This document shows, in pieces, positions 1 through 64,000 of a DNA stretch of 64,000 bases. This DNA is from Progne subis subis. Its lineage: Eukaryota; Chordata; Aves; Passeriformes; Hirundinidae. The translations under genes and the position numbers were made by a program. The stretch covers positions 5,216,501 to 5,280,500 of the forward strand of contig JAKJHU010000024.1 in the NCBI GenBank assembly GCA_022316685.1, written 5' to 3'. The notes beneath the pieces were generated by a model that made no database searches, was not told where the DNA came from, and saw only the letters and a list, made by a program, of their open reading frames with translations. Positions within the stretch are counted from its first letter, which is position 1. The number at the start of each line of letters is the position of its first letter.

Positions 1-2700
1 ACTGTTAAAGATCAACCAATGGTTTCTTCTCAACTTTGCTCCAAAACCTTGGCTTCTGCCAAAGATAGTGGAGGTTGTATCAGTGACTCACTGGCTTATC
101 TATCACTCAGCCAGGAAATTCCATCACTGCCAAGTTTAACTAAGGGAATGCAATTAGATATTAACTATTAACTAGTCTCATTCCAGAAAATGCTATAAAT
201 TGCTTGGGACTCAGGAAAAATTTTCTTACGTGTGTTGCTAGAGGACACAAAGAGAAAATTACACATACTCTCTGTCTCCAAGAAGAAGGTTGAAGAACTT
301 CTTTATTTACAAAAACTTTGTTTATATAGATTTTGAAGAATGACTAGGGATTGGAGAACAAGGTTACCGCCTCTCCACCTCACTGGCCAGGCTAGAAGTC
401 AATCAGTTGACTCTCATCAGAAAGGAACGTGGAAAACATGATGTTTACAGAGAGCGACCATGAGAATTCAGCTACAGAGCTGAACATCTCACAAAAGCCC
501 ACATAATATAGCAACATACATGTTGACAGAAAACTGAGCAGAAAGGGAACCTGGGTAAGTTGTTTCATGAGCGCCCAAAGGTTTTCTGTTTGTTTCTTTC
601 TTCTGTGGGGGAAAAAAAAATTAGCATTCTAATCTGTGTTATCAGGCAGGAGGAGGAGAGCATCGTGAATCTTAAAATGTGGGATCTGTGGCTAAGTGCT
701 CTTTAAGCTCACCACCTTTATCCTTTACACCTAAGAATCCAGAAATCATCTTTTTTTGACTGATGAAAATTTGGTTTGATAAATATTATACAAATCACAT
801 ATTGAGTATAAATATTCAGCACTCTAGAAATTCAGGTCCTCATTGAGCTAAATGTTAACACCAGCATTTCTTGTAAGATGAAGACTTCAAGTCTGCCCAG
901 TAGTTCTATATTGACGTAACAGTCATTAAGCCAAACTCTGCCTGCCAGCACAGAAATTTGATACAAGCTGCCTGAACTGCATCTCGTTTTCACACAGTAC
1001 ATACACTGTGCTCATTGTATAGATCACAGTATAGATAGAACCCAGCAGCCACATTCACACTCTGGGAGCAAGGAGCCATTCAGTTCCCAGTTCCAGCTGA
1101 CATGCCCACCCCTCCTCAAGCACACAGGAGTGCAATGCCATGAACCAAAGGACTGGTCCAGCGGATTTATCAAGCCAGTGAAGGAGCTTGATTTAAGGCA
1201 CTGAAAGACTGAACATTGAATCAGCCGGGCTTCAGCTGCAGCTTATACTTATGCTATTTATGAATTACAAGTCATGTCTGGGTGCTCAAGGCAACACCGT
1301 GAGTCAAACACCTCCGTCAAGGTGACCTACTTGGAGTAGAGTAATGCAAACTGGACCCTACAGGGAAAATCAATCTGTGGGCACTGCAGCGTGCTAGTAA
1401 TTACAAATAAAATGAGACAGCTGAACAGCACTGAAGGGGTATAAATGTAAGACAAGGTTCAGAAATCCAGTGGCAACCATCTGACATTATCATGCCGGAT
1501 CCTAAGAAGTACAGATGTTAAGAATCTCTCCTCCCCTCTAGAGACATCCTCTACTGATGTGATCCAGCTGTGCAGCCTCTGGAGTTCCAGCAAAGACACA
1601 AAGCTCGCACAAGCCGCTTGAATAGGGTAGGAACTGAAGTAAGTGGTGAAGAATAACCCCAGGCTGCAAGCAATTCAAGAACAATATGAGAGGAATAACT
1701 GTGTCTAGCAAGCCTGCCCCAAAGGTAAGTATGTCCTGTGCTCCCTTAACACTGCCAAATCCGGAACCGTTTTAAGGGGACACGTCACTTGAATTCCACA
1801 GGTACTTGGCTCAGATGATCCCTGCCTTTTTCTTGTTATTGCAAACAATAGCATCACCACAATACGGAATTAAGTTGCGTAGGCAGCCTGTAGGACTGTT
1901 GGAGGCAGAGTTACTCCTAAAAATACATTACTCTAAAGAACCAGTCTTTCCCAATACCAGTATTTTTGCTACACATACTATTTCTACCAACCAAAACATC
2001 AAGCATCCCAAACCAATGGATCCTTACATCCAGAACTGTGATTTTCAATCATAAGTTCTTCTCACAATGCCTAGCACTGTACAAGGGAATCATGAACTAC
2101 AGTTTCCAAAGGGAGAGGTTATTGTAAATCACTTTCTCCGCAACTGTCAACACCCTCAAACTCGTCCTGCAGCCTGTAGCTCAACTCAGTGAGCACACTG
2201 ATAATAAGTGTTCAGTGCAAGTGCAGTGCCTATGGACAGAGGCAACCCCACAGACTTTGAGAAAAGCAGTCCATCATCTAATGTTAATTCTAAGACCCAC
2301 TTTGTCATTCTGCAAACATGGCCTTTGAAAAGCAAATGCTGTCTTAGATCCCAATCCTCCTGTGTAAAGACCACCATGAAAAATAAAACTTCCCATTGTG
2401 GTGTTCACTCAGTTTTAGAAAGGTTTGTTGCATGCATTCTTTCTGTCCCAAATAACACACCCCTCTTTTGCCCAAAGCGGTGTCAGTCTTCTCCACCCAA
2501 TCGCTACTTTAAAATATTTTATCTGGAATCCAAGTCTTCCTCACTCTGGTTTAAAACATAGTTTATAGGATTTAATAAACTGAAACAATTTCAGGAACCT
2601 TCTGCTATTTATCTTTTACCTTTCAGTTTATTCCATGATAAGCATTATTACATTTGTTACCTCTATCCTCTGAGTTTCTGCTTAATCCATAAGTGGTGTA
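1..2700. other. No supportable gene
   Basis: Short frames only. A good plus-strand donor-like site (AAAG|GTAAGTATG near 1722) stands alone without a convincing exon. It could be intronic to a gene driven from the CpG island. Confidence 0.4.
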
Positions 2701-2839
2701 CTGTCAGAGTGCGTCTCATTTCAAAAACTTTGTATAAAATGACAATAACCATGCAAATACTTGTAAAAGACTGTCAGAGCGCATCTCATTCCAAAAACTT
2801 GGTATAAAATGACAATAACCATGCAAATACTTGTAAAAT
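2701..2839. repeat. 70-bp tandem duplication with octamer and TATA-like motifs
   Basis: Copies 2701-2770 and 2771-2839 differ at only a few bases. Each holds GTATAAAAT and the octamer ATGCAAAT (2751-2758 and 2821-2828). It lies a few hundred bases from the CpG island. Confidence 0.85.
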
Positions 2840-3089
2840 ACGTATTTCTGTGAACTTCACACGCAGCACTACATCACGCATAGTGAGCAGTTTCTCAGCA
2901 GAGCACCAGCAAGAGAGTCACCATCTCAGCAGCACTGACACAGCTCTGGCCAGACCCGTGCCCCTTCCCAACTTCACAAGCGGCCGCTTCTCCACAGCAA
3001 CTTCAACTTCACCCTCTCTTCCCTCTTGCCCAAACCGCTCCATTTCCAGACATTTCTCTCGGTATCCCTTCAATCCCACCCTTTCCCTA

Positions 3090-3560
3090 CTCAGCCTGCT
3101 CCCACAGCCCTGCTTCCCGCCCCATCCACTAACCCCAGACGTCCCCCCCAGCCCCGGCCTCCCTCAGGCTCCCCCTCCGCAGAGCCCCGCACCGCTCCCC
3201 GCGGGGCGGCCCCTCCGGGCTCTGCTCCCACCTGCGCGCCCGCCCGGCGGCCCCGCTCGCCGCTGGCCCAGCTCGGCTCGCTCCGGTTCTCGGTGCTTCC
3301 GGGAGCCGCGGTCCCGTCCCGCAAAGGCTCCGGCTGCAGCCGAGCCCCGCCCGCTCCGTTCCCAGGGCCGCGGCTGCAGCGAGAGCCGGCAGCGGCCGGG
3401 CGGGCTCGGGGCCGGGGCCCGGGCAGGGCCTGGCGGGGCCGCCGCGTGAGGGGAGCGGCGCGGGGCACGGGCGGCTCCCGGAGCCTGCAGCCCCTGCGGC
3501 CCGAGCCGCGTTCCGCCCAAACCCTGAGCGGGGAACCTCGGCAGCCGCTGACACCAGCCT
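3090..3560. promoter_or_regulatory. CpG island, probable promoter of a neighbouring gene
   Basis: An abrupt GC-rich, CpG-dense block sits in AT-rich DNA, with several GC boxes (for example ggggcggccc near 3201 and gccccgcccgctcc near 3345). Long frames here on both strands are composition artefacts (Pro/Ala/Gly/Arg-rich). A possible first-exon donor on the minus strand is CGCAG|GTGGGA, with the exon ending at 3232, which would fit a gene running leftwards out of the window. Direction is not settled. Confidence 0.65.
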
Positions 3561-3582
3561 TTTGTATGAAACCCATCACAAA

Positions 3583-3588
3583 TTTATT
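3583..3588 (-). terminator. Candidate poly(A) signal AATAAA of the Reeler gene
   Basis: AATAAA on the minus strand lies about 620 bp after the stop. ATTAAA variants lie at 3867-3872 and 3711-3716. Which one is used cannot be told from sequence. Confidence 0.4.
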
Positions 3589-4208
3589 AGAGAATGGCAG
3601 GGCTGATTCGAATTAAAGTACAGACCTTTCAAACAGAACATTACTGTGTTGTCCGAAGAAACAAATTGTCCACGAAATTTTGAAGATCGTATGTAGGCAT
3701 AACTTAATGCTTTAATTGCAGGTTGATTTACCGATGGTTGGCAAAGGGTAGTGCTGCACATCAAAACCGGCTGAAATCTTGGCCTCGGGGAGGTTGTTAG
3801 GAGAACTTGAATGGACAGTTAGAATTGCAAACCGTGACAGAAAATCACGCTACTAATACTGGTAATTTTAATGGCAGGCACATGTTCAATAACACATTCA
3901 TTAGAAGTATGCTTTGGGTGAATGCGCTCCGTTAACACCAAACAGAAGATGGCTCTGAGAGCTCCAGAAGTTTGCTGCAAGGTGTGGAACTGCTCCTGAA
4001 CTCAAAAATGGCTGTGGTATTTCAGCGAGCACACTGAAGTAGCTGCTTGCAGATGTACGCATCACTCATGAAATGAGCCTTTCAGATATACAGGATAGAC
4101 TAAATACTCGAGAAAAGGAGCCAAGATGGTATTAGTCTTGTGAATTTAGTAGATTCTCTATTCCCTCCAAGAAAAAAGTCTTTCTTTTCCGGCAGATTTT
4201 GGGATTTA
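3589..4208 (-). other. Probable 3' UTR of the Reeler gene
   Basis: This non-coding stretch lies between the TGA and the candidate poly(A) signal. No open frame or repeat is evident. Confidence 0.4.
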
Positions 4209-4319
4209 TCAGCCTAATCTAGGAACATTTGCCTCATATGCTTCTCTACAGAACTCTAGGTATTTGCAGTTGGTTTGAATGGAGTTCATAATGTCTTTGC
4301 TCTGAGCCGTTTCATTTTC
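4209..4319 (-). CDS. Exon 73 (terminal coding exon): non-repetitive Cys-containing tail and stop
   Basis: The acceptor TTTATTCATTAG opens a phase-0 frame of 36 codons ended by TGA at 4211-4209. It begins ENETAQSKDIMNSIQ and continues TNCKYLEFCREAYEANVPRL. Composition is unlike the repeats: charged, with two Cys five residues apart (CKYLEFC), which suggests a folded or disulfide-bonded cap. The exon is too short for an ORF search. I found it by asking which acceptor after exon 72 keeps phase 0 and reaches a stop. Family of the tail not recognised. Confidence 0.7.
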   Translation of the reverse strand, partial: ENETAQSKDIMNSIQTNCKYLEFCREAYEANVPRLG

Positions 4320-5029
4320 CTAATGAATAAACTTTAATTAACCCAAAAAAATTTCAGTCCTGTGGAGTTTCTGCAGTTTTTTTGCTTTGCAATCTCTATA
4401 CTGAATTTGCATTTGATTACAAAAGACTAAAACCAATATTCTGATACTATTCCAGCACCTTTTCTTCTGTCCCATGGAGATCTGCTTATCAGAAGTTTCC
4501 ATTAGCCTTATCTTATGCGATGATTACCAGGCACAGTGGTGACTTCGCATATACAACAATTTATTTCACCTTGTCCACTTTGGTTAACAACCAAATATTT
4601 CCTAAGTATTCATTTGTCACCTCAATTATTTCAGATAGTTGTTCATCGCATTCCCTATTGGAAATAAAAAAAAAAAAATCATATAGGTAGGGTACAATAT
4701 GCTCTCTAAAAATGATGCCTAAAACACTGACACAACTAATGATATCTACTAATGACTAAAACCAGAAGTAAACTAATGAGGGGCATGGCAATTACCAGCT
4801 AGACATGCAACGTAACAGCCAAGCAGCATCTGCCAATTTGACTTAACAGTACTTTTTTTTCTTATATTAAGTAATCTAATAATACAGAATATAATCCGTG
4901 TTTAGGATGTCAAGTAACACTTCAGAAGTTCATATAGACCATTTTGATACAGCAGCAGAGAGAGCAAAGGCACTCAAAACACTGAATAACATCAGGAGTT
5001 GGGGAGTGGAGTGTTTCCCAGCAGAGCTC

Positions 5030-5064
<35 letters not shown>

Positions 5065-8000
5065 AGAAATTTGATAAACTCATTCCTAAATAGTTCTCTT
5101 TATTGCTATTATAAAAGCATAGAAATTTTCAGAGAAATCTTTTTCTATTAGCCCCATCTATTATGTAGACACTTCTGATGTCAAAAGATCATGTGCCACA
5201 TTTATATCAACGCATGTTTTCCAGTGATAGGGTCAAAAGTATATAGCACCTATGTGGTCCCACTTCTTTCATTTTTGTTAAGAGTGTTTCATTTATTATG
5301 TTGCACATGCACTCTCAAACATTTATCCAGATGTAGGAAATATGACAGATTTCAGTTTTCTCTGACATTTATAGGAAAACACTGGTAGAAACTACAAAGA
5401 GGAAAAGTTCTTACCACTTGACTGCCGCCTGAATAAGGTGATTGCTGAAAACAAACAAACAAATTTATAGAGGTGCTCCTAGCCAATGGTTTTGAACACT
5501 TTTTTTTTCCTGTTATCAACAAGATTTTAATAGCTTAATCCACAGCATGGTTCTTTGTTGTTCAAGTAGAAGGCTGAACTAATATTAATACAGAATGTTC
5601 TCTTCAGACCACATCATCCCCAAATTTCCCTAGCCACCACCCAGGTTCTTTTACTATCATATCTTTTATACTATCATATTTACTATGAAAAGAAGATCAA
5701 AGTGCTGTGATGAAAGTATTCTTACCGGTTTCCCAGAGTAAGTGCTTCCTGAGCCAGAGCCACCCTGTGAAATAATGATGAACCATTTAATTTTGTGAAC
5801 AGCGTCCACAGAGCACACAGCAATCTTGAAAATGCCCTGGATGTTAGCGGCTCTGACAGTGATTTTGATTTTGCTATTTTCACTGCACTTTCCCCATCTA
5901 TTTTAATTGGATTGTCTCAAATAAGCACAGCTATGCCCTTTTTATTGCATGAAGAGTTTCAGAGGAATGGGCCAAAGCAATGTGTCTTGTTTGAACTACT
6001 AAGTTGGAAACTGAAACGATTACCCTGGTATTTAAATACATCATTCTTATTAGAATGACAAAAGCATCTTCCTATGAGTAAATAACAGAGTATATCAAAA
6101 CTCTGCTATGGGAGGAGTAAATGGTACCTCATCCTAGAGGTTCAAGTTTGAACAAAATATTCCAATTTTTATTGGTAATTTTTCTCATACATTTACCATT
6201 GTAACATAATTTAAATTTTTGCCCTCATTGTTGTTACCTATCTTAAAACCTAATATTCCCATTTCTAATTTGGTTGTGGAATACTGAAAGAACAATGTCC
6301 TTACTGGCTTTCCTTGATGACTGCCTCCTGAGAAAGAGGAACCCTGAAAAAAGATACCTGTTTTTGACTCTAAGTCTATTTGTGCGTAAACATTCTTGCT
6401 ATCTGGAATTAAAGACCACAGAGGAATGAACACTGTTTTATTGTCATCCAAAAATCCCAGGCAAAACCTCATCTGAAATACAAATATTTAACACCTTTCT
6501 GTTATGGCTGGACAATTTAACACATAATTCTCAAGAAAAAAGAACCAGTTTATTGTTGTGTTTAACATATGGAATGGAAAAAATAATAAGATCCAATTAA
6601 ACAATAGTTCTCCTGGTATCAGTCTATGGTTACATTTGGGGGAAAAAAAAAGACACCACCAACAAAAAAAGGCAAATGATAAGAGGCCTTTAGCCTACAG
6701 CCCTTATGTAAAGAAAACTCTAATAAAAAAGGTAGCTGGAAAAAGTGAGTACAGAAAAATTAGATGTTCTGAAAACATCTTATTCAGTTTTCTGGTAAAG
6801 TGGCTCTGCTTCTTTGTATGACATTGCCAACAGGAAATGATACAAGCATTAAGTCTTTAAGAAATGCCGTCAAATAGGTACAGAAAATGTCTAACCATTA
6901 GGATTCATGTATTAGAAAACATAACATTTATGGCCAGTTTTTGAAAACAAGAACATCTTTTTCTATAAGAGATAAGCTAAAACATTTGTATCAACTGCCA
7001 TTGAATGGCAAGAGCGAGGCCCAGATTACATAATAAAAAGAGTAGTCTGCAATGGTAGAAAATTATGCACAGTTAAATGGCAACTGTTATTTCCTTTGAA
7101 AAGAATGTTTTCTTCAAAGCAAGACAGAAATACTTAAGACAAAATCAATGAAAAACTGAGCTCTGAGCACAAAGTTTATGATTATTATGAACTTAAACAG
7201 AAATAGCTGTTCAGAAGTTCCTTACATGCACACACACACAAATCCAATGGCCTCATCCTGTGATTACTAGAAGTTCAGCTACATAGTAAAGTGCTGTCTC
7301 AAAACTGTGTGAAAATAAATATTGTGTTTGCATTTGTTGAGAATAGCCCAGAAAAGTAAATAATTTGACACTCTTTGTATATTAAAGTAATTCTCAGAAA
7401 ACTGTCTAGGCCATGACTAACCAGATATATGTTTTATTAACAGGTGTATAGGAAAATAGAAAGGTATATTTGAATGCTTTGTACTTACTGGTTTACCATG
7501 TTGTTTGCCTCCAGAGGGATATGAGCCCTGTAAGAAGCCAATCAAACTTGTATTAATTGAATTAAAAATCTTCTATCTCTGTCTTGAGACAATTTCTGCC
7601 GTACTTAGGACAAGCTTATTTGGGTGTTCTTTGAACAAAAAAAGGCAAATTGGGTGCCTAAAATTTACACTCTGTACTACACACCTCAACAATGGCAATT
7701 TGAATCACAGTTGTAATGAAAAAGCAGTGTTGTAATGAAATACAGCCTGGCAACTATAGTATGTTCAAAGGAATATTTTACACCGAGCAGTAACTCATTG
7801 TAATGAAATCTTTTCTTCACTTTACTGAAATTACTTCAATCCTTATTACCTCCACTGATTAAACTTAGTAAAATAGCCAAATTAATGTATGTGTCAGCAT
7901 CAAGTAACTGACCTGATCTAGAAAGTTGTTAGGAAAGAGTTAGAAGTGATGGGATGGAAAGAGAATACTCACCTGCCCACCATATTGGCTGCTTCCTGAG

Positions 8001-11000
8001 GGATAAGATCCCTATTAAAAAAAAAAAAAAAAAAAATCACAGAAAATCAACATCAGTTACTTTTTGTTTTTCTGTGCAGAATGAAACATCACAGGACTTT
8101 TCATAGGAGACCTCAGTCATAATCTGGAAAGTATATTAGTCTAAAAAGATGTAGTGAGACACTTCTCACTTAATGCCTCTAGTATTTTTGCCCAGTAGAC
8201 TGGGTAAACAGTCACAAACACCTGCTGAGGTTGTTCTGTTACATAAATAAATGGATCATGCAGCTCTATTCAAGAGGAAAAAAAAAAAATCGACTTTATT
8301 TGTGATTGTCTCCTATGTCAGACATGTTTAGAGAGTATCTGTATTATTGTAAAAACATTGTTAATATTACCAAATAGGTAGTTTAGGAAAAAGAATTGAT
8401 TTGCAGCTGTTAAGAATCCTCTCCATTCTACATGAGATTTTCTTTTTAATAGAGTGATACTGAACTCCAATGGTTACCAGTGGAGTAAAAGAAATTAATT
8501 TTTTTAGTATGGTAGGGTGAGACATTGCAAACACAGTAATACTAATGAAAAATAAGCTCCATCTTATGAGTTAGTTATCCATTTCATCTCTCAGCTATTT
8601 GCAACAGTAACATTTCTGATCAGTGGAGTCTGCATAAGGTCCACACTTAACAGGAAGTCTTGAGTTGAAGCTGAAGAGGAGAGTAGTGTTATTGTGTGCA
8701 ACACACCAGAATTTATATTTTGAAAGCAGTATCTATTGGATTATTCTGTACCAAATTTTCCAAGTATTTAATGTAAATATAAAAAGGGTTCATTAAAATA
8801 TTCTTTACATGGAAATTGTTTGTGCTACTCCATTTTGAGTAGACTCCAGCTACTGACAGTCGCTGTTTTCAAATATTTATGAGGAGTAAAATGACCCAAA
8901 AAACCAATAATTTGCAAGTAGAAAGATCTTGAAAACAAAGAAAATTTGCTTGCCTGTCCACCATACTGATTGCTTCCAGGATATGAACCCTGTAAAAAGA
9001 ATGCAGAATTTTTAGAAATAATTTTTAATAGCATCAAAATTTTTAAATGGGAAAAAAAAAAATCCTGGACCTCATATAAACAATACTCATGACACTGATT
9101 AACTGGAAGAACTTTACACATTACTAATGCAGTGGCAAATGACTGATTACCCACTCATCCTCTTGGTGCTTTATGCAGTGAGATGAACCCTGTGAATGAT
9201 TCTTCAGTAGTTTTTTAAGGTAAAAAAGTTTCTTTAACTACCAACTAAAACCTTGGCTCTTGTGTGTAGAAGGACAAACTGCCTACCTGTCCACCATGGT
9301 AGTTGGATCCTGCAAACGAGCCCTGCGTTCAACAGAAACAGCAATGTTTACTCTGTATTAGCTTCCGTGTCACGGAGTTCATATTGCAATGATCAAGGCA
9401 TTTACACTGATTCATCTTGATTTATATGTCAAGTAATATATACATGTGTATATATATATAAAATGTGGATATAAGTGAGTATTGTTATTATTGTTATTAT
9501 TATATAATTTCTATTTATAGAAATCCTAATTTAGATTTTTTTTCAACACTTTTGATTCTCAGGATCAGCATATATGCCATGGGCTTTATACTTGGGCATG
9601 TCGTTTTGCTTGATTACACAGACCAATAAAGAGAAGTAGTGATCCAAGCAATTGTGACTGTACTGAAAAAAACAGGTAGCTGAACCCTCCTTCAAAAGTA
9701 AATTAACTTTATCTCAGCAAAACAGTGTGGGGGATTTTGTGTGTTTGGGGTTTTTGGGGTGTTTTTCAGGAATTTACAAAGAAATAGAAAAGATACTAAC
9801 TGGACAGAAAACTGGAAATAGCTTTAACTTTTCCAAATGTGTTTCTCTGCTCCATTCTGAAAGCATTTGGAGTCAAGATTTTAATTTAAGTTTCACTAGT
9901 TCAATCATAGCGTTAATAAATATCACAAGAGCAAAGTCCAAAACCCAGCAGGCACACTATGGATATTTGGGAAACAGATCCTTAGAAAAGACCCTGGCCT
10001 CTCTTACAAACTGAATAACTCGTTTTGAATAGTTGCAAGTCACTTAATATTTCAGCCTTAGCAGATTCAAAATTGCTCATTTTAGCATAATGTGGAAAAA
10101 GCTTTCAGTCATACATAGAACTTCACAGACAGAATTATTTCAAGAAATGTAGTTTCTTGGGAATTTTCTAGTATGTGTACATACTATGAAAAATACATAA
10201 AGACAATACTTACTGAACCTCCACCGGGGCACACACACCCACCCTGTACAAAACACAACCAAACTTACTTTCCTGGGTCTGTGTTTGGAATAGGCCTCTG
10301 AATTAGTAAATCAAACTCACATTCCGATTTTCTAAGAAAATGGACTATAAGACACTGCTCATCAACTTACAAAGTTCCATTCTAAAAGGCAGTTTCTTTA
10401 TCTCTCCCCTGCTCTTTGAGGCTAGCTGTGCACTTACTAATCAAATTTTTAAATAGAATCTTCTAACTTCTCATTTAAAATTTACAGTAAAAACCTACTC
10501 ACAAAAGGATAAGTAAAAAAAAATTGAGGAATAATACAGTTTTTGTTTTGTTTGGTTTTTGTTTGTTTGCTTTTTTGTTTGTTTTTTCTCTTGAGGAGAC
10601 CAGAGCATCAAGCCTATCAGAATTCAAGAAGCATTTGGACAATGCTCTTAGGCACATGGTGTCATTTTTGGGGTGTCCTGCACAGGCCCAGGGGTTGGAC
10701 TCGATGATCCTGATGGATCCTTCTAACTCAGGGTACTCTATGATCCTATGGATACATACACTGCTCTTTAGATGACTTCCAGTGGAGGCCTATTAGGTAA
10801 CTTCTACTCTGATAAAACTTAGTGAGAGGTGACCAGGGGGTCATTGTTCAGTGTCTCACTTTCCACATTCAGTCTGGATGAAATGTGTGAAGGGAAACAG
10901 TTCTTGTGAAGGAAAGTTACTCGAAGCAATCTGTGAGTATGTGACTCTAGCAGAGCTGAACAGTAGAGAGAAAGAAAAGCATACCTGCCCACCAGACTGT

Positions 11001-13895
11001 CTGACTCCTGAAGAAAAGCCCTGGAAGAAATGAGAACTTAGTTACTTCTGTGTTACTGAATAATATTCTCTCTTGTTCTCTGTGGTTGTCTGACTTTCAA
11101 ATTGCTTCTATTTAAACGTTACACAAAAAATTGGCTTCTTAAACCATGATCTGTTGAAGAAACATTTCCATGCAGTGTCACAGGCCCCTGTACCGTTTGC
11201 TCTTAACATGATCTGATATACCAGACACACTCATACTTAGCAATCCTCCTTCAGTCTGGCCTAAAGCTATTCTATCTTAGAATGTTCCTTTTTTGCAAAA
11301 AAACCTGGTCTGTTTCCGTGATGAACTGTGTACCCAAACTGAAAATACCATGAAAGTAGAAGTTTTACCTGTCCACTATACTGGCTGCTTCCCGGAGAAG
11401 CTATACCCTAAAGAAATGAAAAAGCATTTATATTTGTTGTACATTCTATAACTTATGACCTGTCACAGAAAAAACACACTTTTATTTGTCTTCCTTGGAT
11501 TTAAGTGCCACAGGGACATGAACATTTACTTTATAACCATACTGAAATCCACTGAAAGCCTTTACAGTGGCTGCTGTTTAAACAGAGCAGTGAGGTCTGA
11601 ATCAAAGTCAGCTTCAGGCAGGTGTGAGTTGTGCTGCTGCCCTGGACTGTGTGCTCACAGCAGCCTTCCGTGCTTTGCTTATGTGAGTGGGCTGACACTG
11701 CACAAAGTCAGATATTCCTCTATTCTGCCTAAACACTGTTTCACTGTAAGACAGCCCTTTAAAAAAATATTCTGATTTTCACACACACACACACAAAAAG
11801 GTGAACAAAAACAACCCATAAACAGAAAAACAATTGTTACCTGTCCTCCATAATGGCTGCCACCTGGGAAAGATGGACCCTGTAGCAAAGGTGCCAATTG
11901 TTTCTCAAATCAAAAAGCCTTTTAAAGAACTTTTTAAAGAAACACTAGTTTTTTCCTCTGTTGCACAATGAAAAATTACAGGAAGATAAACACTCAGCCT
12001 ATTGCTTAAATGCGTCACTCCATATTAGAGGCTAGACCTCCTGGCAGCACTAGGAACTCCATCTGTCATCTTTCATTTCACAGGGGCATGAGGAGTCTTA
12101 ATAACTCCTCACCTTCTCCTGTGCTGCTTTTCAGATATCAACTCTGATACTGCATTTTGCTGAATGAAATGAGGTAGAGGGGGAATGAATCTGCTTCCAG
12201 CTAATCAGCTAATCCTTACTGTTAGAACTAAGAAACCTTGACAGCGCCAGGGCAGGTTGAAGGGTAGAAAAAAGACAGAGCTGCATTTAATACAACAGAA
12301 GCAGTGGTATATTTCTTCAGATCATATATCTTTAGATACCTATCTGTTATCAGATAAACAGTTTTCACAAAGTACTTTTTCAGTCAATATGAAAGTACCA
12401 AGTTTTGATGTAGAAACTATGTGTTAGAATAACAACTACACAGGATGAGATTCTCACCTGTCCTCCGTACTGGCTGCCTCCTGAAGAAGGTGAACCCTGA
12501 ACAAAAAAGAATTGAATGATCTCAGTATCCATGTCACAGAACTCCTTTAAACCATTCTTTGTACGAAGGAGGAGTACCCAGTTTCCTTCACTCCAGAACT
12601 GTAAGTGGACTGAACCACTGTCCCAAAATGAGTGAGGCTCATTTGCATTTACCATGTTGCATCAGAAAATCCATCTTAAAAACTCTTCTGCCTATTTAGC
12701 ATCACATACATTTATAACCATTATATACTTGACAACAAATTAGATAAAAAATGGACAGAAAGCCCCAAACCAACCCCCAACCTCCTTAAAATGCGCTTTT
12801 ACTGAGAGAACTACTGAGTCTGTTCCATAAACTTGTAAGCGCTCCAGGGGAAGAATATTCACCTGTCCACCATATTGGCTGCCTCCTGAGGAAGGTGAAC
12901 CCTGAAAATAAACAAAAAAATGGAAACTGAAATCTTTTTACACCTATTTCATAGCCTCATAGAATCATTTTGTGAGGCTTTAAAAATTCTGTTTAGCTTC
13001 ATAAAGTACTGATTTATTTCAGAGAGACATGATATATAGTCCTGCACATTTCAGGAGTCAATCAAGTCAACAATGTATTTCACATTCTGCTTTTTCTTAG
13101 TCTTAGATAATGATCTACATCTGAACTTTTTTTTTTTTTTTAAATTACAGTAGAATCAGAACACTACAGAGAAATATTTACTGAATATATTTTAGATTAA
13201 ATTAAAGCTAAGATAGACAGTCAGGTGGACAATAAATAAACTACAAAAATGGGGACTATTAATGCTTACTTGTCCACCATACTGGCTGCCTCCATAAGAA
13301 GATGACTCCTGGAAAAAAAATTGATAATTTGTTATTTCTGGATATCTAATTTGTGGAAAGAAGTGGCAAAGACATCTATATTTTGTTATTTGAGTGTTTG
13401 TGTGTAATTATCCCAGAATATACCTGGTTTTTTTTTTTTTTTTGCTTTCCTTGATTTCACAATATTACTACAGATTATAGATCACTGTCAATTTTCTTGA
13501 TATATTAAATTGAGATCCTTGAGACAAATATTTATAAATATATATATATACACACACACATATATTAAAAGTAAGAGCTTACATGTCCTCCATACTGGCT
13601 AGCTCCAGAGGAATACGAATCCTGGAAAGAATAGAAGATAAGTGAATGACCTGTAGTATAATTTCCTTAAATCAAAACATGACTCTGCTAGGACAACAGG
13701 AGCAAGAGAGCAAGATAAGAGTGAAGACAGGTAAACAGGACTTTCAGAATGTTTTAATAACTGGAATTTAAGTTGAGCAAAGTAAGTTAGTAGCAAGGGT
13801 AGGAGGCAAAGACATAGTGCTTTGTTTGTGTGACGTGTTGGGAAGGTTAAAGTGGCATTCTTTCCAGTTCTTTCTCTACTCATTTCTGGAGAATG

Positions 13896-13933
<38 letters not shown>

Positions 13934-16900
13934 AAGCTGAATGCTGGGCCAGAACTAGTTGTAAAATACTGGCTACCTAACTAGTTGTAAAATACTGGCT
14001 ACCTAACAGGACTCTGAAAACCAAACTAAGAAACACTACTGAAACCTCATACAACAAGAGGTCTCTTTAAAGAGGGAGGGTTGGATTTGTTTTTCTTCAT
14101 AAAGGAATTAGGTCCAATAAAAATATAAAATTGTGCAGTTTGATTTTTTCTTTTCCCAGACATATGTTTTGTGAGCTTCATTTTGCAAGTTTCCCAAAGC
14201 AAGGGCAGTATTTGCTAAAAACTCCATTGTTATATTTTTAGTCCATATCTACTCAATGATGAATTTAATTTCTTTTTACCCAGTTCCCATATAAAAATGG
14301 AATTTAATTGAGTGAATGAATTAACAATCATTTTCAGAAGTGGCAAACTGGCTCTCCTTTTGGAATGAATGCTTACTTGGCTGTTGTACTGGCTGCCTCC
14401 AGAAGATGTGCCCTGGGGAAAAAAGCAAACACCAAACCTATCAGTTATTTTGCTCTAAAAGAAATATTTTGAAGCAAAACTTCTTGAAAGAAAGCAGTAC
14501 ATAAATACTAATACTAAACTTTCTTGCCATTAATGATCTAAGAAGAATCAATCACATGAATCCATGTCCTTGGGGGATTTTTTTTTTTAAATAACTCCAA
14601 GGAAGCAAATGGAATTGACTCCCAAAGTAAAAATTTATACTGGTATCTACTTGTGTTTGTGATAACATCTTCCATTGTAAGACTTCTCTTACTCTTTTCA
14701 AATGGAAAGAGAAACTGGGACCACTGCATGAATGTCCTGTGTGCATTTTTTAGTTGCAATTAAAAAGAATGTCCTGTGTGTATTTTTAGTTGTAACTAAA
14801 GGAGATTATTTTCACAAGTGTATGACTTCTATTAGGCACTGACTCTTTATCCTCTCTAGCCATTCTATTGATAAAGCAAACCGAGGACACACTTAAAAGC
14901 TGATCAACATTGCTTACATTTGCAGAGGAATCACTTCTGACTAAAGTAGGGGATCCACCCTAGAAAGGAAAAAAAAGAAAAGAAAAATTAGCCTTTGTCT
15001 TTGGTCATAAACTAGAAATGAGACAAAACCTTAGAATGTCTGTTCAATGCCATTTCAAAGGAAGAATATCACAGCCTGAAATTAATTGCACTTACACTTC
15101 ACTTACTTTTATTAATTTGCCAAGAGAGAAAATAGCCTTTTTTTGGCCCAGAATCATAAATCATGAAGAATCATATTGCATCTACCTATAACTCATTGTC
15201 TAAGAAATAAGGGTATTACCCAAGGTGCAGGAATGTCCTTTACATGCTACATATTGATCGACCACGTATGATTTCCTTTGGAAAGCAGGGATTACCCTAC
15301 TTCATAGTCCTTAAATAATTTCATGTGGACTTAAAAGCACAAGTGAGAAGTTTCAGGTTTTGGTTTTGCTTCTGCTTTAAATTTTTAAACAATGGGTTTT
15401 GATACAAATCTTTATGATTGGCACTTTTGTAGACTTGATTTTATTTTAGCTTTCTTTCATGATAGGACTTTTGTCAACCAATTCTGCTATTTAATGCAAT
15501 CTTTTTTGAGGTATTTTGCAAAGAGATACACATCTCTGTACATACTGTGTGGCAACTGACATCACTGTTCAGAAATGCAATTCACTGCCAACTTTGGAGC
15601 TTCCTGGCTTTTATCAGAAATAATGTGGCCAGAAAGCAGCATAAGGGAAGTGATTGTCCCCTTACACTGAGGGGGTCTGATAAGGCTGCCACCTTGAGTC
15701 CTGGATTCACTTTTGGATCCCTCACTACAAGGTGGACATTGGGATTGTGTCCAAAAATGGACCTGGAACTGGTGAAGGGTCAGGAGTACAAGCTTTGTCA
15801 GGGAGCAGCTGAAGGTGCTGGGCTTGTTTAGTCTGGACAAAAGGAGGCTCAGGGGGACCCTGAGGGGTGGTCCCATCTTTCAAGTAACAAGCAATAGAAC
15901 AAGAGGAAATTGCCTCAATCTGCTCCAGGGGAGCCTTAGTTTGTATTTTAGGAAACTATTTCTTCACTGAAAGGGTTATCAAGCACTGGAGATGTTTCTG
16001 GGGAAGGGGCTGAATCACCATGCCCAGAGGTATTTAAAAGACATGTACATGTGGCACTTAGGGACGTGGTTTAGTGGTGACCTTGGCAATGCTGAGTTAA
16101 TGCTTGGACTCAAGGCATTTTCCAACTTAAATGATTCAATGATTCTGTAACACTGAATCTTGGCATAATGAGAAATAACTCCTACCATATCAGAACCATC
16201 TAAGTCACTAAAGGAGCAATGAATGTAAAATTAAGAGTACATCCAAATAAGTAACTTGGAAATAAATAGGATCTCACATAATTTTCCAGTTCAACAGTTT
16301 AGTTAAAGAAAATGCATAATGAACAAATAACACTTACAGAACTTCCCCCAGAACAGTCACATCCAGCCTGCAAAGAATGCAGAAAGTATTTAAGATACCA
16401 AGAGCACAGGACTGAAATGGATTCGAGTTACAACTCAAATTACTTCTACCCTCCCTGGCATGCCAACCATAAAGCTACCCTTTAGCTGCCCAGCTTCTAG
16501 AACTGAGTCTATTTCATCCTGTGCAACTATTTCTGCACCTACTGCTCCGATGGGGCAACGAAATGGTAATTCTTATATCTTCAAATTTTCTTACCTACAA
16601 TTTTTACCTTAAAAACATTACTCATCAAAAGGATGAGTAAAAAATTATGAGTAGATTTTTTTTTTTCTAAACAGGCCAGAGCACCTGGAGTACACGCAGT
16701 ACTGTTTCATGTTACAGATGATACAGAAACAGGTAATTTCTATGTGATAAAACTGAGAGGTGGCCAGGAGTTCACCATTCAGTGTCTCACTTTCCACTTT
16801 CAATAAGCATGAAACTTGTTTAGCAGCAAAGAAGGTACAGAAGCTGAGATACACATGCCAAGCAGTTACTGCTGGCTACTCTGGCTTGCAGGATGTCCAA

Positions 16901-19900
16901 AGAACCTGGCAAAAGAAAACAATGTGCTGCTGAGGCTTTGGGCAAAGAGGAGAGTGGTGAAGGAAAACAGTTCTTATGAAGGAAAGATAAGAGAAGTAAA
17001 TTTGAGTGCCTGACACTAGCCCAGCTGAAGAATGAGTAGAAAAAAATTCATACCTGTCCACCAGACTGGCTGCCCCCTGCAGAAGGTGAACCCTGTGAAT
17101 GTTACATTCTCATTTATAAATTTGTATTTAAATGCACGTGTCAAAGAAAAAGTATTGTATTTTACTTGTTTTACTATGCTTGAAAAGATCTATTTGGTTG
17201 GGAATGCAATTTTATCTATAGGAAGATTAATGAGAATAAAATAGTCTAAATAAGTTTCCAAAGTAGTCTGGAAACTTAGGTATTACCAGTCTGGCAATAT
17301 TTTGTTGAAATATGTACATTGGGGGAAAAACCCCTCACAATAACAACAAAGAAGAAAAATTCCCACCTGCCCACCATACTGGCTGCTTCCAGATGAGGAT
17401 GAGTCCTGAAAAAAATAAAAATCACTTACTTTATGTTTAAAATATATAAATGAATACCAAATATTTATTCCTTTAATTTCTCCTGGTGTTAAAACATCAG
17501 TTAATACATGAATTGTATGTTTGACTACTCTGCTTGCATTTGGACTTTTACGTAGAGATATGTAAAGATGAATTAATCAATCTTGTTCACAGATTAAAAA
17601 TTGCTGTAATACAATATGAGGCCTCAAACTTTTGTGTGGCAGATATTTGAGGTAAAAAATAAAAAGATTTACCTGTCCACTGGAGTAGCTACCACTTTGA
17701 GAAGATGACCCCTGCAAAAAGAAAACTCAATTGTTTTTTCTTTGAAATGGCTTCTGGAGAACAAGACTGTTATACACACAAAATTTTTAATTTTGTTTTA
17801 AATTCAAACAATTTGTAATTTGATTTCACAAGACATGATGCCAGATGTCATGAGAAATTCCAGGAAAGAAATGGTTTGGTGTCATTTACTCATTGGGATA
17901 ATTTTTAAATAGTACAGCCATTTTTGAAGGGAACTGCAAATAATAAATAAAATAGATGCTTACATGTCCACCTGACTGGCTGCCTCCTGGGGAATAAAAA
18001 TCCTGGAAAAATGTATTGAAATTACATGAAAAAACCAAACCCCAAAAACTGGAAAGATCAGAGTGGAAGATAAACACTCCTCCTTACTTCTCCACATTCC
18101 TTAATTTTCTGTCATGGATTGTTCAAGAAAAAGAAAAAAAAATGTGCTGTCTTTCTGTATAAAACAGAACATGTCCTTTCATGAGTATTAATAATTGCTC
18201 TTTTGGTGAGACATATTCTCTAGGATACAAAATTTGAAAGAGTTATATCTTCAACAAAATAATTTCTCAGTCTGTGTCATTAGAATAAATACAGTATGTG
18301 CCACGAAAGAATGATAGGAAAATGGAAGCCTTTGTAAATCATACAGCACAGAAGAGCAAAGGGCTGCACTTAGAATAAGTGCTGGACAAATCTTGGTATT
18401 GAAGCCCTTTGCAGCCAAGCAATGATTTAAAAAGCTCAAGGACCTGAACAAGTGAATTGTGCTATCACATTTGTGATGTGAGTTTGAGATTCAAGAGCAC
18501 ACCTCAGCATCAGCTGGGATTTCTAGCAGTACTTTAACTCTTCAGCCATATCCTCATTCCCACTGTGCTTGAGGACGTTCTGTCCCACTCTGGAACAGCC
18601 TCAGGGTTTCCACAGGAGGTGTAATTTAGGTGCTGCAGTTACCAAGCACTGGGGCTGGCACGTGGCAATACAGAAAGGGAGGATTGCTTACCCGTTCACT
18701 CTGGCGGCTCCCAGATGGTGAGGAGGAATCCTAAAAAAATATCAGAATCAAGTTATTACCAAGGTAAATATTACTATTTCTTTCTAAGCAAGGGGGAGGT
18801 ACTGTTTGTGGGAAGGTTGAAGATGTAGGCTGTAGGATAAGCAGTCTACTAGTTCTTTCTCTGCTCATTTCTGGACAATGGCATTTCTTTATCTTGAAAG
18901 CTGAATCCTGATATAAAGGAATGAGGTCACATCTCAATCTACTTTATTTCCTCCAGAATGTTTCAGGGGAAAACATCAGCCTTTTAAAAGCTCTTGTTGT
19001 ATTTTAACACTAAGATGTGGTACACATATGTTGTTACACCTTGGTTTCTTTCAGAGGGCTTTTTGGGCCCTCTGTAGTATCATGCTTTAGCTTTCTTGAA
19101 TATCCATAAGAAGATCGGGTACACAAACACCATTGAAGCTATCAACATAATATACTTGTGACTAAAGTGCACAGCTGAATTTATAATTACTTGCAGAAAG
19201 CAACTTCCTACTAACTTTAGAATTGTCAAGTTTTATAAACAGCTTCAGCAGAATTAATAGGAAATATATTTCAGTCAGGAGAAAAGGCATCTTCTAAAGA
19301 AAAGCAGTTTTCACCACACTACATGGAAACAGTTCCTATGCAATATATAGATGAAGGAACTCGAATCTTTTATGTCTGGCATTGGAAAAACAAATGAAGT
19401 ATAGTGTGAATTGTGGATGGAAAGAGGGAAGTAGTCATGTACTAATATTGAGTTTTGATGGAAATTGTGAAATAAAAAGGGCTTTCTTTGTAATTGCCAC
19501 TTCTAACAATGAATAAAAAAAATGTTTGATTGTTAGAAGTCAGAACTGTTGTAACTGCAATTTTAATTTGTGAAGTCCTTATCATGTATAGCACCATCAT
19601 GTGGCATCAGATAAGGTAAAGGTCAATGTAAGCACCTAGGTACTTTAAAAGGTAGTGAATAATGAGGTTGATATTGAGAAGAAATTCTTACACTATATTC
19701 AGTTTCACTGCTTCCCATGGAAGGTGAATCCTGCAAAATAATGCAAAAACATTTATTTTCATGTAAAAAGGACTCTTACATGTTCTTAACTGTGGGGAAT
19801 ATAAAATAGAAGAATAAAACTAACTAAGCTCTTAGAATCTCCAATTTTACCTAAACTAAGGAATATGCAAGAAAAGATAAAATATGTAACTTTACCTGTT

Positions 19901-22900
19901 GCTTAAGCAGAAGAGGCTGGGAAAAAAAAACCTCCTTGCAAACATGCATTTTTATAAAGCAATTCTTTCTAATGAATTTAATTCACAAAGGTATCATTCT
20001 TTATATTAAAAAAAAATCACATTATTTAATCTTTCAACAGCTTCTGCATAAGTAAGGTGTGTAAAGTAAATGCACAAAATATTTTCCTTTTGCATGAGCT
20101 AACATATGAACAATAAAGTAGTTAAGGCATCAGGTAGGCACAGGGCACAATTAAAAACAGCATACATAGTGCCTCATGCTGTCTACATTATGGAAACACT
20201 GAGTTGTTACAAAGATAAAGAGAAACAAAAGTTAAAATTGTATTTTCATGGTCATTGTCACTTAAAAATAAGTGAAACATAAGAACCAACACAGAAAGCT
20301 TAAGCTTTTGATGTAGGAGACAAATAACATTTACCTGGCCATAAGTCTCAGAGCCACTATATGCAGAAGATGCACCCTGTCCAAAAAACATAAATAATTT
20401 TCATATGGTAAACAGACATATTTTGGGGGGTGGGGGGGATGCTTACTGTAGAGATCTTCTTCTGGCAGATTTAAAAAATATTATTATTTACTTAGTTATT
20501 GGAACTTTTAAGTAACTCAGAGTTATGTCCCTGTAAAATTTTAATGTTACATATTTTTTAACGCAAATTCTATTTCCACTTTTGAAAAAGCCTTCATCTT
20601 GCAGTTAATTCAAAGCTAGCACTGTTGAGAAGAAAAAGCCTTAAAGGTTGGAGGCACCCCACCTTTTACTTCCCTATAAATTTCCAGGCTTCTTAGTTAA
20701 AAGTATATACAAATTTAGTCATTCCTCAAAGAAAAGATCACTTTCATTAGAATAAAGTGAGAGCCAAAATACAGATATAGCTGTATATTTACTTCACCCA
20801 GGGTATTGGCCCTCAGCAACATTTACACAAAGAGGAATAAAAGAGTATTTACCTGACCATAGGATTCACTGCCGCCATCATAACTAGAAGACCCTCCCTG
20901 CACAGAAAACAAGAAAAGCTGGTTAATTTGATTCTCCCAAGAAAGTGTTTTCCATCCTTCAAGGACAGAATAGGAGTGAAAATAATGGAAGTCTGTGACC
21001 CCTACAAACACGAAAGAGCACCTACTTGTCCATAAGATCCACCAGGATAAAAGAAAGGCCCTCCCTGCAGAGAAAGTAAAGAAACTTACTGGTTTGTAGT
21101 TGAATGTTCTCAAAGAATACTTTTAGGCTGCTCCTGTGCAGGCACAGTGACCAGAATATTTACCTGGTTGCCAGAGTAAGAACCGTGGGAAGAACCTGGG
21201 CCGCCCTGAAAGAAAAGCACAGACCAGCTATTTTCTTGCAGATGAGAGTTTAAATACCTGCGCATCTGGTTCTCACTTCACCTTTTCTGAAACTTGAACT
21301 CTGCAAAGAAACTGCAGAGACCATTCTGTACTGTTCTCTATACTCACACCACCAGGTTACATCAGGGCTAATTTATTTTTTCTGCTCTAAGAAATATATT
21401 AGGCCTGAAGGAACCAGGAGGATGGGGGTCTGTTTTATCCTGGTGAGGGAGGAAGAACTACTACCTGTCCATAGGATCCTCCAGGATAGAAGAAAGGCCC
21501 TCCCTGTGCAGAAGACAGAATGGGTTACTGGTTTATAACTGGCTACTCCTTCAGGGAAGGTTTTAGATGGAGTTTCTGAATAGGGCACTTTATCTGAATG
21601 TTTACCTGGTTACCAGAGTATGTGCTGTGTGAAGAACCTGGGGCTCCCTGAAATGAAAACACAGACTAGCTATTTTCTTGCAAACAGCGAGGTGTAAATA
21701 GCAATGTATCTGAATCTCACTCTAGGCCAATACTGTTAAACAAGAAAGGACTTATCACTAAATTTAGTTAGATGAAAGATCATTCCATGGAAATTGTAAG
21801 CATAATTTAGTCTTTTTCTCTGACAGATTTCATGTTGTAAGGTACAGACAGCTGATACAATTATTAGGTGTTATGATAGACTCAGCGCTTGTGTGCTACA
21901 TTTCACAGCAGCCATTACATGGGGAATATAGGAACGGAGATAAAAGAAGTGTGCTGTGTCTACAAACACGAAAGAGCACCTACCTGTCCATAAGATCCAC
22001 CAGGATAAAAGAAAGGCCCTCCCTGCAGAGCAAGTAAAGAAATTTACTGGTTTGTAGTTGAATGTTCTCAAAGAATACTTTTAGGCTGCTCCTGTGCAGG
22101 CACAGTGACCAGAATATTTACCTGGTTGCCAGAGTAAGAACCGTGGGAAGAACCTGGGCCGCCCTGAAAGAAAAGCACAGACCAGCTATTTTCTTGCAGA
22201 TGAGAGTTTAAATACCTGCGCATCTGGTTCTCACTTTACACTTTCTGAAACTTGAATTCTGCAAAGAAACTGCGGAGACCATTCTGTACTGTTCTCTGTA
22301 GAGCTTCACACCACCAGGTTACATCAGGGCTAATTTATTTTTTCTGCTCTAAGGGACTACAGTCAGGTCTGTAATTTTGGTATGTCATAGCACCCACAAT
22401 ATTAGGCCTGAAGGAACCAGGAGGATGGGGGTCTGTTTTATCCTGGTGAGGGAGGAAGAACTACTACCTGTCCATAGGATCCTCCAGGATAGAAGAAAGG
22501 CCCTCCCTGTGCAGAAGACAGAATGGGTTACTGGTTTATAACTGGCTACTCCTTCAGGGAAGGTTTTAGATGGAGTTTCTGAATAGAGCACTTTATCTGA
22601 ATGTTTACCTGGTTACCAGAATATGTGCTGTATGAAGAACCTGGGGCTCCCTGAAATGAAAACACAGACTAGCTATTTTCTTGCAAATACACATTTACAT
22701 AAATGAGTCTACTGTGTCTCTATTCTTTCAAATAAAACTTTACAGCAACCATCAAAAGAGAATGCTGGTTCGTACTTTTTTTAGAGATAAGGCAACCTGT
22801 AGCAGGTTCTGTTATTTCCTGTTCAGGTTAAAAGATCTGAAAGCAGTACTAACATTTAGTTTTATTCTTTTTAATCATGGAATCCTATACCATACCTTGC

Positions 22901-25900
22901 AAACTCTATGTATTTTTATAGATGATCATGACCTTCGATGGTTTTTTTAAAAACTGCCAGAATACTGGACTTCCAAAGTGTATAGAGTATTTAAGAGAAC
23001 ATATTTTTGAGCTCACCACTCCAAGAGAAGACTATTTGCCAGTTCCTGACATTCACTATAACTGCCATCTCCCTCTCATTTACAAAACAGAGGAAGTATT
23101 ACTCTATGGTTAGACTTCTTCCTCTAAGACTGTTTGTAGACTAAGATCTTTTCTTTAAATGAAGCTTGGAGAAAAAGCAGAATAATTGCAGTGTGAGGAA
23201 TTTGGGGATCACATAAGTAAACCCATTTTTTCCTTTGAAACAAGATGGTTTAAATATGTATAGCTCTGACTCTTAATTTATTATATTCTCCAAGTTTGAA
23301 GAGAATTTTTTGTGACTCACACCTTTTAAATCTGAAAGAAAGCTTTTTGCAAGAGTTTTTCTCGTGTGCTGAAGGACCTTCAAGGAATCACAGAATCAAC
23401 TGAATTGGAAGGGATGCAAAAGGATTATCAGGTCAAACTCCTTGTCCTGCACAAGACCAGCTCCAAGAGACACAACATGTGCCTGAGAGCATTGTCTAAA
23501 TACTTCTTAAACACTGCAGGCTTGGTGCTGTGACCATTTCCCTAGGAAGTAGATGACTCTCTCTTTTATGCAAGATTTATGAATAGTAGTTTATTTGTAG
23601 TGTACATCTACATCTACCTTGCTTTTTTTTATTATGATTAGAATGTAACCTATCATGGCCAATGTGTTTACATGCCACTGTAAGAACTGCAGCTGCCATG
23701 TGTAGAGGGCCCTGGACAGAATATGAAGATAAGACCACGAAAGCAAAGATCAAGTCTACTGCTACATAACTTATCATAAATTAATTTGATCAGCTGATAC
23801 AATGGCAAATTGGAAAATAAGTCTCTTGTGTATCAAAGTTGACACATCTGCATTGAGAACTGGTTTTCTAATCTGTCCAATTTTGACACCTTATTTTCTT
23901 CATGTTAAAAATTTTTGTTGATAGCAACTAAATACACTCTCCTCAACCAAGCTGTGCTAGATTTGTGTTAAAAACTCTTTTTTGCAACAATTAAAGCATG
24001 CAAAGAAAAATGTTTATTAGAGTGAAAAAAACTTGCATTAAGATCTCCACCTTTTTCCTTATAAATGGATTTTTTATGCAGTCATGCAACAACTAAAAAG
24101 GTTTATCCTCAATTAAGTTTCAGTATTATTTCTTTTGATAGACTAGTTCATATTTTAAAGCAGGTAGGCATGATTACTGCTTAGCCTCAATTAGATGAAA
24201 GAGGCGGTATTGTACCTGACCAAAATTGCTGTTGCTATGTTATAAGTTAATGAAGTGAAATTCAGAAAGCAGTAGTTTTTTTATACAATTAGTTTGTTTA
24301 AATAGCCTGGGGGCTTTTGCAGAAAGAATAATTCACAAATGCTTCTTGTTGAAATCGAAAACTAAAAAACACTACATCATTCAAATAGGTTTATGTAAAT
24401 ACAGCTTCAATAGAAGATTTAGAAATATGTAACCTGGTAGAAGATACTTTAAAATCCAAGGTGAATTCAAAAGCCAGAAGCATGGTAAAGCTAGTCTATA
24501 ATGCTCACATAAGCACATTCCTTGTCTTTTTCCTGGCCCAGAGGCATTGCCTAAGAGAAAAGTGCAACTGACATTCAAATTTCAGTGATTCTCTTTAGGG
24601 GAAAGAACCATTTAAGTGCTGATTTAAGGGATTATATTTTGAAATATCTATCAACTTTTGGTATTTTTAGTCATAGTATTTTGTTGCGCCAGTGAGAAAG
24701 ACAAGGAAACTAAGCTGGATGCAACTGAGTACTGAGTATTGTGGTTACAATGGGCACATAATAGTCAAGTGACAGAGCATGTGGATCACCAAGCAGAGTT
24801 ACAGAAAATTAGTGGTCAAATGGTAATTATGCAGTTAAGTGGAACTCATTCTTTCATTTGATTGTACATAGTTCAACCCATATTAAGGAAATCACCATTA
24901 GTCTTAACCAAATGTCCATATTTACAAGGTGATTATTTCAAAATACTACATTACGTAGAAGGAAGTATAAACTCAGAAGAATAATTACCTGTCTATGACC
25001 ACTGCTTCCATCAGGACAAATGCAACCACCCTACAAATTTAAAAAAAAAAAAAAAAAAAAAGTTATTGCTGTGTGGAAATTTAAAATAATATCTTATTTC
25101 AGCTGCAAAACTGTTCAGGGACTACATGAGAAGGTGAGACCTTTGCTGTACCTAGAACAAACGAGGAAACAGCCCAGATGTGTGCAGTTAGTGCTTGCTT
25201 TGGAAGTCAGACTGAGTGCATCTCTCAGTGGGATCTCTCAATGGCAAATGCCTCAGCAAGAGAGAAATATCAGGGTAGTCAGGAGTATCCCATTGGGCTA
25301 TCACCCATAAAACACACTTTATATTGAAACAGTGCTAAAAAGTGTTTTCAGAGAGCCATTTCTGATGAACTTAATATTAATAGGGTCACCTCATTTGCAA
25401 ATTAATGGATAAGATCACCAATCTTCCATGTAAAACTACTTAAACTCTGATTTCTGAATTGAATTAATTTCGTTACTAAGAAGTTATCTGAACAAGTCTA
25501 GTTAAAAGTAAAGAAAATCCTGACCTGATTACTTGATCCACTGGTTGCAATAAATGATCCACCCTGTGAAGAAAACAATTATATTTTATTAAAGCATTTT
25601 TATTAGAATTTTAAGTATAAAACTATGCAGTGAGAAATGCTATTACAAACTCTATTCCTGCACCAATGAACATAACCTGTTGAATTATTGTGAAAACATA
25701 AATTAGGATGAAAGCTAATTAAGTGACTTGATACAATTCACAGGGAATGGGCATTAGGGAAACTAATTAAGAAAACTGTTACCTTCCAGAGCTCAGAGAT
25801 CTGTCTGCAATGTTGAATTAAACTTCAGAGTCTCTGAGACAGAGGACTAAGCTACTGTTAAATTTACATGATGCTGGGTGTAGCAGGATTTCAGACCCCT

Positions 25901-28900
25901 GGGAAGCTGATGGGTACCAGTCCAAGATATTAAGAGAACCAGAACTGATCCCACTCTGGGGATCAGTTAAATTTCACATAATTCTCTAAATAAACACTGC
26001 TGCAGCAGTAAATAATCCTGCAGAATATGAAAGCTGGACCTACTTTTGTAACAGAAGCACGTAATCCCTAAGATGTACCTTCCTACCAAATGCAAAATGA
26101 AACAATTATGTATATGGCCATTACAATTAAGAAGGCAAGAATGTTTCTAAAAGAAGAATATGAAATTATTTAGTTTGTGTTTTTGGAATTAATTTTACAG
26201 AATGTTATGTAAAGAAACACCTGCAATTCTTACCTGCTTAGTGAGGTGAAGGAACAGAAGAAACTGTATATTCTGGGCCTAATATCACTATTTACAACTG
26301 CAAAATTATAATATTATAGGGAAAATTCTGTCAAATCAAAATAGCATCCTTCAGTACAGAAAAATTACTGGAACATAAATTATATTTCATTTTAAAAGTT
26401 ATCAGAAAGCTCCTTGATGTCATGCAGTTGACAGTACATTATTACCTGCATGTCAGAGTGGCTGCTATTTGAAGGAGAAGATGCATTCTGTAAAGAAACA
26501 AAAAAATGACACATATTTGTAAGTGTAATAAATAAAACACATAGTAATATTAGGAAAGAACTATCTAATCCTAAAGAGAGTTAGTTCTTTTTTGTGGATG
26601 CTAGATCCTTCTTTTTTGTGGGTAATACACAAGGAGCTATAAGCTTACTACTACCAGTAGTAGCTCAGAAAAAAGGACAGGAATGTTTTACCTGTACATC
26701 GTAGGCTCTTCTGCTTAAAACATGTGATGTGTCCTGTAAAAGCAATAACATTTACAATTAGGACATGAAATTTCTATGATCAGTGATAGGTCTTTTATTC
26801 TTTCCATATTATTTGTTTATAAGTGCTCCGGACCCGTTATTGTGTACATTGAGTAGGAATGCATCGTTATAAAATAAAAGGCTATTTTCACAAAATTTTT
26901 ATAGACCACTACTGAGTCTGACTTGCAATTATACAGTACAGATATCTGGATCTGCTACACAACCACTCAGCGTAATAAATTAGGAAACGTTATTATTCCA
27001 TCTTTCTTCAGCTAAAATATTAGCTGACCTTTGTATGATACTCATTGAATTTTAACTTTAGCTTGGACCTACTCTGAATGTGCTTAATGAAGAACAGGAT
27101 TTTGGGCTGCCCTATACGTCAAAGCAAGATTTTCATGTCTTTTTTCTTTTCTTTTTTTTCCCCCCCACATATATATTTTCTTTAAAGAGATTTATCCAAA
27201 GAGCAAATACCCTATTTTATTTTACTTTTCCCTTATGAAGGAAGATTTTAACTACTATAAACATAATTAGGGGAAAATTAGTATAATTAAGACAGATTAG
27301 GTATAGTTAGGACTAAAATCCTATAAGCAGACAAATGTAAAAGAAAAAGGTGTTACTTACTCGGGCAACAACTTTCTTCTTTGCACAACCAGAACGCTGC
27401 AAAGGAGCCACAAGCCTGTTAGTACTTGATAGCTGTAGTTGTCTACATGAAAGGTTTTAGCGAAAATCTACTGCTTGTCAAGGTAATGTTTGGAAAAGGC
27501 AAATGTCCAGAGATTTCATTTTATCAGCAGTAAGAGTCTTAAAAAGCATATTCTTTGTTTTCAGGTTCTCTCTTTCAACAGAATTTCCTGCTTAGGGGAG
27601 TCTCCCTCAGCTGAAGCACTGTAATTTAGTTTAGAATCTGTATAAGGATCCTTTCTCTCTCTTTTTTTTAGAGTTCCCCATCCTTCTTTGTGAGAAAGTT
27701 TAGAAGCAAACTTTTTTACAATTCCATACAGCCTGGATAGAGATAACCAAGAGAATACTAACATCTTTCCCTGGCAAACGAAGAAGTGAGGAGGCTCCTA
27801 AACAGGGCTTGCTGATGAAGGATTTTTTTTTTTTTTTTTTTTTTTTAATCATTTTGAATTGAACCTAGTGCAATGCATTCGAGGTAAATACAAGCCAAAA
27901 CAAAAGATGTTTTCAGGAGGCCTCTGTACTTTCTAGAATACATTTGGTGCAGTACTTAAGCACTACAGAGGAAAAATAGGGAAAACAATGAAGCAGAAGA
28001 GTGAAGGGCTGAGAACTAAAAAGGCAAGTAGCTGATGATAGAAGGTTACTCTAGATGGCAGCAAAACAAAAGGAGGCTGTGACAGATGGAAAAAGCTTTT
28101 CTATGAACAGAAAAACAAGTAGAGAAAATGCAATTTATTTATGCAACAGTGTATTTGCTTGGTCACAGTCTATTCATGTTAATCACAGTTTCTGCTTGCA
28201 GGACAGATGGAAAGTCTTGACAGAGAGAGTAATAATGGGTAATACCCATTAAAAATGTTACTTTGCAACAGCAGCACATGTGACATTAAATCTGAATGAG
28301 TGAGAAAAGCTTGAGATGGCTACGTGCCTCATGTACTCAGGTGATTAATTCTCAAATTATCCAGTAAAAGTGAATTTATTATGAAGAAAATGTATCACTA
28401 TATATTCTTAGAAGTATTGTGCCATTTGAAGCAATTGTGCAGCAGCCTTGAGAACAGAGAAATAATTAACTTTTTAAGGAGTGTTATAAAGCAATCATAT
28501 ACTAAAAGTCCACAGGTGTAATGAAGAAGTGTTCAGTCACTAACACGATCATTAATCATTAGAACTTGAACACTACAGAACAAACAAAGTACTTACCTGA
28601 CTATTGGTATTGTAGGTACTGTCATTCTGGAAAAGATTACATTATTTCATTTTAAAAGAATTGTTTAAATAAAGTAAGCCTAAAGAAATTTAGTAATTTC
28701 TGATACTGCATACAGACATAACAAAAAACCACTTATTGCTCCCATTCTCCACAGTTTTGTCTAAATTACTTCAAAGTTTTACCCTTCCAGTCTGAAGAGC
28801 ATTGTAATAACAACCTTAGATGGGTACAGATGTAACATGAAAAACAGTGGAATATCTGTCACTTCTTCTTGCATTCATTGTATGGACTTAAAGATTTTCT

Positions 28901-31900
28901 TGCAGGGATTTTTGTTTTTTTAATTAATGTAAAATGTACCCTTAGATTTTGAGGCAAGTATCTGTTACTGCAAAGCCATTGCAGTGTTTTTATTCATATT
29001 TCATTTCATCAAGTTAATTGCATTTAAAAGCACTAACTGTGTTTGTAAGCATATATATGACAATTTTCAGAAGAAGAGGCAGTTGCTGAACCATTTGGTA
29101 GTGTGGAAACTCAGCATTCTTTCTGAATCGTTCTGCTCCAAAGACTGCATCTAGCAGAGCAGTATTTTCTCATCTACATGAAAAATGTTGTGATGAAAAT
29201 ACACTAGGGAAGGCATACTCACATCATCACAAGCGTTGGGATTATTATCATATGAGGAATCTTGTGAGTCCTAGAAGGACAGCAGATACCAGTTATTTCC
29301 TCACAGAAGTGAACTGCTAGAAATACACTTTCCTGTTTACTCTACAAGACAGAAGAGATGCTCATGCAAAGAAGAGTATGAGTTAAATTAAATTAGGGTC
29401 TTTCTAAGACAAAAAGGAGCCAAATCCATAGCTGCAACAGTGGCTGACAGGGAATGTTCCAATCTTCAGTAAAGAAAGGAAAAAAACCCAACTAAACAAA
29501 TCCAAACCACGAAGAACACAGAATCAGTTATGTTTTATTAAATCTTTGAGAAAGTTGATGCAGGGACTACAAATAATACGTAAGGAGAAAAAACAAAGAA
29601 AGAAAGAACTACTTACCTCATAATAGGTGTCTGAGGATGATCCTCCCTTTAAAACAAACAAAAAACCCAATAAAATTGGATAAAGTTAGAATATAAAAAT
29701 CCTGATTTTGAGCAGAGGCTGAAGTTAATATGAAGTGATGTATAAGTAGTGAAATAGAGGATTACTTACTTGGCCCCCACCATAGTTTTGTGAGTAGGAT
29801 CCATCCTATAAAACAAACAAATATAACCTCTGTTTCAGAAGAAGTTGTGGTTTGGTTCAAATGCTGTAAACCTGGAATAAACAACTGCCTAGGGTTCTTT
29901 TGAAAAAATACAATTTTCAAGGTATCTGGATAAATTATCAAAAATTATAAAAATTCTTACCAGGAGAAAATCAAGGTCTACTTACCTGGTTATCCCCATA
30001 ATTTTGGGAGGACGATGATCCACTCTGCTAAGAAACAACAACAAAATAATTAGAATTTACATCACCATATTGCTGATCAGATATTGATCAGTCATCATAG
30101 AAGTTAAAACCATCATAAAATCTCTGGAGGGGGCAATATTTACTTGGCTACCACCATAGTTTAGTAAGGAGTATGAACCACCCTGTGAGAACAAAACAGC
30201 AACAGTCATAATGCTGGAGACTGGAATTTTATCTGAGTGCATACAGCTATCATAGGTTGCTGAGTTCTATGGAAGTCTATGCAACTTGCACTTTTATGTA
30301 AGTGGAATTTCAGAGCTGATAAAAAGTGTGTTTGCAGAGAATGGCTTACAGACTGGACATGGAGAGACTCTGGAAGGGTCTGTATCCCCATGAGCAAGAA
30401 AACTAGTGTGGGTTAGAATTGCTTTAAACATTTTTACCAATGGATAATAAAAATGTACTCACCTGACCACCCTGTGATCCACCCTGTAAATCAGACAAAA
30501 ATGCTTTAGATACTCACTGTTTGGCCATGGAATATTTTTGATGAAAGCTATGATACTTGCTTAGGAAGAGTAAGAAGCAGAGGCAGATCTACAATATGGA
30601 TATAATTTCTAACACAATGAGCACAGATTGCCAGTAATGCAATGGTAAATACTAAATGAGACATAAATCAAGGAACCTCAAACGTTTAACTTCAAGTAAT
30701 GTCTTAGTGCACAGATGAGTTCCATTCTGAACACTCCCTAGAGAATGTGTCTTCTTTTCTCCTGTTGAAGACCTAATCTATACAAATGGAATTAATTCAT
30801 ACAAATTCTCCTGGCAGCATTATTGCACAGAAAGCTGTGACTGGTGAGATACAGTGGCCTTGAGGAAAAGGTTTTAAATAAAACACTCAGTATGTTTTAA
30901 TGTGCCCTCTTTAGAGAAGAATGTAACTCCTCCCAGTGAAATCAGAAAAGACATTTGTAGAAGTATTAGTGTCAAAAGTGCAGAATAAGAATAGTTAAAT
31001 ACTGAACTATTGAAGTGAGTGGGATATTTGCCATTCACTAAGATGGGACTGAGGCTTCATTCAGAACAAAGAAAAATTAGATGAAAAGTATTATCTTTCA
31101 ATGTTCTAGAAGATTTTGGAACAAAATGTAAGCATTTTCTTTAGTCTTAAGAAGAAATAGGTCCTCTTAGAAAAAATTAAAAGCTATTATAAAAGATATA
31201 CCTATTTAATATCTAATCCTTCATGTTACAATAATGTATTACCGACAGTGCATTGTATATATTGTACCACAGTATAACCATATATTGTAGCAACATCTAT
31301 GTTGCTATGTTGTTTGGATATTATAAATATAGTATACATTTATATTGCTAAAACACAGCATTTGTTGAAGCCAGTAATCTATCCAATTTTTCTGTTTCTT
31401 GTAAAAACTGAGTAAGAATTTTAAAAAGTATCATTAATAAAAAGGAAATCATCAGTTGCCATCTTCTGCCTAATTTTTAACATCACAGAGATGGCTTCAT
31501 TTAACATAGCTGGCATCTTTTAGGATAGTGGTTTGTAGAGCTCCATCTATAGTTCATGGCACAAACACAGTTTGTTTCAGGGACCTCAAGTGGCAGTCCT
31601 AAAATATTTTCTGGCTTTTGATAGGAAGAGAGAAGCTGGTGATCTCCAGCCTTGATTTAAGTCATGCCAGTTAAAGAATTCTGCAGCAGACTTCTTCTTT
31701 TTAGAATGTGGCCTTAATGTCATACAGAATTAGACATTTCAAAATGTAATGCAAGAAAAAATAGGCAAAAAAGACTCCAAAGCCCCTGTGATACTCCTGT
31801 GAACAGGAAGATAGTGAGTTCTAATCTCAAAATTCATAAGATTATATGGATTTGTGCAATATGAATCTGAATGGGGAGTAATTGGATTAGTAGCAAAAAT

Positions 31901-34900
31901 AATTTCAGTTGCATCTTAAAATAAGAGAAGAAAGACCATTTACCTGGTGGCAGGGATTGCTATCATAGGAGTAACCCTGTCAAAAACCAAACAAACAAAA
32001 AGGTAAATGCCATTTCTCTTGCAAAGTAGTTTCCTTAAAATCTCCTATGTGAGAATTAGTGTAACAAACCTCAACATAGAACTTTACAGAGAGTGAGTTT
32101 AATTTTATTTAACCCTTTAAGTGTGTGGCTTTACCCTCTGTCACTCTCACATCCCCATACAAACATCAAGACACTTTCACAGAGATGATCAAATGAATAC
32201 TTGTGAGCCACATGGAAAGAGGTAGGTTAGTAATTGATGTCTCTCTGTATCACCCTAGTTCCTCTTGATTGGTAAAGATGAGTTGCTGGTGGGCTTTTTT
32301 GGAAGTAACTATTACTGTTTGGGTGACCACCTATCTAAATGTGACCATCAATCTCTTGCTAGATTCATCACCATGGATTTTAGGCCAGGCTTCTGCTCAG
32401 AGCCATTTATTTGCCTGGGTATATTTTGTGATAACAGCACACAGAAAGAGTTCTACCCTGTTTGTCACCTTCCCATGATTACAGCATGGGTCTTCTCTTG
32501 ATAAGTCAACTTGTGACACCCCTTAGCAGAAATCACCCATTCTTCAGTGTTTATCATTTTCATTGCTGGTAACTATGTTCTTGTTGCACTGCTCCTTGTG
32601 ATGCTTTCAGATGCATTTCCATTCCCACCTAACTTACATCAACCCTAATATTTCTGCTAAAAATATTTGCTTTTATACTTTCATTCTGGTTGCTTTCCTC
32701 AATATATTTATTCAAACATAGGTTTACTATTGGTCTTATCCATTATGCTTTCACCTGTAATCTCATCATCAAAGACATTGTCTTTACATCATTTCAGACA
32801 TACAAGCTGAAATAAAACCAGGATGAAAACTACTGATTTAATTCTTATTCCATTTGAGCCACTTTCCAACCCTCTTGTTTTCTAGAGAAAATAAAGGGAA
32901 CAACATCCAAAAATTCCCAAGCAAAGATTTTATATACTTATTGAGTAGACAGATTGTTTGCCTTCCATGTGCAACTCTAAATGGGACCAGCCACTTCATA
33001 TTCATTACAACAGACAATAGTATCAGACTTTCTTGCCCTCTGTGCTAGCTAAGTTCATGTAACAATGAAAACAATAGATTTCAAACTAACAAACATTGTA
33101 AAAATTACTAAAAACATATCACTATTGCAAGGAAAGCTGGGTCTAGTTTTCAAATAGTTTGGAGAAAAAGTCTTACTTGTCCACAACCACTGCTGCCACC
33201 ATAAGAAACAGATCCACCCTGCTTGGAAAAAAATATAAAAGAATAACTCATGATCCAAATATTCCTATTCTCTATTTCAAACACAGATATGAATTTTCAA
33301 GGGCTTTAGATGTGAGGCTGCTTCAAACTCAACTATATCCTACTGTGAATTATCTGGTAAAGTACTGAGTATGTTGAATATTAAAGTGTGTCAAAAAGCT
33401 GACACCTGCATGCACTCCCTTCTACAGGGAAAAGTGCTGCTTCAGTGAACCAATTGTTGCTAAAGCCACATGAAAAAAAGTTCACAAGACATAATTCTAA
33501 TGAGTTATTTACTATATTATTTCAAGAAAGAAACCACAGCATTCTCAATACATATATGGGAAAGTCTATATATGCTGTATATTGACCAATGAAAATGTAT
33601 AATGACTGACTGACAATTACCTGACCATAGGAACTGCCTCCTTGAGGCTGGGAGCCCTGTAAGAAAGGCAAGGTGTCATTTGTAAACAGCTGCATAAGCG
33701 TAGTCCCAGCTCAGCAGCAGCAGAACCACAGAATACCAGAAGGAAAAGCCCATTTCCATTAAAGGGTCCTCTCTACTATGCTATTTTTTCCTTCAGGGTG
33801 TTTCAGGGGTAAAAACCAAATCAAGGATTGCTCAGAAACACTGAGAAGGCAAAAACCACTCATACCCCAAAGCCCAGTTACAGGACAGGCTCCTACAGAA
33901 AAGCTCAACACATCTCAGCAACAAGGTCTCACCTGGCCATAGGACTGGCTGCCTTGGGAACCCTTTAAATAAAGAGAAGATAATTAACACCTTGACAAGG
34001 AGGCTTCTTTAGAGAGCAGGATGTTTATGGAAATAACAGCTGCATGCAGGATTTCCCTAAAGGTTCTTCCTGTGCCAAAGGACACAGAACAGTATGCTAA
34101 CAGCTGAGCATCTGTGCAGCGCATTGCCCTATTCTCAGCAGAAGCCACAGCCCAAATTGAGGCACAGACTGCTAAGGGAAAGATCACTCTCAAAAGTCTG
34201 CCAGTCACAGAGAGATCAGGGGAGAACTTTCTACAGAACAGCCACTTTGCTTACCTGGCCATAGGAGCTGCTGCTGCCTGAGAAACTTGGTCCACCCTAA
34301 GACAAGGACATCATTTGGTTACTTCCCTTTCAGTAAGGGATCCAGCCTGCATTAGCAACAGCAAGCAACTACATCCCAAAGCCATGCAGCGCAGTATGTA
34401 GAGCAGCCATCTTCTGGCTCTCACAAGGATGCTGTGTTGATGATTTCACACACTGGGATTGCAGATCAATGAGTAGCACAAGCATAAGTGCTGAGTGAGA
34501 ACAGACACTTGCAGAGAAAATTGTCCTTTGAAGTTCAAATTCTGAGGGACTGCTAAGTGCCTTTACAGTGCTTCATTTCTGAAATGCTCTATTCTGACTG
34601 ATGCTTACCTGGCCATAGGAACTGCCACCTTGAGGCTGGTACCCCTGTATGAAATTAATGATTGATTCACAGTTACTGTATTTGTGAAGCAGATGCCTCT
34701 CTAATGTCTATTATTGGGGGTAGAAAACAGAATAAAAGAATGTACAGACTCTACTGCTTAACTAGAGTTATTTTGATATTTTTTATTCTGGATATGTGAT
34801 CACAATGTTTACTGAATGACTATCATAGAGTAGATTGCCATCTGTCTCAGACAGTAACTTATAAGAGTTTTCCAGGAAGGGACACAAAAAATTTTTATTA

Positions 34901-37900
34901 TGTGTATTTTTCCTTCTGTTTTTCAGTCAATGGGCTTAGATGGCTAATACTGCATACTAGGTGAATATTGATTTAATACAGTCATATTTTTCATTGGCTC
35001 CAGTTGCAAAATTCCCTTCCTCTGGAAGAAAATTAGGTTGGAAAATAGTTTTTAAAAATTAGGAAATAATCTTAGAAAAAATACAGGTTCATAAACTGGA
35101 AACAAACCAATGCAATTCAAAGTGGCAGGTTGAATAAATTAGCCAAGGATAACCATACTTAAAAAGTAAATATCTCAGTAATATAAAGTTACTGTGGTTA
35201 TAATTTGTTGTTGCAATGTGATTTCCATATAATCTCAAAAAAGTGTAGTTGTTTCACATGCATGCAAACCTGTGCCCAGCTGCCTGGGAGAGTTATGAAG
35301 ACAAGGATTACCAAAAAGTATTTGAAGCATCCTGTCTATCTTTGCTATCTGATATAGAGATCCTGGCAAAATTCATAGCTATCATAGGGCTGCTTTAATT
35401 TACATAAAAACTGTGAAGGGAGGTAGACATTCATTTGTTGCAGGTTCCAAGACCAACTTTTCCTTCAGCTGAGAACCTGGGCCCATATTCTTTAGTGTCC
35501 CAACACTACTTTACTGCTGAGAGCAGAGGAGGCAGCAAGAACTGACTATAAATTTGTACTGTGTCATCAACTGAAATGGGAACTGCATCAAATAGACTTT
35601 TTCTACCATTAATTAATAAAGTTCCAAACCTATGGTAAAGGTAAGATAGCAGAGGAAATCTAGGATTCCTGTATCTATCCATAAAAAACACAACGGTCCC
35701 ATTCCCAACAAAATATTTTAAATGGATTCAGAGATAAATTGGTTAAAAATTCAACACAAATTGAAAACAGAATATTTTAAAATCTTCTAACTTTTCAGGG
35801 CAATGGTACATGACTTTCTCTAGTGTTCTATTCTGACTGACAATTACCTGACCATAGGAACTGCCTCCTTGAGGCTGGGAGCCCTGTAAAAAAGGCAAGG
35901 TGTCATTTGTAAACAGCTGCGTAAGTGTAGTCCCAGCTCAGCAGCAGCAGAACCACAGAATACCAGAAGGAAAAGCCCATTTCCATTAAAGGGTCCTCTC
36001 TACTATGCTATTTTTTCCTTCAGGGTGTTTCAGGGGTAAAAACCAAATCAAGGATTGCTCAGAAACACTGAGAAGGCAAAAACCACCCATACCCCAAAGC
36101 CCAGTTACAGGACAGGCTCCTACAGAAAAGCTCAACACATCTCAGCAACAAGGTCTCACCTGGCCATAGGACTGGCTGCCTTGGGAACCCTTTAAATAAA
36201 GAGAAGATAATTAACACCTTGACAAGGAGGCTTCTTTAGAGAGCAGGATGTTTATGGAAATAACAGCTGCATGCAGGATTTCCCTAAAGGTTCTTCCTGT
36301 GCCAAAGGACACAGAACAGTATGCTAACAGCTGAGCATCTGTGCAGCGCATTGCCCTATTCTCAGCAGAAGCCACAGCCCAAATTGAGGCACAGACTGCT
36401 AAGGGAAAGATCACTCTCAAAAGTCTGCCAGTCACAGAGAGATCAGGGGAGAACTTTCTACAGAACAGCCACTTTGCTTACCTGGCCATAGGAGCTGCTG
36501 CTGCCTGAGAAACTTGGTCCACCCTAAGACAAGGACATCATTTGGTTACCTCCCTTTCAGTAAGGGATCCAGCCTGCATTAGCAACAGCAAGCAACTACA
36601 TCCCAAAGCCATGCAGCGCAGTATGTAGAGCAGCCATCTTCTGGCTCTCACAAGGATGCTGTGTTGATGATTTCACACACTGGGATTGCAGATCAATGAG
36701 TAGCACAAGCATAAGTGCTGAGTGAGAACAGACACTTGCAGAGAAAATTGTCCTTTGAAGTTCAAATTCTGAGGGACTGCTAAGTGCCTTTACAGTGCTT
36801 CATTTCTGAAATGCTCTATTCTGACTGATGCTTACCTGGCCATAGGAACTGCCACCTTGAGGTCTGTAGGCCTGTACGGAAGGTAAGATATTTGTAAACA
36901 AAGCTGTATTGTCTTAGTACAGCAGCAACAGACAAGTCCATTTCCTCTTAAAGTTCCTCTGTACTATGTTCTTTTTTCCATCACGGTATTTCAGTGGTAC
37001 AAACCAAAATCAAGGACCACTCAGAAACATCAAGAAGGTAAAAAACTGCCCATGCCCTGAAGCCCATTTAGAAGACAGGCTCCTAGAGAAAAGCGCAATA
37101 AACATTTCAGCAACAAGGTCTCACCTGGCCATAGGACTGGCTGCCTTGGGAACCCTTTAAATAATGAGAAGATAATTAACACCTTGACAAGGAGGCTACT
37201 TTAGAGAGCAGGTTGTTTATGGAAATAGACTCCATGGGGATTTCTCAAAAAGCACAGAGGAGATAGAGCAGTCTAGTAACAGCCCTGCAATAGATTGTCC
37301 TGTTCTCATGAGAAGCCATGACTGCCAACCTTGTGCACATTGAATATTCATGCTGTTGAATACTGACCTCCCTCTGGCCCTGATCCCTAAAAGTCATACC
37401 TACCTTTTTGAGACAGTTTTCTGGTTGCATGTAGTGCTATAGAGAATATTGCCAGACTTTTGCATACTTTTGCATCCCTCCTACCCCCAGCCCTCAAGAG
37501 AAGGAAGACCTAAAGAGCCTTCATACTTGGGTTCATACTATGAATATTCTCAAGTTTTAATTTGCAATAATTTATGGTGACACCGGGTGAGTATTTTCTA
37601 AATTCCCCCACTTTTTTCCACACAAGTAGCTTTATCTTCATAGCTTTAAGCAATGCTGGAAGACATTGCACATAGTTCCACGATTATGATTTTTCTTTAT
37701 TCTTGATCTGGCTCAGCAACTACCCTTTACAACTTTTGCAATTTGAGATCTAATATGCATGGGCTCTGAATTTATCAGTATAGGGCTGGTGGTGTAATGA
37801 GCCTAGAATTGCTGCCTCTCAGGGCCATGACCTTTCTGCTCTGAGTGGAATACACTTATTTCACATCAACCCATCACACATGGAAATGCATGTGTGAGCA

Positions 37901-40900
37901 TCACAAAAAAAAAATCACAAAAAAAAAAATCAGTTGAACACCAATATCAGGTGGCATTTTCATGAGCAAAAGCCAGGAAAATAGAAATACCTGCACCTGT
38001 GAAATCCATTTTTAAATGCAGAAAATAATTTATTCCTAAGTTGTGCTAGCCCTGTTTATATGTCCCCCTGTTTAGGGGACATCTACAGGAATATTTAGAA
38101 TACTTTTTAAGTTTACTTACCTGCATATAAGTACTGCTGCTGGTTTGCTGTTTTTGTCCACTCTACACAGGAACCAAAAAAGGTTATTTATTTTCAAGAG
38201 GAGTTGCTTATGCACTAAGCCATTTCAAGAAGCACCTCTGTCCTTCTATCTACTAGACAGTTTGAAAGCCACAAAGAATTCATCACACCTTTTTTTACTT
38301 TATGCCATCCTCAATGTGTTATAAAATGTATATAAAAATCCAACACAAATAAAGTGTTAAAAGCATTTATATATATCTTGATATGATTTTCTTAATGAAA
38401 ATTATTTGTATAATAATATATCTTTGTGTCATATTGTAATATTTGCAGTGAGTTAAAATAATTCTGCCTTTCAAATGTACCTTACAAATTACCTTAAACT
38501 CCTAACTATTTGTATTCACGGTATGACTGATTTTTTTTTATTAATAAGCACAACAAACTTTTGACAAAGGCTTTGCCAAAACAAGAATTGAAAAATACAG
38601 TTACAATTTAACATAAGAAAAAGCCACTGCAAAAAATATTTTGATTTCCACAAAATTTTTGGATTATGAGAATAAAGTATTTTTTATATTTACACATTGA
38701 AAACAGTTAATCTGTGAAATCAAAACACTGTACATTTAAAGTCAGGAATAAAATAACAAGGAAGTCTTATTTCTTCCTTTGCCAGCATTCATAAATAGTC
38801 ATGGAAGAAAAGAATGCTGTACATTTTGAAAACAATGGTTTTGGAAAGAGAAATTTCAGCTGGAGTAACCTGCTACTGATCTCTCAGTGAAAGTGAGAAT
38901 TTGTTGTTGTAGTCTGATGGACTGGCATCTAAAGGACTGACTAGTCATTAAGAGTGGGATGGATGCTAAAATGGCAAAGAAGCCAGAAAAATATGTCTGA
39001 ATGATATTCCTAATACGTTATAAGCATGCTCTTAATGAGATTAGATTGCAATCAACTTTCCAAGTGCCTGATTATCAAGAAGCAACATTACAAATACAAC
39101 AGTTCACCTAAGCATTAACAGCAGGATTTTAAAAATATAATTCTGGACTGGGTGTTTCCATTTAAAAATGGGCTGTTTAAATGAAAATGGAACAGTGCAG
39201 GTTGCAATTTATGTTTGATTTGATAGTGACTAACATTCAAGCTTTAGTTCTAGATTTCCCTCCTCCTTCCTGAGCAGACCAAGATGGTCAAATTTTGACA
39301 ATTTTGAGAGCACAACAGAATTTGTATACAGAGGTTTTCAAATTTTTTAAGTGTAAAAAACAGCTGAGATAATCTTTATTCATCCACCAGCTAATACATC
39401 CCCTTTGCTGTAGTCACAGAAATGCCCTATGCCACCACTGCAGTTTGTGGACATCTAAGATATCTCTAAGTTATCCAGACTTATTGGTTCCCTAAGAGAC
39501 AGGAATTATTACTTAGTTTACTAAGACAAATCTTCATTTAAAGCTCAAGTATAATGGAGAAAAAAGGAGTCTACCTGTACTATGATCCTTGTGGCAGAGC
39601 TTCCCAAACTCTGAAAAGAAAAATCCAGAAACAAATAAACAAAATGTAGCAACTTGATTGACTTGTTTAATGCAATGCACTTACACAGAAAATTCTAAGT
39701 TGAACTATTTAGCTTGTGAGAATAAAGAGAAAGGCCGTATGCATGATGTGTGTACCAGCTCTCCACACCCAGCATTAAGCTAGTTTACTCTCAGTTCTGA
39801 AGGTCTGGGGAGGCACACTGGCCCTACTAAGTAATTTTCTACTCTTACATCTTCTGTGGAGAGCAGCAGAGCACAGGTTTTGTGCACCACCTTTCTGAAC
39901 CACCAGTCAGCTGGGCTTTTCCAAGTGTGGGGAGGGAAGCTGAGACGTCATCCATCACCTTTCCAACCTGTCCCACTGTCACCTGCACTGCATATACGTC
40001 GACATATACAGATCCACTTCCTCATCCAGGCAATTTTTGCCAAATTCTGGGGCATGAGGGAAATATAGAAGAGTAGCACACACCATCCTGAGACTACTGG
40101 TTTGATCCTGTAAGAACTATTATGATACTATAGGAATCACATGCTTACCTGAGGGAAGGTGTGACGCTGCAAAGAAACAGGAAAATCTCTCATTATTTTG
40201 CACAGGGGCTTGCCCAAACAGAACATTGCAGCAGAGAAAGGGAAAAAGGGCCCTTATATTTCAGATGCACTACATAGTGGAATGTGAAAGAATTATGTAA
40301 AAAGGATGGTATAGAATAAATGCATCTCAAATTTATTCAGGTTAGAGCAACATTTTCTGTCAGAAGTTAAACCGCTATAAAATATTACATTATAAAAGCT
40401 CACTTCAAGCACCTGAAGGCTAAACTTAGTTCCAAGTAAGCAGAGTGGAAATGTAATAATTTAAAAATGAGAACGGAAGTGAACTTACAGAATAAAATTG
40501 CAATAGAAACAGAAAATCAAAACTATTCAGGAACACATGCATACATGGAGAGACCTGGTGTCAGCAGCTAATCCATTGTCTCTGCAAGCATTAACAGCAA
40601 TCACAGAACCACGAGGTTTGTACCTATCCTATAACATGCCTTCCCTGAAGGCAACTATACACACAGGGTAAATCCTGCCTGCCAAAATATTTCTGAAATG
40701 TTTCTCCAGGAATATTTCTGAAAAATTAAAAATGTAGATATTTGAAAGCTTTTTGGGTCAAAATTATTTGGAGAGAAAATGTGTATTGTAGAGAAAAACA
40801 GCTTACCACAGGTGGAAAAGGGTTGCTGTTGGCAACGACCACAACCTATGGAGAGACCAGAGGGAGCTGTTTACTCACCACAGAGATTATCTAAATTGTT

Positions 40901-43900
40901 AAATATGTCAGAAAAATGAAGAATATTAAAATTTTTAATTTACAAATTCTGATAGTAATGCTATGGAAGATCCCTTCTATATTTTTTTTTTAAATTAAAA
41001 AAATTAACGTACATTACCGAGCAAAGAAATATATATTTGTACATAGTTTGCACAGGAGTATAAACCGTTAGAAGATTTGCCCCAAACCACATAATGATTC
41101 AGTTGTAGAGGCAGAAGCAAGATTTCATTTCTTGTACCATATCTACTGGTCTGTACTGTGTGCCCTTTTTGATCCTCAGCTTTCCACCCCAAACTAGAAC
41201 ATCCATTTATTTTGTCTTTATGCAGTATTATGCTAAAAAAAAGACTTGCTATTGAGTTCTTTCAAAAAAAACCTTAAGCCAAATGCAATAATTTTATCTT
41301 CTGCTGTGTTAATGTTTTGTCATTAGAAGCTTTCCCCACCTCTAAGAACCAAATTAAATCAAATAATAGTAATCAATCTGGGTTAAAACCTTGAAGGGTC
41401 TTGACTGAAATAACAGAAGTCATGCTAAATTATAACTGTAAGAATTATTTTCCCTTTGAAGAGGAGTGCTTACCTTCTTATTGGAATCTGAACTGCTTGA
41501 AGGGACAGACTGTAAAGAATACAGAATTCATTTGTTGCTTAGGTAAATTAACTACAGCACTATTCTCCACAAGAATATTACAGCTATCATGATACCCCTG
41601 AAGTACCAAAAAAAGTAAGAGTCTGAAGAAAAATACAAATGTATTGGCAGTCAATAAAGGAACAACTGCAATAAATCAACTGGTTTAAATTTTTTTAAAA
41701 GCCCACTTATTTTGCTAGTTTTACAGAGTACTGTTTAAAACCTGCAAGTTTCATCAAATTGGAAGTTTGTAAGAAAACTAATCTATTGGTAGGAAAAAAA
41801 TATTAAGCTCTTCTACCTTCATTCAAAAAAATCAAGCCAAATTCCAGAACCCATCTGCTCAGTTTAAAAAACCTACCATTGTAATTGAATCTGGGAAAAC
41901 TGGGATATATATGTCAAAACAAGATAAATTATTTCAATGAAGCATAAAATAATGTGCAGTGATGTGTTGCATTTCATCAAACAATAAGTAGAATTGCATA
42001 AGCAAAATAAAAAAAAAAACCCACCTTTTAATTCTTAGTAAAGATCAAAGAAAGCACTGACTTTGGAAAAGCATAATAAAAGTAACTGGTGTCTATTTAT
42101 AGAATAAATTTAATTGATTTTTGGTAGAAGTAGGGATATTGCAACAAACACCAAATCTAATGAAGTTATTTCCAGATATGATCATTACTAAATCATTTGA
42201 AGAGAGTTTGCTTTTATCCCCTTCCACAAATTTAATTATTGTTTGGTAAATCTGGGCGTAACTGCTTAGCTTTTAAATACCTTAGGAGCCTAGAAACATG
42301 TTGGAAAACACAGTTACCTGGCCATAAGTAAGACCACTGCCGGATAAGGATGCAGTCTGAAATAAAAATATAAATCTGGTATTTATTTATGTAATAATTT
42401 TCTAATGAACAAATTGTTTTCACGTGAAAATGAAATAAATGAGATAGACAATAGAAATTTCTCTAGTAATTAAAGAATTAATATGCAAAAATTGTAAAAA
42501 AATCCCCAATAATATTCCACAGTACGCAATATCCAAAGAAAATAATTTTGCCTGATGGAAAGTATTATGCAGTAAGAATTCTGAAATTTTAGTAGGGAAA
42601 CCAATTAAGAGTTTCTAATAGGTGATATTATGTATCACCTATGTGTACATACACACCTTAAAACATAAATGATTAGACTTTGAGGAACTGGCAGTGTAAA
42701 ACCTTTTAATTTTGGGTTGTAATCTCAGAATAACACCTCAAGCTAACACTATTTTCCTGAATATATTTAGGAAGACTTCAATAGCTCTACAGAAGAGAAT
42801 CAAATGCAATTTTCAACAAGAAGAAGAGTTAAGAAGCATAGTAGGAGACAATCAGTAAAAAAAACCTATAACCAGCTTACATCTCTGCAGGCTTGTTGGC
42901 TATATGCAGAAGCAGCACCTCCCTAAGACAAAAAATAAACCAGTTATTTCTCATCTGTATTCACTATTTGTAAAAGAGTCTCCCACATGAATATTCATTA
43001 AATAACACAATTGAAAGCTAGGAGTTACTATGATTATAGTCATGCTGGGGACAAAAAGGAAAATGTAAAAATAGTGCTTACAGGGCCACATCCACTCTTG
43101 CTTATTGTGTAGACGACTCCACCCTGAAATAAAAGCAGAAGTCAATTATTTCCATATAAAAAACTTAAATGGGCAAGACAGAAAAAAACCCAATGCCATG
43201 CTGTTTATGGCATGAAACTGTGCAGTTGACAATGTGTATGTACAAGCAAGGGACAAGCAAGTAAAGAGGTTACCAGTTCACTGGCACTGCCTGTAATAAT
43301 TCTAATTTAGTGTGAGACATTAGTCACCATCTGTATTTCATATAACTTTCATCAGCTTTGTCACTGGTCATGAAATCTTTCAAAATTTTACTGAATGGCT
43401 CATATTTTATAAAAAAATTAGTGACTTCAAGTAGTTATATGACAAGATGAGAAACTCAACTCTTAGAAAAGAAAATGTACTACATATTAAAAAAATACAA
43501 GGAAGAAAACCAGGTTTTAACATAATTAGCAAAATAATTTGTATTTCTCTGTATCTGGTAATTCATTACAAGCAGTAAAGACTGAAGAAATGGAATATTA
43601 CCAGATAACTCACTAATAAATATAACCACCAGTAAGAAATATGTCCTTGATAAGCTCTGTTCAAGAAACTGGAGACATATCTTCTAAGAGTTAAAGAGAA
43701 AATAGGTGTATTAATAGCACTGGAGATAATCAACTAAAAACCAAGTATACATTGCTGTGATTAATGAAGCGAAAGTGGTGACAATGCAGACATGCCTAGC
43801 ACAGAAGTTTTAAAAGACTAACTAGACAGTGATATCCCCAAATTTTCAACTGCAGATATAGTCTGCTGTTCAAAGCAATACAGACGTTAAATTGGAGCAA

Positions 43901-45357
43901 GCTATTGAGTTCAACAGAGTGGAGGCAGTTGAACTTAGCCCAAGTACAAGCATACTGTTGGCTGGATGAATACCTCTGCCACTCTGGGTTAACTAGCAGA
44001 GAAGATATTTCAGTAGAGTATTAAATCACCTCACTATGTAGTTACAGAATTTTAGTCATTCAGAGTTACTGAAGGAAAACTACAAATGCTGGAAATTTAG
44101 GTCTCATACCTGACTGCCTGAATAGCTGCTCTGAGAGGAACCAGAAGGTCCAACCTGTAAAGAAACCAGATTGGTATTTATTATCTTGTTAAAAAATTAT
44201 TTTTACATAAGTGATTTTCAGGAAAGAAAGTTCTACTTGGTGGGAAAAGGAAGAACCTGAGAAGTAGTTCTCTATGACTTAATTCCACAAACTGATACTA
44301 TTAAAATTATTCCTGAGATGTTTCAAGACAAATAATCAAAACTGTGCCAATCCAGCTGTTACAAGTAACATAATTCTGCTGCTTGCATCCTTTTTTATCT
44401 GAACTCATACGCTTGATATCCATCATTGAGGAGATCTACACCATCACAATCATTAAAAAGTAGATGAAATATACTAATATGACTATGTAATCATAAGCAT
44501 ATTTGCTGTTAAAAAGCAAAGAAGGAAAAGAGGCTTCTTCACTGAGCTGCCAGTAATAGTTTTCAAAGGAAAAAAAAATCAAATAGCTATATTTTATATC
44601 TAGATCATGATTTTCAAAAGGCAAGGTCTCAGAGCTGTTGAAATATGTGATCTTGAACAGCAAGAAAACACTAAGAATAAAGAGCAAAAAGAGAAAAATT
44701 AAAACTTCTCTTACAGATCTACTTCAGATTAGAAGAGTGAATCTACAGAAAAAAATGATAACAAGGCTGACAGTTTTGGATTTCTAATCAACAAAGATAA
44801 ACTAACAAAAAGAAAATTAAATCATGTGACAAGGGCGATAAAGACATTTCTAGAAGCAACTTTTGCCTAGGCCTTGAGATCATGGGCAGTTAGCATGTCA
44901 ATGTCTTTGGAGAAAGAATATTTACCATGATGCATCGGCCTGTTGAGTAAGTCCCTCCACGCTGCAAGAGAATACAGGTTCCAGTTACTGTTTATTGACT
45001 GGTGCAAAAATATCAAATTACTTTAAACAGGAAATCAACTGAATTCACATTGATTGTCTGAGTGAGGAAATAAAGTGTTTCCTGGCTGACAATATATTAC
45101 ACATTTTAACAATGTCATTTGCAAACTGATGTTAACTAATTAAAAATACATTCAAAACTGAAAACAAAAAACGAAAGCATAAATGACATCTTGCTAGGAA
45201 AGTAATTTGAATGGTACAATAGAATCTTCATGCTACAAGCATGAAACAGCTGGACCAGTAGGAGAAGAATTCTAAAACTGAGGTAACTGAAAATTGGGAA
45301 ATTGAAGAAAAATTGCTCTTACCTTGTTACATTCTAATTCTATCAAAAGCTGTGGGG

Positions 45358-45405
<48 letters not shown>

Positions 45406-48400
45406 AGCATTTAGAAATTATTTACTGGGAAAAAAAAAAAAAAAAGGCAGCTTATTATAGGAAACAGAAAATACACTTGGCGAAGTGAGAGACTTAAGAG
45501 ATGTGTTCACTCTTGGTTACATCACAAGTTCACATAAATCAGTGCTGCTGCAGTCCAATACAGTAGATCTGAGGAGACTTTCTTTACTTGAGCTGCCAAT
45601 GTTTAATATGTTTCATATATATTATGTTCAAACATAATTCTTGGCAAAAATAAATTACCAACTCCTTTCAAGAATATGCTACAGTTACAGTTCCCAAGGG
45701 CTGGGACAGCAGTTAAGAACAGCACTGTACATCAGAAGCACAGTACAGTTCTCCTTATATCCAATTATACTTTCTTTTTTTTGCTTTAAGACATGGATTA
45801 TTTTGATAACTAGATTATCCAATTATACTTTCTCTTTTTTGCTTTAAGACATGGATTATTTTGATAACTAGATTATTACTTTACTCATTTCTGTGGGAGA
45901 AAAATAATATTTAATTTTTCATCACTTTAATAACAGGATTAGGCAGTTAAATTAAAATTATTGAAAACATCTAATGATTTTGGCCATCTTAGTTAATGTA
46001 AGAATGAAAACAAGTGTATGTCTTGTATGAAGCCAAAGATACTTTAATTACTATATTAATTTCTATCATTCAAATACACTAACACATACCTTCCTTTTAC
46101 TTTTTCCTGTTGCATTAACTGACTCAGAATGCGTAGGTGTGAGAGTTTTACTTTGAATTCCAACCCAAAAGTTTTCTAGATTTTGAACAACAGTTGCACT
46201 AGAAAGAAAACAAAATAATTTCTTTTCTGTCAAAGTATTATCATCCAGCACAATTTTGAAGATAACTAAAACAGATGCTGAGAAGAAGCAGAAAAGGAAT
46301 AGACACTGAAGAAGCACAGACTCCAGTGAGGAACATTAGCTCAAATGTCCACAAGAATTCTTTTACCTGTTCTTGGTATTCCTGAAGATTTAATAAAGGA
46401 AGGCAAAAATGGCCCTATCATAAATCTGCACTTCAAACAATACAAGCTATCAAATATTTAGGTATTTTCCAATACACTTCAAGCATGCATTTGTTAGAGT
46501 AGGTGGTGTTTTTACAAGCTTTTTCACATCTGCAAAAAATGTAGCATTAAAAGTAGGCTAAATAAGCCTCCTGTTTTCATAGGTCAGAAGTTCATAGGTC
46601 ATACACTTATTTTGAAATTTATACTAGAAGAATTTACATCAAATTACTGATCTGCCACCGTTCAAAATCAAGAAAGTTATAACTGAATAGAATCTGAATT
46701 TCATTTTTTCAGGGAAGGAATTACAGTCATATTTTGTTGCTGTTGTAATTGAAGAATACACAGTGTAAAAAGTGGCTACTTGAAGATCCATTAATAGCAT
46801 TATGCTTAATGGAATTATATATTTACATATATTAAGTTCTTAGGACATTAACTTTTGCAATTATATCTTGAAATGGAAATCATATTTAATGAACATAATG
46901 TGAAGTAATGGCAAAGTGTGAAAAAAGCTATGATGGACAAGAATGTCTGAAACAGCAACACAGGTCTCTCTCAAGATAGAATTAAAATTTCAAGGAAAAA
47001 AGAAAAAAGAAAAAAGAAAAAAAGAAAAAGAACTATTCACATAAATTGAAGCTCTCTAACATCCTGTGGAGCAATCCATGTTGTTGTAATCTTCTGTTTC
47101 ACATCTGAATTGGCATGACTTACTGCTGAATTCTGCAATTAAAGAGAAATATGTATAATTATATAAGATGCTTGAGTGACTTTTACCCATATTATTACAG
47201 AAACTGTCTCCACTACAACAGATAACACTGATGTCCTCCTACAAAGAGCCAGGAATTTCTACATTAGGTTCATATCACATATAAAGCATAGATGGAGTTC
47301 TTGAGAAAACCTAACCTTTTAAACTCTACTGATGAAATAGCTTTGCTGTATAAAGAATGATCCCTACCTATATTATTTAAAAGAAACCCAAGCTTCAGTA
47401 AGTATTCCAAAGACTGCACACATACCGTCATGTTATGACATTCCAAGCCTTTAGTGTTTGGATCTGTAATTTTAAAAGTACCAACAGGAACATCTCCATC
47501 TATTTCTCGAGCTTGTAGATTAAATCCTTTAAACCCAGCATCTCCAAGTGCTTCTAGAGTTACTGTGAAAAGAGGCATTTTGAGAAATGTAAATTTCATA
47601 TACCACTAAAACTGCCTAAATGTTTACCATGTAATTTGCTTCACTCCAAGGCACGAGATTGCATTGTGCAGAATTCTGCACAGTTCAGAAATTACTTTAA
47701 GCTCTGTACAATTCTAACAGCCATTTAAAACACTTTCTTAATTATAAGGACAATGAGAATAAAGGCAAAGGAAAAAAAACTGGAAAGGCGCTTCTCTGTA
47801 AAGAAATATGAAATTTATGGTTTACTGAAAATTTCAAAAAGAATTCTGCTCTACCAAATGAGCAGTGGCCCTACTGACCAAAAGGTTATTTATTTTCTGT
47901 CTAATTAAGGCCTACAAAGTCAGAACTGCTACAGGAGAAAGATAATTGCATTTCTTTCTACCTCTGTTTTTAAAGAAAAGGTTAGCTTTTGCATAAGGCT
48001 GAAATGCAGAAACATTTTTTTTTACATATTACAAGCAGAAAGATAGAAACTACAGTTTGCCTTCCATGTTCTACATTAAATATGAAAAGTTAATAATTAT
48101 ATGAGCTAATCAATTTTGTTACTGAAGGAGCTCAGCAGTTTCCTGCTTTGCTATGATCTATTATAACTTTTCTTTGCTAATTCCCTTACTAGGGACTTTG
48201 GCAAACAAAACTAGAATAATGGTTTATGAACAGAGATATCTGTCATCATTAAAACCAAGGGCAGATGAACTGGGAATGACACAAAAATCAAGGCAAAACC
48301 CAATTACACCTTGATAGTTTAGAACTTCCAAATATCTGTGTAATTAGCTTTCCAATTTGTCATCAACTTTCAGTCCTAATTCACTACTTTTCCCCAGGTG

Positions 48401-49864
48401 TCCCAGAAGCAATGGCATTGAATGCAGAACTAAAGGCAGCAAGGATGACCTTGGAGTGGCACATGGCAGGTCACAGTGAAACTGCGCCAGATTCAATGGA
48501 AGGGGACATAGTGCAACTCCCTGAGACCAAGAACTGGGCCCTTACAGTTGGGAGCATGAAAAAAGCATGGCAAAAAAAGCCATGATTGGGGGGGGGAAAA
48601 AGGCACAAAAAAAGGCAATGTTAGTAGCCTCTGGGATTCAATATTTTTGTCATGATAAATCTCATTTAAATTGCTGAACAGTCTGCCTCTACTTAAATCC
48701 ATCCACCATTTTTCTGTCAATAATATTTTAAATATTTAAAGAGTATTTACAGAGCCCTCCCATCCTTGAAGGAGCTCTTCACATTTTCCCAAGAAGGGCA
48801 GCAGTAACAGGACTCTAAGGCTTCTCCATTCTTCACCCTATGCATCATTCTCTATGGAATTATGTCCATGCTACTAGGTTAAAGTAAAACAAAATCCCAG
48901 CTAGAGAGTAACTACTTGTGAATAATGCTTTTTTTCAGCTACTGAGATCCAACAGACATACAACAGGTCACAACTGTTTTCCAATTCCATGCTTCTTCTA
49001 GCACGAATGGCTAGAAAAGAAGCATTCACAAGTTACTTCAAGTGTGACAGCACCATGAGATGGCATCATGGTGTGGAGAAACAAGGCTGTTAAGGTGCTT
49101 CATCCAGAGAGCAAATTGGGATTTGGAAGATAACAAGGTGGTTTAAGCCACAATAGCTCCACCTCCTGCAATGTGATGAAATCTGGGATGCAGCTTTTAG
49201 AAGGGTGACTCAAAATGTGTCACTCTTAAGTTGTCTCATAGTGCGTCCCGAATTTTTATTTTCCTGTAGGATGACAGCATGTGAAGAACTAATGAGTAGG
49301 ATCCCTTTGTATTGCAGAGGCCTGATTCAACAGCAAATACTCAAATACAAAGTTAAAGAGCAACTAATTATTAATCCAGTTTGGCCAGCTGTCCCACTTA
49401 ATTTTAATTTTGTGACAAAAATTACATCATAAAGTTAAGATATATTTATTAGATAAAGAGAAAAGAAAGAAAGAATGCATTTTCAGTTATACAAGTATGT
49501 ACATACAGATATAAAACATAAAAAAAGAATAGTATCTCAGGTATACATGAACAGGATTGAAGTTAAAAAATAAATTATCTAGACTGAGAGGGAAATGGGG
49601 GGATTTTAATGAAGATTGGTAATTCTGGAAGACACAGAAAAAGATTTTATGTCATTCAGATTGTTTACCTTGGACTTCATTTCCTGGCTCAAAGTTATCA
49701 AAAGATACAGCAATAATATATGGTGGTGCAGATGTCTGTGGTTCAGCTTCATAGTTTGGTAACAGAGAATCACAATCAATTGAGGTATTTGTCTGTGGAA
49801 AACCAAGGATTCCAGGCAAAAATATCCCACAGATCAAAAAACCAAAGCAGGAGTGCCTCTTCAT
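4209..49864 (-). CDS. Secreted Reeler-domain protein with a 68-micro-exon Gly/Ser/Tyr/Gln repeat region (whole gene span, 73 coding exons)
   Basis: Joining the exons listed below gives one open frame of about 1,064 residues. Order: signal peptide (about residues 1-22), Reeler domain (about 25-160), short linker with a basic KSKRK end, about 850 residues of repeats encoded by 68 phase-0 micro-exons, then a 36-residue tail. Reeler domains occur in reelin, F-spondin, FRRS1 and REELD1 and are extracellular. No DOMON, cytochrome b561, thrombospondin or transmembrane segment is visible, so a secreted REELD1-like protein is the closest known type, but I do not claim orthology. Repeats resemble [G/S]Y[G/S]Q low-complexity sequence. 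Function is unknown; a matrix, coating or adhesive role is only inference. Possible N-glycosylation sequons are seen (NTS, NMT, NAT, NSS, NDS). Frame continuity across 72 junctions with GT-AG (one GC-AG) introns is the main support. Confidence 0.85.
5034..5062. repeat. Poly(A) run of 29
   Basis: In the intron between exons 72 and 73. Other long homopolymers: T at 13898-13925, 27823-27846 and 54930-54957. Confidence 0.93.
5415..5444 (-). CDS. Exon 72 (last micro-exon)
   Basis: It encodes QSPYSGGSQV. Acceptor TTGTTTTCAG, donor GTG|GTAAGA. Confidence 0.76.
5726..5764 (-). CDS. Exon 71 (micro-exon, GKP end)
   Basis: It encodes GGSGSGSTYSGKP. Acceptor TTATTTCACAG, donor CCG|GTAAGA. Confidence 0.78.
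6305..6343 (-). CDS. Exon 70 (micro-exon, GKP end)
   Basis: It encodes GSSFSGGSHQGKP. Acceptor CTTTTTTCAG, donor CCA|GTAAGG. Confidence 0.78.
7489..7527 (-). CDS. Exon 69 (micro-exon, GKP end)
   Basis: It encodes GSYPSGGKQHGKP. Acceptor TTCTTACAG, donor CCA|GTAAGT. With exons 70 and 71 it ends in GKP instead of GGQ. Confidence 0.78.
7973..8011 (-). CDS. Exon 68 (micro-exon)
   Basis: It encodes GSYPSGSSQYGGQ. The acceptor TTTAATAG follows a T run; donor CAG|GTGAGT. Confidence 0.82.
8954..8989 (-). CDS. Exon 67 (micro-exon, GC donor)
   Basis: It encodes GSYPGSNQYGGQ, a near-consensus unit. Acceptor CTTTTTACAG; the donor is CAG|GCAAGC, so the intron would be GC-AG. Exon sequence and frame are intact. 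Confidence 0.77.
9287..9322 (-). CDS. Exon 66 (micro-exon)
   Basis: It encodes GSFAGSNYHGGQ. The acceptor GTTGAACGCAG has a poor pyrimidine tract; donor CAG|GTAGGC. Confidence 0.77.
9449..9505. repeat. (TA)n and (ATT)n microsatellites
   Basis: A TA run at 9449-9461 and an ATT/GTT run at 9481-9505, in the intron between exons 65 and 66. Confidence 0.8.
10214..10243 (-). CDS. Exon 65 (micro-exon, CxC type)
   Basis: It encodes GGCVCPGGGS. Acceptor TTTTGTACAG, donor TCA|GTAAGT. Confidence 0.76.
10597..10752 (+). mobile_element. CR1 LINE 3' fragment
   Basis: It holds the avian CR1 3' core with TTGGACTCGATGATCC, then TCTAACTCAGGGTACTCTATGATCC. Truncated and non-coding. Confidence 0.85.
10985..11020 (-). 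CDS. Exon 64 (micro-exon)
   Basis: It encodes GFSSGVRQSGGQ. Acceptor TTTCTTCCAG, donor CAG|GTATGC. Confidence 0.79.
11369..11407 (-). CDS. Exon 63 (micro-exon)
   Basis: It encodes GIASPGSSQYSGQ. Acceptor CATTTCTTTAG, donor CAG|GTAAAA. Confidence 0.81.
11841..11879 (-). CDS. Exon 62 (micro-exon)
   Basis: It encodes GPSFPGGSHYGGQ. Acceptor CTTTGCTACAG, donor CAG|GTAACA. Confidence 0.83.
12458..12496 (-). CDS. Exon 61 (micro-exon)
   Basis: It encodes GSPSSGGSQYGGQ. Acceptor TTTTTGTTCAG, donor CAG|GTGAGA. Confidence 0.84.
12863..12901 (-). CDS. Exon 60 (micro-exon)
   Basis: It encodes GSPSSGGSQYGGQ, the same peptide as exon 61 with synonymous differences. Donor CAG|GTGAAT. Confidence 0.84.
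13270..13308 (-). CDS. Exon 59 (micro-exon)
   Basis: It encodes ESSSYGGSQYGGQ. Acceptor TTTTTTTCCAG, donor CAA|GTAAGC. Confidence 0.83.
13539..13562. repeat. (TA)n(CA)n microsatellite
   Basis: Intronic, 20 bp from the exon 58 donor. Confidence 0.85.
13583..13621 (-). CDS. Exon 58 (micro-exon)
   Basis: It encodes DSYSSGASQYGGH. Acceptor ATTCTTTCCAG, donor CAT|GTAAGC. Confidence 0.81.
13640..13895. repeat. Intronic homology block, member 1
   Basis: It resembles 18740-18900. Shared pieces include GTTCTTTCTCT.CTCATTTCTGGA.AATGGC. It lies next to exon 58. Confidence 0.65.
13953..14004. repeat. 26-bp tandem duplication
   Basis: Two perfect copies of AACTAGTTGTAAAATACTGG followed by CTACCT. Confidence 0.93.
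14377..14412 (-). CDS. Exon 57 (micro-exon)
   Basis: It encodes GTSSGGSQYNSQ. Acceptor TTTTTCCCCAG, donor CAA|GTAAGC. Confidence 0.8.
14728..14806. repeat. Imperfect tandem duplication of about 40 bp
   Basis: GAATGTCCTGTGTG followed by a T run and AGTTG.AA recurs once. Confidence 0.8.
14918..14959 (-). CDS. Exon 56 (micro-exon)
   Basis: It encodes GGSPTLVRSDSSAN. Acceptor TCCTTTCTAG, donor AAT|GTAAGC. Diverged. Confidence 0.72.
15690..16152 (+). mobile_element. CR1 LINE 3' fragment, degraded
   Basis: It keeps CTGGACAAAAGGAGGCTCAG, GGGTGGTCCCATCTTTCAAG and a 3' end of the CAATGATTCTGT type. Overlapping frames are CR1 remnants or noise. It lies in the long intron between exons 55 and 56. Confidence 0.85.
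16338..16367 (-). CDS. Exon 55 (micro-exon, CxC type)
   Basis: It encodes AGCDCSGGSS. Acceptor TTCTTTGCAG, donor TCT|GTAAGT. Paralogue of exon 65 by intron homology. Confidence 0.76.
17054..17092 (-). CDS. Exon 54 (micro-exon)
   Basis: It encodes GSPSAGGSQSGGQ. Acceptor ACATTCACAG, donor CAG|GTATGA. Its downstream intron is homologous to that of exon 64. Confidence 0.82.
17367..17405 (-). CDS. Exon 53 (micro-exon)
   Basis: It encodes DSSSSGSSQYGGQ. Acceptor ATTTTTTTCAG, donor CAG|GTGGGA. First of the SQYGGQ subtype. Confidence 0.82.
17673..17711 (-). CDS. Exon 52 (micro-exon)
   Basis: It encodes GSSSQSGSYSSGQ. Acceptor TCTTTTTGCAG, donor CAG|GTAAAT. Confidence 0.8.
17964..18002 (-). CDS. 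Exon 51 (micro-exon)
   Basis: It encodes DFYSPGGSQSGGH. Acceptor CATTTTTCCAG, donor CAT|GTAAGC. Confidence 0.8.
18692..18730 (-). CDS. Exon 50 (micro-exon)
   Basis: It encodes DSSSPSGSRQSER. Acceptor ATTTTTTTAG, donor CGG|GTAAGC. Upstream intron sequence matches that of exon 58, which marks an older block duplication. Confidence 0.74.
18740..18900. repeat. Intronic homology block, member 2
   Basis: Partner of 13640-13895, next to exon 50. Confidence 0.65.
19692..19730 (-). CDS. Exon 49 (micro-exon)
   Basis: It encodes DSPSMGSSETEYS. Acceptor TTATTTTGCAG, donor AGT|GTAAGA. Confidence 0.74.
19896..19916 (-). other. Possible extra or decayed micro-exon (21 bp) between exons 48 and 49
   Basis: Sites CCCAG and CAG|GTAAAG would give PLLLKQQ in phase 0. 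The peptide is unlike the repeat, and the interval may be a dead exon that kept its donor. It is left out of the gene model. Confidence 0.3.
20335..20376 (-). CDS. Exon 48 (micro-exon)
   Basis: It encodes GASSAYSGSETYGQ. Acceptor TTTTGGACAG, donor CAG|GTAAAT. Confidence 0.8.
20853..20897 (-). CDS. Exon 47 (micro-exon)
   Basis: It encodes GGSSSYDGGSESYGQ. Acceptor TTTTCTGTGCAG, donor CAG|GTAAAT. Confidence 0.82.
21026..21064 (-). CDS. Exon 46 (micro-exon)
   Basis: It encodes GGPFFYPGGSYGQ. Its last codon is CAA, with donor CAA|GTAGGT, where exon 42 has CAG. Confidence 0.82.
21164..21205 (-). CDS. Exon 45 (micro-exon)
   Basis: It encodes GGPGSSHGSYSGNQ. Acceptor TTTTCTTTCAG, donor CAG|GTAAAT. 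Confidence 0.83.
21465..21503 (-). CDS. Exon 44 (micro-exon)
   Basis: It encodes GGPFFYPGGSYGQ, 1,003 bp from exon 40. Donor CAG|GTAGTA. Confidence 0.83.
21606..21647 (-). CDS. Exon 43 (micro-exon)
   Basis: It encodes GAPGSSHSTYSGNQ. Acceptor TTTCATTTCAG, donor CAG|GTAAAC. Confidence 0.83.
21984..22022 (-). CDS. Exon 42 (micro-exon)
   Basis: It encodes GGPFFYPGGSYGQ. Acceptor TGCTCTGCAG, donor CAG|GTAGGT. Confidence 0.83.
22122..22163 (-). CDS. Exon 41 (micro-exon)
   Basis: It encodes GGPGSSHGSYSGNQ, identical to exon 45, 958 bp away. Donor CAG|GTAAAT. Confidence 0.83.
22468..22506 (-). CDS. Exon 40 (micro-exon)
   Basis: It encodes GGPFFYPGGSYGQ, as do exons 42, 44 and 46. Acceptor TCTGCACAG, donor CAG|GTAGTA. 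Confidence 0.83.
22609..22650 (-). CDS. Exon 39 (micro-exon)
   Basis: It encodes GAPGSSYSTYSGNQ. Copy of exon 43, in which His replaces the first Tyr. Acceptor TTTCATTTCAG, donor CAG|GTAAAC. Confidence 0.82.
23385..23565 (-). mobile_element. CR1 LINE 3' fragment, reverse orientation
   Basis: It starts GAATCACAGAATCAACTGAA and continues TTGGAAGGG, the reverse complement of a CR1 3' end. Intronic, between exons 38 and 39. Confidence 0.8.
24989..25030 (-). CDS. Exon 38 (micro-exon, CxC type)
   Basis: It encodes GGCICPDGSSGHRQ. Acceptor AAATTTGTAG, donor CAG|GTAATT. It shares a GGCxCP core with exon 65 and AGCxC with exon 55. Confidence 0.76.
25525..25563 (-). CDS. Exon 37 (micro-exon)
   Basis: It encodes GGSFIATSGSSNQ. 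Acceptor TTCTTCACAG; donor CAG|GTCAGG is weaker than its neighbours. Confidence 0.72.
26446..26487 (-). CDS. Exon 36 (micro-exon)
   Basis: It encodes NASSPSNSSHSDMQ. Acceptor TTTCTTTACAG, donor CAG|GTAATA. Ser-rich, with possible NAS and NSS sequons. Confidence 0.72.
26692..26733 (-). CDS. Exon 35 (micro-exon)
   Basis: It encodes DTSHVLSRRAYDVQ. Acceptor TGCTTTTACAG, donor CAG|GTAAAA. Diverged and basic. Confidence 0.68.
27361..27396 (-). CDS. Exon 34 (micro-exon)
   Basis: It encodes RSGCAKKKVVAR. Acceptor CTCCTTTGCAG, donor CGA|GTAAGT. Strongly basic and unlike the other units, but both splice sites are good. Confidence 0.65.
28597..28626 (-). CDS. Exon 33 (micro-exon)
   Basis: It encodes NDSTYNTNSQ. 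Acceptor ATCTTTTCCAG, donor CAG|GTAAGT. Asn-rich with a possible NDS sequon. Confidence 0.74.
29223..29270 (-). CDS. Exon 32 (micro-exon, longest)
   Basis: It encodes DSQDSSYDNNPNACDD in 48 bp. Acceptor TGTCCTTCTAG, donor GAT|GTGAGT. Acidic, with one Cys. Confidence 0.75.
29617..29646 (-). CDS. Exon 31 (micro-exon)
   Basis: It encodes GGSSSDTYYE. Acceptor TTGTTTTAAAG, donor GAG|GTAAGT. It ends in Glu, not Gln. Confidence 0.75.
29770..29805 (-). CDS. Exon 30 (micro-exon)
   Basis: It encodes DGSYSQNYGGGQ. Acceptor TTGTTTTATAG, donor CAA|GTAAGT. Confidence 0.78.
29986..30024 (-). CDS. Exon 29 (micro-exon)
   Basis: It encodes SGSSSSQNYGDNQ. Tandem TTAG/CAG acceptors 3 bp apart could add or remove one residue in frame. 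Donor CAG|GTAAGT. Confidence 0.78.
30144..30182 (-). CDS. Exon 28 (micro-exon)
   Basis: It encodes GGSYSLLNYGGSQ. Acceptor TTGTTCTCACAG, donor CAA|GTAAAT. The NYGG subtype is shared with exons 29 and 30. Confidence 0.78.
30463..30483 (-). CDS. Exon 27 (micro-exon, 21 bp)
   Basis: It encodes GGSQGGQ. Acceptor TGATTTACAG, donor CAG|GTGAGT. It is the unit reduced to its two ends, with no Tyr. Confidence 0.7.
31944..31976 (-). CDS. Exon 26 (micro-exon)
   Basis: It encodes GYSYDSNPCHQ. Acceptor GTTTTTGACAG, donor CAG|GTAAAT. The SYDxNPC pattern recurs in exon 32. Confidence 0.75.
33177..33218 (-). CDS. Exon 25 (micro-exon)
   Basis: It encodes GGSVSYGGSSGCGQ. Acceptor TTCCAAGCAG, donor CAA|GTAAGA. 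It keeps the YGG pattern and carries one Cys. Confidence 0.8.
33621..33656 (-). CDS. Exon 24 (micro-exon)
   Basis: It encodes GSQPQGGSSYGQ, 2,227 bp from exon 20. Acceptor CCTTTCTTACAG, donor CAG|GTAATT. Confidence 0.82.
33933..33962 (-). CDS. Exon 23 (micro-exon)
   Basis: It encodes GSQGSQSYGQ, 2,227 bp from exon 19. Donor CAG|GTGAGA. Confidence 0.8.
34255..34296 (-). CDS. Exon 22 (micro-exon)
   Basis: It encodes GGPSFSGSSSSYGQ, exactly 2,227 bp from its copy, exon 18. Same splice sites. Confidence 0.82.
34609..34644 (-). CDS. Exon 21 (micro-exon)
   Basis: It encodes GYQPQGGSSYGQ. Acceptor ATTTCATACAG, donor CAG|GTAAGC. It is the partner of exon 17 in the recent duplication. Confidence 0.82.
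35848..35883 (-). CDS. Exon 20 (micro-exon)
   Basis: It encodes GSQPQGGSSYGQ, identical to exon 24. Acceptor CTTTTTTACAG, donor CAG|GTAATT. Confidence 0.82.
36160..36189 (-). CDS. Exon 19 (micro-exon)
   Basis: It encodes GSQGSQSYGQ, identical to exon 23. Acceptor TTTATTTAAAG lacks a good pyrimidine tract; donor CAG|GTGAGA. Confidence 0.8.
36482..36523 (-). CDS. Exon 18 (micro-exon)
   Basis: It encodes GGPSFSGSSSSYGQ, identical to exon 22. Acceptor CTTGTCTTAG, donor CAG|GTAAGC. Confidence 0.82.
36836..36871 (-). CDS. Exon 17 (micro-exon)
   Basis: It encodes AYRPQGGSSYGQ. Its 3' part and downstream intron lie inside the recent 1-kb duplication, while its first bases differ from exon 21, so the duplication edge falls within this exon. 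Confidence 0.8.
37125..37154 (-). CDS. Exon 16 (micro-exon)
   Basis: It encodes GSQGSQSYGQ, the same peptide as exons 19 and 23. Its flanking intron is a diverged copy of theirs, so it is an older duplicate of the same unit. Acceptor ATTATTTAAAG, donor CAG|GTGAGA. Confidence 0.8.
38121..38162 (-). CDS. Exon 15 (micro-exon)
   Basis: It encodes SGQKQQTSSSTYMQ. Acceptor TTCCTGTGTAG, donor CAG|GTAAGT. Gln/Ser-rich with one Tyr. Confidence 0.7.
39575..39610 (-). CDS. Exon 14 (micro-exon)
   Basis: It encodes SLGSSATRIIVQ. Acceptor TTTCTTTTCAG, donor CAG|GTAGAC. Diverged from the consensus. Confidence 0.65.
40149..40166 (-). CDS. Exon 13 (micro-exon, 18 bp)
   Basis: It encodes only RHTFPQ. Both sites are strong (TTTCTTTGCAG and CAG|GTAAGC). 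It is the shortest exon in the model. Confidence 0.6.
40807..40845 (-). CDS. Exon 12 (micro-exon)
   Basis: It encodes VVVVANSNPFPPV. Acceptor TCTCTCCATAG, donor GTG|GTAAGC. It is hydrophobic and unlike the consensus, so it is less certain. Confidence 0.6.
41474..41509 (-). CDS. Exon 11 (micro-exon)
   Basis: It encodes SVPSSSSDSNKK. Acceptor ATTCTTTACAG, donor AAG|GTAAGC. Serine-rich, and lacks Tyr. Confidence 0.7.
42318..42356 (-). CDS. Exon 10 (micro-exon)
   Basis: It encodes TASLSGSGLTYGQ. Acceptor TTTTATTTCAG, donor CAG|GTAACT. It is the first unit ending in YGQ. Confidence 0.76.
42881..42922 (-). CDS. Exon 9 (micro-exon)
   Basis: It encodes GGAASAYSQQACRD. Acceptor TTTTGTCTTAG, donor GAT|GTAAGC. 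One Cys. Confidence 0.72.
43082..43123 (-). CDS. Exon 8 (micro-exon)
   Basis: It encodes GGVVYTISKSGCGP. Acceptor TTTTATTTCAG, donor CCT|GTAAGC. It is a diverged unit with one Cys. Confidence 0.7.
44110..44154 (-). CDS. Exon 7 (micro-exon)
   Basis: It encodes VGPSGSSQSSYSGSQ. Acceptor TTTCTTTACAG, donor CAG|GTATGA. This is the first clear Ser/Gly/Tyr/Gln repeat unit. Confidence 0.75.
44926..44961 (-). CDS. Exon 6 (micro-exon)
   Basis: It encodes RGGTYSTGRCIM. Acceptor TTCTCTTGCAG, donor ATG|GTAAAT. It shows the first GG..Y pattern and one Cys. Confidence 0.7.
45323..45349 (-). CDS. Exon 5 (micro-exon)
   Basis: It encodes LLIELECNK in 27 bp. The acceptor CCCCACAG is preceded by a very long T run on the coding strand, and the donor is AAG|GTAAGA. 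It is not repeat-like and contains a Cys. Confidence 0.65.
45358..45400. repeat. Poly(A) run of 43
   Basis: On the coding strand this is T43 directly before the exon 5 acceptor, so it serves as its pyrimidine tract. Confidence 0.95.
45759..45874. repeat. 58-bp tandem duplication
   Basis: Two almost identical copies starting ATCCAATTATACTTTCT, in the intron between exons 4 and 5. Confidence 0.9.
46090..46198 (-). CDS. Exon 4: end of Reeler domain and basic linker
   Basis: This 109-bp exon has acceptor TTTCTTTCTAG. One base completes Ile, then ATVVQNLENFWVGIQSK closes the Reeler fold; compare the (F)xATVV...(F/Y)W pattern of the family. The linker TLTPTHSESVNATGKSKRK follows, with a possible NAT glycosylation site and a basic end that could be a proprotein cleavage site (inference). 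Donor AAG|GTATGT, phase 0. Every later junction in the gene is phase 0. Confidence 0.85.
46994..47030. repeat. (GAAAAA)n tract
   Basis: Purine-rich simple repeat about 10 bp from the exon 3 donor. Confidence 0.85.
47041..47132 (-). CDS. Exon 3: Reeler domain, SAVSHAN and WIAP motifs
   Basis: This 92-bp exon has acceptor TTAATTGCAG and enters in phase 0. It reads NSAVSHANSDVKQ, then KITTTWIAPQDVRELQF, then AT, so it leaves in phase 2. The (A/V)(T/S)H and W.AP motifs are typical of Reeler domains. The donor TTTAT|GTGAAT is weak, but using it restores LQF-I-ATVV with exon 4, whereas reading through gives an immediate stop. Confidence 0.82.
47426..47562 (-). CDS. Exon 2: Reeler domain core
   Basis: This 137-bp exon has acceptor TTTTCACAG, starts in phase 1 (completing Val) and ends in phase 0 at ACG|GTATGT. 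It encodes VTLEALGDAGFKGFNLQARE, then a DGDVPVGTF stretch and KGLECHNMT. The FKGF.LQAR, VGTF and single-Cys motifs are diagnostic of Reeler domains. NMT is a possible N-glycosylation site. Confidence 0.88.
49669..49864 (-). CDS. Exon 1 (first coding): signal peptide and start of Reeler domain
   Basis: This 196-bp exon encodes 65 residues plus one base. It begins MKRHSCFGFLICGIFLPGILG, a basic start and hydrophobic core typical of a signal peptide, with likely cleavage near GFPQT. Reeler features follow: a Cys in SIDCDSLLPNY, then APPYIIAVSFDNFEPGNEVQ, matching the family's PY...Y.PG..V pattern. An extension upstream in the same frame starts with TTG and lies in what reads as a pyrimidine tract, so the ATG at 49864 is chosen. 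The ATG directly follows TTTTTTTCCACAG, a good acceptor, which suggests a separate 5' UTR exon upstream. The donor is CAAG|GTAAAC, phase 1. Confidence 0.85.
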
Positions 49865-52500
49865 CTGTGGAAAAAAAGACAATACAGTTAATAGTAACTT
49901 TTTTTAAGTAGTTGCCATGTTTGGCAAATATCTGCTTTTCTCCAGGACAGGAAACAAAGCAAGCCTAGAAAGCTGCTCTTTTTTTGCATTCATGTATTTT
50001 GAAGAAAAAAAAATTAAAATACTTATATATATTGGCAGAAAAGTGCAATAAGAGACACAAATATCATAATTTAAAAATACTGAATTATTAATGGAAGTTT
50101 AAATTTTCAGGTTACATGTCAGCAATCCATTAACAGGCATGCCTGCTGGCTTTTAATTACCCCTTTGAATTAGAAAAGTACTTAAAACAAAGTTCCTCAT
50201 TACTGCACCAGCAGGGCTATGCAAGAACTCAGAGGGAATCCTTGCTCTCTCAAATTGTAGATATAACCATGATTAGCATGCTCTCCTTTGACTGCTTTCC
50301 CCGCTCTCACTTCCAAAGGATGGTTGAGAAGTCTAGTTAAATGCCCTGGAGTACTCTTAAAGATTTTCAAAGTATTTGTTTCCTGAAGGACTCAACAAAA
50401 GCTTTCTGCAAAGTCCTCTGGAACTTCTAAACAGTTTAAAAATGCTAAATTACTAATGCATGCTTCCTATTAGTAAAGAATAAATTATAACCTGTACAGA
50501 AATTCACAGGAAATAACTAAGAGACAAGACTGAAGTCCACTCTTCCAAGACTGTCCATGAAGAAAAAATGTATTTTCTTTATAGTTCACTTGCAGTATTG
50601 ACAATGATTGCAAACTGTTTCCAAGAAAGAAAGGAAACATTTCCCGACAGTATTCTCAGGTGTTTAATACCAGATTTTCCAGCCTATGTTCGAAGTCTGA
50701 ACATTCAACTATAGCACTACATAATTTAAAAGGCCATTACATCTTATGAACAACTCACTCTTCCAGCTACAAAATTGCTGATAAAACTGCTAAATTTCCA
50801 AAAGTATTTAATAATACTATTTTACATGCCGTCTGCTGCAGGATTGCCTTGTGTGACACAACAGAGAGTAGCAGAAAGAATGGAGATATTTACTTGAATT
50901 TTTTAAAGCACTTCAAACACAATGTAAGAGATATGTTAAATACATACCATCTACCTTTTATCTTAATTAATTCATGACTGTGTAAGATCATTTTGGTTTT
51001 TATGTGCTAATGAAATAAGTAACAGAAGCATCTGGAAACAGGGGGAAAATACACAACTTTGAACATTCAGGTACTTAACTATGAACTGCGACAACTTTTT
51101 AAAATACCACTGAGTCAACAAATAATAAGACAGGTGACTGTGAAAGGTTGAAAGATTTCCAAGTAGGAGGATAAAGGTTTGCATGGTGTCACAATAACTC
51201 AGAGCAGCAACCAGGAAAGTGATAGACGCAAGTTATTGTGTCTTTAAAGCAGATGAAGAGTGTACCTCTCTAAAGCCTCATCAAAGTGTCACTTTAATGG
51301 GATCCTGGTAAGCATCATGTTTTGGTATCAGCATGCTGGGTGTGGTTATCCAATCTCTTGTGACGATTTTGACAAGGCCCACCTCTAATTATGTTTTAAA
51401 TACAGCATGTGGGTGCCATTATATCAACAGATGCGGTAAACAGTGATTTAATATGAACCAGTCTGTGTGTTGTTGAAATATCTGCCTGACTCATGGAGAG
51501 GCGGAAAAAAAAGTCTGTTTCTAATTAGATGTTCCATTTCAAAGCCCAAAGTCCTAGTTTAGCTAGGATTGGAAAATTGTTTGGAACCACACTCTGCCAT
51601 GAAAGAAAGCCAGTCTGAAATCTTTCCCCTTCTTCTTGCTAGAAAAGAGCCAGAAATACAAGTACAACATGTTGAAACATGGCTGAGATGCCTTCTCTTT
51701 GCATCAGGTCTCTGATTTAACAGTTCAAGAGGTATTCTAAGAGTCTCATCATGTCATCTTTTGGAACTAGCTTTTAGATGAGAAAGAGAGATATTAGCAT
51801 CTTAAAAATTTCCAAGCCCAGACTTGAGGCAGAAAACTTCCATGGGATTCGAGTTCCAATACTTACTCAATGCAATCATGTTACCTTGCATCACATATTT
51901 TACATTTTCTCCATGAAAAATGTAAAGAAACAAAACCTAAATATTTATAAAATAGAAGCACAGGGAATTCTGGAAAATGAATATTATTTGCAAACTTTGA
52001 ATTGGATATAATTATGAAAAATTAACTATGTACACAGTTCCTTCATCTGATGGAAAAATTCTAATTATTTTCTTTTATCACAGATTCAAACCTTTCTCCC
52101 TATGAGTCTACATGGCCATCACCTTTCTAACACCTGAGCTGCTACCTAAAGAATCCCCTTCCATATTTAGTCTAATACGACTTCAGGCCAGCAATTAAAT
52201 CCCTGAGTGCTAGTTAGCTACTGCGTTCAAAGTCTATTGGACTCAGACACTTTGGTGGTTTGCTCCTCCAAAGCCTTGGGCGAAATTCTGAATAGAGGCA
52301 AAAGTTGTTTTAAAAGCTTTTAAATATAGAGCATTTAATTAATATGACAAATATCTTTCCATCATTTGAAAAACACGGTCCTTGCAAGTCCATCCTGCCC
52401 ACAATTTAAGATTAATTCCTGTATACCCCTTTCTATTCCCATGTTTTATGAGTATTTTTCTCCTTCTCCTAGACATCCCTGATGAGCCACAGACTTATTC
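49865..52500. other. Upstream of the Reeler gene; 5' UTR exon and promoter expected but not located
   Basis: The acceptor before the ATG implies an upstream exon on the minus strand. No CpG island or convincing donor with a TATA context was recognised here. Confidence 0.35.
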
Positions 52501-52880
52501 TTTAGCCTTTGAGCATAAGCATCACCAGTTAGTGTGCGTCCTGTCCACCACATCCCCACCAACACACCTTATCGACCAAGTGCTGATGCGTGGGCATCCT
52601 CCGGTCCCTCTGTGGTCAGTGTGGAGGAGCTGCAGCCGGGCAGTGCCAGTGCCCCAGCAAGATGAGACAGAGGAGGAGGAGGGCTTGGCCAATCCGTGCC
52701 AAGGCGGGAGCCAGCGTGGCCAATCCGGGCCAGCTGTGCATCTGCCCTGGAAATTGGGACACCACAGGTGGGACTGTCCTGCCCAGAGCTGGCGGTGACA
52801 ACACCCTCCTCACAGGTGAGTCACGGCCCTCTGACCTTTATCGAGGCATCTGGCACAGGCAGGGCTTCTGAAGACTGGTA
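52500..52880. promoter_or_regulatory. GC-rich patch with two CCAAT-type motifs
   Basis: TGGCCAATCCG occurs at 52687-52697 and 52718-52728, 31 bp apart. A plus-strand donor-like site CTCACAG|GTGAGTCAC lies near 52817. The open frames are short and recognised in no family. It could be a small promoter or non-coding exon, or just an old repeat. Confidence 0.3.
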
Positions 52881-53305
52881 GCCTAAACCAGTATGTCGAC
52901 TAAAATCAAAAGAATTATGCTATACAAAAATCCCTCACGAATATGTAATAAAAAATTCCAGTAAAATATTCAATATTAGTCTTATTAATCTGTTACCACA
53001 GAGATAACAGCAGAACAAATCTGTTCCGCTGCTGCTTTTTCACTTTTCTACTCCTTTTTTACAGTTGGAAATCACTTGGAAAATTCTAATGATTTCTAAT
53101 GATTTCTAATGATACTTCCAAGCATTTTCTCAGCACAAAACCTGCAAAAATGAGGCTGTTTCTTCTCATGCACCTGGTGGGAAGAATCTGAAGTTATTGC
53201 AACTGACCTTCACTGAAAACTAACCTTTTGGTTTTTTACTCTTCAGAAGCATTTTCAAAAGGTCTCTGCTGGAGACTGGGAGAAGTCCAAAAGTTGAATG
53301 ACATT

Positions 53306-53357
53306 AGACTAGACTAGACTAGACTAGACTAGACTAGAATAGAATAGAATAGAATAG
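53306..53357. repeat. Pentamer microsatellite (AGACT)n then (AGAAT)n at a CR1 3' end
   Basis: About six AGACT units pass into about four AGAAT units directly at the CR1 tail. Confidence 0.92.
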
Positions 53358-53765
53358 TTTCAGTTGGATGGGATCTAAAATTATTTGTCTAGTTCATGCC
53401 TGTCCAAATGCCTCTAAAACCCTTACACGCCTGGGGCTTTGACCACCTCCCTAGGAAAGCTGTTTACAGTGCGTGACCAACCTCTCAGTTAAGAAATGCT
53501 TCCTAATGTCCACTCTGAACCACCCCCAGAACAGCTTTGAACCATTCTCACACCTCCTATGCTGGACACCAGGGAGAAGACATCAGTACCACCTTCTCCA
53601 CTTCCCCTTCTCAGGAAGTTGTGGAGGTCAATGAGGTCACCCTTCACCCTCCTTTTCTCCAAACTAGACAAGCCCAAAATCCTCCAGTGCTCCTCTCAGG
53701 ACATTCTTTTCAGCCGTTTCACCAGCTTTGTTGCCCTCCTCTGGACACTTTCAAGGAGCTTAACA
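53358..53765 (-). mobile_element. CR1 LINE 3' fragment, reverse orientation
   Basis: It contains reverse-complement CR1 landmarks such as AGGTCAATGAGGTCACCCTT (starting TGG) and TTGCCCTCCTCTGGACACTT. The overlapping frames at 53489-53788 are shadows. Confidence 0.88.
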
Positions 53766-54926
53766 ATATGACAGACATTCCTATTTAACCAGGGAATTCT
53801 GAGAATCTGAGTCCATGGTTAATGGTTAATCTGTGAGTCTTTGGTTAATGAAAATCCTTTAACCAAAGACTGTTCACAAGAACCTTCTTCAATTCCTTAA
53901 TATTCATGCATTTAAAATGTATTTAAATTCAAAATGCTCACAGCATTTTAAGAACATTAGCTATTTTAAAGATTCAGTGCATTTAGCTAACTGTATTCTC
54001 TTTCAGTTAATTACCTTTAATTAATGAGTAATATTTTATTTACATTGTTCCATTATGAAATAGATTATTTCCTATCTGCTGCTATCCATCGGGGAAGAGA
54101 TCATAATCTTTATTCTCTTACTATACCACCAAACTTACCATTAATACCAATGTTATAAAAAGCAATGCAAAATCATGCTGCACACCACAAATGCAATAGC
54201 ATACCAGTAACACCATCAAATAAATTACACAGTAAAGGAATGACAAGTGCTCACACCAGAAACACATAACCAAAGAGATGGGATCTTGCAAATGCATAAT
54301 GCAAGACCTCCCTCAAAACCAGCTAGGAGATACTGAGAGGTAACCAGAGGGATCGGAACTATTTCTCCAGGCTACTTTGAGCAGCAGTGAGCACTCCATG
54401 AATATTTGATTTGACAGTCAGATAGATAAATGTCAGGCAATGAATTGCTGTAATCTCGGTAATATGGTTATAAAGAAGCATAGATAACACAAGCAATATG
54501 CTTTTGTTGGCTGTAGCACTAATAAAATACTACTGTAAATAAGCTGGTAAAGACTCAGACCATTAGTTTACAACATGAGAGTTGTAAACCTGCGTCCGTC
54601 TTACACAATGCTCTGCTTGCGGTTTATTTCAAAGGAACAGTATTCCCACTGAATCAAACATAGGAGATGATTCAGTATTAATTTACCCGTACTCCAAAAT
54701 GCCAGTTTAAAAAGTCTTTTTCAGATCTACACACTTGAAGGGACAGTTTTGAGATCGTAATTTAAATACCAATTGAACAAGTGGTAAACTCCCGGCTCTA
54801 GTGAAACCATGATTACGAAGTTTGCTATGTACTGAAACTCCTGTGCAGAACAACACTGCCCTGTGTGCACACAGGAATTCCCTCACGCTTGCAATGCCTT
54901 CAATGCAAATTCCCGTGGGAATATTA

Positions 54927-54958
<32 letters not shown>

Positions 54959-57900
54959 TTTTAGATCTCTGACTGTTGCCCATATGGAGTTAGCTGGTCT
55001 TTCTTTAAAATAATCAAATTAGATTTGTGATGATGACAGTGGGCCAATTCATTTTAGGAAGCAGCCAAGAAACATGGCAGAGAAGGCCAGAGTTCAGAAC
55101 ACTGAAAGGAAGGGAATACCTACTGGGCAGTGGGTGGAAACTTCAAAGGACACATGATGGACACAGGGGAAGCCAGCTACTCACATAAGCAAAAGACTGT
55201 CTTCTTAAATAAAGGACAGCAAACCCTGGCAGAGTTTCCAGTACTACTTTGTTTCTACTAAAAGTTGTTTAAAACAAATCAGAGTAAGCAGCTCGCTTCT
55301 CTCTTCCTCACTGACATCAGGACCTCCAACCACTTTTGTGACCCTCAACAGCTCTCTGCTTGCTCACTGCAACATCTGAGCCAAAGATTATTTTTAATCT
55401 GGCAGATTACTTTGCAACTGGAAATGTTAGAAAGCCTAAAAACCCTTCAGCTAATGCCAACATACATATATAAATAACATGGTAAAATAGATGGTGTTAT
55501 TTTCATCAGGGTCTGGTATCCTTATCAAACTGCTTTGATGTTTCCCATAGGCGATATATCCCTGAGTCTTGGCCTGTGCAGGAGAATTGGCAAACTCTTT
55601 GCTCAGACACCTCACATGTGCTGGACACAATGAATGCTGTAACAGTAGCCAGTCCAAAATGATTTCAGAGAAAATCTACATAACAAAGCTCTTACAGATA
55701 TGAAGAGCTGAGTTTATAATAATCTAAATCTTTTGTTGCGTAGTCCAAACTGACTCTGTGGGACAGTAAAAGACATCCTTGACTCCTCTTAAGTGACAGG
55801 TGCCTTCCCAAGCTCTCCCAGTACTTTTCTTTATTTCTTCCTTGCTTGAACAGGGAAGGTCAAGAATAATCCCTACAAATGACAGAAATAAAATTTGTTC
55901 TCCTGACATCTATTTTGACTATTTGGGAAATTTCTGTAATATCCCACATTTCATCTCCAAATGAAAGTAGCTTTCTCAGTGTGCAGTATTAGTGTGATAA
56001 GAGGATGTTATCAGTTGCATACTTTCTGTGTATAACTTCAGAGTACTCAACTGAATTAACTTTTAAAAACATTCTAGTCTAAATTTAGTGCTAAGTATTC
56101 TTAACAGCTATGTGCATTGTATCATAAGGATTAAATGAAAAGACAGATTTATTTAGTCTTCTTTCAGAACCAGCATGTTTCTGCTGTATACTAGCATGTC
56201 AATATTTACATCCTGTTTCCAAGGACTTAAAGTATTGCCACATTTTTTACTTATAAAGGCACATTTTGCTTCTTATGCTCACTGAATAGATTCCCTTCTT
56301 AAAAATACACCAACATATCGTGCAACAATATTACATATTGCTCTAGCTACCAATATAGTGCTATTCTTCAGAAAAATACTATTACATAAATAAAATACGT
56401 TGAAAAAGCCAACTAAAATTTACATTGTGTATTTTACACCCCCAAGGAAATAAGCTAAATGTCTTCCTGATAATTCATCAAACCACTTTTTTTTAGGAAA
56501 AAAAAGATATGAAAATTTTCCATTCCTTCATATGAAAATATTTCAACTTCTTGTTGTCTTTAACGTCTTGTCTTTGCTCATGTTAGCACTTTCCAGGTCT
56601 GATTTAAACCCTGCCAACATCAGTGAAATAAATAAATAACTCTATATACACCCCTGGAAGTCCTAGATATATGATGTCACTGGAAGCCTAACATGAGAAT
56701 GAGTGAGGAAAAAAAATGGTTTGACTTGACTTTACATAAGAGTAGAAAGGGAATGATCAAATGGATTACTTCTACCAAGCCTTTTGTGTCCCAGTAGAGA
56801 TGGGGGTGAACAAGGCTGTGCAGAGCTGATGGGTGCCACGCACTCTACGTGCTGCTCAGGAGAAACACCTGACATGAACAGCACATACAAGAACAATGAC
56901 ATATGAACATTGCATCACCTTATCTCACGCATTGTGCAAGCTAACAAGTGGTATTGTCCCTATGTGCTTTTAAGGTGAGTGCCTGGGTGTGGTTGCAAAC
57001 ATATGCAATACTTCATATAAGCCACAGTGACTACCATTTGTTAGTGATTTAGCAGACATTATATTCAGATTTAAGTAAACCTAAACACCTGTTAACTGAA
57101 TGGAAGAAAGGATAGTACAGCGATCCTGCTACCAAGAAATGCAGTCCACAAGAAAACTGGAGCCTTAATATTAACAATGAAAATTCACTGTTTTCCCAGT
57201 CATGGAGAAGATAAATTATCTCTCTTACATGCATCACCTACTGGTATTACTGAAAAATTCTCTTTGACTGTAATTTGTATTTATAAATCCAGAATACTTC
57301 AAGTACCATTGAAATATGTTTACAGGCTATTTCTAAATCCCTGAGGCCTAGAGAATTCTCCTGCACAGTGGGATTAAGGCAGAACACATCTATGCATGTA
57401 GGGTCCACTTGTGAGTGAGCAGCTGGGATTCAGACATGTAAGTTCAGGTTTAGAGCTTCTGCCAATCCAACAGTACTGGGTCAAAACCAGCACAGATATA
57501 GGTTACAAAATCGGATTGTGTAAACTCCCTTTGCCGATATATGCCCAATCATTGAAAAATTTTGGCTGCTTATGCTAACTGAATTTTGGCTAATTTGGGG
57601 AACACATAATTGAATGTCTGTAACAGATAGCCATGAGACCTGCACCACTCTGTGATCAAAAAAGGCATGGGTCTGTTATTAATAAACACAGACCTGCAGC
57701 TTCTAAGAGTTTCTTTCAATCTCTCAGGCCAAGAGGGAGATGTCCTTACTAGTGGACGTTCCTCTGGAATTCAAAATCAACTTTAAACACTCGCTATTCA
57801 CTCCTTCAAAAGTGTGACTAAAGGAAGAAGACTACTTATCTTTGTGTTGATCTATACAGGTTGTTCCTAGGTAAGAGAATGTGGCTGTAGATTTGGGGAG

Positions 57901-58249
57901 TCCCAGGTTCATCATTTACAGAAGCCAAAAAGTCATCCTAGAAAAAGGAATGCTTTTTATGGGAAGAAGGGCTGTCCAATTTTGCCTAACTACATGTGCA
58001 CAACTACTGGAGAGCAGAAAGGAAGCAGAGCAAAGAGGGAAGGTATGAAAGGCTCATGTGGTTTCCAATAATATCTGATTCCTGAGACATAGCCAGTTAA
58101 TAATATATCTTCCAGGATATGATCAACAAGGCATTTGATATTGTACAGGTTTCCAGCAACAAATGAAACACTTCCACTGCATTTTTCCTGTTTGTCTCTG
58201 AACACGCCTTGCAAACAGTAATGAAGTAATCCCCACTGCACCCTGTGAG

Positions 58250-58365
58250 GCAGGGAAGTATTACTGTTTATACCCAGTCCTGCAGATGAGGAAACCGAGT
58301 CACGGAGGGATTAAGTGACTTGGCCAAGGTCATATAGAAAGTCTGCTGCCACTCATGGTATGTGT
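58250..58365 (-). mobile_element. MIR-type SINE relic, reverse orientation
   Basis: It contains GATGAGGAAACCGAGTCACG, GATTAAGTGACTTGGCCAAG and GTCATATAG, matching the MIR core in reverse complement. Confidence 0.7.
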
Positions 58366-59574
58366 CAGACCTTGTCAGCACTCAGTGACACTCCCTGAAA
58401 AGTTCACTCAACCCCTTTCTCTGCATAGGCCAGCATCTTTAAGGTTTAGTAAGTATCATCTTCCACCCTAACCTTGGCTGGAAGAAGAAACTTCATCAGT
58501 CCAGGTCAGAGTAAGGCTGAGCAAGATCCCCGGCTTTCTTACTTTTTGATTAGGACTCTTGATTATCTGCAGGATTCTACTTTATTTTCACCTCTGCCAT
58601 AAATTCCTCCTATGGGATTCTTCTAATTTAAACCTAAGCAGGGGGGCAGGATAATATCCATACAATAAATACATGTAGTAATTAGTTTCAGAGATTCATA
58701 TGTATTTCTATCAGGACACAAACTTTCCCATTTCTACTCCTGCATTTAAAACCCTCCACCATCCTTTCCTATACAACATTAATCAGCTCAAAGTTTCATA
58801 AATTCATGCCATACAATGTGGATATATCTATAAATATATACACACAAGCACATATGGATGGCATAATACCTCCTGTAGAGACATTGTTACACTATAGATG
58901 GGAACATCTGAGTGTATATAGTAAAAACTAGCAAGAATAATATATAAAAAAAAATTATAATGCACATCCTAACGTATTTCACTTTTACAGTAACTTTCCA
59001 AACAAAATCTCTGATGTATTTTATGTGTAAGCACTAATGTGATAAATAGCACATCTTATTTCCTTGTATTTGTGTATCAGAACAGTTAGTGGACTTAATG
59101 GAGATTTCTTGAGGTGTGAGAACTTGAATGAACCTCATGTGTGACCCATACAGTGAACACTGCTTTTTGCTCAGTTTAAACAGAAATACTGAGATTCAGC
59201 CATGGCCAAATCAAAAAGCCCAGTGATGATTCAGCACATTTAAGGCATGATAGCAAATTAATCAAAAGCATTTCTTCTATGCTGCTCACCAGGTTTCTGG
59301 TGCTATATCAAACTGCTGAGGTCCTCCTTCCCCTCTCTCACCTTCCTCAAACTGAGATCTAGGATTCTTGCATTCTAGTGTGTTTCTACTTAAAAGCAAT
59401 CCTTTGCCAATACTAGCGCAGTTTTTACATTTTATTGCTAGAAAAGTAGGAGGGCTGCTCTTGGTACTTTTTTCTTACTTATTCAAGAATTAAGCTTTTC
59501 AGTTCATTCACTTGTAGTGCTGTTCCAAAACCAGGAGTGCCTTTTATTTGAGGAAAAAAGGAATAATTTTGAAA

Positions 59575-59770
59575 ATGCAAAAATAGGCATGAGAGCTGGA
59601 GGAGCTGCCATCTCTTCTTTCCTCTGTCACAAATTTCCTGTATGACTCTTAACAAGTCATTAATTTCTATATGCCTCATCTAGAAAATGAGTTAATGACA
59701 TTTAACTATTTCATTGGGAGGCTTAATGCTTGTGAAATTTGCTGAGCTTCTTGGAAGGAAAGAAGCTGCT
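59575..59770 (+). mobile_element. MIR-type SINE relic
   Basis: The order TGTATGACTCTTAACAAGTC, ATATGCCTCATCTAGAAAAT, GCTTAATGCTTGTGAAAT follows the MIR consensus from the tRNA-like part into the core. Confidence 0.6.
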
Positions 59771-62700
59771 GTCAGAGTAAATAGTAATAGCATGATTATG
59801 TTTGGTGGGAAGGTTATAGGAGAGTCACTTTGTAACAATATCACAATTCTGCATTACACAGACAAGACTGGCCAAGCAAATGAGTCACTTAGTGAGGAAT
59901 TTGTGTTTTCCTTCGTTTGTGGTATCTGTGCATACTGTCTGGATCCCAAGATCAAGATGAATTGTTAATGCTCTGTAAGTCTGTGGAAAGAGATACTGTC
60001 TTTAGAAAATGAAATATCCTTTCTCTATTGTTAGAATCTAACTGCAAACACCAGCCTACAAAAGATTTAGAAAAAATGCCTCTGGGTTTTGAAATCTGCA
60101 GTGGATTAGTACAACCCACCATGTGACAGGTCATAGACAGTAGCACATATATGGAATCTTTATTGATTTTCCCTCTGATATTCTAGAAAGCAAAGGGACT
60201 TGAACTAGTGAATCTGGCATCCACATACTCTGAGATGGGAATGCATCTGTGGAGTCTGAACACATTTGTGAATAAATATTCATATAGTCAGTGGAAATCA
60301 CAGCAGCTTAGGATCTCTAAAAACCCCACATAACCTTCTTGGAACACCCCTGTAGATGTAGGTATCTAATGTTAGATACACACACTCAGCAGTTCTTATT
60401 TTTTAAAGCTTCACCTCTCTCTGGTGTCCCATCATCTTTTTTCTTCTCATCTCTATTTCCTGGGATTTGGATTTTTTAGGTTTATAGTCCTTTAACTGAG
60501 AAGATGATGGGATCTCAAATATGCTTCTAAATTGCTTTTGGCCATGAAAAATGTGATGACTATCTCCTTCAACCTCAAACAATTCATGCTGACAAAATGA
60601 TTGGTAGTATACTTTTGGGCAACAACTTGAAACTAATGCTTCTGCTTCCACCATAGTAACCCTCATTTCATTTGTGATAAGGGATAATAATACTGGTCAC
60701 CTAAATTCCCTGTGTGGTTTTAATGTTGGTAAAACATCGATGACCATGTGTTGTTTCCCCCTTCAAATTAAAATGTTGCCTGAAGGAAATATATCTGTTT
60801 ATATCCACTGTTTGTAAATAGCCAATACCCCACAAATGGAAAATCTTGTTATCCACAGCAGTGCCTTGAGTGCAGGAAATAACAACCCATCTTTTTACTT
60901 GAAAAGGAAACTTAATCAAGCATTCCCTTTCACCAAATACGTTACTAAATACAAAGGAAGAACAGCAGCATTATACAATTGAGAACATAGTATGTGAGAG
61001 ACAGAGAAAGCTATTCTTCTATCATTGTCTACAGAAGACATTCTCAAAGGTGAAGCACAGCATTCACAGGATTATAGGTATGTATTACAATCATAGCAGA
61101 AATAAAGTCTTCCAATCACAGAGGCACTACAAACTGTAGCACTGGTCCATTCAATTCAGAATGCTTTAGAAATCTAACTGAATTTTCTCTAGGGAACATT
61201 ATCTGTGTGCAGGAGAGCCACAGTTCAGAAAAAAATATGAGATCTTGGAACAATTGTGACTTTCACATATTCAGCCAAGCACTGGGCAACTAGCTAGATA
61301 AACAGCATTTAGGATTTCAGCATGCTATTTTGCAATGGTGTACTGAAATCTGCCACAGCAACACAGACAAATAAGGATCCTCTCATACCTGTCACATTTC
61401 ATGGTGCCATATCTTAAAGATCAGGACATTCCACAACATCTCAGTGGTGCCTATTGAACTATTGTATCACTGGAAAGTAAATTCTGAGTAGGGCTGAAAG
61501 GTGTAATTTAAATAGATTTGTAGCTCATTGTACTTTTCAGTTCTATGACCAAATGAGTTGATTCACATCAATACAAGCAAAACAGAAGGCTAATTATAAT
61601 ATATATGTGTCCAGAGCTCTTACAGTGAGCAAATTAAGATATTCATTCTGCAACTAGAATATTAGGAAACATACATGATCTAATTAGTCAAAATTCCTAA
61701 AGGAAGAAAAAATTACCATAGCAAATTTCAAAAACGCAATCATAAATGAGTTGAAATAGGAATGTGTAGCACATATCGAAAGTGAATGTTTCTGTTTGAT
61801 AGTGTCTGAATAATGCTATCTCTGTTAGTATCAGTACTTTAAATCAATGACAAATTATGAACATGTTGAGATTAGAAATTAGACACAGGAATACCTGAAC
61901 AGACTGCTCCACTTCTCTTACAGTTTCCCACTTTGTTCTGTACTCAGTAAACCCTTTGCAACAAGAATAATCTCAATACATATTTCTACTAAGGTGCTCA
62001 ATTCAGACTCTTGCATGACATATGATGGAAGATATGCTACAGGAGACAGCATTAAAACTTGGAAAACTTTCAGGTTAATTTACTCTTAATTTTAAAACAA
62101 GAAGATTCACCTGTTTTGCAGATAGCCGGAAAACAGAAGACCTGGGGCAAGACTATCCTACATCTAAAACTGATCGTCCACTAAAGCTGTGACTTCTAGC
62201 ATGTGTTTATACTCCAGAATCTCTAGTTTTAAAATTACAGCAGGGCATCTAAGTTCCAAATATTTGCTTTCAGCAAAAGAAATGCAGTAACTACTCTGTC
62301 TAAGCTGATCTCACTGACACGTCTGGACAGGTCTACACTTGCTCAGAATGCCACAGAGATTTATGCTGAGAATGAGTCCTACTTTTAACTGAGAAGGCAG
62401 TGTCTGCCAGCAGGACGTAACACTCAGTGGAGAAAAATGTGAGCTTGGCATGAGTAAGGTAGGCATTAGAAGATTGTACAGCTGGGAGTGGATGAACTGG
62501 AATGGGCAAGGTCGAGAGTATTAAAATTTGGCCTATTTCTTCTAATGAAATGCTCACAGAAGGATTGTACAGGGGAAAGCTACCATACAGTTGATATATT
62601 AAAAATTGCAGAAGTAAACCACTCTTTAAAAAAAGTGTTAGGAAGAATGTGTATGTAAATTTCATGCAAATTAGGGATTTTTAAAAATCAAAGCAAATGG

Positions 62701-64000
62701 GGGGAGGCATTTAAAACATCGAAGGAAGAAGTTACAGTTTACTTATTTTCTCTCTGAATCTTGCCCTTGAAATCTGTTTGGTTAGATAAATGAAGAAAGA
62801 TATAAGACTGTGTATGGAGCCCAACCACTCATTCTCAAACTCCCCAGGTGATTATCTTTCCATCTCATTCCAGCTGAGTGAAATTATAAAGGACATACCA
62901 TACCATGCAGCTACAGAAACTGCCATACCGAGACTGCAGAGCTCTTAAATTGGACAAACTCTTGCGCCTTGCTGAGAAGGCAGAAGGATATAAATACTGA
63001 AATGAGAAAAGTAAAAGTGGAGACAAGGAGCCAGAAAAGTCAAGTATTTGACTAGACTGGTCTGAGTTCCCAAAGTAAGAGTTGCAAATAGGCAATTTCC
63101 ACCTTAACATTGTCAAAGCTTCAGGTCTGAGTGACCCTAATGCCACTCTAAAGGACTGAGAATACTACTACTAGACATTACCTTCATATGCAGCTCTTTC
63201 CTGGTCAGCTTTTGGTAAAAGAATTAGAAGTTTTTGAAAGTCATAAGCTTTCTATTTTCTCCCCACATAAATCCCCATGCAAAGTTACAAGAACAAGGCA
63301 GAGATGACCAACAAAATTATCATTTGCCTTGCTAGCCTCTGAATTAAATTTGCCCTTTTTTCCTATCTCAATATTAAATGTTTAATGGTCAACAAGAGGA
63401 AGTTTATTATTTCAGAGCATAAAAATTACCTTCCATTATAATTAATCTTGTAATATATGGTGTTAGTAAGTACAGAGTAGAGAAATTCACTCTTTATTAT
63501 TCATATCTATAATAAACCTCAAATTGTAATGTCTAGGTGTTTAGCTGCAAGGTACCTGAAGTTATATACATTTATAATTTGTATTCCAGAAAAGTTTAAG
63601 TGATGTTTAATTGTAGAGGGCCACTTTGTTGGAAGGGTTCAACAGAAAGTTCAAAGTTCCACACTGACCCAGAGCCCTAGGGAAGTGGGACGGCCCTTAA
63701 TTTATTATGAATTAATATTTTCACTAGTGGAGACACATCACAAACTTTTCTGGCCTCTTGGTTAGTGGTAACCTGGATTCCAATTCCCTCATTGGGGAAA
63801 CACAAGCTAGTTGGATATATGTGTCTCAGTGTGCTCTGGCAGCTGAATGCAGATGATGTGGAGATGAGAAAAAATAACACAAATTCTGGGCAAATTAATT
63901 TTGAGACATCCAACTGATAGCTTTTTGCTCCTCCCCCAAAAGGAAAATATTTTCAGTATTTTAAGTACTGAGAACAGGGATTATTATTCTTCCACTCCCC

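Follow-up and report, generated by a model that had tools for sequence, protein, structure and literature searches.

The minus strand of the window, a stretch of 64,000 nucleotides from the genome of Progne subis subis, carries a gene model predicted from sequence with 69 coding exons, which read in one continuous frame from position 49864 down to 4930 (Table 1). Four N-terminal exons, encoding a signal-peptide-like start and a Reeler domain, are followed by 64 micro-exons and by a single terminal exon. Micro-exons account in this prediction for 64 of the 69 coding exons and 2400 of the 3033 coding nucleotides, and the gene, mostly a run of consecutive small symmetric exons, would work like a micro-exon gene. 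They lie between 45349 and 5415, measure 18-48 nt (mean 37.5; 39 nt is the commonest length, with 23 of 64) and add about 13 residues each, while coding sequence occupies just 6.0% of the array stretch. The original prediction had announced 68 phase-0 micro-exons encoding one giant protein: an array of such exons, of that phase and size, is indeed present, but its count was not exactly reproduced, and "giant" overstates a predicted length of 1010 amino acids. The single open frame through the micro-exons was recovered, and so was the scope for in-frame skipping, as all 64 are in phase 0. The four Reeler exons fall outside the interval first delimited (5415..45349), the terminal coding exon had been missed, and the strand had been left unstated.

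Table 1. Coding exons of the predicted gene, duplicated units and candidate polyadenylation signal. Last column: "strict", strict composition-scored setting; "61-set", composition-scored search giving 61 exons; "third", further search.
Feature	Position	Strand	Content	Search or remark
Coding exon 1	49669..49864	-	ATG, signal-peptide-like N-terminus, first part of Reeler	ends phase 1; acceptor score 5.6
Exon 2	47426..47562	-	Reeler	ends phase 0
Exon 3	47041..47132	-	Reeler	ends phase 2
Exon 4	46090..46198	-	end of Reeler, linker	ends phase 0
Micro-exon 1	45323..45349	-	LLIELECNK	placed by eye
Micro-exon 2	44926..44961	-	RGGTYSTGRCIM	third; weak
Micro-exon 3	44110..44154	-	VGPSGSSQSSYSGSQ	strict + 61-set
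Micro-exon 4	43082..43123	-	GGVVYTISKSGCGP	61-set
Micro-exon 5	42881..42922	-	GGAASAYSQQACRD	61-set
Micro-exon 6	42318..42356	-	TASLSGSGLTYGQ	61-set
Micro-exon 7	41474..41509	-	SVPSSSSDSNKK	61-set; weak
Micro-exon 8	40149..40166	-	RHTFPQ	61-set; weak
Micro-exon 9	38121..38162	-	SGQKQQTSSSTYMQ	strict + 61-set
Micro-exon 10	37125..37154	-	GSQGSQSYGQ	61-set
Duplicated unit	35833..36881	-	micro-exons 11-14	partner of 33606-34654
Micro-exon 11	36836..36871	-	AYRPQGGSSYGQ	strict + 61-set
Micro-exon 12	36482..36523	-	GGPSFSGSSSSYGQ	61-set
Micro-exon 13	36160..36189	-	GSQGSQSYGQ	strict + 61-set
Micro-exon 14	35848..35883	-	GSQPQGGSSYGQ	strict + 61-set
Duplicated unit	33606..34654	-	micro-exons 15-18	98.9% identical to 35833-36881
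Micro-exon 15	34609..34644	-	GYQPQGGSSYGQ	strict + 61-set
Micro-exon 16	34255..34296	-	GGPSFSGSSSSYGQ	61-set
Micro-exon 17	33933..33962	-	GSQGSQSYGQ	strict + 61-set
Micro-exon 18	33621..33656	-	GSQPQGGSSYGQ	strict + 61-set
Micro-exon 19	33177..33218	-	GGSVSYGGSSGCGQ	61-set; strict one codon longer
Micro-exon 20	31944..31976	-	GYSYDSNPCHQ	strict + 61-set
Micro-exon 21	30463..30483	-	GGSQGGQ	strict + 61-set
Micro-exon 22	30144..30182	-	GGSYSLLNYGGSQ	61-set
Micro-exon 23	29986..30027	-	QSGSSSSQNYGDNQ	strict + 61-set
Micro-exon 24	29770..29805	-	DGSYSQNYGGGQ	strict + 61-set
Micro-exon 25	29617..29646	-	GGSSSDTYYE	strict + 61-set
Micro-exon 26	29223..29270	-	DSQDSSYDNNPNACDD	61-set; weak
Micro-exon 27	28597..28626	-	NDSTYNTNSQ	61-set
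Micro-exon 28	26446..26487	-	NASSPSNSSHSDMQ	strict + 61-set
Micro-exon 29	25525..25563	-	GGSFIATSGSSNQ	strict + 61-set
Micro-exon 30	24989..25030	-	GGCICPDGSSGHRQ	strict + 61-set
Duplicated unit	21928..22687	-		partner of 20970-21684
Micro-exon 31	22609..22650	-	GAPGSSYSTYSGNQ	strict + 61-set
Micro-exon 32	22468..22506	-	GGPFFYPGGSYGQ	61-set
Micro-exon 33	22122..22163	-	GGPGSSHGSYSGNQ	strict + 61-set
Micro-exon 34	21984..22022	-	GGPFFYPGGSYGQ	strict + 61-set
Duplicated unit	20970..21684	-		90.8% identical to 21928-22687
Micro-exon 35	21606..21647	-	GAPGSSHSTYSGNQ	strict + 61-set
Micro-exon 36	21465..21503	-	GGPFFYPGGSYGQ	61-set
Micro-exon 37	21164..21205	-	GGPGSSHGSYSGNQ	strict + 61-set
Micro-exon 38	21026..21064	-	GGPFFYPGGSYGQ	strict + 61-set
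Micro-exon 39	20853..20897	-	GGSSSYDGGSESYGQ	strict + 61-set
Micro-exon 40	20335..20376	-	GASSAYSGSETYGQ	strict + 61-set
Micro-exon 41	19692..19730	-	DSPSMGSSETEYS	61-set
Micro-exon 42	18692..18730	-	DSSSPSGSRQSER	strict + 61-set
Micro-exon 43	17964..18002	-	DFYSPGGSQSGGH	strict + 61-set
Micro-exon 44	17673..17711	-	GSSSQSGSYSSGQ	strict + 61-set
Micro-exon 45	17367..17405	-	DSSSSGSSQYGGQ	strict + 61-set
Micro-exon 46	17054..17092	-	GSPSAGGSQSGGQ	61-set
Micro-exon 47	16338..16367	-	AGCDCSGGSS	61-set; duplicate pair with 10214
Micro-exon 48	14918..14959	-	GGSPTLVRSDSSAN	61-set
Micro-exon 49	14377..14412	-	GTSSGGSQYNSQ	strict + 61-set
Micro-exon 50	13583..13621	-	DSYSSGASQYGGH	strict + 61-set
Micro-exon 51	13270..13308	-	ESSSYGGSQYGGQ	strict + 61-set
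Micro-exon 52	12863..12901	-	GSPSSGGSQYGGQ	strict + 61-set
Micro-exon 53	12458..12496	-	GSPSSGGSQYGGQ	strict + 61-set
Micro-exon 54	11841..11879	-	GPSFPGGSHYGGQ	strict + 61-set
Micro-exon 55	11369..11407	-	GIASPGSSQYSGQ	strict + 61-set
Micro-exon 56	10985..11020	-	GFSSGVRQSGGQ	strict + 61-set
Micro-exon 57	10214..10243	-	GGCVCPGGGS	61-set; duplicate pair with 16338
Micro-exon 58	9287..9322	-	GSFAGSNYHGGQ	strict + 61-set
Micro-exon 59	8954..8989	-	GSYPGSNQYGGQ	third; then GC donor (gcaagc)
Micro-exon 60	7973..8011	-	GSYPSGSSQYGGQ	strict + 61-set
Micro-exon 61	7489..7527	-	GSYPSGGKQHGKP	strict + 61-set
Micro-exon 62	6305..6343	-	GSSFSGGSHQGKP	strict + 61-set
Micro-exon 63	5726..5764	-	GGSGSGSTYSGKP	strict + 61-set
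Micro-exon 64	5415..5444	-	QSPYSGGSQV	strict + 61-set
Terminal coding exon	4930..5028	-	includes stop	
AATAAA	4560..4565	-	nearest candidate polyadenylation signal past stop	others further on

Once joined, exons 1-4 match the Reeler profile PF02014 end to end (1-131 of 131) with an E of 2e-29 and 103.2 bits versus a curated cut-off of 21, whereas the open stretch with exon 2 alone reached only 6.8e-6. The micro-exons continue in frame from this domain in the open 69-exon model, just as the original prediction had placed them. Against solved chains, the Reeler part found three spondin-1 sequences (E 0.0056 to 0.0081), the next match being an unrelated enzyme at 0.14, and NCBIfam gave a choice-of-anchor V domain below its cut-off in the first 255 residues (21.5 bits vs 42). 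The hydrophobic N-terminus, judged by hydropathy alone, would be a signal peptide. A complete Reeler near the N-terminus is shared with proteins of the FRRS1/REELD1 type, and 36% of the positions (47 of 131 columns) are identical to a human FRRS1 Reeler stretch; the long G/S/Q/Y-rich micro-exon repeat, in contrast, sets the protein apart. FRRS1 also carries DOMON and cytochrome b561 parts, which are absent here since Pfam matched nothing besides the Reeler at E 0.1 over all 1010 residues. With REELD1 orthology in view, a tblastn search with LSM6 and SLC10A7 as guessed neighbours gave a best E of 1.6, and Rfam reported no family at gathering score.

At the other end, the strongest acceptor in 5414-3600 leads into the hydrophobic tail of the likely terminal exon, where small residues, a short polar spacer, 17 hydrophobic residues and a 5-residue end follow one another. 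With a mean hydropathy of 2.34 across the 17 residues, this tail may be a GPI signal or a short transmembrane segment. Its end, SKWSI, includes a lysine, which is less typical of GPI signals. Of the window's 442 acceptors, 4 lead into a tail of this kind, namely the present one and three more, two of which overlap; the hydropathy cut-off of 2.3 used here was chosen after the value of 2.34 was known.

A length divisible by three, phase 0 and the lack of frame-0 stops (0 of 64 micro-exons) were preset conditions of the composition-scored and third searches, and are therefore no evidence by themselves. With composition scores learned from the array itself and applied identically to the controls, 61 exons were found in the array and none on the opposite strand (40.5 kb), which led us to reject a plus-strand gene. 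Outside it, one exon was found on the minus and none on the plus strand of 50-64 kb (13.8 kb each), and the strict setting left 43 array exons versus 0 and 0 in controls. A composition-free test collected splice-site pairs of any length from 15 to 60 at five settings, demanding neither phase nor frame. At the first setting, the gene strand (40.5 kb) gave 95 pairs; the length was a multiple of three in 67 of them, and 64 of those 67 had an open phase-0 reading. The corresponding figures were 17, 6 and 4 for the opposite strand over the array stretch, 7, 4 and 3 for minus 50-64 kb, and 4, 2 and 1 for plus 50-64 kb. On the gene strand, multiples of three made up 47 of 67, 37 of 46, 28 of 33 and 65 of 92 pairs at the remaining four settings. 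For 67 of 95 the binomial P is 1.5e-13, a value that is optimistic because splice-site pairs overlap. These controls exclude chance as the source of the array.

Support for individual exons is uneven. While 58 of the 64 outscore the best control of the 61-exon search (8.9), and the one at 8954, with its GC donor, outscores the best control of the third search, those at 29223, 41474 and 40149 fall short of the best control score, and that at 44926 scores 6.3 in the third search, where one control reaches 6.9. With the exon at 45323, these four make up the five weak micro-exons of the 64; the summed splice-site score is below 5 in three micro-exons. Introns hold ten further phase-0 pairs versus eight on the opposite strand, none of which was added to the model. 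The most exon-like of these extras (40807, 39575, 27361 and 26692) may be the additional four of the first count, and a few exons beyond the 64 are possible. The ten pairs also include possible 24-nt exons at 21277-21300 (7.1 in the third search, above the kept exon at 44926) and at its duplicate 22235-22258, together with a weak candidate at 27073-27111 (3.6 in the same search).

The sequence shows that tandem copying of intron-exon units enlarged the array, and the window would illustrate how a low-complexity protein can grow in this way. Among 16 disjoint duplicate exon pairs (32 of the 64 exons), selected for at least 60% exon identity, pS is 0.451 and pN 0.150, with a pN/pS of about 0.33, and 31, 30 and 76 differences fall on the three codon positions. 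Duplicated exons have diverged mainly at synonymous sites, a signal of selection, although 3 of the 16 pairs lack the third-position excess. Flank identity in these pairs spans 0.23-0.56, which means that some introns retain partial similarity. Twelve core 39-nt exons, hand-picked by motif, are 70% identical, whereas their ungapped flanks are so at 30-32%, and their differences per codon position are 0.22, 0.23 and 0.45. The signal is not uniform among length groups: the values are 0.43, 0.45 and 0.57 for all 39-nt exons and 0.54, 0.50 and 0.59 for 42-nt exons, but neither 36-nt (0.62, 0.55, 0.61) nor 30-nt exons (0.73, 0.69, 0.62) show a third-position excess.

The repeat part of the protein spans 800 residues, of which 71.8% are G, S, Q or Y, in keeping with the low complexity initially proposed. 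An aromatic residue (Y or F) occurs on average once per 9.4 positions, and charges are limited to 19 K+R and 31 D+E. A search of solved chains with a 234-residue piece of it returned nothing at E 0.01. The motifs SYGQ (14 copies) and [GS]Y[GS] (25) resemble those of low-complexity domains of the FUS/EWS type, but the signal-peptide-like start and the Reeler suggest a location outside the cell. Gln is last in 46 of the 64 micro-exons and a Gly codon first in 43, a bias that the CAG|GT and AG|G splice consensus would favour, although the exon scoring also rewards both. CAG outnumbers CAA by 40 to 6 at exon ends versus 20 to 20 inside exons (P 0.0003), an excess that stems in part from the preference of the donor score for CAG, and GGT makes up 23 of the 43 first Gly codons vs 42 of 165 (P 0.0008).

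The reading that we favour, and consider reasonably probable, is a functional minus-strand gene for a Reeler domain on a flexible, membrane-tethered, G/S/Q/Y-rich chain of tunable length. As the chain runs from a Reeler to a membrane-anchor-like tail, the product is probably a flexible cell-surface protein. The hydrophobic N-terminus would direct its secretion and the C-terminal tail would tether it to the outer cell surface, so that the Reeler would be presented on a disordered, tyrosine-studded chain able to associate with itself or with its surroundings. As the micro-exons are all symmetric, any of them could be skipped with the frame intact, and exon skipping, or exon number in evolution, could tune the length and stickiness of the chain.

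An unlikely, though far from negligible, alternative is that the gene is real but encodes a soluble matrix protein that is secreted and has a structural or elastic, resilin-like use, with a tail that is cleaved off or confined to a minor isoform; 13-residue Gly/Ser/Tyr-rich repeats, frequent aromatics and few charges would suit such a material, and its tyrosines could be cross-linked, but the hydrophobic C-terminus from the terminal exon speaks against it. We find it quite improbable that the Reeler part forms a short gene still in use, with a micro-exon array that is largely decaying, or rarely spliced in and thus skipped by most transcripts: the small coding share of the array, the three low splice-site sums and the 30- and 36-nt groups point that way, whereas the pN/pS of the 16 duplicate pairs and the open phase-0 reading of 64 of 67 pairs, which the test did not require, speak against it. 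That the pattern is due to chance, or is the by-product of a non-coding tandem repeat containing AG...GT, is hardly conceivable despite the tandem duplications, given that the opposite-strand controls and those from beyond the gene are nearly empty, that core exons stay alike between diverged flanks, and that the array is in frame after a complete Reeler.

Several known systems share traits with the predicted surface protein. Schistosome micro-exon genes consist of long runs of small symmetric exons, each skippable in frame, and encode secreted proteins; the predicted array has the same organization, but with a Reeler and tandem-duplicated Gly/Ser/Gln/Tyr repeats, and no relatedness is implied. 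We regard as rather unlikely the bolder proposal of a vertebrate counterpart of those genes, in which a surface Reeler protein would carry a FUS-like self-associating extracellular chain, built combinatorially from about 64 interchangeable micro-exons; cells would thereby acquire a surface condensate or elastic coat that can be tuned, and individuals would differ in exon number through recent tandem duplications. Fibrillar collagen and the PEVK part of titin are likewise repeat proteins from many short in-frame exons, and collagen exons start with a Gly codon, as most micro-exons do here; however, exons are shorter here and there is no Gly-X-Y period. Collagen itself was rejected as Gly is not at every third residue of the translated micro-exons, and elastin, made of hydrophobic Val/Pro/Gly repeats and Lys cross-link exons, because the 800 residues hold just 9 Val, 9 Lys and 8 Leu.

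The usual minimum size for exon definition is about 50 nt. If the transcript exists, the gene would be a natural test of the spliceosome on dozens of sub-minimum exons in one message, and of how the splice consensus may shape protein sequence. Standard annotation is expected to break or truncate such a gene. Elsewhere in the window, the peptides at 53.45-53.82 kb are presumably CR1-like; those submitted to Pfam and NCBIfam returned no match.

The micro-exon array and the Reeler gene that carries it make up a real and striking gene model, whose open frame joins a Reeler domain to a long low-complexity chain. The original prediction of an array of phase-0 micro-exons at 5415-45349 stands, on the minus strand, with 64 assembled here against the 68 named. 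The predicted model comprises 69 coding exons (4 Reeler, 64 micro-exons and the terminal exon) and 3033 nt including the stop, which correspond to 1010 residues; its introns range from 99 to 2338 nt (median 433), 9 of the 68 being shorter than 200.

A frame test that used splice-site strength only, with pairs of any length from 15 to 60, was run at five settings. At the first of these, the gene strand gave 95 pairs, 67 of them divisible by three and 64 of these 67 open in phase 0, against 17, 6 and 4 on the opposite strand of the array stretch, and 7, 4 and 3 (minus) or 4, 2 and 1 (plus) at 50-64 kb. The remaining four settings left 47/67, 37/46, 28/33 and 65/92 gene-strand pairs divisible by three. 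The binomial P is 1.5e-13 for 67/95, which is optimistic because some pairs overlap, and 0.52 for 6/17 on the opposite strand.

The exons themselves were searched by splice-site scores and composition, under the requirement that each be open in phase 0 and a multiple of three long. An initial pass over the full window, looking for short phase-0 segments bounded by AG and GT and rich in G, S, Y and Q, had found 117 on the minus and 13 on the plus strand, counting candidates that overlap. The strict setting returned 43 non-overlapping exons versus none on the opposite strand or on the minus strand at 50-64 kb, and the looser one 61 versus none on the opposite strand (40.5 kb) and 1 and 0 on the two strands of the 50-64 kb region (13.8 kb each). 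Of these 61, 58 score above 8.9, the highest value among the controls. The leftover introns yielded 4 candidates; the opposite strand had 3, and neither strand at 50-64 kb had any. Two were accepted, 8954-8989 (score 27.5, GC donor) and 44926-44961 (6.3, below the 6.9 of the top-scoring control), and two were kept out of the model, 21277 (7.1) and 27073 (3.6). With exon 45323-45349 placed by eye, 59 of the 64 micro-exons score above the best control of their own search.

The product of the four Reeler exons matches the full Pfam Reeler profile (E 2e-29), and the open stretch containing the second exon gives E 6.8e-6 by itself; a Pfam search of all 1010 residues at E 0.1 returned no other family. 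The nearest solved structures are three spondin-1 sequences (E 0.0056 to 0.0081), and identity to an FRRS1 Reeler segment is 36%. By hydropathy, the N-terminus is hydrophobic and signal-peptide-like.

Coordinates of features in and around the gene model
Feature	Position	Strand	Remarks
Reeler exons	49669-49864, 47426-47562, 47041-47132, 46090-46198	minus	joined via phases 1, 0, 2; ending phase 0
G-C-x-C micro-exons	24989-25030, 16338-16367, 10214-10243	minus	
GC-AG intron	after micro-exon 8954	minus	donor gcaagc
Duplicate 24-nt phase-0 segments	21277-21300, 22235-22258	minus	fair splice sites; SSSFRKGE, NSSFRKCK; could be extra micro-exons outside the model
Duplicated stretches	33606-34654, 35833-36881		98.9% identical
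Duplicated stretches	20970-21684, 21928-22687		90.8% identical
Older duplication traces	10.8-13.9 kb, 16.7-18.9 kb		
Polyadenylation-type signal AATAAA	4565	minus	downstream of stop; more signals farther on
CpG-rich stretch	2901-3600		70.7% GC; observed/expected CpG 0.79
58-base unit	45758-45876		two tandem copies, 98% matches; intron preceding first micro-exon
A/T run	45358-45400		43 bases

The acceptor at 5028 scores highest (4.0) in the interval 5414-3600 and leads into 32 residues followed by a stop; the runner-up (4654, 3.7) leads into 3 residues. The 5028 tail runs from small residues through a short polar spacer to 17 hydrophobic residues, whose hydropathy averages 2.34, with five more residues at the end. 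It resembles a GPI signal, although it may instead be a short transmembrane helix. Of the 442 acceptors scoring at least 2 on both strands of the whole window, 4 lead to a tail 25-60 aa long with hydropathy >= 2.3, a cut-off chosen after the 5028 tail was seen: 5028, 33192 and the overlapping 28100 and 28076. The Reeler protein would be secreted and tethered at the cell surface. The CpG-rich stretch is perhaps the promoter of an adjoining gene, and its minus strand holds a possible donor, GCGCAG|GTGGGA, that would fit leftward transcription.

G, S, Q and Y make up 71.8% of the 800-residue repeat part, which holds 67 Tyr and 13 Cys, 14 SYGQ and 25 [GS]Y[GS] motifs, 19 K+R and 31 D+E; such a chain may be flexible and self-associating, and in-frame exon skipping might set isoform length. 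Gln ends 46 and Gly begins 43 of the 64 micro-exons. Among Gln codons, CAG outnumbers CAA 40 to 6 at exon ends, and the two are equally frequent (20 each) in exon interiors (P 0.0003), an excess partly due to the donor score, which rewards CAG.

Part of the low-complexity chain carries a clear signal of selection. Twelve 39-nt exons hand-picked by motif (66 pairs) share 70% mean identity, versus 32% and 30% in ungapped flanking sequence (from 20 to 60 bases upstream and from 8 to 48 downstream, respectively), and differ by 0.22, 0.23 and 0.45 per codon position. Over whole length classes, after removal of pairs with flank identity >= 0.6, the third-position signal is weaker or absent: 0.43, 0.45 and 0.57 for all 39-nt exons (251 pairs), 0.54, 0.50 and 0.59 for 42 nt (102), 0.62, 0.55 and 0.61 for 36 nt (53), and 0.73, 0.69 and 0.62 for 30 nt (25). 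Sixteen disjoint pairs (32/64 exons) of equal length, exon identity >= 0.6 and flank identity <= 0.6 (observed, 0.23 to 0.56) gave pooled pS 0.451 and pN 0.150 (dS 0.69, dN 0.17), with 31, 30 and 76 differences by codon position (third-position P 8.5e-8); 3 of the 16 lack the third-position excess. A substantial share of the array, if not more, has therefore retained its peptides since duplication.

The array grew through duplication of intron-plus-exon units. The three G-C-x-C exons may be ancient duplicates of each other; 16338 and 10214 share 67% identity. Since the three are spaced through the array, recurring disulfide or metal sites are possible in the chain. The Reeler domain is of a known kind; as far as can be said, the micro-exon array on it is a novel variation, though annotated orthologs may exist. 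Outside the gene, open pieces at 53454-53818 (minus) had no match in Pfam (three pieces) or NCBIfam (two pieces); they appear to be the C-terminus of a protein from a CR1-type retrotransposon. The 43-base A/T run lies near the 58-base tandem unit.
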